From Sabellastarte sp. h YS-2021 (lineage: Eukaryota > Annelida > Polychaeta > Sabellida > Sabellidae), in the NCBI GenBank assembly GCA_964017235.1, contig OZ024928.1, forward strand, positions 83,695,566 through 83,759,565: DNA of 64,000 nucleotides, in the 5' to 3' direction. A program made the translations under genes and the position numbers. Within the stretch, counting starts at the first letter, position 1. Each line of letters opens with the position of its first letter. This document shows, piece after piece, positions 1 through 64,000 of this stretch. Under the pieces are notes generated by a model. That model worked only from the letters and a program-made list of their open reading frames with translations. It did no database searches and was not told where the DNA came from.

Positions 1-74
1 CCGGTCATACAATTCAAGCTACCGGTCAAAGTGCTCCAATTGTATCTGCTGTTTCTTAGACTGGTCCAGAGACT

Positions 75-1342
75 TTGGATACCGGTTCTACTGTACAATA
101 TGATGTGGCACCTAGTTCTCTTGCCAGTGCCGGTTCCAAGACATTTCCGGAGCAAGAGTACAGGGATCTACCAGTCCAGACTATTTCTGATGAACTTTCC
201 GAGGAGGATAATTCTTTGGCTGAAGAAGGTGAAGTGTTGTCGGATAATCTGGAAAAGCAAGAGCAGACTGAGGACATGACCTTTAGAGAGACTGTTAGGT
301 CTGTCCGTTCTTTTATGGGTTGGGATGATATCCCAGTGTTTGAAAGTAACCTAACCGAACCTCGACAAGTCTAACAACCCCTGGAGAGGCAAGCACCCAA
401 GGAAGCCAGCTCGTATCTCAGTAGCCATGCCGCCGGATGATTGGCTGTGCCAAAAATTAGAAAAGCTTAACACCACAGTGGCTGAGGGATATCCATCTAG
501 GGCACATGACTCGGCAGGCCTTAAGAAAGATCAATTTATAAAGATCCCCAAATCACAAGGCCGATGGTATCAAATGCACACCCTTAGACAAGATGGTCCT
601 CACCGACCAGGGAAGAGCCTGTTTAGCTGGAGCAGCAGTGAGGCTAAACTAAACTCTCAGTTTCCGAGGATTGTGAAGGCCTCTTCGTATCCACCCTCTG
701 GTCCACCTTCCAGGCCCATTTCTCAGGAGTACCTGCGAAGGTGGGAGCGTTGTGCTCGTGAAGGAAGTTACGTTGTTAACAGTGCTGCTGGATTTAATCG
801 CTGTGCTTCTGAGTTACAGGAGAGAATTGCTTCAAATGTGTCATTTTTGTGCAGCAAGCTCAACAAGGGGAAGGCACCTAGGGATGTTTCCGAATCTCTA
901 GCCTTCCACCAAAACATTTCCATGGCTATGGGAACAGCATTGCAACACTTGGCGGACAGTTTGTTTGTCCATTTAGCAAACCTCATTCTTCTCCGTCGTG
1001 ACTCTTACCTGGAATTTGTCAAGCCGGGAATCAAGCCGGACACTTGGAATCTTCTTAGGAACGCTCCCATGTTTGGTTATGGCCTGTTCCCGGACTCTGC
1101 TGAATTCTGCTGAACAGTGAGTCGCTCCAGGACCCGGTCCGGGTGCCTCCCAGCGCTCCAATTGGAGAGGGAACTTTAGATATAGGCCCTATGACAAGAA
1201 AGATTCGCAGCGACGCACTGACTCTTCTGAACAGGACCCCCAGCCATGGAGACAGTTCTCCAGAAATAGAGGTAGAGGACGTGCACGAGGTAGAGCAAAC
1301 CCTCGTTTTTCCAGATCTCGTGGCTTCAAGCCTTATAAATGA
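75..1342 (+). pseudogene. DIRS gag-like ORF (frameshifted)
   Basis: The coding sequence can be followed through three frames. An acidic segment ends in VFESNLTEP around 355. A second frame runs from about 361 (SNNPWRGKHP, then MPPDDWLCQKLEKLN) to a stop at 1113. A third frame from about 1172 to a TGA at 1340-1342 is rich in Arg and Gly (RNRGRGRARGRAN), a typical nucleic-acid-binding C-terminus for such proteins. The sequence before 75 may also be coding, but I did not find a convincing start. The product would be the structural/RNA-binding protein of the DIRS element. At least two frameshifts make it a pseudogene. Confidence 0.65.
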
Positions 1343-1433
1343 CAATCACTGTTTCCAGCCCAGCAGGATCTCAGTGCTCAGGGTTTGGACGTAGTAGTGA
1401 AAGATTGTCCTCCGGAACAGACTTTAAATTACC

Positions 1434-2875
1434 TTGATTGTGAGCAAATATGCGAATCCCACCAAAAGCAAGGCCCTAGTGGAAGCTCTATCTTCTCTAA
1501 GACAAAAACAAGCCGTAGAAAGGGTGGTTGTCAAGTCTTCTCTGGCTTTTTACAACTGTCTCTTTCTGGTCCCAAAGCCCAATGGGAAATGGAGGCCAAT
1601 TCTGGATCTAAGCAAACTCAATCTTTTCCTAGCCACAAGCACGTTCAAAATGGAAACTCCAGAGACAATCTGGTTGTCTCTCCAAAAGGGGGAATGGGTC
1701 ACTTCGCTGGACTTCAGCGATGCCTACTTCCACATTCCCATAGCTCAGAGGTCCAGAATGTTTCTAAGATTTCACCTAAACAAGGTCAGTTTCCAGTTCA
1801 CTTCCCTCCCCTTTGGTCTGGCTACAGCTCCGTTGGAATTAACCAAAGTGGTCAAAGAGGTCAAGTTGATGGCTCAAGCCAGGGGTATCCGGATCCACCA
1901 GTACCTAGACGATTGGTTGTTACGAGCCCCTTCCCGGGCAACTTGCCTACAACACACCGGGATCCTCTTGGACCTATGTCAAGAGTTTGGTTGGGTGGTA
2001 AACATGCAAAAATCGGAACTGGTTCCCCAACAGGTTTTCAACTTTGTCGGTTACCGGTTCGACCTGTTGACCGGTCGGGTCTTACCCACTCAGGACCGGT
2101 GGTCAACTTTAAAGCAAAAGGTGCTATTCATCAGGAACCGGAACTCTTGCACCGTCAGGCAGTTCATGTCTCTTATAGGCCTTCTTACGGCGACAGAGAA
2201 ACAAGTTTGGTAAGGTCGCCTTCACATGAGGCCCATTCAGTGGCACCTAAAACACCATTGGCATGTCCCGGAGGTCCTAGAGAAGGTAATTCCGGTTCCC
2301 GTGTCACTCCATCCCCATTTAGATTGGTGGCTGGACGAAGGAAACGTGCTTTGGGGTCAATTTTTGCATCCACTTAAGCACGCTCTACAAGTCTTTACAG
2401 ACGCTTCAAACGAAGGTTGGGGCGCTCACTTAGGAGAATCCACTGCAAGAGGCGTTTGGTCAGAGCCAGAAGGAAAGCTTCACATAAATTATTTGGAGCT
2501 CAAAGCAGTTTTCCTGGCCCTCAAGAGCTTCGAGCATCTTTGCAAGGACCAGATCAGAATCAAGTGATCCAAACAGAATGGTCCCTAGATCGGCAGTTGT
2601 TCAGTCTGTTGTGCTCCAAGTGGGGCATTCCACAGGTAGACTTGTTTGTCACCAGGTTCAATCACAAGCTCCCCACGTTTGTGTCACCGGTTCCGGATAA
2701 AAAAGCCTGGGCAGTGGACACTCTGAGTCTGTCATGGGAGAGTCTAGATGTGTATGCTTTTCCTCCGGTATCTCTTCTCAACCTGGTGGTTTCCAAGATG
2801 GTGGATCAGGGCTGTCTCAAAATGATCCTAGTTGCTCCAGGGTGGCCCAACATGCCCTGGTTCTGGGACCTGTAA
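1434..2875 (+). pseudogene. DIRS reverse transcriptase-RNase H (broken)
   Basis: The RT palm is clear. WRPILDLSKLN is the finger motif, TSLDFSDAYFHIPI is catalytic motif A, LPFGLATAP is motif B, and IHQYLDDWLL carries the DD of motif C, followed by FVGYRFDLLTGRVLPT. A TAA at 2211-2213 interrupts the same frame. The frame then continues into RNase H (VFTDASNEGWGAHL with the first catalytic Asp, and INYLELKAVFLAL with the Glu). Near 2565 the remaining RNase H catalytic segment is missing and the reading frame changes, resuming with TEWSLDRQLFSLLC and ending in APGWPNMPWFWDL at 2875. This downstream block is conserved in DIRS pol proteins. The deletion and the stop make it non-functional. Confidence 0.85.
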
Positions 2876-4046
2876 GTCTCTCAGTTCAGGTGCCCTTTCA
2901 ACTTCCACTTCAAAAGGACCTAGTGACTCAACCTTTCAACAGTGTTCTTCACCGGAACCTCAGCAATTTGAATCTGCATGCTTGGCTCCTCGAGCCTGTT
3001 CCATCAAGAAACAAGGTTTCACTGAGGAAGTGGCAACAAGAATTGAGGCTCCTCAGAGACTCTCAACCAGAGCCGTGTACAAGTCAAAGTGGGCCATTTT
3101 TGTTAAATGGTGCGACTCGCATGAGGTAGACTTCAGGTCGCCCTCTATAAGCCAGATTGCGGATTTCCTTTTGTATCTGTTCAAAGAGAGAAATCTTCAG
3201 CCTAGCACCATAGAAGGCTATAGAACTGCTATTGCTGACATGGTGGCCAATGATAGATTAGCTATTAGTAAGGATGAGAAACTATCCCGTGCTATTGCTG
3301 ACATGGTGGCCAATGATAGATTAGCTATTAGTAAGGATGAGAAACTATCCCGTCTTTTGGACAGTTTTCACAGGGATAAGCCCAAAGGCAGGAGGGGAAT
3401 CCCTTCTTGGAACCTTTCTCTAGTGCTCCACCAGTTGACTAAGACTCCTTTTGAACCCCTACGGAAGGCCTCTCTTAAACACTTGACTTTTAAGACAGTT
3501 TTTCTGTTAGCATTAGGCTCAGGCAAGAGGCGCAGTGAGATTCATGCCTAGCTTTACAAGAACATCAGGCACCAGGAAAATTGGCCTCGGGTCTCTCTTT
3601 ACCCTTCTCCCAGCTTAATTTCCAAGAATCAGATGGCTAAGGTTCAGCCTCTGTGGCTCCGGTGGTTATCCCAGCCTTGGCTCCAAAGAGCCAAAGATAT
3701 ACGAGTGGGTAGGGAGCTGGTTTTCGTATCCTTCCGCCTGGGTTTTCAGAAGGATATCGTGCCGGCTACAATTTCTTCTTGGATTAAGCAGACAGTTCTC
3801 TTGTGTTATCAACTGTCAGATGAAGAGACTCAAAACCTACATCAAGTGAGAGCTCATGATGTCAGGGCCTTTGCAGCTTGTAAGGCTTTTCAGGGAGGGG
3901 TCTCTTTGGACCAGATCCTTTCAGCCTGTCACTGGAAGACTCACAACACTTTCACACAGTTCTATCTCAAGGACTTGACCTGGGCTGATTCCGAACTGTA
4001 CCATTTAGGTCCCATTGTGGCTGCACAGCAGGTCCACAATGATTAG
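2832..4046 (+). pseudogene. DIRS tyrosine recombinase (one in-frame stop, 21-residue duplication)
   Basis: A phage-integrase-type recombinase would insert circular DIRS DNA. The N-terminal core-binding part shows STRAVYKSKWAIFVKWC and ADFLLYLFKERNLQPSTIEG. The catalytic domain keeps the first Arg (ALGSGKRRSEIHA), the HxxR pair in RAHDVRAFAACKAF, and the C-terminal box with Trp and the nucleophilic Tyr (ACHWKTHNTFTQFYLKDL). A TAG at 3549-3551 directly follows SEIHA, and the same frame then continues (WPRVSLYPSPSLISKNQ) to the final stop near 4046, so this is one nonsense change rather than two genes. Codons 3228-3353 are an exact tandem duplication of 63 bp. Confidence 0.85.
3228..3353 (+). 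repeat. Exact 63-bp in-frame tandem duplication inside recombinase ORF
   Basis: Positions 3228-3290 and 3291-3353 are identical. Each encodes the same 21 residues, beginning AIADMVAND and ending KLSR, so the ORF stays in frame. Perfect identity points to a recent event or an assembly duplication. Confidence 0.97.
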
Positions 4047-4078
4047 ATTTTGGGTTTTTTCTTGATGTGTACATATGT

Positions 4079-4083
<5 letters not shown>

Positions 4084-4109
<26 letters not shown>
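4084..4109 (+). repeat. Poly(A) tract after DIRS recombinase ORF
   Basis: A run of 26 A lies about 38 bp after the recombinase stop. It may be a local homopolymer rather than a polyadenylation trace, because DIRS elements do not normally insert through poly(A) priming. Confidence 0.8.
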
Positions 4110-4403
4110 CATCGAGTTCCTGGATGGCCATGATCCTAGGTGGTTCCAGGGGCACTTCAGTTATTCCTTTGATCCTGATCTTTTCCTCTACTTGGTATTG
4201 GAACTCTTTCCCCTCTGTCGTCCTGTACACTCTGGTGGAGGTTTTACACAGGCTTCATAAAAAGGGGGTGGGGGGTTGGGGGTTGCAGAGATGTTTCCTA
4301 TGGTTGGTTTATTTAACCATTACCAGGTCCACCTTAAGAGGTACCAAGAGTTTGTGGGAGATTCCCCCTTGTGGCTACCCTCCATCCACTGGGTAGTTAT
4401 TCT

Positions 4404-4802
4404 GCATCTGTCCACTAGGTAAGATGTATCAACGCAATAAAATGGAAAATTTAATAGTAAATTAATAGCAAATGTAATAGTAAAGTTAATACCTTACCTA
4501 GTGGACAGGGGGATTCCCACCCTACCTTCCCCGCTATTCTAAGCCAAAGGGGTTTTTCTAAGGTAGATAACAAAAAGAGGAAGAGCGCATGCGTGAGCAT
4601 GTGCAGTACACCGGCAGGCGGGCTATACAGCCACCTGGCGAATGAACAGGACACTACCGGTCCCGACCACAGCCCAGCTCAGGACGTTTTTTCCTAATGT
4701 TTGGCGTGACCGGCAGGGCACCGGACAAATGCATCTGTCCACTGGGTAAGGTATTAACTTATAAAAATTTAATTTACTATTAAATTTTCCACTTTATTTT
4801 GT
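4404..4802. repeat. Inverted/direct repeat cluster at DIRS right end
   Basis: The motif GCATCTGTCCACTAGGTAAG at 4404 recurs as a near-identical direct copy at 4731 (one base different) and in inverse orientation at about 4489-4508. A second block at about 4435-4467 has an inverted partner at about 4770-4802. Such alternating direct and inverse copies are what a terminal repeat plus internal complementary region of a DIRS element would give. That assignment is inference, since the left terminus is not in the window. Confidence 0.6.
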
Positions 4803-4861
4803 TTTCTATGATGATAAATTGTCAAAAGTTAATTTAATAAATGTTATAATTTGTAAGAAGG

Positions 4862-5800
4862 GTAGTTTTAAAGGCGATATAAGGTAAAAAGAGGGGTTAA
4901 ACCTGACTGGCTATATAGACTCTCCATATATCGAATCCATTCTAAAGCTGTAAAAGCAATAATAAAGGAGATATAAGGCAAAACGAAAAAATCTGCTTTT
5001 TTTATGAGCCCAGTGTGAGCTATAAGGTGGAGTGGGGCAAGGAGTAAATCTGACTGGCTATGTAGACTGTACATGCTTTCCTATTCCCTCTCAAGACATT
5101 CTAAAGCTGTAAAAGCAATAATAATGAGATATAAGGCAAAAGAACCAAATCTTCTATTTTGTGACCCCAGTTTTACCCATAAGGGAGGGGGATTAGGGCG
5201 TAAATCTGACCAGCTGTATAAACTGCACATATGGTTTCCCAATTCCTCTTAATACATTCTAAATCTGTAAAAGCATTAATAAAAGAGATCTAAGGCAACA
5301 AACACAAAATTGGCTATTTTACGACCCCAGTTTGATCCATAAAGGAGGGTGAGGGGGTAAATTGGACAGGTATCTATTCTTCCATGAGGTTTCCCAATAC
5401 CTCTTAATACATTCTATAGCTCTGAAAGCAATAATAAAGGAGATATAAGGCAAAAACCCAAAATCGGCTATTTTATCACCCCAGTTTAACCCATGGGGGT
5501 GGGGGTGGGGGGGTAAATCTGACCGGCTATCTAGACTCTTCACATATGGTTTCCCAATACCTTTTAATACATTCTAAAGCTGTAAAAGATATAATAAAGG
5601 AGATATAAGGAAAAATGTCAAAATCGGCTATTTTATAACCCCCATTTTACCCCTACGGGAGAGTAGGGGGGGGGGGGGGGGGGAATTTGACTTGCTTTCT
5701 AGACTATCCACATATGGTTTCCTACTACCTCCCAATACATTTTACGACTCTAAATGCAATACTTAAGACGATAATATGGAGTTTCACATGAGTTTTAAGC
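4862..5800. repeat. Tandem repeat S1, about 159-bp monomer, six degenerate copies
   Basis: The landmark TCTAAAGCTGTAAAAGC recurs at 4941, 5100, 5258, 5413, 5573 and, weakly, about 5739, giving spacings of 155-166 bp. Each copy holds GCAATAATAAAGGAGATATA, a CCCCAGTTTTACCCATAAGG-like block and TCTGACTGGCTATNTAGACT. A pure G run of about 18 occurs at 5661-5681. Related single blocks appear at about 15950-16100 and 17905-17955. Confidence 0.85.
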
Positions 5801-5989
5801 TTTCTGGTTGGCAGCTGTGAAAACATCTCTCATAAATTGGTCAATTTTCATTAGATCACTCCCAAAATCTAATCAGCTTGCGTTTTTGATAGTGGCGGCA
5901 TGACGCACGTGACGTGAAACCAATACATCCCGACTATTGTCTGGGGATATAATAATTCCTAGAAGAATTGCAAACATTCTTATAGTTCC

Positions 5990-6022
5990 CTAGGTGAAGT
6001 GATCTTCAAAGTGAATGAAATA
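5990..6022 (-). CDS. IgGFc-binding gene putative terminal exon 9
   Basis: After an acceptor CATCTGTAG, ten codons (YFIHFEDHFT) run to a TAG. There is no clear family match or nearby polyadenylation signal, so the true 3' end may differ. Confidence 0.3.
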   Translation of the reverse strand, partial: YFIHFEDHFT

Positions 6023-9000
6023 CTACAGATGAAAGAGACTGAAGAGGCAGTGAATTGCATATTTAAGTAATAATCTTATATTTAAAAGTAATACCTTTAT
6101 GTCTACATATTGCCCTGTATTCAAAGTAGTCCAGGAATCCTCTTCCATCAAAATGTATGATCTTGTAGCAATATTTGTGTGATTTGACTTGGCTAAAAAG
6201 TAGGTTTATTACATGTACATATTACAGATTCTTCTGAATTGTACATTACATTTTTATTCAGGTTGTTGCTTACTGATAAATTAAAGATCTGGACAATACA
6301 GAAGCTAATAGAAAATATTTGGAGTGCTATACTATGAAATTAACTTTTCAAAATATTTAAGATTGTGAAAAGAACTTTACACAATGTACATCATAATATC
6401 ATTGAATTGGATGAAACAACAAAAAGCTCTTTTTTTCTGGAACTTGTACCAAATACTCTGATCAGATCTCCACTTGTCCTATTAGCAAAAGGTGCCAATA
6501 TAAATTCTCGGCCCCAGGTACTGGCAGTTGGCACCTGCTCTACCATGTGGTCACCCATCAATTCAGACTTAACAGATGTCCAAACTGTGCCAGCAAAAAC
6601 TGCCACTGGTGCACTGGCTGTGATGTATGTACCAGTCAGATCATGGTTGCTTTGAAACTATAGTAAAAAGCAAATGCAGGAATCATGTGTGAGGGGATCA
6701 CCACACATACTTTAATTGAATTTATTTCTTTTATACATTTGAACAAATAAGTAAATATTTTTGTTGAGCTAAAGCTCCCATTTGGTAATTTTGGCATGAA
6801 ACCTAAAAACTCCATAATGACTACAATAATTATTTTCTTTCAAAGGTCATATTCTTCCAAGAAAAGTTTTGATAATAAAGAATGTTCATATGATATAATG
6901 TTACATGTTCAGAAGTATTTTTTATAGAATGTAAAATAGAGCCTCTGCAGATATTCAAACACTTACGCATGAAAATCTTCCAGTTTTACTAGAGAATACA
7001 TTTTATGTAACTTTATTGTTACTGATTGTGACTGAAATTGATACAAAAAAATGTGCCTCATATAATGTCACTCGGAAAGTTGAAACTGAAATACCTGAAG
7101 TGTTGAACACCAGTTCAATATCAGAGAACATTTATTTTTTTTACAGCCAAAATCTGCAATAGTTTTCAAGAATGACAGGCTATCGACTGCTGCGTCTGGT
7201 AGTGTGATATTGACAACAGTGTTATCCAGTGTCCCAAGCACAACTACCTCTGTGGGTCCCTAAATGCATATTAATATACAGTAAACCTCTATTATCTGAA
7301 AATGTTGGGAGAGTTTGATTTTTTTTTTTTTTTTTTTTTTTTGGGGGGGGGGGAATATCAAAATATCATTTATAAAATAGAAGCTTAAATAAGAAGATAA
7401 TATGAAACATTCCAAGTATATAAACTATAGAGAAATTCAACTTTGGGGCAGCATTAAAGAGTTATAATTGAATATTCAGATAAAAGATGGTTAGAGGATT
7501 GAAGTTCTGCCATACTACATTGCAAAAGTATAACCTAATCAACAGCAGATTATTCTGATAACTGAAGGTACTAATATTTTAAAATGCAATCTGTATTGTT
7601 AAGTTGAAACTGTAGAATATATGCAGAAGTTAAGGTCTCCACATATTCACTCACTTGCATAAAGACAGAGTTGTGTTTGTAGAGGTAGGTTACTACATAA
7701 TATTGGAGCCCTAAGGTATCTACAGGAAAAGCCATATAAGAATCTGAAGAGAGATCATTCATCTGGCCCACTTGAATATTGATAAAATCTGTTGATTCAA
7801 TGATCATACCTGAAATTTAAAAAGGAAATTATCTTAAGGATCACATGTTGTAGTTGGTATAAGCTAGAAATGCCACTGATATATGGTTTTTCTAGGATTA
7901 CTATGCATAAAATCCAGATATATACTGACAATACTGAAAACAAGAGGGTCAAAAATGCCAGAAAAGGCGGGTTGCGCAGACAGCAATAAGGTTAGTGACT
8001 GCTGTAATTAAATTTAGAAACAAGGAAAGAAATGTTAGGTCACCCAGTTAAGGTAAATGTGTTAGACATGCTAAGAAATGTAAAACTTGTAATCTAGGTT
8101 ACATAATTGTATGTATGCTATAAAAGGACAAACAAACGGACGGACTTACACCAATTTCAAAAGCAACTTAGCTATGATAGGGATCTATCTCGCTATCAAG
8201 TTCGAATTCGATTGGACAAAGCGTTTTTCGAGTTAGAGTCTGGAAACGGAAATGTTGATGGAGCAGGCAAACGAACCCTCAGAATTACCCCAATTTCAAA
8301 AGCAACTTAGCTATGATGGTTATCTATCTCCCTGTCAAGTTTGAATTCTATCGGACAAAGCATTTTCGAGCTAGAGTCCGGAAACGAAAATGTTGACGGA
8401 CAGATGTATGTCGGACACATCAATCTAATAGGCGGGTTCCGTGTAACGCAACCCACCTAAAAATACTTTAAAATGCAATATTTTTCAAGTTACAACTGAT
8501 TTATTCAACTGTGAGAACCTCATAATAGCTATTACACAGCTATGCCATGAGCTACAGATCTCCAATTTTACAACGTTATAACTAATTCAAAAGTAGATAA
8601 ATAGCATATTTAAACAAAACTAGAAATAGGCCGCCCTGTTGATAGTAGATGCGAATAGAAACAGGATAGCATAGAAGAACACACATTATCATGTGTAATG
8701 TCCACCCATGAACCTTTTGCCCAAATTGTACAGTAGTCTTACAAGACCCTGTTTCATTTGTAAAATATATCAATGATGCTTAAATATTTGTTAGTGTAGA
8801 TGTAAATTATTTCAGCTTCATGCCTTTTTGCATTGGTTGGGTTGAAAATTTTGACGAAATCACTCTATCTTGCACGGTTAAGAAGATAGAAGCAAATTCC
8901 TGTTTTTCTATTTTTGGCAAAAATTTGAAAATTCAAAATGGCCGCCATTTTTGGGAAAAGGAAATTTTTTTGAAAATTGCCAAGAGTACATTTCTTACGA

Positions 9001-12000
9001 AAATTTCAACGAAATAACTCTATTTTGCACGGTTAAGGCCAGTTTGTGTTTTTCCATTTTGGGCAAAAATTCGAAAATTCAAAATGGCTGCCATTTTTGG
9101 GGAGGGGAAAATTTTTTGAAAATTGCAAAGATTACATTCCTTAGATACCCTGTGGGTTGAAAATTTCGACGAAATCGCTCTATCTCGCATGGTTAAGGAG
9201 ATAGAAGCAAATTTGTGTTTTGCCATTTTTGGCAAAAATTCGAAAATTCAAAATGGCCGCCATTTTAGGGGAGGGGAAATTTTTTTTTAAATTGCCAAGA
9301 ATACAATGCTCAAATACCTGTGGGTCGAAAATTTTGACGAAATCACTCTATCTCGCATGGTTAAGGAGATAGAAGGAAATTCGAAAATTCAAAATGGCTG
9401 TCATTTTTGGGGAGGGGAAAATTTTTTGAAAATTGCAAAGATTGCATTCCTTAGATACCCTGTGGGTCGAAAATTTCGACGAAATCGCTCTATCTCGCAC
9501 GGTTAAGGAGATAGAAGCAAATTAGTGTTTTGCCATTTTTGGCAAAAATTCTAAAATTCAAAATGGCCGCCATTTTTGGGGAGGGGAAAATTTTTTAAAA
9601 ATTACCAAGAGTACAATGCTCAGATACCCTGTGGGTCGAAAATTTTGACGAAATCGCTCTATCTCACACGGTTAAGGAGATAGAAGCAAATTTGTGTTTT
9701 GCCATTTTTGGCAAAAATTCAAAAATTCAAAATGGCCGCCATATGTGGGGAGGGGAAAATTTTTTGAAAATTGCAAAGATTGCACTCCTCGGATACCCTG
9801 TGGGTCGAAAATTTCGACGAAATCGCTCTATCTCGCACGGTTAAGGAGATAGAAGCAAATTAGTGTTTTGCCATTTTTGGCAAAAATTCGAAAATTCAAA
9901 ATGGCCGCCATTTTTGGGGAGGGGAAAATTTTTTGAAAATTGCAAAGATTGCATTGCTTAGATACCCTGTGGATCAAAAATTTCGACGAAATCGCTCTAT
10001 CTCGCACGGTTAAGGAGATAGAAGCAAATTTGTGTTTTGCCATTTTTGGCAAAAATTCGAAAATTCAAAATGGCCGCCATTTTTGGGGAGGGGAAAATTT
10101 TTGGAAAATTGCAAAGGTTGCATTGGTTAGATACCCTGTGCGTCGAAAATTTCGCCGAAATCGCTCTATCTCACACGGTTAAGGAGATAGAAGCAAATTA
10201 GTGTTTTGCCATTTTTGGCAAAAATTCGAAAATGCAAAATGGCCGCCATTTTTGGGGAGGGGCAAATTTTTTGAAAATTGCAAAGATTGCATTGCTTAGA
10301 TACCCTGTGGGTCGAAAATTTCGACGAAATCGCTCTATCTCGCACGGTTAAGGAGATAGAAGCAAATTAGTGTTTTGCCATTTTTGGCAAAAATTCGAAA
10401 ATTCAAAATGGCCGCCATTTTTGGGGAGGGGAAAATTTTTTGAAAATTGCAAAGATTGCATTGCTTAGATACCCTGTGGGTCGAAAATTTTGACGAAATC
10501 GCTCTATCTCGCACGGTTAAGGAGATAGAAGCAAATTTGTGTTTTGCCATTTTTGGCAAAAATTCGAAAATTCAAAATGGCCGCCATTTTTGGGGAGGGG
10601 AAAATTTTTTGAAAATTGCAAAGATTGCATTGCTTAGATACCCTGTGCGTCGAAAATTTTGCCGAAATCGCTCTATCTCGCACGGTTAAGGAGATAGAAG
10701 CAAATTAGTGTTTTGCCATTTTTGGCAAAAATTCGAAAATTCAAAATGGCCGCCATTTTTGGGGCGGGGAAAATTTTTTAAAATTTACCAAGAGTACAAT
10801 GCTCAGATACCCTGTGGGTCGAAAATTTTGCTGAAATCGCTCTATCTCGCACGGTTAAGGAGATAGAAGCAAATTTGTGTTTTGCCATTTTTGGCAAAAA
10901 TTCGAAAATTCAAAATGGCCGCCATTTTTGGGGAGGGGAAAATTTTTTGAAAATTGCAAATATTACATTCCTTAGATACCCTGTGGGTCGAAAATTTCGA
11001 CGAAATCGCTCTATCTCGCACGGTTAAGGAGATAGAAGCAAATTTGTGTTTTGCCATTTTTGGCAAAAATTCGAAAATTCAAAATGGCCGCCATGTTTGG
11101 GGAGGGGAAAATTTTTTGAAAATTGCAAAGATTGCATTGCTTAGATCCCCTATGGATCGAAAATTTTGACGAAATCGCTCTATCTCGCACGGTTAAGGAG
11201 ATAGAAGCAAATTTGTGTTTTGCCATTTTTGGCAAAAATTCGAAAATTCAAAATGGCCGCCATTTTTGGGGAGGGGAAAATTTTTTGAAAATTGCAAAGA
11301 TTGCATTGCTTAGATACCCTGTGCGTCGAAAATTTTGCCGAAATCGCTCTATCTCGCACGGTTAAGGAGATAGAAGCAAATTAGTGTTTTGCCATTTTGG
11401 GCAAAAATTCGAAAATTCAAAATGGCCGCCATTTTTGGGGCGGGGAAAATTTTTTAAAATTTACCAAGAGTACAATGCTCAGATACCCTGTGGGTCGAAA
11501 ATTTTGACGAAATCGCTCTATCTCGCACAGTTAAGGAGATAGAAGCAAATTTGTGTTTTGCCATTTTTGGCAAAAATTCGAAAATTCAAAATGGCCGCCA
11601 TTTTTGGGGAGGGGAAAATTTTTTAAAAATTGCAAAGATTGCATTGGTTAGATACCCTGTGCGTCGAAAATTTCGCCGAAATCGCTCTATCTCGCACGGT
11701 TAAGGAGATAGAAGCAAATTAGTGTTTTGCCATTTTTGGCAAAAATTCGAAAATTCAAAATGGCCGCCATTTTTGGGGAGGGGAAAATTTTTTGAAAATT
11801 GCAAATATTACATTCCTTAAATACCCTGTGGGTCGAAAATTTCGACGAAATCGCTCTATCTCGCACGGTTAAGGAGATAGAAGCAAATTAGTGTTTTGCC
11901 ATTTTTGGCAAAAATTCGAAAATTCAAAATGGCCGCCATTTTTGGGGAGGGGAAAATTTTTTGAAAATTGCAAAGATTGCATTCCTTAGATACCCTGTGG

Positions 12001-15000
12001 GTCGAAAATTTCGACGAAATCGCTCATCTCGCACGGTTAAGGAGATAGAAGCAAATTTGTGTTTTGCCATTTTTGGCAAAAATTCGAAAATTCAAAATGG
12101 CCGCCATTTTTGGGGAGGGGAAAATTTTTTGAAAATTGCAAATATTACATTCCTTAGATACCCTGTGGGTCGAAAATTTTGACGAAATCGCTCTATCTCT
12201 TACGGTTTCTGAGATATTAGCAAATTACTCAAAAGTAGTACTGAAAATACACAATGAAGTACCTAAATGGCTATTACTCATGTACTGACAAAGCTATCAG
12301 TCCCAAATGCAATACCAAGCGAGCTATGGACATAACAATCTTGTATTCAAAATTGTAGTAAAATATCTTTAATTATTTTGGCTTAAATGCACGGAAACCA
12401 ATGGGTACTGAAAATAGCTGTACTTAAGTATTACTCAGTAAGCAAAAGAGGTACAACAGCCAAAAGCAATCCCAAGCAAGCTACTGACCCAATAAGCCTG
12501 CATACCAAATTTGGTGACAATAGCTCTAATACTTTTCCTTTAAATGAGCGGAAACCATGCGTGACGCCGGACATCGGACGCCGGACGCCGGACATCGGAC
12601 AACGGACATCGGACGGCGAAAAAAGCAAAAATAACATATCCACCCCCCAGGGGGGTGGACATAATTCTCTAAATGCAATAGTTTTCAAGTAACAGTGAGA
12701 ACCTGAAATTAGCTATTACTCAGCTATGCCATGACATACAGGTCTGCAAATTCACTGTTATAGCTGATCCAAAAGTAGGTGAACAACATATTTAAACAAA
12801 ACACTCTAAATGCAATAGTTTTCAAGTTACATCTAATTTACTCAACATTATAAAGACCGGAATTGCGCAGACCACACAAAACAATGCAGTGTGCATATTT
12901 TTGCGTACATTTATCTGAGGCAATAAATGGACAATCGCCGATAATAATGAACCAAACGATACACACAAAATATAGTGCGACAAATAGGTGTGTAAACAAC
13001 ATATTTACAATAATATTTATGGATTGATAAAAGAAACCGGTCTTTATAATAGAAATAAAGTCCTCAGGTTCATACTTTATGACCTTTTTAAAAGGACAAT
13101 ACTGTCTTATAGAGGTCATAAAGAACTCACCCTTGGACTTTATTTCTACAGTGAGAACCTGAAAGTTAGTAGCTATTGCTCAGCTATGCCATGAGCTACA
13201 GGTGTGTAAATTCACTTTGTTATAGCTGACCCAAAAGTAGGTGAACAACATATTTATAGAAAATACTTTAAATGCAATATTTTTCAAGTTACAACTGATT
13301 TACTCAACAGGTAGAATCTCACAATAGCTATTGCTCAGCTATCTCCAATTTTACAATGTTATAGCTAATTCAAAAGCAGATGAATAACATATTTCAACAG
13401 AATTCTCTAAATGCAACAGTTTTGGAGTAACAACTGATTCACTCAACAGAGAAAACCTCAAAGTAGCTATTGCTTAGCTATGTAATGAGCTACAGGTCTG
13501 CAACCTTAACAAGCTGACACAAAAGCATTTTTAAGTTAAGAGTCCAGAAACGGAAATGTCGACGGACAGAAAAACAGACAAACGAACAGACAAAATTACA
13601 CCAATTTCAAAGCAACTTAGCTATGATGGTGATCTATCTCCCTGTCAAGTTTGAATTCGATTGGACAAAGCGTTTTCGAGTTAGAGTCCGGAAATGGAAA
13701 TGTGGATGGACAGACAAAGGGACAAATGAACCCACAGAATTACACCAATTTCGAAAGGAACCTAGCTATGATGTTGATCTATCTCCCTGTCAAGTTTGAA
13801 TTTGATTGGACAAAGCGTTTTCGAGTTAGAGTCCGGAAACGAAAATGTGGACGGACAGACAGACACATCAATCTAATAGGCAAGTTGGTTACATGCAACC
13901 CGACCAATGATAAGACTGTACCTTGGGAAGAAATTTCATTGCCTTTACTCTGAACATTGCTGGAATATTCTTGCACAACTACTTCAAATGGGAGAATGGT
14001 GAAGGTCACTCCAGTAACCAAAGTAAGCTGTAAAGAAGTGTTTATTTGTTTAAATGGTAAAGAAAAATAATTGTTTAATGGTAAAATGTTATGGCAACAA
14101 CTTTCTGTGTAAATTTGAAAAGAACAAAAACTAAAATAACATCTGCTTTCATTTAAACACAAACAGCCAGCATATAAAATTCTGATTTATGATATTTGCC
14201 GAGGAGCAATCTTATGAGTGATGCATTTTTCATGTATGTCTAGTGAGGGATGTCTTATTTTTATTATACAACATTTTCTATAAATAATAAGTAACGTAAG
14301 TCCATATTTAAAGACATGATGCAAAAAAGCTATGATATATAGTTGTACCAGTGAATATAAAAATTTCAATGCAACAAAAACAAGTAGGTCTGAAAAAATA
14401 CCTTTATCATAATGTATAGAACATATTTGTAGCTTACATAATTGATGAAGTATGAATGAAAAAAATTGAAACACTAATATAGTAAGTGGTGGTGGGAATA
14501 CGAAAAAACTATTACCTAGTCTGTATGTACCTGTATATTGGTCAAGTACCCCATGTGGTGGATATAAACTGTTTCAAATATATTTGTAATTGCAGTGAAT
14601 CTGAATTAAACCTGGTTTTATGAGAAAAGTTGCTGTCTGGTATTTTATCCTAAAAAGATTCTGTTAGATCTTTACATTTAAATTTTCCATAAATTCTGTT
14701 GTTTTATTTTCGCAATCTATTTGCAAAAATGTTGTTGGGTTTCCATTGTATTCTTGCTGGGTCATAACAAAATGTTAAACATTGCTTGTCAAAAGATGTA
14801 CTTTAAACTCACATTATAGTCATATGGGATCTTCAGAGTAACAAATACAGGACTTCTTGACAATGAAGTCATATAAAGGCGAATGACTGGATACTCTGCA
14901 AGCACACGGTTTTCAGGAAAAGCAAGGTAAAACATCCTTCCACTATTGCTCAAACCTGGTTGACAAAAAAAGAATATACACCTGCACAGAATTGCACCAA

Positions 15001-15143
15001 CATCAGATGACAAAGCACTGCTAAAAATAACATCAAATTGAGTTTCAGCAGATTTTATTTATTAAAAGTAATTCCATGCTAAAACACTCACCAGAGACAC
15101 TCCATGCAAGAAGAAAATGGACAAACAATACCAGCATTTTCAT
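5990..15143 (-). CDS. IgGFc-binding (FCGBP N-terminal domain) secreted protein, nine-exon model
   Basis: Spliced by eye on the minus strand: 15143-15092, 14955-14813, 14027-13922, 7809-7655, 7259-7145, 7094-7045, 6657-6450, 6192-6095 and a tentative last exon 6022-5990. All junctions use GT-AG and keep phase, giving about 319 residues. It starts with a hydrophobic signal peptide (MKMLVLFVHFLLAWSVSG). The rest follows the IgGFc-binding domain found at the N-terminus of human FCGBP and in many invertebrate secreted or adhesion proteins. Hallmarks are GRMFYLAFPENR, SSDSYMAFPVDTLGLQYYV, NHDLTGTYITASAPVAVFAG, DHMVEQVPTASTWGREFILA and TTLNTGQYVDIK. The product is probably extracellular, and its ligand is unknown. 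The 3' end is the weakest part: the gene may be truncated by the repeats and DIRS element that follow, or continue outside the window. Intron 3 is 6.1 kb of satellites. Confidence 0.75.
6095..6192 (-). CDS. IgGFc-binding gene exon 8
   Basis: Acceptor CTTTTTAG and donor AAAG|GTATTA. With exon 7 it reads RVFAKSNHTNIATRSY, then SWTTLNTGQYVDIK, in agreement with the family's 'T.LNAG.Y.E.' strand. Confidence 0.8.
6450..6657 (-). CDS. IgGFc-binding gene exon 7 (most conserved block)
   Basis: It encodes FQSNHDLTGTYITASAPVAV, FAGTVWTSVKSELMGDHMVE and QVPTASTWGREFILAPFANR. The DLTGT, PVAVFAG and EQ.P..STWG motifs are signatures of the IgGFc-binding domain. The donor TTTG|GTACAAG leaves phase 1. Confidence 0.88.
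7045..7094 (-). CDS. IgGFc-binding gene exon 6 (small)
   Basis: A 50-bp exon (acceptor CTTCAG, donor TTTTTT|GTATCA) bridges exons 5 and 7 in phase and supplies ISVSTFRVTLYEAHFF, the expected segment just before DLTGT. The intron separating it from exon 5 is only 50 bp, so this exon is the least certain internal one. Confidence 0.55.
7145..7259 (-). CDS. IgGFc-binding gene exon 5
   Basis: Acceptor ATTTAG and donor GGCT|GTAAAA. It encodes GPTEVVVLGTLDNTVVNITL followed by PDAAVDSLSFLKTIADFG, matching the 'N.T.V.I.LP' strand of the family. Confidence 0.75.
7320..7351 (+). repeat. T/G homopolymer run in intron 4
   Basis: About 23 T followed by about 10 G lie inside the 395-bp intron 4 (7260-7654), which otherwise shows no feature. 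Confidence 0.9.
7655..7809 (-). CDS. IgGFc-binding gene exon 4
   Basis: Acceptor TTTCAG and donor CAA|GTGAGT. It encodes GMIIESTDFINIQVGQ and SSDSYMAFPVDTLGLQYYVV, the strongly conserved 'SSD.Y...P...LG..Y.V' core of the domain. Confidence 0.85.
7963..8465. mobile_element. Short hairpin/TIR element with two S9 monomers (intron 3)
   Basis: The left end AAAAGGCGGGTTGCG (about 7963) is complementary to CGCAACCCACCTAAAA at the right (about 8450). The right end folds as GGGTT...AACCC. Between them are about two copies of a 150-bp repeat (S9) with AATTTCAAAAGCAACTTAGC and GCGTTTTTCGAGTTAGAGTC. The short inverted ends plus a terminal hairpin resemble non-autonomous Helentron-like elements, by inference. 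Confidence 0.5.
8836..12232. repeat. Satellite S2: 169-bp monomer, about 20 copies
   Basis: ATGGCCGCC recurs at 9901, 10070, 10239 and 10408, exactly 169 bp apart, and the array runs about 3.4 kb inside intron 3 of the IgGFc-binding gene. Each monomer has GAAATCGCTCTATCTCGCAC, GGTTAAGGAGATAGAAGC, TTTTGCCATTTTTGGCAAAA (palindromic) and AAAATGGCCGCCATTTTT. Variant monomers recur at 507 bp (three units; for example 9828, 10335, 10842) and 676 bp (four units), so higher-order structure is present. Small open frames in every monomer come from the regular period and are not genes. Confidence 0.95.
12233..12664. other. Intron sequence with diverged monomers and CGGACATCGGACGC minisatellite
   Basis: Two degenerate blocks like satellite S3 or S9 are followed at about 12560-12615 by short GC-rich repeats of the type CGGACATCGGACGCC. 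A palindrome CCACCCCCCAGGGGGGTGG lies at about 12640-12658. No coding signal is seen. Confidence 0.6.
12665..13535. repeat. S3-type satellite monomers, interrupted
   Basis: Single S3 units (GCAATAGTTTTCAAGT, GCTATTACTCAGCTATGCC, AGCTGANCCAAAAGTAGGTG) occur at about 12668-12850 and 13145-13530. They are separated by about 300 bp at 12850-13140 whose ends, AAGACCGGAATTGCGCAG and ACCGGTCTTTATAATAG, are partly complementary and suggest a small inserted inverted-repeat element. Confidence 0.7.
13535..13905. repeat. S9 repeat, about 150-bp monomers, with hairpin end
   Basis: Two to three copies contain CCAATTTCAAAGCAACTTAG, GTCAAGTTTGAATTCGATTG and GCGTTTTCGAGTTAGAGTCC. They are followed by ATCAATCTAATAGGC and a GGTTACATGCAACC stem, the same right end as the element at 7963-8465. 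Confidence 0.75.
13922..14027 (-). CDS. IgGFc-binding gene exon 3
   Basis: Acceptor TTCTTTACAG and donor CAAG|GTACAG. It encodes LTLVTGVTFTILPFEVVVQE through NEISSQ and ends in phase 1, which joins exon 4 to give SSQGMIIESTDF. It lies immediately beside a diverged 150-bp repeat that also contributes open frames. Confidence 0.75.
14028..14812 (-). other. Intron 2 of the IgGFc-binding gene
   Basis: AT-rich sequence of 785 bp between two well-supported exons. I see no repeat or coding signal in it. Confidence 0.6.
14813..14955 (-). CDS. IgGFc-binding gene exon 2
   Basis: The exon is bounded by an acceptor (CAACCAG|GTTTGAGC) and a donor (AAT|GTGAGT). It completes the Gly codon of exon 1 and encodes GLSNSGRMFYLAFPENRVLA, ending in IPYDYN. 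This is the start of the domain, where the family reads 'GTEFhhhFhEN..'. Confidence 0.8.
15092..15143 (-). CDS. IgGFc-binding gene exon 1 (signal peptide)
   Basis: ATG at 15143-15141 is followed by 17 codons plus one base, encoding MKMLVLFVHFLLAWSVS, and a consensus donor (TCTG|GTGAG). The short basic start and hydrophobic core are a typical signal peptide. A pyrimidine-rich stretch ending in AG just upstream of the ATG could be an acceptor of a 5' UTR exon. Confidence 0.75.
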
Positions 15144-16105
15144 ACTGTTTTACAAAGAAAACACTTGTAACCATTGCTCAATATTTTTGTAGAAATTCAA
15201 CATCACAATCCCATGTTACTCAGCCAAAAAGATTTCTAATCATGATACAAGTTATGTTGTCCACATCTATGTATTAAATTAATCCCCTATTTTCACAATA
15301 CACTTTATCGAAACTATCCAACAGCTTAACCACATATGTTTTGACTGTTTTAACGATTTTCCACAAGGAACACTTAATTATTGAATGAAATAGCCCTCAA
15401 TGGTGTCAAACATTTGATGCAAGTAATGGTCGAATGAGTGCATATTAAGAAGCAAGGGTGATGAATATTTCATAACTAATATTCTTTTGATTAATCTGCA
15501 ACTAGTTGAAAGCATGTTTGTGATTGAGCATCAGCACGCCATGATTTTTCCACATCTATTGCAAATTAAGAACATTAATTCTTTTACCACAAGTAACCTT
15601 TTAGTTTATTTTCTCTTCAATTTCTCTTTCAAGTTTCTAGCTTATATCCCGGCTATCACAAATATATTGTTGCATATATTTTCCCTTTTACAAGGGGTTC
15701 AACTTCTAGTTCATCAGGCTTTGTTCATCTATTCATAAAACAGAAATCACTTGGAGTTAGTTTTGCTTTCAATGCACCTAGTGTGGAGCAATCTGCCCAA
15801 TGATATTTGCCCATCCTCCTCTGTTGCCTCTTCCAGAAAGAAACTTAAATCTTGTCTCTTCTAAAAACATATCATAGTCCTTCATTTACCCAACATCTAT
15901 GTTTTGCTGACCTTTTTCCTCATCCCTGGATATTGAAATTTTAAAGGGGAACTCCATTCCTGTATGGCAAATCCACTCTGTTACAAAAAATCTGTCCAGC
16001 TTTCTAGACTCCCTGCATGTGGATTTTTATTTCCTTCCAACACATTCTTATCAAGCTCTAAAACCCATAATGATGAAGATACAAGCCAAAAATAAAACAG
16101 TCAAT
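15144..16105. other. Intergenic, upstream of the IgGFc-binding gene
   Basis: No recognisable coding region or clear promoter motif was found. At about 15940-16095 one diverged S1-like block (TCCAGCTTTCTAGACTCC, AATGATGAAGATACAAGCC) is present. Confidence 0.5.
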
Positions 16106-17906
16106 CAGTGCCCGTGAATGGGCCGGAGTTACAACTGATTTACTCAACAGAGAGAATCTCAAAGTAGCTTTTGCTCAGCTATCTCATGAACTACAGGTCT
16201 ACAATTTTACTATGTTATAGCTGACCCATAAGTAGATGAATAACATATTTTAATAAAACTCTCTAAATGCCACAGTTTTCGAGTTATAAGTGATTTACTC
16301 AGCAGTGAGAACCTCGAAGTAGCTATTGCTCCAATTTGCAATGAGCTACAGGTCTACAATTGTACTATGTTATATCTGACCCAGAAGTAGGTGAACAACA
16401 TATTTAAAGAAAATACTCTAAATGCAACAGTTTTCAAGTTACAACCAATTTATTGAACAGCAATACTCTGAAAGTAGCTATAGCTCAGTTATGTAATGAG
16501 CTATAGCTCTGTAATTTTACCATGTTATAGCTGACCCAAAAGTAGGTGAACAACATATTTAAACAAAATACTGCAAATGAAAAAGTTTTCAAGTTACATC
16601 TGATTTACTCAACAGTGACAACCAGAAAACAGCTCTTGCTTAGCTGTGTAATGAGCTACAGGTCTGCAATTTCACTATGTTATAGCTGACCAAAAATTAC
16701 ATCAATAACATATTAAAATAAAATACTCCAGATGCAATAGTTTTTGAGTTACAACTGATTTACTCAACAGTGATAACCTCCAAGTAGCTATTCCTAAGCT
16801 ATGCAATGAGCTATATGTCTGTAATTTCACTATGTTATAGCTGACCCAAAAGTAGGTGAACAACATATTTTAACAAAATACTGTAAATGCAATAGTTTTC
16901 AAGTTACAACTGATTTACTCAAGAGTGAAAACCTCAAAGTAGCTACTGCTCAACTATGCCATGAGCTACAGGTTTGCAATTTCACTATCTTATAGCTGAC
17001 CCAATGGGAGGTGAATAACATATTTTAACAAAATACTGTAAATGCAATATTTTTGAGTTACAACTGATTTACTCAACATTGGGAACCTGAAAATAGCTAT
17101 TGCTCAGCTATATAATGAACTACAGGTCTGCAATTTCACTATGTTACAGCTGACCAAAAATTAGGTGAATAACATATTTAAACAAAATACTCTAAATGCA
17201 ATAGTTTTCAAGTTACAACTGATTTACTCAACAGTGATAACCTGAAAGTAGCTATTACTCATCAATGCAATGAGCTACAGGTCTGAAATTTTACTATGTT
17301 TTAGCTGAGCCAAAAGTAGCTGAATAACATATTTATACAAAATTCTGTATATGCAATATTTTTCAAGTTATAGGTGATTTTACTCATTATGGAGGTACTC
17401 AAAAGTCAGAAAGTAGCTATTACTCACTTAGCTATTCGGATAGACACCCAAGTTACTGAAAAGTAGCTGAATAACATATTTTAACAAAATGCTCTATATG
17501 CAATACTTTTCAAGTTAGAAGTGATTTAGTGCATGATTTCATGAATCTTAATGCAATGAAAATTATTTAAAAAATTCATAAACAAAATAATTAAGAAAGA
17601 TCCAGGTCTAATAATCACACAAGATAATCTACTAGTGGCCTAGTACATATATGCAAGATATGAGAAAAATCTCTGCAATAGTCAGTGAGAAAATTGTGAT
17701 AAAGTGTTGAAATTTTCACACTTTGGGTGGGGGTACCTGACTTGTAATGGCTCTGGGGAACAGATGAACAAACAGATCTGCATGCCTTGAACAATTTTTC
17801 ATCCTCGATAGTTAAGGTATCTTTTTAAAAAAAAATAGCATGTCTCTGGGTCTTGTAGTTTAGGAGAAGTTGTTCACGTGGACAACGCCGCAGAGTGACG
17901 ACATAA
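16105..17906. mobile_element. Satellite-carrying element, copy C (S3 array plus conserved right end)
   Basis: The left edge has a decayed hairpin (AGTGCCCGTGAATGGGCC). It is followed by about nine S3 monomers of roughly 155 bp (16125-17545) with the core GCAATAGTTTTCAAGTTACA and AACTGATTTACTCAACAGTG. The right arm is shared with copies A and B: GCATGATTTCATGAATC, CTAGTACATATATGCAAGAT, GGTGGGGGTACC, GCATGCCTTGAACAATTTTT, and the end GCCGCAGAGTGACGACATAA. No protein is encoded, so it is a non-autonomous element. Confidence 0.75.
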
Positions 17907-18018
17907 AAATCTGTGATTTTACAACCCCAGTTTGACTTATGGGGGAGGCGGGGTGTGTTCCATCACTCCCAAAATCTAGTGAACTTGAGATATTTATATC
18001 ATTAATGTGCATGTAAAA

Positions 18019-18046
18019 TCAAAATCTACTGCAATAAGTAGATTTT
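18019..18046. other. Perfect hairpin, 10-bp stem
   Basis: AAAATCTACT and AGTAGATTTT flank a six-base loop. It lies just beyond element copy C, and its role is unknown. Confidence 0.85.
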
Positions 18047-18114
18047 GCTAATTTCAGTCCCAGAGAAGCTTATTTCCCAATGAAGATATCCTGCATAGCA
18101 AACACTTAACCAAA

Positions 18115-18142
18115 GTATCCACCGGATGGATCCGGTGGATAC
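18115..18142. other. Perfect 13-bp inverted repeat with 2-bp centre
   Basis: GTATCCACCGGAT, GG, ATCCGGTGGATAC. The sequence after it (GTGGATACAATGAT) matches the S3-array junction in copy B at 50757, where a shorter TATCCAGTGGATA remains. This suggests a hairpin terminus of the same element group. Confidence 0.85.
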
Positions 18143-18388
18143 AATGATGGAGTATATTATTTGAAAATGCATTCAGACCTCCTAAATGATGTTTGTGCTA
18201 ACAAAGTTACCATATTGTTTTTGCATATTTAATATGACCTCAAAATATCAAGATTTTGAGATCAAACTTAGATATAATATTCCTTTTTCAGGCTTTCAAA
18301 TCATTTGAATCAAATGTGGTATAAGTGGTGGGGGAAGGGGGAAGTGCATAAAATAAATACAAATACCTATTACTGAAATTGTATAAAA

Positions 18389-18394
18389 TTTATT
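18389..18394 (-). promoter_or_regulatory. Polyadenylation signal AATAAA of ZNRD2
   Basis: AATAAA on the minus strand lies 35 bp after the ZNRD2 stop codon, a normal position for the signal. Confidence 0.6.
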
Positions 18395-18428
18395 CAAGAC
18401 ACAGACAATGTGATAAGTTTTTCAAATA

Positions 18429-18955
18429 TTACATTTCATCTGTAGCTTCACTGCTACCAGTAGTCTGCAATACCCTCAATGTTTCACCACACGTTTTAAT
18501 CAGTTCACACACACTCTTACTGTACTCAACACTGTTGGACTGTGCAAGTTCTCTACTCGCCCACATCATTTTCTCCTCTACACTCTGGACAACACATTGA
18601 TTTACTGGATAAAACATTGCATGACCTTTGGTCATCATCGGAGATCTTACTGAACCATTTTGTATTGTATTACGGCTGCTAACTCTGGCCCTAACATCCT
18701 CTGGTTTATTACTCATCTCAGTGTGAGGCAGGTCTGACATGCAGGAGCTTTGTTTGTCATCCCTCTCCAAAGACAACTGGGGCTGAGGGCAGGAGGATCT
18801 CTGAGAATGAATACCACTGCTACTGTAGCTTGTGGGTATATCTTGCATTCTTACTTCATTCAAGCAAGGCAGATTCCCCAATCTCTCGGTACCAGTTTGG
18901 TCTTCTCTCTGTGACTGCTCTGCTGCTTGCCTAAGGGCAGCCTCTTGATTTAAAG
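18429..18955 (-). CDS. ZNRD2: ZNRD2 exon 4 (terminal)
   Basis: Acceptor TTCATCAG joins the G left by exon 3 to give DDPALNQEAALRQAAEQ, the conserved 'NPALNAQAAL' junction. A Ser/Gln-rich linker follows. The conserved C-terminal helical segment (EEKMMWASRELAQ, VCELIKTCGETLRVLQ) ends in TTGSSEATDEM and the stop. Confidence 0.93.
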
Positions 18956-21900
18956 CTGATGAAAAGACAATAAAAGGTACATCTGCAGTGTTGTACAATG
19001 ATGCTTGTTTAGAAACTATTAACTCTTTTATGCTAGACCTTAAGGGACCAAGAAGATATATTTATTTAGCCAGGAATTCCAGTACACATGGTAAATGTAA
19101 CAAGAAAAGTCCAACTGGTGTCCTGATATTACCACTTTCCATGGCATTCTGATTTACAGAGTTCCACTGAAAAGTGGTTTAATGATACAAAGTAAACGCG
19201 GAAAAATTACTGATATAAAGAATTTACCCAATGAAAGATTTAATTTCCAAAAGATATCTCTAAAAAAAACATAACATCAGTCTTAAAAGACATGTGTACA
19301 ACATCTGTACATACTGGCACTCAGAGAAATACAGGATATCAGCACCACAGGCATAGATAGCCATTGCTTTTATAAAATAGAATATACATAACAGAATATT
19401 GTGGCCAGAATATTTTATATCACTGGTACTTTGTCAATGGATTATAGAATTTTAAACTTTGCAATGGATTATAGAATTTTAAACTATTAAAAATTAAAAA
19501 TTGTCTCCTACTACATGCAAATATCTGTATTGGAAAAGAATAAGTGTAAATCCCTGGGAAAAATACCTGGATCATCTTTAACTGTGTCAGAATCTAATTC
19601 CACACATGCCACACAATAATCAATGTCTTGTTTACTGCGAAGTAATATAGTCTGAAATAAATATAAGAAAATAGCATCAGAGACCCTTTCAGGATAAAAC
19701 TGACAGTGTAAGTTATGTAAGGGTGCAGGACAACTAACACTTAAGAAAGAGAAAATGTTTGTAAAGAGGAAGTATCAAAACAACACAATTTAATAGTACA
19801 ATCAGCAAAGATGATAGCATTAACTTGTAAACTGAATATAATGAAACTGTAAAATTTATTAATTAATCTACTTATTAATTTTACTGGAATGGCACTATTA
19901 GGTGAAAGTACACATGATAACTAGTTGCACCAATCCACACAGCTTTGTGATTGGGGAAATATGTCTTACTGAGTCCAGGTCAAAGGTCACACCAAGCTCA
20001 CAATATGACATTGCACAACCAATATACCTTCCAAATAATAACTTCCAACACCTTCTGTTTTCCCAAGTTATAACCTGAACATAATAATAAAGGTCAAGGT
20101 CACTAGAACAAAGTCAAAGGTTAAACCAAGACTGCACCATTATGCTACACACTGACACCCCCATTCCCACCCCCACCCCAATGTTGCCATAAAGTATGAA
20201 CTTCTTACACCTTATGGTTTCTGAGATCCTGCATGGACAATATTTTCCAACCTCCACCAGAATGTCAAAAATAATACCCGCCAGCCTTTAAAGACTGTCG
20301 GGTCTTGAAACAAATTTTTAATTATTGACCTTGACCTCAGATATAACCTTAACACAAAATGAGCCCTACCCCGGGAAATAAAATTTAATTTTTTTAACAT
20401 GTTTTTCCACACTGGGCTTTTCAATATCTTACAAATTGGGATTCTGTCTATGGGGGGGTCTTGTCTAAATAGGCATTTGAGCAAGGCATATCCTGTTCTT
20501 CACAGTTCTAGCACTGTGGCTTAATGGGTAAATTCTTTGAACCTTGGTTCAATCCCAGGTGCAAATAGATACAAAGTGGCTCAAATGGGCACTTAAAATG
20601 GTGTTCTTTTGACATTGGGTCCTGACCCTAGTGGCAGGCTGAAGAACTCCAGGGACAATGACAAACGGTCAACCCCGAGACTCTGTGTTTTAGTCAGGGG
20701 AATGTTAGTTACTAGAGAAAATGTACTGTATTTGTGCAGTCAGGATGGATCAAATAGAGCTTTGAGTTCTGCAACAACCTGCATCTTTTGTAGTTTTTGA
20801 TGAAGTATCAACTAGAAAAATGTTTTTGCTCACAAAAACGAAGCGGCCCTGATGAAAAAGTGCGAAGTAAGCCGTAAAAGATGTCAAGATATGCATCACA
20901 AGGAATAGAAAATGTAAAGTTTATTGCATTGTGTATGTTACCATATTTAACAAATGAAAGAACGACCACAGCTTGGCAGAAGAGAAATTGTAGGTGTAAA
21001 ATTTACTTCTCAAAAGAATGTATGTCCGATGCGCAAAAAAAATGCCTCCTGGAAAAAATGCCTCCTAGAAAATATGCCTCCTAGGAAATATGCCTCCTAG
21101 AATGAATGCCTCCTGAATATTTTGTGACCAGGAAAAATACCTCCTAAGAAAAAAGTTCTTTCAAGTATTATAACACTACAGGTTCACATTACAACTTCAG
21201 AGGCATCTTCATTTTTTCCACTTGAGTCTTATAGTCGCCAATGCCTGTCAAAAATTCACAGTCTTTTACCCATTTTGCTTAGCTGTACAAAGGTATGTAA
21301 GTTTCTCTTGTAAGGTTTTGCTGGTGCTTCTCACTCTTTTGGCTGGCTGCTCATCCCTGGTTTCCATTATGACAGGTGTCGTGTTTTTCTTGTAATTACA
21401 TTTCTGCCCCTCCTAGTGCATCTAACTGCGATAAACTCCTTACAGAGGGGATAACCTATGTTGTAATTTGATTAGAATGCATATTGTAAGCCACAACTAT
21501 TTCATCAAGAAACCTCACAGCCATAAATCCTGCTTTTAAACTGGTCCAGAGTACAGCTGAAGGGATACCCTTTCAAGAAGATATTTGTAAATTGTACTTC
21601 ATGATATTGTACGTTCTGGTTTTGACTGTACATATCTGAAATTAACATGTTTTTGATATTATATGTTATAGGTTTCATATGTAACATGTTTTCAAGTTGA
21701 AATAACTTTTTATTCTCAGGAGGCTTTTTTTCCTAGTCACAAAATATCCAGGAGGCATTCTTTCTAGGAGGCATTATTTCCAGGAGGCATTTTTTTCTGT
21801 GAGGCATTTTGTCCAGGAGGCATTTTTTTTCCCGGATTCTGTATGTCCTACATTCTTTGGTAATGTTCTCGGAGAAGAGGTCTCAAGTGAAAGGGTACAC

Positions 21901-24900
21901 TGACCACAGACATTTCTGTTCAAAATGTCATTAGTATGAGACTTAAGTATAAAACACTAATTGAATGCAGTGGACTAAGATGCTTAAGAACTATTGTTTA
22001 AAATTACTGATTGTGCTTCAACTAAAAACTTAACAAAACCACTAATAAAATCCAGTGAACCAAAGTGCGTTAGGCTTTTTGTTCAAAAGTTACTGATTTT
22101 GCTTCAGAGTTATTGCTTACAAGAAAAATCAAGTTACAAACAAGTCAAGCTATAGCGCTAGAAAAATGTTACTGGATTTATTGGGAAAGAAAAGTATGAG
22201 TTTATATACTGCAATATTTATGAATGATTTAGCAATTGAAATTAAAAATCTAGGCTTAGGAATAATAGTAGGAGATCATGATCCATTCCACACTTCAATA
22301 ATGCACAAAATTAAGACCAAACAAGTTACTGGACTTGTTGTAGCTGTGGAAAAAGTAGCCTAATAACATATTTTAACAAAATGCTGTGAACGCAATACTT
22401 TTCAAGTTATAAGTGATTTAGTGCATCACTTCAGGAATTTGAATGCATTAAAGTTTCAAAAATTCATTTCCCACTCGAGCTAAAATTAATTAAATGTAGA
22501 AGTCTAAGTGAAATGGAAGAAGTAAAAGAAAACAATATACATTCGAAAGAATAGCATAAATATTCCACTTTTTTTTGTTCCACTTTTGCTTGACACACAC
22601 ACATATATATATCTCTATCTATCAAATCCCTCCATCAACCACCCCCCCACTTCCCCCACTGAGGCCATTCTTTTTTCCACTTGCTTTTTATGTGCACTAA
22701 AGGGGAGTTGGGGGGGGTTTCTTTCTGCATAGAAAGACTTTCCATAAATGTGCCTCTTGATAGATATCACACAAAGCAAATACAGAGTTGGGGAGAAAGA
22801 AGAAAAGGACAAGTCATTCATTTCCACTCAGCTGGAGATAAATAAAATGCTGTACAAGAAAAACTGTTTATGAGAAAGTGTTTTTTTCCAAGCATCTTAT
22901 ATTGTGAAAGAAGTCAGGTGTATACATTTGACCAATTTATATGAATCCAGGAAAAAAACCCTCACAAAATGAGCTCTCAGGAGAAAACCCCTCAGGAGAA
23001 GACCCCTCAAAAGTCTCCTGTGGAGAAAACCCCTCACCCTATTTTGGGGCTTGTGGAGAAAACCCCTGGTGTTATTTTCAGGCTTGTGGAGAAAACCCCT
23101 CAACTTTATAAAAAGCCCTCATTTTGGAAATTTGGAATATTCATTCATTTACACATAGAAAATCATGTATAACAAAGAAGAATTTTATTAAGTCATACAC
23201 ACCTTTAAAATCACATTAAAATCACATAGCACTTTGAAAAGTGGGCAATACTGGGCAATATTATTTTTTAACCCAAATTTGGGAAAAAACCAATGATGCA
23301 CTTTATTTAAGCTTCATAAAACTCTTTATTCAGCTAAATGTGTGCAAGGTTTTATTATAAGTATATAGCATATAAATGACAGTACATGAATATAATATTT
23401 AAATGGAATGAAATATATCAGCACTGAATGAGCACATAAATACAATTGTACATAACAACTTAGGCATTAGGGTCATTTGAGGATTAGAATAGCTTCTACT
23501 TATTTCTATCCACTCACTGCCAGTGAAGCCATACTGTTAATGCAGTGTCTCAAACCTTATTACTGACAAGCCAGAGTTAAGCTGACATGCCAGAGTTTAT
23601 ACTGCCTGATGATAGCCCTAGAATAGTGGGCTAAATAGTTTAATTGCAATTATGAAAGGGACACATATAAACCCCTCTTTTTTATATTATACTTGAAAGT
23701 GACACAATAGGGGACATGTTTGATTGTTTATATATGCTAATGTATACAGTTTTAATTCTGTCCACTGATTTAAGTTTTGAAACAATAGACCAAAACATAA
23801 TATTCATCTTCAATTCAAAGTGATCAATCACCTGAGTAGTGCAATCCTGAGCACATTTCAAAGAAAAGCAAATGAGGAAAATTTACAAATTATGCTAAAC
23901 AAACTAAATGAATGGTGTGAAAAATGGCATTTGACTATAAACAATGAAAAAAGTCAAGTAGTTCATTTCAGAAAAAAGAGGAAAGCAAGAACAAGCTATC
24001 CATTTAAAATAGGACCAATGGCTATTGAAACAGTGGGAAAGTATAGATACTTAGGGGTAACCTTGGATGAAAACCTGGACTTTAAAGTCTCTGCACAAGA
24101 ATTAGCAGAGGCTGGAGGTCGGGCACTTGGAGGTCTTATCTCAAAATTCAAAACACACAAAAATATCGGCTATCATACTTTTACAAAATTGTTTAACCAA
24201 GGTATAACTCCAATAACAGATTATTGTAATGGCATCTGGGGATTCAAACAATCATCATTTGCAGAAAAAGTACAACTCAGAGCAGCACGTTACTTTATGG
24301 GTGTGAATGCTAAAACTCCAATTCATGCACTTACTGGAGATATGGGATGGATAACCGCTAAGCAAAGAATGTTTGAAAACATTCTCAAATACTACAATCG
24401 ACTTATTAACATGGACCACAGTCGATTAACCTATAAAGTTTTTGAAAATGACTTGCAAAACATCTCAAATGAAAACTGGTCCGGTGACGTGGAAAATGTT
24501 TTAAACCAAATTGGTATGTCTGAAAATATCTTTACAGGTGCTGAAATTGACATAAACCTGGCAAAAGAAAAACTCAACACCTTAATAGATTTTGAATGGC
24601 AAGACTCTGTGGCTTTTAAACCTAAATTACGAACATATACATCATATAAAAGTCATATCAGTAAGGAAGAATACTTAGAAATAAACCTTACCAAAATGCA
24701 AAGATCCCTCTTGGCAAAGTTACGATCCTGTACTTTACCATTGGCTATAGAAAAGGGAAGGTATAAAAATGAAAAATTTTCAAAACGAATTTGCACTTTA
24801 TGCAATGAAATGGAAATTGAAGACGAAATTCATTTTGTTATTCAGTGTCCAAGATATCAGAATCAAAGAGAAACGTTCTTTTCATATATTTGTGATAATG

Positions 24901-27865
24901 TTACAGTTGAGTTTAACAATATAGATGTATTTGATAAATTTATGGTTCTAATGAATCTAAAAGGTGTACATATTCGTCGCTTGGCGAAATTCCTTGTGTC
25001 AATTTGGGAATGTAGAAAGTCCATATTATATACAACTAATTAATGTTAGTTGATAAAATCCTTTGTCAATTTATAAATGCTGAGAATTCATTAGAAGAGA
25101 AATAAGTAATAATTTTCTTTTTTTGTGTATTGGAATCTTAAATTGTAACGTAATTCTTCCTGTCACACGTGCACTTTCTACTAAAGATTTTTGAATTAAA
25201 CTGACTTGTAAGCCTTTATGGCTGGGTGTTAAGAAATGTATTTAATGTCTGATGTTACTTTATTGTATAACACAACGTCAGTAAAATAAAAAACTATCTA
25301 TCTATCTCTATCTATCTATATATTTTCAGATTTTACAACAAAGGACAACATTTTTTAAAAATTAGAATCACATTTGAATTCAATTTAAAATGTCAAAGTT
25401 CCAATCCACAGGCCTGAAAATAGAATATAGGGTGGGGTGCTTGAGTACAAGTTAAATAAATATATAGGGTTAAATAAAAAATGAGGGCTTTTTAAGTTTA
25501 GGGGTTTTCTCCACAAGCCTGAAAATAACATGAGGGGTTTTCTCCACAAGCCCCAAAATAGGGTGAGGGGTTTTCTCCACAGGAGACTTTTGAGGGGTTT
25601 TCTCCTGAGGGGTTTTCTCCTGAGAGCTCATTTTGTGAGGGGTTTTTTCCGTCTCCCATTTATATAGTCTATGTGAACAAGTAGCTAGATCATCAACTCC
25701 TTCTACAAAACAAAAGTTCAATCAATTGAAGCTTTTTTTCCAAAAAGGAAAAGTTATATCCCCACAATTCCAAAAGAATGGAATCAGAAGAATGTGGTTT
25801 TTTAATCTGCCTAAAATTGGGAATTTATATTATGTGAACACTGATCAGTTGCAATATGTTAATAACCACATCAGTGCATCATAAATAGCTCATTTTTTTC
25901 TTTGAAGATGTCATAACTTCATAAACACTAAGAGATTAGGTTTGCCAGACAGCATAAATATTTTAAGTATACATATGCCAGGTGTGGTTTTAGAAAGTGT
26001 TAAAATAAATGAGGAGGGAGCAAGAAGTATATATTTATCATGTTAAGATGGCCAAAGCCTCTTAAGTACAGGAATTTTAAGTGAAATGTTATACAAAATC
26101 TTACTTTAGTATAATCAATGTCAAGTTAAACTGATGTTACTGAACAGTAAATCAGTTAGGGGCTGAAAATCCTCATTTTCATGTCAAGATGGCCATGACT
26201 GTACTTGTATTGGAACTCCAAGGTTGAAAGAAAATAAGAATGTCCCTAATGTCATCTTTAAAAGAGTACAAAATTTAACTGAGCTCTGCTGAACAATACG
26301 ATAGCTGGAGATTAAAAACTCCATAATTTCACTGCAAGGTGACCATAACTTCATCCATATTGCGACTTTAAGGTGACCATAAAATGAGAATGTCCCTTTT
26401 GTCATCCTTTATAAGTGTACAAAGTTTAGCTGAGGTCAGTTGAACAATAAGATAGCTGGAGGCCGAAAACTTCCTTTTTTCACTGAAAAGTGACCATAAC
26501 TTCATTCATATTGGGACTTTAAGGTGACCATAAAAGCAGAATGTCCTTTCTGCCAACCTTAATAAATGTCGCAAGTTTTATTTGAAAAATGTACACATTA
26601 ACTAAGCTTAGGGTTGAAAAACTCTACATTTTAAGTTTAAGATGGCCCTAACATTATTAATATTTGAATCATAAGGTAGTAAGAGTGTTCTTTTGATGTA
26701 CCTCAATATCAATATATGTTAGATTTTTAAAAAGATGGAAAAATAACAGGCCAGACAATTTTATTCCAATTTGATGACTTTAGGGGGGCCATAGCCCTAA
26801 TAATATTAACAGTTTAAGGTCACCATAAAGTCAGGATAATCCTTTGGTGAATCTTAATATATATGGCAAGTTTGGTTGAAAAGTGTGGAAAACTAAGTGA
26901 ACTGGAGGGTTAAAACCCACGTTTTGGTCATTAAGGTGACCTTAAGTTTGCAGATACAGAGCTTAAACTTCGGCATGTGAAAGATTATCAAAAAGTAGCT
27001 GAATAAGTTATTCCAACAAAACGCCGAAATCCTAACCGTTTTTGAGATACAGAGCAAGTACCCATTTTTAAAAAATTTACAAAAATAAAACGCCTCCCAT
27101 TCAGGTATCTATGGTGCGATTGATGAGAAAATCCTTTCCGACCTTGGAAATTTGGTCTAGAATGTACCAGATAAATTTTATAGCATAGGTGTGTGTGGTT
27201 TTTTCCGAAACGCGATGACGGGGTGTTTTGGAGTTATGCTTAAGGTTACCTTAGGTAAAGCTTAAGGTCTGCGCAAAGTATCCCAAAAATTTTTCCCGCC
27301 CCTATAGTTTTAAAGAAAGATAAGAAGGAAAGAAAAATTTGAAAGGCTAAGAAGTTATTCAAGGGAGACCATAATCCGGCGGCGGCGGTGATCAGTCGAA
27401 CTTCGGTGAAAACAAATAAGCGTCCCTAACGGGCCGCTTAATTATGCTACAGGGTCACAGCAATATGTTGGTAATTTCTTTTTCAGCTGACACATAGTTT
27501 GAATGAAGAAGTAATAATTTTGAGACTCACTCCACATGTTCCACAGGAAACTCCCAACATTTTGTAACCTTTGAGCAGATAATCTCCCATGAGTTTACTG
27601 ATTTTATCTGACCTCTCTCTTCTGGCTTGTAGTACTTTCATTTCAGCTTCCGTTGGTGGTTTCCATCCTTCAGAATCAACTGGTTCCCATTCTTGGTCTG
27701 AGAAGAGATGCATTTATAACATTTCACATAAAGGTATTCTACTATGTACATTGGTATCCCCATGATATTCCTTTGTAGAAGAATTATTAGGTATTTTTTA
27801 TCTAATTTTTTTTCTGCTTTATATCTGCATTTTTGATTCATGAATAATAACTTTCCCATGGTTTC

Positions 27866-27896
<31 letters not shown>

Positions 27897-30800
27897 TTTT
27901 GAAAATTTTACAATGTGTATTAATTATCATGATAAACCTGACTGATGTTTGATATGTACATATTTTAAAAAGAAGCAGTTTCCACTAGATTTGCACAGTT
28001 TTCCCAATTTTTACGTTCAAATGGGCAAATTATCCCAATGGCTGTCAATGTCAATTGTTTTATTTCGCCATTGCTTTGTACAAACTAGATTCAGTTCATA
28101 CAAAGGGCAATGATGAAAATCTTTATGCTGATTTAATTTTGTACATTAATTTTAAATTAACCTTGAAATCAAACTAGTGCCTATAAGTATGTATATCCCT
28201 GTGAAGAAGGTTATCAACAGAGACTATTGCATAATTAATGATATACATGTATATACCATTCTTCTTTGATTTTGTGGACATAATATTATCTCAATACAAT
28301 TTTTTTGTAGTTTTTAATACACAATTTTAAAGGCTGTTACTACTGATATTCACAATACAAACTACAAAATTTATATGTAAATTTGCATAAACATATTGTT
28401 TCCACAAAATACTTTAAGTAACTTATACATTTAAAATTAACAATGCATAAGTTAGTATACTGCCTAGCCCAGGAAAGTCTCTCAACTGAAACAGTGTTTA
28501 AAGCCCAAAGCACAATAATAAGGGTAGATAACAGCCCTTTTCAAAATGATGATCCAACTGAACCTTGAAGCAGGCATCTAAGATCAAATTCTATACTTGC
28601 AAAAAGATCCTCTATGATTTCCTATAGGGTGCTTTCACATTTTGAAGCTGTAGAACCAAGAATAAGGGAGATATAATAATAAGGCCTTTCTAGTATGTTG
28701 TCCCAGTTGATATTGAATCAAATGTCAAATTTCACACTTTGCAGGGTGTGACTTCCTAGTATAAGTTATTTTCAGACTTAAAGTTCTAGAACCAATAATA
28801 AGGGAGATATGAGGTCTTTTTAGTATGTTGACCCCAACTAACTTTGAAGCAGGTCAAATTGTACAATTTCAGAAGATTTGCAGGACATGATTTTTTCTAG
28901 GTTTTCACATTTCCAAGCTGTAGAATCAATAATAAGGGAGATATAATGCCTCTTTAGTATGATGACCTCACTTCACCTTGAAGCAAGGGTCAAAGTTAAA
29001 AATCAGCACTTGCAAAAGATTAGCAGAACATGATTTCCTATGGATTATTTGCAAATTTCGAAAATCTAGGATCAATAATAAGGCAGATATTAGGCCTTTT
29101 TAATAAGAGGACCCCAACTTGACCTTAAACATGTGATAGAAGCGTGAATCAGTTTATGGGTCTAATTTTGGTGAATTTTTGACTTGGAACCTCAATAACA
29201 CAAAGAGTAAATCGTATATTTCTAACATTAATAGCTGAAATAATAGGTGTGTTATCCCTTTATCAGTTTGCCAAATATTTGTCCACTAGTATTTATGCAA
29301 ATATGATAAATAGCATCAGAGATGCCTTACCCCACAGCCTGGGGAAATATTTTTCAACACCATGAGATATAGAAGTAGTGTAACAGTACAAAGTCCAAGA
29401 TACTTTCAGAGCAGTGTCAGTTATATTAAGGTCCAAATAATGCTTAAGTAGAGAAAATAATATCTAAGGAAAAGAAATGTATGTAAAGATGAAGTATTAA
29501 AACAAAACAATTCAATAATAAAATGACAGCATTTATCAGTAAACCAAAAATGGCCGAATTATGGTTTGGATGTTTTGAATATTACCCATGCATACAGAAG
29601 TGGCAATACATTCAATGAATGCTTATGTGTGGTGTTGGAGAAAAGCCTGTGGCTCACTTCATGAAATTCCATCTGTTACATTGGGAACTTGCAAAAGGAA
29701 ATTCTTAATGAATTCTAATATGACTTTAACAGTGATTAATCTCCATCAACAGACAGACCCAAAGGTGCAACAAGATTTTAAAGGTCAATACAGCAAGGTC
29801 AAAGGTCAATCAGTGTCACACCATGACATGGCACACCTAAAACCCTCAACCAATGTCCCTACCAAGTATAAACTTCCTACACCTTACAGTCTCTGAGATA
29901 TAGCCTGGACAAGATTTTATAGGTCAAGGTCACGACAGCAAGGTCAAAGGTCAAATCAAGGTCACACTGACGTATCACACCTACACCCCTAACCAATGTC
30001 CCTACCAAGTATCAACTTCCTATACCTTACGGTTTCTAAGATATAGCCCGGACCAGGTTTTTTAGGTCAAGTTCACTACGGCAAGGTCAAAGGTCAAATC
30101 AAGGTCACACCATGATGTTGCACACTTACTACCCCCAACCAATGTCCTCACCAAGTATCAGCTTCCTACACCTTACAGTTTCCGAAATATAGCCCGGACA
30201 AGATTTTATAGGTCAAGGTCACTACGGCAAAGGTCAAATCAAGGTCACACTATGACGTTGCACATCTACACCCCCTAACCAATGTCCCTACCAAGTATCA
30301 ACTTCCTACACCTTACAGTTGCTGAGATATAGCCCGGACAAGATTTTATAGGTCAAGGTCACTACGGCAAGGTCAAAGGTGAAATCAAGATCAGACCATA
30401 ATGTTGCACACCTACACCCTCTAACCAATGGCCCTACCACGTATCAACTTCCTACACCTCACGGTTTCCGAGATATAGCCCAGACAAGATTTTATAGGTC
30501 AAGGTCACTACGGCAAGGTCAAATCAAGGTCAGATCATGATGTTGTACACCTACACCCCCTAACCAATGTCCCTAACAAGTATCAACTTCCTACACCTTA
30601 CAGTTTCCGAGATATAGCCCGGACAAGATTTTATAGGTCAAGGTCATCATGGCAAGGTCAAAGGTCAAATCAAGGTCAGACCATGACGTTGCACACCTAC
30701 AACCCCTAACTAATGTCCCTGCCAAGTATCAACTTCCTACACCTTATGGTTGCCGAGATATAGCCCGGACAAGATTTTCAAACTCAAGGTCACTACGGCA

Positions 30801-33800
30801 AGGTCAAAGGTCAAATCAAGGTCAGACCATGACGTTGCACACCTACACCCCCCAACCAATGTCCCTGCCAAGTATGAACTTCCTACACATTACGGTTTCT
30901 GAGATACAGCCCAGACAAACTATTTCCCGCCGCCCGCCCAACTGCCCACCCGCCCGCCCATCCGGACACCATGGGTGAAAACAATACCCCGAAAGCCCTT
31001 AAGGGCTGTGGGGTAAAAATATTACTTTGTTTGTGTCTAATTGATGAAGACCATTGAATCAGTTTATGGGTCTATTTTGAAAAAAGGTAAACACTGAATG
31101 AATACATAAACTATATGAAGTGTACCATATATGGCATTATTATATGTGGTTAGTAATCAAATAATGAGCCTGTTTTACTTATTTCAAGTGCAAAGTAGTG
31201 TCTCTGTATGTTTATATTTCTAGAAAATGAAATGTTGTTTGGTGGAAGTAATGACCAGTTCTTGGATCTTTTGGTGTCTTTTTTTACTTCACACCTTAAT
31301 AACACATCCAGTATTTCATTTGTTTTCAAGTAGATTGCTCAGATGTTATCCCTTTATCATTTTCTTAATATTAGTAGAAATATTAAACACATTGTTTTCT
31401 TTGTCTCTTATTGCTGAAAACCCTGTGATCAGTTTATGGGTCTATTTTGGAAAAAAAAATGTTACACTTGACTTATCACTTCAGAGATTTACAATATATG
31501 TACTGTTACTTGTGGTCACTTAGGACTGACCAAATAATAATTTCAAATTGTACAAATGCAGGTAGAATATTGTTTTCATCCATGGTATCTAGCTGTGCAG
31601 ACAAGTGGACAGGAGGGCCGGCAGGTGGGCAGGGGTAAATATCTTGTTTGACCTGTGTCTCAGAATCCATTGGGATTAGGATGCTGATACTTGGTAGGGA
31701 TAATGGTTAGGGGTTATAGATGTCATGATGTGCAATGTCACACTATGACCTTAGTCTGACCTTTGACCTTGGCTCTGTCAAATGTTTTCTACAGTAATAT
31801 TTGAAACATATTTCCCTTATGACAATGATATATGGATTGCTGAAACTGGTTATTACAACCACCAAGGAGGTATTATTTTATAACTGTTTGTGTCTTTGTG
31901 TGTTTGTGTGTTAGCAGGATATGCAAATACTTCTAGTTGAATCTTCCTGAAAAGAAATCAGAAGATGTGTCCAACTTATATCCTATTAAATTTTTGGAGT
32001 GATCTGGATCATCATCTGGGCCCGTATTCAAGAAAGGTCTTAGACTTAGCCAGGTCTTAGGCTTAAATGTGGTCTTAAAGTTGAGACTTTTGTCTCAGCT
32101 AAGTTTTGTCTTAAATGTGTATTCACAAAGGGTGACTTAGCTAAGTCCAAGATTATCAAATAACCACAGTGGTTTTCTGTGTCATGTGACCTTTCTATTC
32201 TATTCAAGCTATACTATTGGTGACATATATCCTTCATTTAATGCATTTTATCTAAAGAAAAGTGCTGTTTTGAACTGGAAAACCTTGTTACCACATATAA
32301 ACTTCCAAAGACTGCTTTAGTGAGGTGTTCTGTATAATTATACTTTATTTACAGCCATTTAAAATTTTGAAGTGGAGAAAAGTTTATGGCGGCCATATTT
32401 AAGTCCTCTTTACAAAATTTAAGCCCACTACCAAGCAGTCTTAAAGTTGAGCCCTTGGCTAAGCCTAAGACCAGTCTTAAACTAGAGGATCGCTCACAAA
32501 AAAAAAGATAATGTTTTTGCATAGCAAAAACAAAGCGTCCCGAAAAGGATATAAAGGTGAGTGCTAAAGTATTAAGAAAATGCTTCGTTTCTAGCCTTAT
32601 ACTGTTGTGGCAACCAAAGTCAGCGCAGTCTGCTCTATCTAGCACGGTTTTCAAGATATAAGCATTTTTGTGTTTTGCAAAAAATAAAAAAATTAAAAAT
32701 GTCCGCTATATTTGGCGAGACAAAAATATTTTGAAAATTGGCATGGCTACTCTGCAGAGATACCCAGCAGGTCCAAAATTTTGTTGAGTTCACTCCATAT
32801 AGCACAGTTTTCGAGATATAAGCATTTTTGTGTTTTGCAAAAACTTTGAAAATTCAAAATGGCCACCATTTTTGGGGAGACAAAAATTTTTGTCAAGACC
32901 ACTGCCGTGGTGTGTATCTCCCGCCGAGCATTAAAGCAGAAGAAATAGCTTTTCCGAGATATTCACAATTTTTCATTTTCGTGTGTGAAAGGTCTTCCAA
33001 AAGTAGGTGAATGAGTTATTTGAGAAAAATTGGCTATCTGCAATACTATTAAGAGATAATTCACATTTACTCATTTTGAGTAGGTGAATAATTATCTATG
33101 GGTCTGAAACTTCACCAAGTGAAAGCTCTCCCAAAAGTAGGTGAATGAGTTATTTGAGAAAAATTGGCTATCTGGAATACTTTTAGAGATAATTCGCATT
33201 TACTCATTTTGAGTAGGTGAGTAATTAGCTATGGGTCTGAAACTTCACCATGTGAAAGCTCTCCCACAAGTAGATGAATGAGTATTTGATAAAAATTGGG
33301 TATCCGCAATACTTTTACAGATAATTAGCATTTACTCATTTTGAGTAGGTGAATAAATAGCTATGGGTCTGAAACTTCACAGAGTGAAAGCTCTCCCAAA
33401 AGTAGGTGAATGAGTTATTTGAGAAAAATTGGCTATCTGCAATACTTTTAGAGATAATTCACATTTACTCATTTTGAGTAGGTGAATAATTAGCTATGGG
33501 TCTGAAACTTCACCAAGTGAAAGCTCTGCCAAAAGTAGGTGAATGAGTTATTTGAGAAAAATTGGCTATCTGCAATACTTTTAGAGATAATTCGCATTTA
33601 CTCATTTTGAGTAGGTGAGTAATTAGCTATGGGTCTGAAACTTCACCATGTGAAAGCTCTCCCACAAGTAGATGAATGAGTTATTTGATAAAAATTGGGT
33701 ATCCGCAATACTTTTACAGATAATTAGCATTTACTCATTTTGAGTAGACGAGTAATTAGCTATGAGTCTGAAACTTCACCAAGTGAAAGCTCTCCCAAAA

Positions 33801-36800
33801 GTAGGTGAATGATTAATTTGAGAAAAATTGGCTATCTGCAATACTTTTAGAGATAATTCGCATTTACTCATTTTGAGTAGGTGAGTAATTAGCTATGGGT
33901 CTGAAACTTCACCAAGTGAAAGCTCTCCCAAAAGTAGGTGAATGAGTTATCTGAGAAAAATTGGCGATCTGCAATACTTTTACAGATAATTCGCATTTAC
34001 TCATTTTGAGTAGGTGAGTAATTAGCTATGGGTCTGAAACTTCACCAAGTGAAAGCTCTCCCAAAAGTAGGTGAATGATTAATTTGAGAAAAACTGGCTA
34101 TCTGCAATACTTTTAGAGATAATTCGCATTTACTCATTTTGAGTAGGTGAGTAATTAGCTATGGGTCTGAAACTTCACCAAGTGAAAGCTCTCCCAAAAG
34201 TAGGTGAATGAGTTATTTGAGAAAAATTGGCTATCTGCAATACTTTTAGAGATAATTCGCATTTACTCATTTTGAGCAGGTGAGTAATTAGCTATGGGTC
34301 TGAAACTTCACCAAGTGAAAGCTCTGCCAGAAGTAGGTGAATGAGTTATTTGAGAAAAATTGGCTATCTGCAATACTTTTACAGATAATTCGCATTTACT
34401 CATTTTGAGTAGGTGAGTAATTAGCTATGGGTCTGAAACTTCACAGAGTGAAAGCTCTCCCAAAAGTAGGTGAATGAGTTATTTGAGAAAAATTGGCTAT
34501 CTGCAATACTTTTAGAGATAATTCGCATTTACTCATTTTGAGTAGGTGAGTAATTAGCTATGGGTCTGAAACTTCACCAAGTGAAAGCTCTCCCAAAAGT
34601 AGGTGAATGATTAATTTGACAAAAATTGGCTATCTGCAATACTTTTAGAGATAATTCGCATTTACTCATTTTGAGTAGGTGAGTAATTAGCTATGGGTCT
34701 GAAACTTCACCAAGTGAAAGCTCTCCCAAAAGTAGGTGAATGAGTTATTTGAGAAAAATTGGCTATCTGCAATACTTTTAGAGATAATTCGCATTTACTC
34801 ATTTTGAGTAGGTGAGTAATTAGCTATGGGTCTGAAACTTCACCAAGTGAAAGCTCTCCCAAAAGTAGGTGAATGAGTTATTTGAGAAAAATTGGCTATC
34901 TGCAATACTTTTAGAGATAATTCGCATTTACTCATTTTGAGTAGGTGAGTAATTAGCTATGGGTCTGAAACTTCACCATGTGAAAGCTCTCCCACAAGTA
35001 GATGAATGAGTTATTTGATAAACATTGGGTATCCGCAATACTTTTACAGATAATTAGCATTTACTCATTTTGAGTAGGTAAATAATTAGCTATGGGTCTG
35101 AAACTTCACCATGTGAAAGCTCTCCCAAAAGTAGGTGAATGAGTTATTTGAGAAAAATTGGCTATCTGCAATACTTTTAGAGATAATTCGCATTTACTCA
35201 TTTTGAGTAGGTGAGTAATTGGCTATGGGTCTGAAACTTCACCATGTGAAAGCTCTTCCAAAAGTAGGTGAATGAGTTATTTGAGAAAAATTGGCCATCT
35301 GCAATACTTTTAGAGGTAATTCGCATTTACTCTTTTTGAGTAGGTGAGCAATTAGCTATGGGTCTGAAACTTCACCAAGTGAAAGCTCTTTGGGATAGCT
35401 GCTCTGCAGAGATACCCTGAAGATAAAAAATTTCGTCGAAATCGCTCTATCTAGCACGGTTTTCGAAATATTAGCATTTTTGTGTTTTGCAATTTTTGCG
35501 CAAAAATTCGAAAATTCAAAATGGCCACCATTTTTGGCAAGATAAATTTTTTTTGAAAATTGGCATGGCTACTCTGCAGAGATACCCAGTGGGTCAAAAA
35601 TTTCGTCGAAATCGCTCTATCTAGCACGGTTTTCGAGATATAAGCATTTTTGTGTTTTGCAATTTTTGCGAAAATTTCAAAAATTCAAAATGGCCGCCAT
35701 TTTTGGCGAGACAAAATTTTTTTGAAAATTGGGAAAAGTACTCCGCAGAGATATCCTGCGGGTCAAAAATTTTGTTGAAATTGCTCTATCTAGCAGGGTT
35801 TTTGAGATATAAGCATTTTTGTGTTTTGCAATTTTTGCAAAAATTTCGAAAATTCAAAATGGCCGCCATTTTGGGCGAGACAAAAATTTTTTGAAAATTG
35901 GGAAAACTACTCCGCAGAGACACCCTGTGGGTCAAAAATTTCGTCGAAATCGCTCTATCTAGCACGGTTTTCGAGATATAAGCATTTTTGTGTTTTCCTT
36001 ATTTGGAAAATTCGTAATGATTAATTAATCATTAATTACTCGGCCATTTCTTGACCAATCAATGCCAAAATCTAATGATTTCCAGATTTTAATAGAATGA
36101 ATGTATTTGCCAAGTTTCAGGTGAATTGATAAAATTCCTTTCAAGTTATGATCCGGACAAGCTTCCCCATCGAAAAAAGACATTTTTGGTCATGTGACCT
36201 CTCTGATTGGTTGAAATGTCACTGCAGCATATTCAAAAAAATTCCCCAAGGCTACTGCCTAAACCTGCCAAATTTGAAAAGAATCCGCCTAACGGTTACA
36301 GAGTTATAAGGAAAACAAAATGCGGAGCCGGCGGAGCCGGAAGCTCTCCCATACACAAACAAGCGTCCCTTGCGGGACGCTTAATTCTTTGTGAATACCA
36401 CTAAGCCTAAGACAAAAGTTTTAGCAGTTTTTGGGCAGAAACTTGAGACAAAAGTCTCAACTTTAAGCCTAAGCCCTCACTAAGACCTTTCGTGAATACG
36501 GGCCCAGGATACAAAAAAATAACTTGGATTTACCTAGTTACTTATTATTACATGCATTAGCAGGGGTGTGCACTCTACAAGTGCTATGATTATAGGTAAT
36601 TCTACCTAATTCTGTTATTTCCATTGACAGCAATACTTTCATTAATAAATTTTAAAGCTTCACAACTTTTAGTTTACCAATTAATGATTTGATATTGATA
36701 TTGAATTCCCTTGTTTTGATACTTTGCATACATGTGATCTCTCTTAGGTGTTATTTGTCTTGCACCTTAACTATAACTTACAATGTAAGTTCTACATGTA

Positions 36801-39800
36801 ATAGTACCCAATGCTATTTCCCCAGGCTGTTACATTTTATTTAGAGTGATGAACAGAAAAATAAAAATGTTGCAGTAAAACACCCCAAACATCAATACAT
36901 GTATGTGTTTACATTTATAATTTTACATCAAACACAGTAGGCGTATTTCACAACCGTAATCCGTCGAATCTAGATTCGTCAGATCAACGGATTCGCTTGT
37001 TTTGTGACTTGAATCTGAATCTGGATTATGAATCCGTTGATCTACCTCTCGAGGTAGATCAACAGATTCAGTGTCCTTGGATTACCCATAATTCTTTGTA
37101 AAATAATGGCAGCAACATGTGAGAAAAGATTTTAACATTTGGGAAATTTTTATTATATTCTAATATGATAATATTATTTTACTATATACTGGCATATATT
37201 AATATATTATATTTATGTTGGTTCATCTTATTTTCATATTTTGGATTCAGATCTACAGAAAATTGCATTTCACATATCTAGCTAATCCAACGAATCCAAA
37301 TCTGAATCTAGATTCGACGGATTATGCAGATTCTTGGTTGTGAAATACGCCTACTAAAGGTTTTATAATTGAAATACTTGAAGACACACCACTACACAAA
37401 ATACTTGGCTAAAATAGGCTCACAATTTGGTCAGTGCCCTTGGGTTACAGTCTTTATCTGGTGAACTTGAAAAAGCTGGGGGTTCAGTGAAGTGTGACAT
37501 TTTTTTTCAAAATAGACCCATAAACTTATTCAAGGGTTTTGACCAATTACAGACAGAATAGGTAATATTTTTAATATTTGCAGAAATACTTGGGGTACAT
37601 TTGGTACAGTTATAAAGGGATAACACATCTATTATTTGAGGTATTAACATTAAAAATATACAAATTACTCTTCATGTTATTGAGGTTCCAAGTCAAAAAT
37701 TCACCAAAATTAGACCCATAAACTGATTCACGCTTCTATGGTGGCCATTTAGTTTTCAAAATGAGGCTAAAATTACTCTGAGGAAGGCGTTGTGCAAATT
37801 TGATGAAGCTAGCTTCAATCTTTAAACTTTTAGAACATATTAATGATGTTCAAACAATTGGCTATGGTGACCATTCTGTTTTTTAAAATGAGACCAAAAA
37901 TTTTTACTGACATGTTTTCAGAGCCACAAACATCTTATGCATATTTGGTGAAGATATGTTCATAAATGAATGAGATATGAAGGTTTATGTCAAAATGTGA
38001 CAAATGAACACACACACGCACACACACCCATGGAAGGCATATTATATTCTCCCGATCTCTGCCTTCTTACTGTTATTTTACTGCAAACAAGTTCTAAAAT
38101 TATAATGCAAGTCAAGGAACAGACACAATGAGTTTTTCAGAAAAAAATTAATCGTCAGCAATTTCAAGGTGCATTTTCCAAGTTTCATGAGGAAATTCTA
38201 TTATCACCCCTTTAAAACTTCACTGTAAAAGGTTTATTTAATTATTATCAATCCTTTATTTTTGATAAAGTGCTTTTATAACTTGCTCTTGTGTCAATGC
38301 ATATTGGAATAAAAGAAATACAAGTTATGGTGAGCCATTGGGTTTTCATGCTACTGAAAATGTCTGCTGGCTGTAAACATTCTAGCAAACAAATTTTCAA
38401 TGCGAGTTGTAATTATCACAATTTAAAACAAGCACAAATAAGGATTTTGGGAGACAATATATGTTACGGACAAAAAGGAAGCAGTAATATTTTCTTCAAC
38501 CACATGTTTCTAATTATATTTTCTATAGTACAGTTATTCTAGTCACTCATGAATATTCATTACTTTTTGCAAGTCCACCAATGTGTTGAGCGATTTTCTG
38601 AAAAAAATAACTTCCATTTTGGCCATTTTTGTGCACTGCAAATGGTCACAAGACCTCAGAAAATATGAGGTCATGAAAGTCCATGGGATTTTCTAACACT
38701 ACTGAGTGTTGTTTATTCATGTAACTTCGGAGCATATACAACTTCAGCATATTGCATGTTTCTATTGCTTCCAGAGATAAAAATGTTTCTACATCACCTA
38801 TAATGGCCAAAAATCATGGAGTATTCTTAATATATTTGATAAATCCGTGTAATTCCAGTGTATTCACATAATATTGATTAAGCTAGTATATTTCCTTGAT
38901 GTTTGACTGCCTTTTAAACATTGTCATTTCTGGTTGTTTTGACAGGTAATGCATGATTTTATTGGAATGTATATGGGTAATTGCTATTGCACTATTATTG
39001 CTATGAAGACTGGTACTCAATTACTATCAGTGTTGTAACTAGCATTGGAAACCATCATCTGTGCTGAAGTTATATCGTTTTTTTTAAATAATTACTGTAT
39101 GTGACAAGAGTGACTTTACTTTTATGGCTTGTGATGAAAATAGCATCATTAAATTAAATAATTGGTAGAATACAATGTGGGAATACAATGTGCGGATATA
39201 GCTTCACCTTATTTAATATACATGCAGTAACTACATATTCATGATGAGCTGCTTAGTACACTAGGCGTATTTCAAAACCATATGATCTGTACAATCCAGA
39301 TTCAGATTTGGATTCTTTTGAGTAGCTAGATTTGTAAAATGCAAATTTTCTCAAATTCCGAATCCAAAATGAAACAAGCAATCAATGCCCGTCAGCAGGC
39401 TCTGTGTCAGCTGACCGTGTGTTTTGAGTTTTAGAGCAGAAGTGAAAGAAGAAAAGGACATAAAAGTTGTGTCCTGTAAATGGTATGCAGAAGAAAAGTA
39501 CATAGTTAGCTGCTAAGGTGTAAAAGGAAGGTGTAAAACATATTTAAACAAAATACTGTAAATGCAATAGTTTTCAAGTTACAACTGATTTACTCAACAG
39601 TGAGAACCTGAAAGTAGCTATTGCTCGTCTGTGCAGAGAGCTACATGTCTGCAATTTTACTATTTTATAGCTGACCAAAAAGTAGGTAAATAACTATTTA
39701 AACGAAATTCTCTAAGTGCAATAGTTTTCAAGTTACAATTGATTTAATCAACAGTGAAAACCTGAAAGTAGCTATTGCTCAGCTATATGCAATGAGCTAC

Positions 39801-42800
39801 AGGTCTGTAAATCCACTATGTTATAGCTGACTGAAAAGAGGTGAACATATTTAAACAAACTACTGTATTTGTAATAGTTTTCAAGTTACAATTGATTTAC
39901 TCAACAGTGACAATCTAAAATTAGCTGTTGTTCAGCTATGCTACGAGCTACAGGCCTGCAATTTTACTATGCTATAGCATGATAGCAGACCCTTAAGTAG
40001 ATACATAAAATATTTAAAGAAACTTCTCTAAATGCAAAAGTTTTCAAGGTATAAGTGATTTACTCAACACTGAAAACCTGAAAGTAGCTATTGCTCAGCT
40101 ATGCATTGAGCTACAGGTCTACAATTTTACTATGTTAGAGCTGACCCATATGTAGGTGAATAACATATTTAAACAAAATACTGTACATGCAATAGTTTTC
40201 ATGTTACAACTGATTTAATCAACAGTGATAACCTGAAAGCTATTGCTCAGCTATGCTATGAGCTACCGGTCTGCAATTTCAGTACATTATAGCTTACTAA
40301 AAAGTAAGTGAATAACATATTTTAAACAAAATACTGTAAAAGCAATAGTTTTTATGTTACAACTGATTTACTCAACAGTTACTTCAAACAAGCTATTGCT
40401 CAGCTATCAAATGAGCTACAGGTCTACAATTTCACCATGTTATAGCTGACCCAAAAGTTGGTAAATAACATATTTGAACAAAATATTGCAATAATTTTCA
40501 AGTTACAACTGATTTACTCAACAGTGAGAACATGACAGTGAGGTCTGAAATTTTACTGTGTTATAGCTGACCCATAAGTAGCTGAATAATGTATTTATAC
40601 AAAATTCTTTAACTGCAATAGTTTTCAAGTTACAAGTGATTTTACTCATTATGGAAGGTACTGAAAAGTCAGAAACTAGCTATTACTCACTTAGCTATTG
40701 GGATAGACTCCCAAGTTACTCACCATGTTGTAGCTACAGAAAAAGAAGTTGAATAACATTTTTTAACAAAATGCTCTAAATGCAATACTTTTCAAGTTAT
40801 AAGTAATTTATTGCATGATTTCATGAATTTTAATGCATTAAAGATTATTTTAAAAATTCATAAAAAAATACTTAAGACAGATCCAGACCTGACACTCACA
40901 CATGGTAATCTACTTGTGACCTAGTACATATATGCAAGATAAGAGAGAAATCTTTACAATTGTCAATGAGAAAATTGTGATAAAGTGTTGAAATTTTCAA
41001 ACTTTAGGTGGGGGTACCTCAATTCTAATGGTTCTAGCAAACAGATGAACAAACAGATCTGTGTGCCTTGAGCAATTTTTCATCCTTGATAGATAAGGTA
41101 TCTTTAAAAAACAAGAGGAGAGTGCCCGTGAACGGGCACTGTGTCAGCTGACTGAATGTTTTTGATTGTGATGGTGATAATGAGAGGAAAGCATAATTAT
41201 CAGGGAAAGGGCTGTACAGAAATACAGTAAATGTTAACTGAACAGCATGTTCGAAAGATATTCCGAAGCTGACAGAAGAAAAGGACAAAAAAGTTGTGCC
41301 CTGCAAATGGTATTATGAAATAAAGTAACAAGGTAATTGTTTAAGTGTAAAAAGTAGGTTAAAAATATTTAAAGAAATACTATAAATGCAATATCCTCGT
41401 TCGACCATGAAGAAGGGGTCCAAAGGTCAAATCTGACCATACCAAAAGATTCCCAGCCAAAGAATTTAGGATGGTTTACCATCCCAAACCTCTCGGACCA
41501 ATAATAAGTGAGTCATAGGCACTTTTTAAGTTTGGCTATCCTTGTTTGACCTTGAAGGAGGGGGTCCAAGGTCAAATCCGACCACACAAAAAAATTCCCA
41601 GCCCATGATTTCCTGTAGCTTGTTTACCATCCCAAACTTGTAGGACCAATAATAAGCGAGTTCTAAGCAATTGTAAGTTTGGCTATCCTCAATTGACCTT
41701 GAAGCAGGGGTCCCAGGTCAAATCTGACCACACCAAAAGAATCCCAGCCCATGATTTCCTATATGTTGGTTTACCATGCCAAACCTCCAAGACCAATAAT
41801 ACGCGAGTTATAAGCACTTTAAGTTTGGCTATCTTCGTTTGACCTGGAAGGAGGGGTCTAAGGTCAAATCCGACTACACCAAAAGATTCCCAGCCCATGA
41901 TTTTCTATAGGTTGGTTTTCCATTCGAAACCTCTAGGACCAATAATAAGTGAGTTATAAGCACTTTTAAGTTTGGCTATCCTCATTTGACCTTGAAGGAG
42001 GGGTCCAAGGTGAAATCCGACCACAACAAAAAATTCCCAGCTCATGATTTTCTATAGGTTGGTTTTCATTCCAACCTCTAGGACCAATAATAAGCGAGTT
42101 ATAAGCACTTTTATGTTTGGCTATCCTCATTTGACCTTGAAGGAGGGTTCCAAGGTCAAATCGGACCATATTAATAGATTCCCAGCCCATGATTTCCTAC
42201 AGGTTGGATACAATGATTTACTCAACAGTGAGAACCTGAAAGAAGCTATTGCTCAGCTATGCCATGACATAGAGGTCTGCAATTTCACTATGTTATAGCT
42301 GACCAAAAATTATGTGAATAACATATTTAAACAAAATACTCTAAATGTAATAATTTTCAAGTTACAACTGATTTACTCAAGAGTGAGAACCTCAAAGTAA
42401 CTATTACTCAGCTATGCAATGAGCTACATGTCTGAATTTTTGCACTGTTATAGCTGACCTAAAAGTAGGTGAACAACATATTTAAGCAAAATACTGTAAA
42501 TGCAATAGTTTTCAAGTTACAACTGATTTACTCAATAGTGAGAACCTGAAAATAGCTATTGCTCCACTATGCCATGAGCTATAGGTCTGTAATTTCACTA
42601 TGTTATAGCTAACCCCAAAGTAGGTGAACAATATATTTTAACAAAATACTCCAAATGCAATATTTTTCAAGTTATAGCTGATTTACTCAACAGTCAGTGC
42701 CTGAGAATAGCTATTGCTCAGTTGTGCCATGAGCTACAGGTCTGTAATTTCACTATGTTATAGCTGACCCAAAAGTAGCTGAATAACATATTTGCACAAA

Positions 42801-45800
42801 TTTCTGTAAAGGCAATAGTTTTCCAATTACAACTGATTTACTCAACAGTGAAAACTTCAAAGTAGCTATTACTCAGCTATGCAATGAGCCACAGGTCTGG
42901 AACTTCACTATGTTATAGCTGACCCCAAAATAGGTGAATAACATATTGCAACAAAATACTCTAAATGCAATAGTTTTCAAGTTATAAGTGACTTACTCAA
43001 CAGTGATAACCTAAAAGTAGCTATTACTCAGCTATGCCATGAGCTACAGGTCTGAAATTTTACTATGTTATAGCTGACCCAAAAGTAGCTGAATAACATA
43101 TTTATACTAAATACTCTAAATGCAATAGTTTTCCAATTACAACTGATTTACTCAACAGTGAGAACTTCAAAGTAGCTATTACTCAGCTATGCAATGAGCC
43201 ACAGGTCTGGAACTTCACTATGTTATAGCTGACCCCAAAATAGGTGAATAACATATTGAAACAAAATACTCTAAATGCAATAATTTCCAAGTTATAAGCG
43301 ATTTACTCAACAGTGATAACCTAAAAGTAGCTATTACTCAGCTATGCCATGAGCTACAGGTCTGAAATTTTACTATGTTATAGCTGACCCAAAAGTAGGT
43401 GAACAACATATTTAAGCAAAATACTGTAAATGCAATAGTTTTCAAGTTACAACTGATTTACTCAATAGTGATGACCTAAAAGTAGCTATTACTCAGCTAT
43501 GCCATGAGCTACAGGTCTGAAATTTTACTATGTTATAGCTGACCCAAAAGTAGCTGAATAACATATTTATACTAAATTCTCTAAATGCAATAGTTTTGCA
43601 ATTACAACTGATTTACTCAATAGTGAGAACCTAAAAGTAGTTATTACTCAGCTATGCAATGAGCTACAGGTCTGAAATTTTACTATGTTATAGCTGACCC
43701 AAAAGTAGGTGAACAACATATTTAAGCAAAATACTGTAAATGCAATAGTTTTCAAGTTACAACTGATTTACTCAATAGTGATGACCTAAAAGTAGCTATT
43801 ACTCAGCTATGCCATGAGCTACAGGTCTGAAATTTTACTATGTTATAGCTGACCCAAAAGTAGCTGAATAACATATTTATACTAAATTCTCTAAATGCAA
43901 TAGTTTTGCAATTACAACTGATTTACTCAATAGTGAGAACCTCAAAGTAGTTATTACTCAGCTATGCAATGAGCTACAGGTCTGAAATTTTACTATGTTA
44001 TAGCTGACCCAAAAGTAGGTGAACAACATATTTAAGCAAAATACTGTAAATGCAATAGTTTTCAAGTTACAACTGATTTACTCAATAGTGATGACGGGGG
44101 CCACGGTGGCAGAGTGGTAACACTCTCGCCTCCCACCTCTGAGGTCGGGGGTTCGATCCCCGTGACGGCCTTAAGTGGGAAAGCTGGTAGTTGCTTGCCG
44201 TTGGTCGGCAGTTTACAGTACACAACCCTAGCGAACTCTATGTACTGGTTTCCTCTGCCCTTCCAACTACCCGTCGTGATATGACCTGTACAGTGTTGAA
44301 AGCGACGTAAAACCCCAAATAAACAAATCAATAGTGATGACCTAAAAGTAGCTATTACTCAGCTATGCCATGAGCTACAGGTCTGAAATTTTACTATGTT
44401 ATAGCTGACCCAAAAGTAGCTGAATAACATATTTATACGAAATTCTCTAAATGCAATAGTTTTCCAATTACAACCGATTTACTCAATAGTGAGAACTTCA
44501 AAGTAGTTATTACTCAGCTATGCAATGAGCCACAGATCTGAAACTTCACTATGTTATAGCTGATCCCAAAATAGGTGAATAACATATTCAAACAAAATAC
44601 TCTAAATGCAATAGTTTCCAAGTTATAAGCGATTTACTCAACAGTGATAACCTAAAAGTAGCTATTACTCAGCTATGCCATGAGCTACAGGTCTGAAATT
44701 TTACTATGTTATAGCTGACCCAAAAGTAGCTGAATAACATATTTATACGAAATTCTCTAAATGCAATAGTTTTCCAATTACAACCGATTTACTCAATAGT
44801 GAGAACTTCAAAGTAGCTATTACTCAGCTATGCAATGAGCCACAGATCTGAAACTTCACTATGTTATAGCTGATCCCAAAATAGGTGAACAACATATTCA
44901 AACAAAATACTCTAAATGCAATAGTTTCCAAGTTATAAGCGATTTACTCAACAGTGATAACCTAAAAGTAGCTATTACTCAGCTATGCCATGAGCTACAG
45001 GTCTGAAATTTTACTATGTTACAGCTGACCCAAAAGTAGCTGAATAACATATTTATACGAAATTCTCTAAATGCAATAGTTTTGAAGTTATAAGCGATTT
45101 ACTCAACAGTGATAACCTAAAAGTAGCTATTACTCAGCTATGCCATGAGCTACAGGTCTAAAATTTTACTATGTTATAGCTGACCCAAAAGTAGCTGAAT
45201 AACATATTTATACGAAATTCTCTAAATGCAATAGTTTTTAAGTTACAAGTGATTCTACTCATGATGGAAGTTACTGAAAAGCCCAAAAGTAGCTATTACT
45301 CACTTAGCTATTGAGACAGGCACCCAACTTACTCACCATATTGTAGCTATGAAAAAAGTAGCTGAATAACATATTTTAACAAAATGCTCTAGATGCAACA
45401 GTTTTCAAGTTATAAATGATTTTGTGCATGATTTCATGAATTTCAATGCATTAAAAATTATTAAAAAAAATTTATTAAAAAAAAAGTAAGACAGATCCAG
45501 GTCTCATACTCACACAAGAGAATCTACCTCTGGCCTAGTACATATATGCAAGATATGAGAGAAATCCCTGCAATAGTCACTGAGAAAATTGTGATTAAGT
45601 GTTGAAATTTTCACACTTTTGGTGGGGGTACCCCCCTTGTAATGTCTCTAGCAAACAGACGAACAGACAGATTTGCATGCCTTGAACAATTTTTCATCCT
45701 CGATAGATAAGGTATCTTTTAAAAAAAACAGCACGTCTCTAGGCCTTGTAGTTTTGGAGGAGAAGTTGTTCACGCGGACGCGCCGCAGAGTGACGACATA

Positions 45801-48800
45801 ATGTCAGCTGACTGACAAGTCAGCTGACATAAAAAGCATGTACTCGAAATGCCGATTTGGCTTATTACTGTTTTCTTTCTCATGCTCCACAACGATACAA
45901 TAAGTAGGCGTATTTCATAGTGGGTGGACGATTAGACGTTGGGTCAATTATTCGTCGGCAGTACAGTAAAATTGGGATCGGTCGGCACTTGCCTTACATA
46001 ATCGAACATTAGACACTTCATTAAACACTACACAGAAAAGCAATAAATTTGTCCATTTATTTTATATTCAGCACATAATACTTGCTAATTTTCCAAATAA
46101 AGCACCTAGATTCTTGTGTACTTATTTCCTTTTCAAGTTGTGACGTAAACAAAGGGAGCGTGTCATTATTTCATGACGTTAAAGTAGGCGTCAAACTTAT
46201 TTATTTTTAGCTAGTTCAGCACATGGTTTATGTCTTTTGTTCTGGAAATAAGTAAAACAGTTTAAGATGGCAGAAAATAAACAAATTGTGAATTTCCCAG
46301 GATTAGCCAAATCTCTTGTGTGGAATTTCTTTGGGTTTTACGAAGTAGACAGAAAAGTCATGAAGGAGAAGGCTGTTTGTAAACTTTGCTTCAAGGAATA
46401 TGCCTACAAAGGTTTGTTCTATTTTTCTGTCTTGTGTGAACTGCCTACTACATGGTCATTTGTAAAAATATCAATGCTAAATAAAATTTTTGAAAGCAAT
46501 GTTGAATTGTTATTTATTCCAAAAGTGGCCTAGCTGGGTAGAAGGTTTAGCATCTAATCACAGTCTGTCACCCCCACTTTGACTTTATTAGTGAAAACAG
46601 AAAACACTTTGATCGTAGCTAAATTAATTTAAATTAAAGTATTTCCTTATTATTTTTGGAGTTTTAGTGGTAGCTTTACTTTTTCAGGGAATACAACAAA
46701 CCTTCTGACACATTTGAAGTCTGATCACAAATCTGAGTATCGCCAAAAGGTAGGAGCTGATTCTGTGGAATCAACAGTACAACAGAGACCTATTACTTCA
46801 ATGTTTGCGAGTCCCAGGAGTTCTCCTTTAACTGCTGTTAGGAAAAGCCAAATTGACACAGCAATAGAAAGCTACATTATAGATGCTTTGAAGCCCCTTG
46901 GTACCGTTGAGCAACCTTCCTTCATCCAGCTGATTAAAGTGTTAGAGCCAAGATACCAGATGCCAGCCAGGAAAACAATTCTGTCTCATTTCAATAAATC
47001 TTATAACTGTCTTGTTGCAGATTTAAAGTCAGAACTTTCAGATTCCCCAAATACTGCATTTACACACGATATCTGGTCATCTCTGAACACCCAGAGTTAT
47101 GGCACAGTTACTGTTCATTTTGTATCAAAACAGTGGGCTCTATCCTCTAAAGTGCTCGAAACCAAACTTTTCCCAGGAAGCCATACTGCTGAAGCCATTT
47201 CAAAGTCCTTAAAAGACACACTAGTGCAGGAATGGGGGCTCAAAATAGAAAATTTGATTGGGGTAACAGACAATGCAGCCAATGAAAAGCGAGCATTTGA
47301 TATCCTTAACTGTTCAAGATTATCTTGCATGGGGCACAATATAAATCTGTCTGTGAAAGCAGATTTAGGGGTTTCTGAAATTGACAGGCTTGTTGGGAAG
47401 GGGAGATCATTGGTATCTTACTTTCACAAAAGTCCATTGGCCATGGATGTCCTTCTTAAAAAGCAGATGTTGATGTTGCCTAGAGAAGCACAGGGGCACA
47501 AGCTTATCCAGGATGTAGCCACTAGGTGGAAGAGCACCCTGGATATGCTTCAGCGCCTGAGTGAACAAACTGCTGCTATGAGTATCCATGCAACAATCAG
47601 TGATCCTTCTCTGGTTAAAGTAAAAAATGACCTTGCCTCAAAATTGTTCACATATGATGACCAAAGGGTTGTGGACCAAATGATCCAGTTGTTGAAGCCT
47701 TTTAAAAATGCTACAGAAACTCTTCAGAAAAAATTCCCACTACACCCTTCATTTTGCCAACACTGATTAAACTGAATATGTTTCTTGAGCATAAACCTGA
47801 TGATATCGCATGTGTTAAAAAAATGAAAGCAGAAATGTCCAAAAATTTGGCAAAAAGACTGCCCAGTGAGGAACGTGAGATTTGTATGCTAAGTTCACTT
47901 TTGCATCCAAAGACTAAGCAGCTAGGTTTTTTGGATGCTGCTGAAAAAGAAACTGCCAAATTTCTTCTTTCTTCAACTGCCAAAAATTCCCATTCTGACT
48001 CTGGTACAAGTGGCATAAAGACTGAACCTGAGGTGCTCAGCACTTCTACCAATCAGGTCCCCACCCCCTCTGTTGATAATTTCACTATTAAGAGGGAAGT
48101 TGAAGTTGAGGAGTTGGAAAGGGAAATATTTGTTGGGCCTAAGGCAAAAAAAATCTGTACTACTGATCATAGTCAGGCTTGGTTAGATGATATCATATGT
48201 GTAGCAAATGATTCCGTTGAAACTGGTACATTGATAGACCAGGAGATCCAACGCTATTTGGCTGAACCACTAGGCACAAACCAATGTGCCCTGACTTGGT
48301 GGAAAGAGAGGGAAGCCAGTTACCCCATTTTGTCCAAGTTAGCCAAGAAATACTTGGCAATACCTGCTACCAGTGTGCCATCAGAGCGCATATTTAGCTT
48401 GGCAGGTAATCTTGTGACCAAAAAAAGGGCTCTTTTGTCACCTGAAACAGTGAATATCCTGATATTTTTGAATAAAAATAGGAAGTCTTAGTTTTGTACT
48501 AGTACTTGTTGGTCATGCTTTTAGTTTGATTTCACTTATGTCTGTATCTGTGAAGTAGTTGATTTTATTTGATGTTGATCATTTATCATTTGATGCTGAA
48601 CATTTGTTAATATAGTAAATTTTTTTTATTGACTCAGAGTCTCAGATTGATAATGTGGACTTGCAAGACTACTACTTGAATTTTAAAATGTGCTGACTCT
48701 CTAGTTAATTCTGTTTATATACAAGTGAAACATACAAAGTTTTGCATTTGAGAATACTGAAACAGTGTTAAATAAAGATTCTGTGTTGTACTTGACTACT

Positions 48801-51800
48801 ACTTGTGGCTTTTGCAATAATGTTACCTGCCTACCTTATTCCTTGAAATACTGTATGCTCTCTCACCTGGTGGTTACCTGATCAGATATCAAAACAAACA
48901 TGGTCGCCAGTACACACTGGTACTGCTACACAGATGATTTTGTTTTAATTTAAACACTAAACAGTGTAAATTAAAAGCACTACAGGATACAGTACATATT
49001 ATTATAAGGTAAGTACATGCTAATTAAAGTAGCATAATATTCGATTATGGCTCGATGCTCGGTCGTCATATGCAACGAACAATCGACGCACAATATATAC
49101 AGCGATTCCCAACACTACTATTTCTATTTCACAAACAAGAATCTACATAATCTGTGCAATCTAGATTTAGATTTGAATTCTTTGGATTAGCTAAAATCGT
49201 GAAATGCATTCTTCTTTAGATCAGAATCCATGGTGAAAAAAATAAGATAAACAATTTAACTATAAATATCATAAACAAGAAGAGAGTGCCCGTGAACGGG
49301 CACTGTGTCAGCTGACTGAGTGTTTTTGATTTGTGAAGGTGATAATGAGAGGAAAGCATAATTATCAGGGAAAGTGCTGTACAGAAGTACAGTAAATGGT
49401 AATTGAACAGCATGTTCGAAAGAAATTCCAAAGCTGACAGAAGAAAAGGACAAAAAAGTTGTTCCCTGCAATGGTATTATGAAGGAAAGTAACAAGGTAA
49501 CTGTTTAAGTGTAAAAAGTAGGTTAAAACATATTTAAAGAAATACTGCAAATGCAATATCCTCGTTCCACCTTGAAGAAGGGGTCCAAGGTTAAATCCAA
49601 CCCCACAAAAACATTCTGTGCCCATGATTTCCTATAGGTTGGTTTACCATTCCAAACCTCTAGGACCAATAATAAGTGAGTTATAAGCACTTTTAAGTTT
49701 GGTTGTCCTCATTTGACCTAGAAGGAGGGGTTCAAAGGTCAAATTTGACCACACCAAAAGAATCCCAGCCCATGATTTCCTATATGTTGGTTTACCATCC
49801 CAAACTTCTGGGACCATTAATAAGCGAGTTATAAGCACTTTTAAGTTTGGCTATCCTCGTTTGACCTTGAAGGCAGGGTCCAAGGTCAAATCCGACCACA
49901 CCCAAAGATTCCCAGCCCATGATTTCCCATAGGATGGTTTACCATCCCAAACCTCTAGGACCAATAATAAGCGAGTTATAGGCACTATTAAGTTTCGCTA
50001 TCCTTGTTTGACCTTGAAGGAGGAGTCCAAGGTCAAATCTGACCACACCAAAAGAATCCCAGCCCATGATTTCCTATATGTTGGTTTACCATCCCAAACT
50101 TCTAGGACCATTAATAAGTGAGTTATAAGCACTTTTAAGTTTGGCTATCCTCGTTTGACCTTGAAGGCAGGGTCCAAGGTCAAATCCGACCACACCAAAA
50201 GATTCGCAACCCATGATTTTCTATAGGTTGGTTTTCCATTCCAAACCTCTAGGACCAATATTAAGTGAGTTATAAGCACTTTTTAGTTTGGGTATCCTCA
50301 TTTGACCTTGAAGGAGGGGTCCAAGGTCAAATCAGACCACATCAACAGATTCCCAGCCCATGATTTCCTATATGTCTGTTTACCATCCCAAACCTCTAGG
50401 ACCAATAATAAGTGAGTTATAAGCACTTTTAAGTTTGGCTATCCTTGTTTGACCTTGAAGGAGGGGTCAAAGGTCAAATCTGACCACACCAAAAGATTCA
50501 CAGCCCATGATTTCCTACAGGTTGGTTTACCATCCCAAACCTCTAGGACCAATAATAAGGGAGATATAAGCACTTTTCATGACTGACAAAGAAACACCTG
50601 TGGCGGCCATCTTGTTTTTCAAAATGAGGCCAAAAATATTCCCAGGCAACATTTTATGGTTATTAATATATCCTGCAAACTTGAGAAGGCTAGCTATAAT
50701 ATTTTTTTTTTCGTTAGAGCGGTAATGGTGAAATCTCTCTACACACTGCGGCTATCCAGTGGATACAATGATTTACTCAACAGTGAGAACCTGAAAGTAG
50801 CTATTACTCAGCTATGCCATGACATACAGGTCTGCAATTTCACTATGTTATAGCTGACCAAAAATTACGTGAATAACATATTTAAACAAAATACTCTAAA
50901 TACAATAGTTTTCAAGTTACAACTGATTTACTCAATAGTGATAACCTCAAAGTAGCTATTACTCAGCTATGCAATGAGCTACATGTCTGAATTTTTACTA
51001 TGTTATAGCTGACCCAAAAGTAGGTGAACAACATATTTAAGCAAAATACTGTAAATGCAATAGTTTTCAAGTTACAACTGATTTACTCAATAGTGAGAAC
51101 CTGAAAATAGCTATTGCTCAGCTATGCCATGAGTTATAGGTCTGTAATTTCACTATGTTATAGCTGACCCAAAAGTAGCTGAATAACATATTTACACAAA
51201 TTTCTGTAAATGCAATAGTTTTCCAATTACAACTGATTTACTCAACAGTGAGAACTTCAAAGTAGCTATTACTCAGCTATGCAATGAGCCACAGGTCTGT
51301 AACTTCACTATGTTATAGCTGACCCCAAAATAGGTGAATAACATATTGAAAGAAAATACTCTAAATGCAATAGTTTTCAAGTTATAAGTGATTTACTCAA
51401 CAGTGATAACCTAAAAGTAGCTTTTACTCAGCTATGCCATGAGCTACAGGTCTGAAATTTTACTATGTTATAGCTGACCCAAAAGTAGCTGAATAACATA
51501 TTTATACGAAATTCTCTAAATGCAATAGTTTTCAAGTTACAAATGATTTTACTCATGATGGAAGTTACTGAAAAGCCCAAAAGTAGCTATTACTCACTTA
51601 GCTATTGAGACAGACACCCAAGTTACTCACCATGTTGTAGCTCTGAAAAAAGTAGCTGAATAACATATTTTAACAAAATGCTCTAAATGCAACACTTTTC
51701 AAGTTATAAGTGATTTAGTGCATGATTTCATGAATTTTAATGCATTAAAAATTATTAAAAAAAATTATTAAAAAAAATAAGACAGATGCAGGTCTCACAC

Positions 51801-54800
51801 TCACATAAGAGAATCTACCTCTGGCCTAGTACATATATGCAAGATATGAGAGAAATCCCTGCAATTGTCACTGAGAAAATTGTGATAAAGTGTTGAAATT
51901 TTCACACTTTTGGTGGGGGTACCTCCCTTATAATGTCTCTAGCAAACAGACGAACAGACAGATTTGCATGCCTTGAACAATTTGTCATCCTCGATAGATA
52001 AGGTATCTTTTTTTGTCTCTAGGCCTTGTAGTTTTGGAGGAGAAGTTGTTCACGCGGACGCCCACGCCGCAGAGTGACGACATAAAAATTACATAATTCT
52101 TAAAATGAAATATATTTCTTTTACAGAAATGAAATAAACTCTATTTATTTTATTTGTGCCATAGTTTGTCGCCATGATTTTGCAAAGAATTATGGGTAAT
52201 TCAATGAATCTACCTCATGAGGTAGATCAACGGATTCATAATCCAGATTCAGATTCTGAGTCACAACACAAGCAAATCCATTAATCTGAGGAATCTAGAT
52301 TCCACGGATTATCGTTGTGAAATACGCCTAATGGGACATGCATGTTCTTTAGCAAATCGAAACTTTTGGTAGGAGACAGTATATTACCGGTACGTACTAC
52401 AAAAAGTATTGTGCATTCCTAAAGCAGCATTTCTATGAATAAAATACAGTACTGTAGTACCAGTAAACGCTTGTGCTTTAGATAATATTTAAAATTTATA
52501 TGATATCAGTAGGTTAGGGTTATATTATTCCTGAACAAACTTATCAAATGACATATTGTACAATTAATGCTCTGATAATGCTATTCATATTTTTATTGTA
52601 AGTGTTATATTTTGACAATATATCGCTATTATCGGCCGTTATTACCACAAACCAGAAATACCAGTGAACGCCCATTTTGTTTGCAAATAGAAGCATTTGT
52701 CCTTGACCTCTAATAAAGTTATATAAGGTAGGGGTCCACTGATAGAAAGCCCTACAGAATGGTGTTCCTATGTAACTTCAGTAGGCATATTTCACAACCA
52801 TAATCCATTTATAGATTCCTCATAATTAATCTAGATTCCTCGGATTAACAGATTCGCTTGTGATGTGACTAGAATCTTAACCCAGATTGTGAATCCATTG
52901 ATCTAGCTACCTCAGGAGGTAGATCAACGGATTCAGCATGTCTCTATAGGCCTTGTAGTTTTGGAGGAGAAGTTACTCACATGGACGGATACGCCCACAC
53001 CGCAGAGTAATGACAATAATAAGTAATAAAAATAAGATAAGCCACTGTAAATATAATAAAAATCATTAATTTTTAAAAATCTGCTAGCACAATTGGCTGC
53101 CATTGTTTTACAAAGCATTATGGGTAATCCAATGAATCTGAATCCGTTGATCTACCTTGATAGATAAGGTATCTAGTGGTGGTGGACCAATTCACGCCCG
53201 GGTACCAATTCAGGCCCACCCCCAATTTTCTTGAAGATTTATAATTTTTCATAGAGAAGATGTTTACCACATCATAGATAATCATCAAATTGATCATATA
53301 CATTTGTAATATAGGAAGGATTGCAGAGTTCCCCTCCCGGAAGTAGAAAGGCGTAGGAATAATAGTAATATAGTTCCTGATATAATGAAAATAAATGGGT
53401 GGACAGGAATAATAAATTGTTATTCTAGTGGGAATGGAATAGTTTTAAAACTGGGCAGGTGGGCAGGTAGGCTGGTGGGCAGGTGGGCAGGTAGGCAGGT
53501 AGACTGGTAGGCAGGTAGACTGGTAGGCAGGTAGACAGGTAGGCAGGTAGACAAGTAGGCAGGTACACTGGTAGGCAGGTAAGCAGTTGGACAGATTTAC
53601 TCATTTCTTGTTTGCAGAAAAGAAAATTTAAAATTGAAAATTCATGTAAACCAAGTTCTTTTCGATGTGCTTCTAACAATATGTCACGTGACAATGAAAA
53701 CCCTCTTGCTTGTTGCTGCTATTTATACTCCAATTTCGAGCTTCTGGGAAGGACCCAATCAGTGCTTTTATAGTAAGCTTTTGGTTTGTCCTTGAACTTT
53801 TTTGAGTCACGTGATAATTATAATTTTGGTATAAAAGGTAGCGATGACAAAGAAGTTTCTTACTGTAATGTGAGATTTTATTCTGGTAACATGTACCCGT
53901 CTTTATTTCAATAGGTTCTAACATTCATATTATTTTCATTTTACATTGTAGTTGTCATTGTGTTTCATAATATGATCGGGGTAAACGTCGATATATTTAT
54001 GAAATATTATTGATATACTGTAATGTTAGTAAATGCGAAATTTTAATTTTTTTGGGGAAAAAGAGGATCAAGTGTCGACCAATCAACAAATCATAAACTA
54101 GGTCAGCATTAAATATTTAGATCCCATCACGTGACTACAAATTTTACTATAAAAGGCAGCAACAAGGCAGAAAGATTCTCACTGTAATTTGTTTTTCACT
54201 GTCAGAAGGACGTCCCTCCCTGTGCTTGTAATGTACGTTGTTATTTTATTTTTGGAATGAAATGTCCACTAATGAACAAGTCAATAACTGGGTAAATATT
54301 AAATTTCAGGATAGAAAAAGCACTGGATATTTTGGTCTAAACTCATGAGGTATCTTAAGTTCTCTTTACTTGTGATTCAACCCGCCGACCTGTCTACCCG
54401 CCTACCTGTCTACCCGTCTACCTGTCTGCCTGTCTACCTGTCTATTAATTATTTATATAGATAATATATAGTGGTGGTGGACCAGTTCACGCCCGGGTAC
54501 CAATTCACGCCCACCCCTAAATTTATCCAAAATAATCACAGTTAAACAATAAATTACAAATGTATATGATCAATTTGATGATTATCTATAATGTGGTAAA
54601 CATCTTCTCGATGAAAAATCATAAATCTTCAAGAAAATTGAGGGTGGGCGTGAATTGGTACCCGGGCGTGAACTGGTCCACCACCACTATATATATATAT
54701 TCTTATATATTTATATATATGACGGAACTACTTTCAGCTATATCCGGGAGGGGAATTCTGCCATTTAGCCGTAATATATTGTTTAACTGTGATTGTTTTG

Positions 54801-54993
54801 GATAAATTCGGGGGTGGGCATGAATTGGTACCCGGGCGTGAATTGGTCCACCACCACTGTACAGTAAGGTGACAAAGATAACACACGTGGGCGATAATAA
54901 GTGTATTTACAAACTGTCACACAAGACAGATTAAAGTTGTGCGAAAATAGCTCACCAACAAATATACTCACCGTCTATATCCCTTTGAGCCAT
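18429..54993 (-). CDS. ZNRD2: ZNRD2 (SSSCA1/p27) zinc-ribbon protein, four-exon gene
   Basis: Spliced model: 54993-54972, 27697-27531, 19651-19567, 18955-18429. All junctions are GT-AG and phase-compatible, giving 266 residues (human ZNRD2 has 199; the extra length is in the low-complexity linker). Exon 2 carries WKPPTEAEMKVLQARRER and GDYLLKGYKMLG, matching the conserved N-terminal region. The zinc ribbon is split: CGTC in exon 2 and CVAC in exon 3. The C-terminal helix MMWASRELAQSNSVEYSKSV-CELIKTCGETLRVLQ is also conserved. ZNRD2 is a small intracellular zinc-ribbon protein, known as an autoantigen in Sjogren syndrome/scleroderma and linked to the tankyrase and mitosis literature. Exons 2-4 are secure. 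Exon 1, 27 kb upstream, rests on phase, donor quality and residue match. Confidence 0.85.
18956..19566 (-). other. ZNRD2 intron 3
   Basis: A 611-bp intron of AT-rich sequence. A short direct repeat around GCAATGGATTATAGAATTTT at 19430-19485 is the only structure I notice. Confidence 0.6.
19567..19651 (-). CDS. ZNRD2: ZNRD2 exon 3
   Basis: Acceptor TTATTTCAG and donor CCAG|GTATTT. It encodes TILLRSKQDIDYCVACVELD followed by SDTVKDDP. CVAC is the second zinc knuckle. This short exon reads directly on from CGTCG in exon 2. Confidence 0.92.
19900..20245. repeat. Degenerate S5-type repeats
   Basis: Two to three decayed units contain GGTCAAAGGTCACACC, GGTCAAGGTCACTAG, ACTTCTTACACCTTATGG and TTTCTGAGAT, related to the S5 array at 29.7-30.9 kb. 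Confidence 0.65.
20508..20660 (+). mobile_element. Degenerate tRNA-derived SINE
   Basis: AGCACTGTGGCTTAATGGGT resembles a tRNA A box, and CTTGGTTCAATCCCAGG about 45 bp later resembles a B box. This suggests a SINE head, and no terminal tail or target duplication was found. The rest of 20245-20815 shows nothing. Confidence 0.35.
20818..20880 (+). repeat. Left-end fragment of hairpin element family E/G
   Basis: ATGTTTTTGCTCACAAAAAC followed by GAAGCGGCCC closely matches the left end of element E at 32512-32550. The matching right-end hairpin type (AAGCGTCCCTAACGGGCCGC) occurs at 27418-27439, so this may be the left end of an element spanning 20.8-27.4 kb. Confidence 0.4.
21019..21848. mobile_element. 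TIR element I with arms of tandem 'ATGCCTCCTGGAAAA' motifs, 9-bp TSD
   Basis: The 9-bp sequence TGTATGTCC at 21019-21027 recurs at 21840-21848 as a candidate target duplication. The left arm (21028-about 21150) reads GATGCGCAAAAAAAATGCCT and then five copies of a roughly 15-bp motif (ATGCCTCCTAGAAAA). The right arm (about 21718-21839) is its inverse, ending GAATCCGGGAAAAAAAATGC when read inward. The middle (21150-21718) has no ORF of note. It is a non-autonomous DNA element, and the TSD length would fit a Mutator-like transposase. Confidence 0.7.
22166..22300 (+). pseudogene. LINE reverse transcriptase fragment
   Basis: The translation AIFMNDLAIEIKNLGLGIIV resembles the RT segment preceding the catalytic YADD of LINEs. 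It is preceded and followed by non-LINE sequence. The relation to the larger fragment at 23820 is suggested only by the order of the two pieces. Confidence 0.45.
22335..22485. repeat. Isolated S3 monomer / right-arm junction
   Basis: GTAGCCTAATAACATATTTT, ACGCAATACTTTTCAAGTTA and TGATTTAGTGCATCA match the transition from the S3 array to the right arm in copies A-D. Confidence 0.7.
23820..25043 (+). pseudogene. Non-LTR retrotransposon RT, C-terminal half (5' truncated)
   Basis: About 407 residues. It begins just after where a catalytic YADD motif would be (EENLQIMLNKLNEWCEKWHL, then INNEKSQVVHF). It continues with KYRYLGVTLDENLDFK and the RT thumb and connection region, and ends with a zinc-knuckle-like CTLCNEMEIEDEIHFVIQC. 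This is typical of Jockey/CR1/RTE-like LINE ORF2 C-termini, but I cannot fix the clade. The frame is open to its stop. The tail ends in a (TCTA)n run at about 25294-25323, as expected at the 3' end of a target-primed insertion. Confidence 0.85.
25294..25323 (+). repeat. (TCTA)n microsatellite at LINE 3' end
   Basis: Imperfect tetranucleotide repeat directly after AATAAAAAAC. It is probably the tail of the LINE insertion. Confidence 0.85.
26150..26990. repeat. Tandem repeat S8, about 150-bp degenerate monomers
   Basis: Recurring blocks are AAGGTGACCATAACTTCATC, GACTTTAAGGTGACCATAA, GAGAATGTCCCTTTTGTCAT and GAACAATAAGATAGCTGGAG, in about five copies with progressive decay. The flanking stretch 25670-26150 shows no feature. 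Confidence 0.7.
27418..27439. other. Terminal hairpin of element G
   Basis: AAGCGTCCC, TAAC, GGGCCGCTT: a 9-bp stem with one mismatch, followed by AATTATGC. It is nearly the same as the perfect hairpin at 36361-36382 and lies about 90 bp beyond the splice donor (27531) of ZNRD2 exon 2. Confidence 0.75.
27531..27697 (-). CDS. ZNRD2: ZNRD2 exon 2
   Basis: Acceptor CTTCTCAG and donor TGTGGA|GTGAGT. It encodes DQEWEPVDSEGWKPPTEAEM, then KVLQARRERSDKISKLMGDY, LLKGYKMLG and the first zinc knuckle CGTC. An ATG also lies 15 bp before the acceptor in frame, so a start here is an alternative to the distant exon 1. Confidence 0.93.
27740..28485. other. ZNRD2 intron 1, no clear feature
   Basis: AT-rich with a run of about 28 T at 27873-27900. 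No coding signal or repeat family is evident. Confidence 0.55.
28485..29135. repeat. Tandem repeat S7, about 150-bp monomers, four copies
   Basis: Each copy has CACATTTCCAAGCTGTAGAA, TCAATAATAAGGGAGATATA, TTTTTAGTATGTTGACCCCA and ACCTTGAAGCAAGGGTCAAA. It is related to S6 of copies A and B and to S1. Confidence 0.8.
29327..31016. mobile_element. Element F: 13-bp TIR plus terminal palindrome carrying S5 array
   Basis: TTACCCCACAGCC at 29327-29339 is the exact reverse complement of GGCTGTGGGGTAA at 31004-31016. Just inside the right end is a 14-bp palindrome, AGCCCTTAAGGGCT (30994-31007), nested in ACCCC...GGGGT. It encodes no protein and is mainly the S5 array. Flanking DNA on both sides (29136-29325 and 31018-31100) matches, in inverse, one continuous block at 37490-37740, which supports insertion into a pre-existing repeat. 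Confidence 0.75.
29745..30930. repeat. Satellite S5, about 143-bp monomer, eight copies
   Basis: CTTCCTACACCTTACAGTTT recurs every 140-147 bp (29872, 30014, 30160, 30300 and so on). Each monomer has CGAGATATAGCCCGGACAAG, ATTTTATAGGTCAAGGTCAC, GGCAAGGTCAAAGGTCAAAT, GACGTTGCACACCTACACCC and AACCAATGTCCCTACCAAGT. The array ends in a GC-rich CCGCCCGCCCAACTGCCCAC stretch. Confidence 0.9.
31100..32015. other. Repeat-derived intron sequence
   Basis: Copies of the block ATCAGTTTATGGGTCTATTTT with flanking sequence lie at about 31055 and 31425. A degenerate inverse S5 unit (TGATACTTGGTAGGGATAAT, CTGACCTTTGACCTTGGC) lies at 31640-31775. No gene is seen. Confidence 0.6.
32600..32990. repeat. S2' monomers (diverged relatives of S2), left block
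   Basis: About two units share with S2 the words AAAATGGCCACCATTTTTGG and GGTTTTCAAGATATAAGCAT, plus CTCTGCAGAGATACCCAG. They are clearly related to the 169-bp S2 satellite but diverged from it. Confidence 0.8.
33000..35385. repeat. Satellite S4, about 134-bp monomer, about 18 copies
   Basis: Very regular units: AAGCTCTCCCAAAAGTAGGT, GAATGAGTTATTTGAGAAAA, ATTGGCTATCTGCAATACTT, TTAGAGATAATTCGCATTTA, CTCATTTTGAGTAGGTGAGT and AATTAGCTATGGGTCTGAAA. A subset of monomers shares the variants CCACAAGTAGATGAATG and TATCCGCAATAC, repeating every several units. Confidence 0.95.
35385..36005. repeat. S2' monomers, right block
   Basis: About three and a half units of about 175 bp contain ATCGCTCTATCTAGCACGGT, TTTCGAGATATAAGCATTTT, TGTGTTTTGCAATTTTTGC, AAAATGGCCGCCATTTTTGG and CTCYGCAGAGATACCC. 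Confidence 0.9.
36361..36382. other. Perfect terminal hairpin of element E
   Basis: AAGCGTCCC, TTGC, GGGACGCTT: a 9-bp perfect stem followed by AATTC at the element's right end. Confidence 0.9.
36938..37353. mobile_element. 416-bp MITE with GGCGTATTTCACAACC terminal inverted repeats
   Basis: The left end TAGGCGTATTTCACAACCGT and the right end GGTTGTGAAATACGCCTA are inverse. The similarity extends inward (CCGTCGAATCTAGATTCG on both sides). TA may be the target duplication. A perfect inner hairpin GTTGATCTACCTC-TC-GAGGTAGATCAAC lies at about 37037-37064. No ORF. Other copies occur at 39262 (left part), 45905-52330 (split) and 52792-53160 (left part). Confidence 0.85.
37490..37745 (-). repeat. 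Inverse copy of the 29.14/31.02 kb flank of element F
   Basis: Read on the minus strand this block gives GAAGCGTGAATCAGTTTATG, GGTCTAATTTTGGTGAATTT, TTGACTTGGAACCTCAATAA and ATGTGTTATCCCTTTAT. That is the sequence split by element F at 29136-29325 and 31018-31100, without the insertion. Confidence 0.75.
37746..39255. other. ZNRD2 intron 1, no gene recognised
   Basis: Two decayed units with TGGTGGCCATTTAGTTTTCA and ATGGTGACCATTCTGTTTTT lie at about 37740-37930. The rest is AT-rich with no feature I can support. Confidence 0.5.
39372..41108. mobile_element. Satellite-carrying element, copy D (S3 array)
   Basis: It begins with a decayed hairpin (AATGCCCGTCAGCAGGCT) and TGTGTCAGCTGACCG, then AAGAAAAGGACATAAAAGTT, eight S3 monomers (39535-40700) and the right arm (GCATGATTTCATGAAT to GATAAGGTATCTTTAAAAA). 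It lacks the last 70 bp seen in copies A-C. It sits within a left fragment of the GGCGTATTTCA MITE at 39262 and abuts copy A. Confidence 0.75.
41121..41140. other. Perfect terminal hairpin, copy A
   Basis: An 8-bp stem AGTGCCCG/CGGGCACT with loop TGAA, identical in copy B at 49285-49304. Confidence 0.92.
41395..42205. repeat. Tandem repeat S6 in copy A, about 145-bp monomer
   Basis: Landmark GACCAATAATAAG at 41506, 41644, 41791 and 41937, spaced 138-147 bp. Units contain TTTGACCTTGAAGGAGGGGT, CCAAGGTCAAATCCGACCAC, GATTCCCAGCCCATGATTTC and AGCGAGTTATAAGCACTTTT. Confidence 0.9.
42205..45480. repeat. Satellite S3 in copy A, about 150-bp monomer with dimeric higher-order repeat
   Basis: About 20 monomers contain GCTATTACTCAGCTATGCCA, TGAGCTACAGGTCTGAAATT, ACTATGTTATAGCTGACCC and GCAATAGTTTTCAAGTTACA. 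Between about 43170 and 45080 near-identical two-monomer blocks recur every 300-302 bp (for example GTGATGACCTAAAAG at 43470 and 43770), showing recent dimer-wise amplification. Confidence 0.92.
44096..44327 (+). mobile_element. tRNA-derived SINE with 14-bp TSD (copy 1)
   Basis: The head has an A-box-like TGGCAGAGTGGTAACACTC and a B-box GGTTCGATCCC. The body includes TAGTTGCTTGCCGTTGGTCG and CCTTCCAACTACCCGTCGTG. The tail is AGCGACGTAAAACCCCAAAT with short A-rich repeats. TCAATAGTGATGAC at 44082-44095 and 44328-44341 is a perfect target duplication inside an S3 monomer. Confidence 0.93.
45801..45830. other. 13-bp-stem perfect hairpin at right end of copy A
   Basis: ATGTCAGCTGACT, GACA, AGTCAGCTGACAT. 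It reuses the GTCAGCTGAC word found next to the left hairpin of copies A, B and D. Confidence 0.93.
46267..46411 (+). CDS. hAT transposase exon 1 (BED zinc finger, N-terminal part)
   Basis: The start ATG in AAGATGGCAG gives MAENKQIVNFPGLAKSL, then VWNFFGFYEV and AVCKLCFKEYAYKG. The Trp, aromatic residues and CxxC form the first half of a BED-type zinc finger. The donor AAAG|GTTTGT ends in phase 1 and joins exon 2 to give AYKGNTTNLLTHLKSDH, completing the finger with HxxxxH. A degenerate SINE-like piece lies in the intron at 46526-46590. Confidence 0.8.
46688..48491 (+). pseudogene. hAT transposase exon 2 (one frameshift)
   Basis: It opens after TTTTCAG and encodes the end of the BED finger, the catalytic region (FTHDIWSSLNTQSYGTVTVH; ENLIGVTDNAANEKR; LSCMGHNINLSV, with the Asp and Cys-x2-His landmarks of hAT transposases) and a second frame from about 47725 to the stop at 48489-48491. 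The second frame has TWWKEREASYPILSKLAKKY, LAIPATSVPSERIFSLAG and SPETVNILIFLNKN, the C-terminal dimerisation domain. A change equivalent to one lost base near 47722-47730 separates the two frames. It resembles ZBED1-type hAT proteins. AATAAA at 48771-48776 may end the transcript. Confidence 0.85.
49555..50560. repeat. Tandem repeat S6 in copy B
   Basis: Seven units of about 147 bp with GGTTGGTTTACCATCCCAAA, CCTCTAGGACCAATAATAAG, CTTGAAGGAGGGGTCCAAGG and TCAAATCCGACCACACCAAA. Confidence 0.9.
50760..51800. repeat. Satellite S3 in copy B
   Basis: About five monomers followed by the conserved transition (GATGGAAGTTACTGAAAAGC; GTGCATGATTTCATGAATTT). Confidence 0.9.
52331..52790. other. ZNRD2 intron 1, no feature seen
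   Basis: AT-rich sequence between two MITE copies. No repeat or coding signal is evident. Confidence 0.5.
52792..53160. mobile_element. Partial GGCGTATTTCA MITE with inserted right-end scrap of the satellite-carrying element
   Basis: The left terminus TAGGCATATTTCACAACC and the inner TACCTCAGGAGGTAGATCAA belong to the MITE. At about 52937-53010 lies TCTCTATAGGCCTTGTAGTT...CCGCAGAGTAATGACA, the last 75 bp of copies A and B. MITE-like sequence (GCATTATGGGTAATCCAATG) then resumes. The right terminus is missing. Confidence 0.65.
53445..53600. repeat. Minisatellite, 8-12 bp units of GGCAGGTAGACTGGTA type
   Basis: About 15 irregular copies of GGCAGGTAGRCTGGTA/GGCAGGTGGGCAGGT. The inverse motif (CTGTCTACCCGCCTACC) appears at 54378-54445. 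Confidence 0.9.
53808..53837 (+). promoter_or_regulatory. CACGTG plus TATAAAAG module 1
   Basis: CACGTG (53808-53813) is followed 22 bp later by TATAAAAGG (53830). The downstream AGTTTCTTACTGTAATGTGA resembles the sequence after module 2. It is a promoter-like arrangement with unknown activity. Confidence 0.4.
54128..54155 (+). promoter_or_regulatory. CACGTG plus TATAAAAG module 2
   Basis: CACGTG (54128-54133) and TATAAAAGG (54148) are followed by CAGCAACAAGGCAGAAAGAT and TCTCACTGTAATTTG. The spacing is nearly that of module 1. A third related TATA word on the minus strand (TATAAATAGCAGCAACAAGC) lies at 53727-53708. Confidence 0.4.
54471..54687. mobile_element. 217-bp MITE with 48-bp terminal inverted repeats
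   Basis: TAGTGGTGGTGGACCAGTTC at 54471 is the inverse of the end at 54687. The inverted arms continue for about 48 bp (ACGCCCGGGTACCAATTCAC). A TA-rich target (TATATAGTGG...CCACTATATAT) fits TA insertion. It is a short derivative of the 53171-54866 element. Confidence 0.9.
54972..54993 (-). CDS. ZNRD2: ZNRD2 exon 1 (candidate)
   Basis: On the minus strand ATGGCTCAAAGGGATATAGA-CG is followed by an ideal donor GTGAGT and preceded by a good start context (AACC). It encodes MAQRDID and leaves one G, so splicing to exon 2 gives MAQRDIDDQEWEP. This parallels the human start, which also ends in an Asp pair before the conserved Trp-Glu-Pro. The 27-kb intron is full of mobile DNA. RNA evidence would settle it. 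Confidence 0.6.
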
Positions 54994-55007
54994 GGTTTGA
55001 ACATTTA

Positions 55008-55375
55008 TTGAGAACAATAGTGTCTATATACAGTACAGTAGTCACTAAAATTTCTGCTAATCATGGGTATATTTTGTTTGTCTTTGCCAGAAATGGGGTC
55101 CAAAACTGTCACTCGAACTGTTACAAAAAAAAAAAAAAAATGAAGACAGGCATATTTGTCGGAGGCTCTAATATTAGTGTGACTACATGTAAATTATACA
55201 GACTGTAGTCCTTAAATGAAGATATTTGAATATACAGCTTTCAAAATTTTGTAAATATTTCCAGTTATCACCATTAAGTACTACCGCATACTGTTTAAAC
55301 ACAACATTCTTACTTACAAGTCAATAAATTTTACCCAACTCTAATATCTCTCCACCTTAATTAAATGTAGTGATC
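55008..55375. other. Sequence upstream of ZNRD2 candidate exon 1
   Basis: This would contain the ZNRD2 promoter or 5' UTR if exon 1 is right. I see no TATA box at a clear position, and a run of about 16 A lies at 55125-55140. Confidence 0.4.
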
Positions 55376-55379
55376 TCAC

Positions 55380-55700
55380 ATTGGGCAATCACCTCTTATT
55401 TTCACCACCCAGACCAAGTAAATGCATGCTGGAGCTGCTATCACTAAATGGAACAAGCTCCCTCAAGCCACTAGAACCAAGGAAAGTATTACTGGATTTA
55501 GGCAGGTGAAGACTTATCTATTCAGATTAGCCTACCCTCCACCATAGTCTTTCTCTTCTATCAGATGCTAACATGGACACAGACTTCATTCTGGAAATTG
55601 GACTACCTCTTCTTGCACATCAGTACCTATGAGGATATGTTCATTACTTTGGTGCTTTATAAATACTTCATACTTACTTTCATGCTTATCATGTGCCTGA
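55380..55700 (+). pseudogene. L2/CR1-type LINE 3' end
   Basis: ATG at 55422 onward reads AAITKWNKLPQATRTKESIT, then GFRQVKTYLFRLAYPPP and a stop at 55545-55547. This is the C-terminal tail typical of L2/CR1 ORF2 ('WN.LP...R....L..FK..LK..LF'). The following GGTGCTTTATAAATACT is like the 3' end of that group. Confidence 0.7.
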
Positions 55701-56369
55701 CAGAAAGAAAAATAAATATAGTGCAAGTTATATTCTGGGCAGTTTGGGTAATGGTGCCAAATTGAAACACATTCTGACCTATTTGAACACCCAATTGAAT
55801 GAATATAATATTTACAGGGAACTCTTCAATAACCCTCATACAATGATTAAAAGGGTGCCAAAGAATCTGCAATTGCAGTCATGCAATCCACTGACTACTT
55901 GCAGGAAGGGTACAGGCAACTCAGTGACAAGAACTTCTATACTAAACTTCAAAAGGACCCCACCTTAGAGATCTAAATTAGGATATGTAAAGTACTCACT
56001 GAGATGAAAAAATTAAAGCTCATAACTGAAAAGAACTTTAAATTCCTTAATATCCCCCAACAAAAAGCTAAATTCTACCTGCTGCCAAAGATACATAAAA
56101 ACAGGTACCAGGGAGACCCATCAGCAGTTCCATTGAGCACCCAACTTGCAATATTAGCAAATTTGTTGATGCCCACATTAGGGATGATGTGCCCAATGCC
56201 AAATCATATGCCAGGAACACACCACTTTATCAGTAGACTCAAGTAACTGGGCAAAATCCCAGAGGGAGTCCTCCTAGTGACACTAAACCTGTCATCACTC
56301 TACACCAATATCCAACATCATGAGGGTGTTCTGGCCATGGCTGCCCAGCTGATGGGGGTGTTCCACTGG

Positions 56370-57070
56370 GGCTGTCTTGTTGGTAACTATGGCTTTACGA
56401 GGGTCCGGGGGCAATGTTTACAGAGTCAGTTAGGATCGGATCGGCTGTAGTTTTCTGTCTTGTCACAGTAGATCAGCAAATTATCAAACATGTGTGATAT
56501 TTCACCGACCCTCCCCGACTCTTGATTCCGACCTTGGTTCCACCCACCTGGTAACCATCCTGTTATGTCTCTCTACGTCTTGTCACAGTCACTTCCCTTC
56601 TTGTCCTATACTGTTACCATCTTGTCTGGAAGTACTTGCTGGCCTGTCATGGCCAAGTACCAGGACACTACTTCACAACAGGCCACAGACACAAACCATA
56701 CTTGAAAGGAAACTGGTCTGTTGAATACATCCACTACTGGACTTGGTCGCTGAGTCGGTAACATATCAGCAGGACAAACTTGGAACATATCAGGACAAGC
56801 CATAAAGGGAAACTGACAAGACAGTTACAACAACAGACAAGTAAGGAAGTATGTCCATGGGACAGGCCAGCATTAGTTTACTGACCAATGGCTTGTTGCA
56901 ATTGCTGTGTATATAAGGTGAGTCAGTTTGCAGAATACATCATTTGGATTTTCACCTCCGAAGGATTACACTTGGCAGCATTCAGAGAGACTTTTGTTTT
57001 TTGAACAAATAAATTTAGGATAAGTGTTGAGATACAAGTTGTGCTGACTTGCTGATAGGCTTCAGAATCT
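56370..57070. other. Insertion in Penelope-like element, unassigned
   Basis: RT homology stops near 56360. CTTGTCACAGTAGATC-like words recur loosely through 56460-56890, but I recognise no family. Confidence 0.4.
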
Positions 57071-57077
57071 ATAAGCA

Positions 57078-58443
57078 GGCCTGGGCAAAATGTATTCGTA
57101 TTTGTATTCATAAGTATTCGAATACACTTTTAAAAGTATTCAAATTCATATTCGAATACTTTTGTGAAAAATGGAAAGTATTCATATGTGTATTCGAATA
57201 CATCCCAAAAGTATTCGCATTCATGAATACTTTTACAAATACTTTTGAAATTTTTCATTTTGTTTGAAGTTTTCATTCTTTATACTTGTACTTTCAAAAC
57301 CTTTTATGATAACTTTACTGTGACATTTGGTAAGTGGTGTCTTTGGCACCTTGTAGGCAATGGATCTTGAATGAAAAAATTAATTAAATTAAAACTTATG
57401 ATCACAGGTTATCTAGGTGCTAAAAATTTAAATCCAATTGTCTTTAAGATCAACTTTAAAAATAGCAAAAAAAAGTACTCAGGGATGAGTTAGGTAATTT
57501 TCTAATTGATGTTTGCAGTAGTGAGTAGGTAATTTATTGTAAGGCCTCACATAGAAGAATAGTTCAAATTGCCCTGATTACAAGTGATACAATTGCCAGA
57601 ATAGGTAAGGGGATTATGAAGCATGTGTATGAATATGGGTGTCACTTGTCAAGTTGTCATATTAGATTAAGTCTCAATAATGTTTATGTAGCAGCTATGT
57701 GACAAGTGAAAACTATCTTGAAAATTCCATGAGAAACATTATACACATAAAGGAGTAATGGGTAGCTTTAAGCAAAAGCCTGCAGTGTTTGATTACTTTA
57801 ATTTGAAATGCCAGATCACACTTCTGGGAAATATAGAGCAAAATGTAAACATTGCACACATGATGTTCATTTGAATAGAGATTTATTAATGTTTTGTAAG
57901 GGAGTAATTCTTCAGTGACAAACATTGTCAAGAAGTAATACACAATCCTCTATGGCTATAAACTTATTTTAATATTTATATTTATTATATATATGCATGT
58001 ACACATAATAAACCCTGTCATTAAACTGTAAATTTAATTTGTGAATATAATATTTGGGGTTAATTTTCAATATTGTTCATCAATATAATGAGAGGCCTAA
58101 ACCACTCATAATAAACCTTGTATCACTTTTTGCCCTGAAAACACAAGCTGATGTAAAAAAGACAGGGACAGTGTAAAACTCCTCTTAAAATGCATGTATT
58201 GCAAGTCATTACAAGGAAAATAGTAAGGTAAATAGTATTAATCAATTGCAATGTATTCGAATACTTTTCAAAAGTATTCATAAATGTATTCAAATAAATT
58301 TCAAAAGTATTTGTAAATGTATTCAAATACTTTTGAAAAGTATTCGTATTCGAATACTTTGGTAAATGATGTATTCGTATTATATTCATAAATTTAGAAA
58401 GTATTCGTATTCGAATCCTTTCAAAGTATTCGCCCCAGGCCTG
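57078..58443. mobile_element. Foldback-type element rich in GTATTCGAATAC, CAGGCCTGGG termini
   Basis: CAGGCCTGGGCAAAATGTAT at 57078 is inverted as GTATTCGCCCCAGGCCTG ending about 58443. About 190 bp at each end is packed with AGTATTCGAATACTTTT-like palindromic words. The middle (57270-58240) has no ORF of note. No target duplication was found. Confidence 0.75.
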
Positions 58444-59060
58444 TCATGTTAAATACTCTTCTTGGAATTCATCAAGGATGGCCCAGCAGACAACAGGAAT
58501 AAATTTGCATATGATGGTTCAGCCAGTCACCCAGTGAAACTGTGAGGCCGTGTACGTTTCTCCTGTTGCCAGGTGTCTCAGCGTTTTTGCCAGTTTCAAC
58601 CCTGCTTCTATAAGGGCTTTCCAAACTTGGTAGCTTCCTTCTTGATGTGGTGGAAGGTCCTCAGTGGCCTAGTGGTTAGCAAGTTTGGCATCTAATCATA
58701 GGCTGTCACCTCTGTGGGTTCGAGTCCCACAAGTGGCAATTCTGAGGACCTGTCCCAATATGACCCTGGCTGTTGAACGGGACGTAAAACCCCAACTTTG
58801 ACCTTTGTCTTGATGTGGTGGTGTATGTGTTCCCCAATGAGGTAAAAAAATGCAGGTGACATCCTGATGAAATTCTGGTAACCTGGGATAACAATCAGCA
58901 CCCAGGGTTTTGGTGGCTTTTTTCTTCTCCAGAATTGTGGTTGGGCCTGGTGAAAGTTCTGGCTGTAGGGCAGGTCCTGGTCCTGGGTTCAGATTCTTCC
59001 TTTTCTTTCTCCAAATCAAAATGTAAAGCAAAAGATTAAACTCAATAAAAAACAAAAGAA
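58443..59060 (-). pseudogene. PIF/Harbinger transposase fragment, interrupted by a SINE
   Basis: Minus-strand reading gives GYQNFIRMSPAFFYLIGEHI-HHHIKTK before the SINE. After it come HHIKKEATKFGKPL, a stop, then GLKLAKTLRHLATGETYT and, with a frameshift, AILDEFQEEYL. 'MTP..F..L...I.P.I.K.DT', 'GLKLA.TLR.LATG' and 'AI..E...E.I' are typical of the N-terminal half of Harbinger transposases. Stops and frameshifts make it a relic. Confidence 0.65.
58654..58808 (+). mobile_element. tRNA-derived SINE, second family, 13-bp TSD
   Basis: The head GTGGCCTAGTGGTTAGCAAG (A box) and GGTTCGAGTCCC (B box) are followed by a short body and the tail GGACGTAAAACCCCAACTTT. CTTGATGTGGTGG at 58641-58653 and 58809-58821 is a perfect target duplication within the Harbinger fragment. 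The tail matches that of the 232-bp SINE family. Confidence 0.9.
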
Positions 59061-59330
59061 CCCAAAGCTTTTGTAGTTTGATCCTGACTCATGATCCCGA
59101 CTTCTAAAATTAATCAGTCCAATCCATAAATTTAATTCAAAATTGATCAATTTTTTGGACACCACTGTCAAAATTAATACAAGTTGGAATCTCTACACCA
59201 CTCTGTATGAGAAATCCACTAATACTCACCTTAACCTTCACTATACCTCAGCTCATCATAAACCTTGTCATACTAAGGGGTCTTTTTGACAGTTTCTACA
59301 AATCAGAAGAATATATTCAAAAAATGAAGA

Positions 59331-59567
59331 GGGGCCATGGTGGGAGAGTGGTAACACTCTCGCCTCCCACCTCTGAGGCCGGGGTTCGATCCCCATTAGG
59401 GCCTTAAGTGAGAAAGCTGGTAGTTGCTTGCCATTGGTCGGCAGTTTAGAGTACAGAACCCTAACGAACTGTATGTACTGGTTTCTTCTGCCCTTCCAAC
59501 TACCCGTCGTGAAATGACCTGTACAGTGTTGAAAGCGACGTAAAACCCCAAATAAATAAATAAAATA
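59331..59567 (+). mobile_element. tRNA-derived SINE, 12-bp TSD (copy 2)
   Basis: Same family as copy 1: GGGAGAGTGGTAACACTCTC, GGGTTCGATCCCC-type B box, and tail GCGACGTAAAACCCCAAATA with TAAA repeats. Target duplication AAAAAATGAAGA at 59319-59330 and 59568-59579. Confidence 0.92.
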
Positions 59568-59986
59568 AAAAAATGAAGATTTCATAGACGATGGGATCAA
59601 AATCATTAAATATTACCTAAAACTACAATACCCATACTAAACTCTCAAAACACGTGTTGAGAGCAGCTTATTTCACCCAGGATGAATTGCTAATGGTTAA
59701 GCACAAAACACCCATTGACACACCTGTCATGGTAACCACTTACAATCCAATTAACCCAGATATCAAACAATTCATTCACCAAAACTGGAACATCATTGAA
59801 CACAGCAATGACTGTGCACCGACTTTCAACAATAAGCCCATACTTGGTTTTAAGAGACTACCAAACCTAAAAGCCTCTTAACTGGGACTTCCATCTCATA
59901 ACTACAATCCAAGTTGGTAGGAATTAAAATGAAACCTACCATGTGTACTAGACTCTGTAAATGCACTCACTGCCCATTGATAAAAT

Positions 59987-60218
59987 TTATTTATTTATTT
60001 GGGGGTTTTATGTCGCTTTCAATACTGTACAGGTCATATCATGACGGGTAGTTGGGAGGGCAGAGGAAACCAGTACATACAGTTCGTCAGGGTTCTGTAC
60101 TGTAAACTGCCGACCAACAGCAAGCAACTCCCAGCTTTCCCATTTGAGGCCGTGCCGGTAACAGAACCCCAGCCTCAGAGGTGGGATGTGAGAGTGTTAC
60201 CACTCTGCCACCGTGGCT
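59987..60218 (-). mobile_element. tRNA-derived SINE, 17-bp TSD (copy 3)
   Basis: Inverse orientation: TTATTTATTTGGGGGTTTTA at the left and CACTCTGCCACCGTGG at the right. Target duplication CTGCCCATTGATAAAAT at 59970-59986 and 60219-60235. Its B-box region is mutated (ACAGAACCCCAGCC on the plus strand). Confidence 0.92.
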
Positions 60219-60479
60219 CTGCCCATTGATAAAATGAATCAGTGAAGTAAAGTACAACATCACACACAAAGTTACCAAACTTAATCAAGTGCCCACACAT
60301 ATCACTTAGTTTACCTAATCATGAATAATATTAACAGTAAAACAATCTGTCAGCTCAGATACACAAGTTTGTTGCAATGATCGGTCACACCGTCACATAC
60401 AAAATAGACACACAAGTTGGCTTACTACAATCTGACAAGACATTCAGTTGCAAACATACTAAACCTCAGAAGCACAGAT

Positions 60480-60745
60480 ATATTATCCACATGCAGAAAG
60501 TGTGGTAAACACTATGTGGGTGAGACAGGACGTTCATTCAGAAAAAGGATTTATGAACACAGATGATCAGTTTCTAAAACCTAAGGAATGCAGAATCACA
60601 CCAGTCTCTAAACATTTCACAGAGACTAGTCATTCTGTTAGGGACATACAATGCTCCCTCCTGGAATGGTGTTCCCTGAAATACAAGACACCCAAATCTG
60701 ATAATAGGAAGATGAGAAAAAAATGGTCATTGTGGAATATTTAGC
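60480..60745 (+). pseudogene. GIY-YIG endonuclease domain of Penelope-like element
   Basis: CRKCGKHYVGETGRSFRKRI has the YVGET and RxxRI landmarks. After a frameshift the C-terminal part (SKHFTETSHSVRDIQCSLLE to RKMRKKWSLWNI) follows. This domain would nick target DNA for insertion. Confidence 0.75.
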
Positions 60746-61260
60746 CAATACATCCAATAGGCATTAATCAGTTTATTTAATAAGGATTCATTTTTGTTCC
60801 CTCACATTCTGAACATTTTTCTTATTTCTTTCTTTGTTAATATGTTTGCAAAATATCTGAAAAAAATATGGATAGATTTTGATAAAATGTTCAATAAATG
60901 TTGACAATGGCACAAAGAACAAATTTTGGAGCACTGTGATCTGGATCACTATCTGGATCTTGGAATTTTAAAGGATCTTTTATCACTGCACCGATAAGTC
61001 ATATTAAAGGTACTGGCCTTTCATGAGGTCAGTTCTCGTGAACCAAATTACAAAAAACTAGCCAAACTATTGTTTAAACCAAATGAAATATAAAAAAGAC
61101 CAGAGGATGTTTATTATTTAGAGGTTACCTTATTTAGATGTTTGTCTTGAATGTTAAAATTAATAATTAAACCAATGTGAATTTTATGCTTTATTCGGTT
61201 TTGAAAAATATCAATATTCGACCAGTCTTTTACAGAATTTTCTTGACTGAACTTTCCATG
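60746..61260. other. No clear feature
   Basis: AT-rich. GCACTGTGATCTGGATCACT at about 60934 resembles GGAGTGATCTGGATCATC at 31997, hinting at a shared low-copy repeat. No gene is seen. Confidence 0.4.
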
Positions 61261-63000
61261 TATTTATGTTGTGTTCAGAGAGCCCATGCACATGACCTGT
61301 GAGTTGGTACATACCAGTGGAAAGTTTTGGCCGTTCTTAACAATCCACCGCCTGTGTGTTTATGTGTGGATGTAAAAAAACACAAATCACAAAGAGAAAG
61401 AAATAAAAGAAATCACAATGTTTCGCTATCTACCATGCAAAACATATATATTTCATTTGTTATACGTTTTCTGAGGTTATTTGTCAAAATCCCAAGTACC
61501 GAAACACTTCATTTAACATGTTTTTTATAACGAAAGTATACGTGTATTCTGCATCTTTGTTGTCATTAGAGGTGAAGGTCAAAGTTTGGAAAGTCTCTGG
61601 AGGCACCCAACTCACAAGTGGTATATACCACCTGTGAGACCGTTCTTGACCAATTTACAGGCTGTGAGGTCGTGTTTATGGCCGGTAAGAATGCTGCATT
61701 ATGCTGCATTCAGACAGAAATTCACGAATGGTGTGCACCACCTGTGAGTACAGCAGACAGTTTTGACCGTTCTGAACAATTCACCGCCTGTGTGTTTATG
61801 TGTGTATGTAAACAAACACAAATCACAAAGAGAAAGAAATAAAAGAAATCACAATATTTCGCTATCTGCCATGCAAATGATGCATATTTCATTTGTTAAA
61901 CCTTTTCCAATGTTATTTATCAAAATCCTGAGTACCGAAACACTTTATTTAACATGTTTTTATAACGAAAGCATGTGTATTCTGCATCTTTGTTGTCATT
62001 AGAGGTGAAGGTCAAAGTTTGGAAAGTCTCTGGAGGTACCCAACTCACGAGTGGTATATACCACGTGTGAGACCGTTCTTGACCAATTTACAGGCTGTGA
62101 AGTTGTGTTTACGGCCAGTAAGAATGCTGCATAATGCTGCGTTCAGAAGAGGTGGTGAGCCCGTGCACACGACCTGTGAGTACCAGTGGAAAGTTTTGAC
62201 CATTCTTAACAATCCACCGCCTGTGTGTTTATGTGTGGATGTAAACAAACACAAATGATAAAGAGAAAGAAATAAAAGAAATCCCAATATTTCGCTATCC
62301 ACCATGCAAAGATATATATTTCATTTGTTATACGTTTTCTGAGGTTATTTGTCAAAATCCCAAGTACCGAAACACTTCATTTAACATGTTTTTTATAACG
62401 AAAGCACGTGTATTCTGCATTTTTGTTGTCGTTAGAGGTGAAGGTCAAAGTTTGGAAAGTCTCTGGAGGCACCCAACTCACAAGTGGTATATACCACCTG
62501 TGAGACCGTTCTTGACCAATTTACAGGCTGTGAAGTCGTTTTTACGGCCGTAAAGAACGCTGCATCATGCTGCGTTCAGAAGAGGTGGTGAGCCCGTGCA
62601 CACAAATTGTGAGTACCAGTGGAAAGTTTTGACCGTTCTTAACAATCCACTGCCTGTGTGTTTATGTGTGGATGTAAACAAACACAAATGACAAAGAGAA
62701 AGAAATAAAAGAAATCACAATGTTTCGCTATCCACCATGCAAAACATATATATTTCATTTGTTATACATTTTCCAATGTTATTTATCAAAATCCCGAATA
62801 CCGAAACACTTCATTTATCATGTTTTTATAACGAAAGCATGTGTATTCTGCATCTTTGTTGTCATTAGAGGTGAACGTCAAAGTTTGGAAAGTCTCTGGA
62901 GGCACCCAACTCACGAGTGGTATATACCACCTGTGAGACCGTTCTTGACCAATTTACGGGCTGTGAAGTCGTGTTTACGGCCGTAAAGAACGCTGCATAA
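61260..63000. repeat. Four tandem copies of a 433-bp repeat
   Basis: AAAGAGAAAGAAATAAAAGA recurs at 61391, 61828, 62260 and 62693 (437, 432 and 433 bp apart). Each unit has CCGCCTGTGTGTTTATGTGT, CAAAATCCCAAGTACCGAAA, AGAGGTGAAGGTCAAAGTTT, GTGGTATATACCACCTGTGA and GACCGTTCTTGACCAATTTA. Open frames inside are short and not conserved between copies as proteins. Confidence 0.93.
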
Positions 63001-63575
63001 GTTTTCATTGGACATCAAACAGAACTTCGGATCACAGAATAGGTTCCAGGTTAGCCCAGAAGTTTCCGTTGTTAAACAAAAAATACGCCCATGCCAACTT
63101 TGTAAATAATAATCATAAAATACATTGAAGTAAATGAAATACGTAAACTGTTAATATGTTGTCTTTATAACATCAATGATACACTCTTGAGGTACTGCAT
63201 GCGTAGTGTTTTTCTATGGCACGGATGGTAGGGGATTGGATTAATCCTATATTATCGTCCATTTCCTGTTCAGTGTGAACGGAAAACTGCTTCCCCCCAC
63301 TCCCTTCTCTCAGGATCACCCCCCCCCACACACACACACACACACACAGACACTATTTTATATGTTTTACAGCTGCCAATAGAGTGAAATTTATATCTTG
63401 TGGTTTCTGTAAAGTTGATCATTCCATTTATCTGGGTGTATATTGTTTATCAAAAAAGTAAAAGTTTCTGTATTGAAATATTCATTATTATATATATATA
63501 ACTTGTATATGTTGCTTATATTTAGCATATAACTAAAGGGAACTGTCCTAAATAAAAGAACATGACTTAATATTA
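63001..63575. other. No gene; (CA)n microsatellite
   Basis: A C8(AC)n run lies at about 63320-63348 and a (TA)n at about 63488-63500. Nothing else is recognised. Confidence 0.6.
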
Positions 63576-63583
63576 CCACTAAC

Positions 63584-63967
63584 TAGGGCTACAAACGAGT
63601 ACTCGAGCCTTGGTGTACGAGGCGGTCTTGGCTTGTACTCGAGTCCATTTTAAAAACTCGGTTACTCGCGAGATATTGTATTATCGCCCACGTAATCAAA
63701 CGCTTGTGTAAAATATTCTACATTTCAGCATTTCCGTCACATAATATTAAAGTTGCTATTTTCGCTTGAAAACATACAATTTACTCCATATTCTATAATA
63801 TATGGTCAAATAGAAGACATTTTGCTTCAAAAGTTTCGTTTCCGGAACTGACTTTGTTTACAGAAGACTTTTAATGGTAGGTACTAAATCTCGCGGTTAC
63901 TCGAATTCGGGCCGGTTGTCAGAGGGCGAGTACTCGATGCCGTTTTTCAGCACCCATCACAGCCCTA
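63584..63967. mobile_element. 384-bp hAT-type MITE with perfect 8-bp TSD
   Basis: The termini TAGGGCTACAAACGAGTACT and, read inward from the right, TAGGGCTGTGATGGGTGC share TAGGGCT, and subterminal GAGTACTCG words lie at both ends. CCACTAAC at 63576-63583 and 63968-63975 is an exact 8-bp target duplication, as hAT transposases make. No ORF. Confidence 0.93.
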
Positions 63968-64000
63968 CCACTAACTGAGAGTATTAGTACAAAGAAGAAT

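What the first reader, a model, noticed from the sequence alone, without database searches (positions are those of the whole stretch)
4862..51800. One short core shared by at least eight different satellite families
Aligned by eye, unrelated-looking monomers hold the same core at one place: S1 GCAATAATAAAGGAGATATA (4956), S7 TCAATAATAAGGGAGATATA (28926), S6 CCAATAATAAGCGAGTTATA (42084), S2' GCACGGTTTTCGAGATATAA (35624), S5 CTTACAGTTTCCGAGATATA (30597), S3 GCAATAGTTTTCAAGTTACA (42502), S4 GCAATACTTTTAGAGATAAT (33439), S9 AGCGTTTTCGAGTTAGAGTC (13669). The rest of each monomer and its length (134-169 bp) differ. A shared core across families carried by several elements suggests either deep common ancestry with selection on this box, or a site needed for array formation or element replication.
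Basis: partly seen in the sequence, partly recalled or inferred. Interest (0 to 1): 0.85.

Follow-up and report, generated by a model that had tools for sequence, protein, structure and literature searches.

The report
Shared core of Helentron tandem repeats
Several different-looking satellite repeat families in this animal genome carry the same short two-part sequence, which also sits near the start of the rolling-circle jumping genes (Helentrons) that carry them, so these satellites look like multiplied copies of the jumping gene's own front end.

Summary
All eight quoted cores are in the sequence, letter for letter. They are eight families but five superfamilies: A {S1,S6,S7}, B {S2'}, C {S3,S4}, D {S5}, E {S9}. 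For B-E the core is real: leave-group-out models find it at the right place. For A it is not distinguishable from chance.

The core is the first half of a two-block module, TATAWCTCGAAAAC - usually 18 nt - CAAAYTTGG. Between seven families the blocks are about 0.7 identical, sequence outside the module 0.23-0.34. Genome-wide one form of the two-block pattern occurs 7,796 times against 4 for the reversed control.

Most arrays lie in Helentron-type non-autonomous elements (HINEs) on the minus strand. Seven readable 5' ends have a module 63-111 nt in, three of them degenerate. The S9 family also forms the 5' region of an autonomous Helentron with Rep, PIF1 and a weak endonuclease match. Window element 7939-8464 shares both its ends.

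Within families the core is no better conserved than the rest. Best reading: the arrays are multiplied copies of the elements' own 5' subterminal segment; a Rep-recognition role is inferred, not shown.

The parts
7939..8464 (-). E1: HINE with S9-type units; first module about 84 nt from its 5' (right) end
   Evidence: Both ends align to the autonomous Helentron; 5' subTIR/IR palindrome; distance to core
8681..12661 (-). E2: HINE with S2 array (9043-12227) and further diverged units 12200-12570; GTCC-type microsatellite 12563-12614; 5' palindrome TGTCCACCCCCCTGGGGGGTGGA
   Evidence: the first module (degenerate, assigned by eye) is 111 nt from the 5' end; a look-alike family, L018_153, is supported
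13522..13905 (-). S9 array with its 5' end; core quoted at 13669
   Evidence: core 74 nt from 5' end
16104..17906 (-). E4: S3-type HINE
   Evidence: limits read by eye
26231..27441 (-). E5: 5' end AAGCGGCCCGTTAGGGACGCTT at 27441, S3-like core at 27032, S8 units 26231-26569; 3' end not located
   Evidence: core at 27032 p=0.002, S8 not supported (p=0.054)
28500..29130 (-). S7 array (superfamily A); core quoted at 28926; element ends not found
   Evidence: module membership not supported
4934..5673 (-). S1 array (superfamily A); core quoted at 4956; element ends not found
   Evidence: module membership not supported; exact core has 739 genome copies vs 0 for the reversed control
29313..31016 (-). 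E6: HINE with S5 array 29781-30918; 5' subTIR/IR TTACCCCACAGCCCTTAAGGGCTTTCGGGGTA at right, 3' subTIR plus palindrome GCATCAGAGATGC at left
   Evidence: module p=0.002, hit covers block 1
32513..36384 (-). E7: HINE with S2' units, S4 array 32985-35389, S2' array 35390-35996 and two single diverged modules (near 36120 and 36289); 5' palindrome TTAAGCGTCCCGCAAGGGACGCTT, 3' palindrome GTTTTTGCATAGCAAAAAC
   Evidence: modules E7a, E7b, S2', S4 p<=0.004
39384..41110 (-). E8: S3-type HINE without the 5' subTIR, uninterrupted S3 core at its 3' side
   Evidence: limits read by eye
41122..45831 (-). E9: HINE with S6 array inside the S3 array; S6 replaces the S3 core at its left edge; insertion 44094-44327 in the S3 array
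   Evidence: the S6/S3 edges and the 5'-end module were read by eye
49286..52085 (-). E10: sister of E9 (S6 + S3), 5' subTIR missing

Best explanation
Shown: the core of superfamilies B-E is block 1 of a two-block module (TATAWCTCGAAAAC, usually 18 nt, CAAAYTTGG; 20 or 24 nt in superfamily B) carried by HINEs, the non-autonomous partners of Helentrons. In four window elements a clear module sits 74-107 nt inside the 5' terminus, after the 5' palindrome and a short microsatellite-like stretch; in three more a degenerate one, placed by eye, sits at 63-111. It recurs once per unit in the tandem array, in one orientation to the element ends. In one family (S9) the same array is the 5' region of an autonomous Helentron. 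Inferred: each satellite family began as a tandem duplication of its own element's 5' subterminal segment (microsatellite + module + spacer). In source elements the module is kept because it acts in cis, most likely as part of the left end that the Rep/helicase recognises, so that the array works like a set of large iterons. The rest of each unit drifts, so families look unrelated apart from the module. Dispersed copies then decay neutrally.
For: Leave-group-out HMMs: 15 of 25 tested sequences p<=0.006, all on the element strand. Between-family identity 0.70 and 0.74 in the 10-nt bins of the two blocks against 0.23-0.34 outside the module, 0 of 2000 null draws. Block 2 in four families picked by block 1 only: 0.562 against null maximum 0.424, 0 of 10,000. 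Spacing 18: 32 of 67 pairs, reversed control 0 at 18 and 10 in all, over 323 kb. Whole genome: 7,796 against 4; a second pattern 116 against 2, with 94 of 100 listed at spacing 18 out of 31 allowed; a third 12 against 0. First module 63-111 nt from the 5' end in 7 of 7 readable window elements, 4 clear and 3 by eye. Two 98.5-99% identical autonomous copies with 6 and 7 S9-type units upstream of the Rep frame (2245 aa in the first copy; PF14214, PF05970, weak PF03372), same orientation. E1 shares both ends. An S5-type 5' end and array about 4 kb upstream of another Rep domain, same orientation.
Against: Superfamily A (S1, S6, S7) is not explained. The 5'-end modules of E2, E5 and E9 were assigned by eye, and E9's was not found by the HMM; three of the 15 HMM hits (S5, E5, L013_152) cover block 1 only. 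The core is not more conserved than the rest within families. Several families (E7b, L002, L008, L018_153, L013_156) were picked after I had seen that they fit. Nearly all places listed among the 7,796 come from one abundant family. The third pattern has spacings 18 (4), 14 (4), 24 (3) and 5 (1). The 17 block-1 hits in random DNA that were unlike known families showed, on average, no block 2 at the expected place. The 3' end of the second candidate autonomous element was not found. No element ends were found for S1 and S7. No binding or mobility data. No other species could be examined.
Confidence: 0.62

Rival explanations
1. The core is a site for array formation or exchange: recombination between elements happens at the core, so families come to share it by conversion rather than descent.
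For: In E9 and E10 the S6 array begins right after S3's AAATGCAATA and S3 resumes at GATACAATGATTTACTC, that is inside the S3 core, while E8 is uninterrupted. S2 passes into another unit at its core near 12199. Published bivalve BIV160/Cg170 junctions lie loosely near conserved motifs, without statistical support (PMC5139131, passages).
Against: One ancestral event for E9/E10. The S4/S2' junction at 35389/35390 lies about 76 nt from the core on either side. Block 2 is shared as well and the spacer between is less so, which conversion tracts would not give easily.
Confidence: 0.15
2. Common descent only: the module is a passenger inherited from one ancestral HINE, with no present function.
For: No extra conservation within families.
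Against: Everything outside the module has reached background identity while two blocks usually 18 nt apart remain at about 0.7; neutral decay should be even.
Confidence: 0.15
3. Chance likeness of short AT-rich strings picked by eye.
For: Blind motif search is weak; superfamily A fails; one control array reached p=0.041 in the first test.
Against: Leave-group-out tests, second block, spacing and reversed-pattern controls.
Confidence: 0.04
4. A CENP-B-box-like protein-binding motif of centromeric satellites.
For: Such motifs are claimed at satellite switch points in nematodes (cited in PMC5139131, passages). TTTTCG in some families recalls the box.
Against: Best match 5-7 of 9 essential bases in 11 of 11 consensuses, no better than shuffles (mean about 6; at least 30 of 200 reach it).
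Confidence: 0.02

Closest known systems
Cg_HINE elements of Crassostrea gigas (PMC7492417; passages, part 2 of 7 of the text, and the first part of the discussion read)
   Same: HINE ends, short satellite-like central arrays of mostly 140-180 bp units, fixed orientation of array to ends, two arrays in one element, two segments shared by some otherwise dissimilar clusters.
   Different: There the sharing reported is within group 1, group 3 elements are called unrelated in all modules, and autonomous partners could not be linked. Here the shared module spans superfamilies, matches the elements' own 5' ends, and one family is linked to an autonomous Helentron.
Drosophila DINE-1 (PMC2374699, passages)
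   Same: 5' subTIR and inverted repeat, GTCY microsatellite, a core of about 90 bp in block A held across 12 species and suggested to matter for transposition, central repeats, 3' hairpin.
   Different: Central repeats are said not to share homology among species. Whether the DINE-1 block letters match this module could not be tested; I recall a likeness from memory only.
BIV160/Cg170 satellites and Pearl elements (PMC5139131, passages)
   Same: About 160-bp units with two conserved motifs, carried partly in Helitron-type elements.
   Different: Their consensus letters were not held, so identity of the motifs is untested.
HINE-Mo / Helentron-Mo of a predatory mite (PMC4067079, passages)
   Same: Autonomous Rep/helicase/endonuclease element with deletion derivatives, like auto1/auto2 and E1 here.
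   Different: In the passages I read, some copies contain tandem repeats, but a tandemly repeated 5' module is not described.

Membership tests
HINE / Helentron | Subterminal inverted repeats with a 5' inverted repeat | tested here: met
   Read at both ends of E1, E2, E6, E7, E9; not found for S1 and S7, one-sided in E5, E8, E10
HINE / Helentron | Separate palindrome near the 3' end | tested here: met
   E2, E6, E7, E9, E10 by reading; E1 not clear
HINE / Helentron | Microsatellite in the 5' part, then central repeats | tested here: met
   E1, E2, E6, autonomous copies; short or only G/C-rich in E7, E5, E9
HINE / Helentron | Autonomous partner with Rep and PIF1 helicase sharing the ends | tested here: met
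   For the S9 family only: PF14214 90.1 bits, PF05970 96.6 bits; shared ends
HINE / Helentron | C-terminal endonuclease in the partner | tested here: inconclusive
   PF03372 at residues 2042-2238, E=2.3e-4, 21.4 bits, below the cut-off 24.5
HINE / Helentron | Insertion between Ts without target duplication | tested here: inconclusive
   T-rich flanks at E1 and the autonomous copies by eye; no empty site examined
DINE-1 | The conserved block A core letters | not testable with these tools
   Consensus is in a figure, not in the passages seen; searches of paper text for module letters, some recalled, found nothing relevant
BIV160/Cg170 satellite | The two conserved sequence segments | not testable with these tools
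   Consensus not in the passages seen; only a primer pair
CENP-B box | Nine essential bases NTTCGNNNNANNCGGGN (recalled) | tested here: not met
   5-7 of 9, no better than shuffles
Hammerhead retrozyme or other Rfam RNA | Rfam match at gathering score | tested here: not met
   0 matches in the window

The most novel reading that the evidence does not exclude
The two-block module is a general cis-acting left-end signal of Helentrons in animals, and the satellite-like central repeats of HINEs are tandem arrays of it. A large part of dispersed invertebrate satellite DNA would then be amplified transposon ends, in the manner of replication iterons, rather than captured filler. I recall (no call) similar letters next to GTCY microsatellites in Drosophila and Lepidoptera, which is a lead only.
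Probability: 0.3. Interest if true: 0.75.

Novelty: new variant of a known kind. Interest (0 to 1): 0.55.

Why it matters
Whether satellite-like repeats in HINEs are captured from outside or made from the element itself is open; the oyster authors set out both scenarios, cite insect work that favours filler DNA, and could not link their HINEs to autonomous Helentrons (PMC7492417, discussion). A shared module that is also at the elements' own 5' ends, and a family tied to an autonomous element, argues for the second origin and gives a defined 41-nt target for binding and mobility tests.

Tried and rejected
Blind motif search on five consensuses: four of five sequences met at the core in one of six settings only. 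Pattern scans for other organisms: viral contigs 3 scans (0; 1; 0), genome contigs 2 scans (0; 2). The 3 hits (L027, L040, L041) look like ordinary phage or bacterial sequence over the 0.2-0.8 kb that I read; TRF was run on L041 only and found no array. Paper-text searches for module letters: 7 papers, none relevant by title, 0, 0. Search for new families: of 126 block-1 hits in 180 kb of genome DNA, 109 resembled known families or the window; the mean block-2 score of the 17 others at the expected place ranked 36 of 100 offsets. CENP-B box and Rfam rejected. Superfamily A against others: of 12 tests the only one under 0.05 is S2' by TGCTTATATCTC, p=0.012 uncorrected. S5-type second autonomous element: 3' end not found in the 2 kb fetched. 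One search failed; one search's spacing count had a faulty pattern and is replaced, recounted. In one search the S2 and S2' rows share most of their copies and the S7 row holds S6 copies. The genome count of GTTTTCGAGWTATA did not complete.
Full report
What was checked. The eight strings are all in the window at the coordinates given. A PWM made from them (plus S2) gives 128 hits on + and 16 on - above 9 bits; the 105 of 12 bits or more are all on +. By alignment the eight families fall into five superfamilies: A {S1, S6, S7}, B {S2, S2'}, C {S3, S4}, D {S5}, E {S9} (A read by eye).

Is it more than chance? Blind motif search on one consensus per superfamily is poor: in 1 of 6 settings four of the five sequences met at the core, with 1 of 100 shuffles reaching the score; in the other five they did not meet there, one of these beating all 100 shuffles on another combination. 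The fairer test leaves a whole superfamily out, trains a PWM on the rest and scans it. The best hit then falls on the designated core for S2' (p=0.001), S3 (0.005), S5 (0.001), S9 (0.002) and the extra family L008 (0.001), and on the S2 core (0.002). S6 (0.42) and S7 (0.75) fail, S4 (0.16) and S1 (0.021) have their best hit elsewhere, and one control array, L023_292, reached 0.041. With a two-block HMM, 15 of 25 sequences tested have p<=0.006 (floor 0.002): S2', L013_152, S3, S4, E5, S5, S9, L036, L008, L002, E7a, E7b, L031, L018_153, L013_156. The hits of S5, E5 and L013_152 cover block 1 only. One more (L018_146, 0.014) hits elsewhere. The nine that fail are S1 (0.10), S6, S7, S2, S8 (0.054), the 5'-end module of E9, and the three arrays L014_97, L023_292 (0.22) and window 61312. 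The others were found by PWM, TRF or eye, and some after I had seen that they fit, so their p-values are not free of selection. Superfamily A stays unsupported after direct tests against C and others.

A second block. Anchored on block 1, seven families (S5, S9, L008, L002, E7a, E7b, L031) have mean pairwise identity 0.70 and 0.74 in the 10-nt bins of blocks 1 and 2, 0.38-0.51 in the four bins beside and between them, and 0.23-0.34 outside; 0 of 2000 random placements reach this. Block 2 alone, in families picked by block 1 only (S5, S9, E7a, L031), is 0.562 against a null maximum of 0.424, 0 of 10,000. In 323 kb of held DNA 67 block pairs are found; 32 stand 18 nt apart, 9 stand 24 apart (6 of them superfamily B) and 5 stand 20 apart (4 of them superfamily B); the reversed control has 10 pairs, none at 18 (several copies per family, eight families at 18). 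Over the whole genome (1.786 Gb) ACTCNAAAACN{5,35}CAAANTTGGNA occurs 7,796 times, reversed control 4; the listed places are nearly all of one family, the L031 type. With G in block 1, the count is 116 against 2, and of the 100 places listed 94 have spacing 18, 2 have 17 and one each has 16, 12, 8 and 34; the 19 letter strings shown have at least five different spacers by eye. A third form, ATCTCGAAAAC...SAAATTTGGNA, gives 12 against 0 with spacings 18 (4), 14 (4), 24 (3) and 5 (1), so 18 is the main spacing, not the only one.

What carries it. Read on the minus strand, the arrays (except S1 and S7, whose element ends I did not find) sit in elements with a 5' subterminal repeat and inverted repeat, a microsatellite-like stretch, tandem units, a 3' subterminal repeat and a 3' palindrome: E1, E2, E6, E7, E9 and relatives. 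This is the HINE plan described for Drosophila (PMC2374699, passages), mite (PMC4067079, passages) and oyster (PMC7492417, passages and two stretches of text). The first module lies 84, 74, 111, 107, 74, 68 and 63 nt from the 5' terminus in E1, the S9 element at 13905, E2, E6, E7, E5 and E9. Those of E2, E5 and E9 are degenerate and assigned by eye. The L031 element has the same plan, about 85 nt by eye, with further units at spacing 18.

An autonomous partner. PF14214 has 24 matches in this genome, none in 14 control genomes. Two loci, 98.5-99% alike over about 12 kb, hold a Rep frame; in the first copy it is open for 2245 aa with Helitron_like_N, PIF1 and, below cut-off, Exo_endo_phos. Upstream, in the same orientation, are GTCC microsatellite and six or seven S9-type units. 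E1 in the window matches its 5' region (about 72-77% in the longest alignments) and its 3' end (86-87%), that is, it looks like an internal-deletion form. Both copies carry the 5' end twice. An S5-type 5' end with array lies about 4 kb upstream of another Rep domain in the same orientation, but its 3' end was not found, so that link is open.

How common. In 18 ten-kb stretches at round-number positions (20 asked, 18 answered), by my count of the table, 22 arrays of period 90 or more lie in 10 stretches. Twenty belong to the families above (two of them to superfamily A) and two do not.

Constraint. Within families the core is not better conserved than other windows: ranks 80/120 (S3), 36/111 (S5), 102/134 (S2), 78/134 (S2'), 85/112 (S6), 48/98 (S4), 7/124 (S1, 10 copies), 33/110 (S9, 7 copies), 26/108 (S7); S1 alone ranks high, and the S2/S2' and S6/S7 sets overlap. 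Between families it is the only part left. I read this as neutral decay of dispersed copies with constraint on source elements. That is inference.

Mechanism proposed. The tandem units are duplications of microsatellite + module + spacer from the element's own 5' end. In S9 the microsatellite still stands between units. The module probably belongs to the left end recognised by Rep/helicase. No binding or mobility evidence exists here. Alternatives (exchange at the core, passive descent) are listed with their evidence; the S6 array inside the S3 core of E9 and E10 is the best case for exchange.

Novelty. HINEs with central repeats are known, and partial sharing of two segments among some oyster clusters is in print (PMC7492417). 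In seven library searches, and the passages that I read, I met no report that otherwise unrelated central repeats share a module with the elements' own 5' ends or with an autonomous Helentron. Most subscription papers are not in that library, and I saw most of the listed papers as titles and abstract openings only.

Noticed in passing
window 4934-52085: The ten HINE-type elements I read (E1, E2, the S9 element at 13905, E4-E10) and the S1 and S7 arrays all have the same orientation. If placements were independent this would be unlikely, but E8-E10 are close relatives and may be duplicates.
   Followed up: no
window 29781-30918, 41392-42207, 49557-50577: S5 and S6 units hold TCAAGGTCA / TGACCTTGA, which I recall as nuclear-receptor half-site words; 23 in the window against 0 for the reversed word.
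   Followed up: partly
L037 5684 and 6287; rc(L038+L039) 1358 and 2123: Both autonomous Helentron copies carry their 5' end twice, 0.6-0.8 kb apart.
   Followed up: no
window 44094-44327: An insertion that looks by eye like a tRNA-derived SINE, flanked by AATAGTGATGAC, splits the S3 array of E9; ARAGORN finds no tRNA in the window.
   Followed up: partly
window 427-4046; 23820-25043; 46714-48491: A reverse-transcriptase frame (PF00078) in what may be a DIRS-type element (recalled look, no domain call for the rest), a second RT frame below cut-off, and a hAT transposase C-terminus (PF05699).
   Followed up: partly
window 61312-63000; L014 2864-5690; L023 2052-3627: Arrays of 433, 97 and 292 bp without the module.
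   Followed up: no
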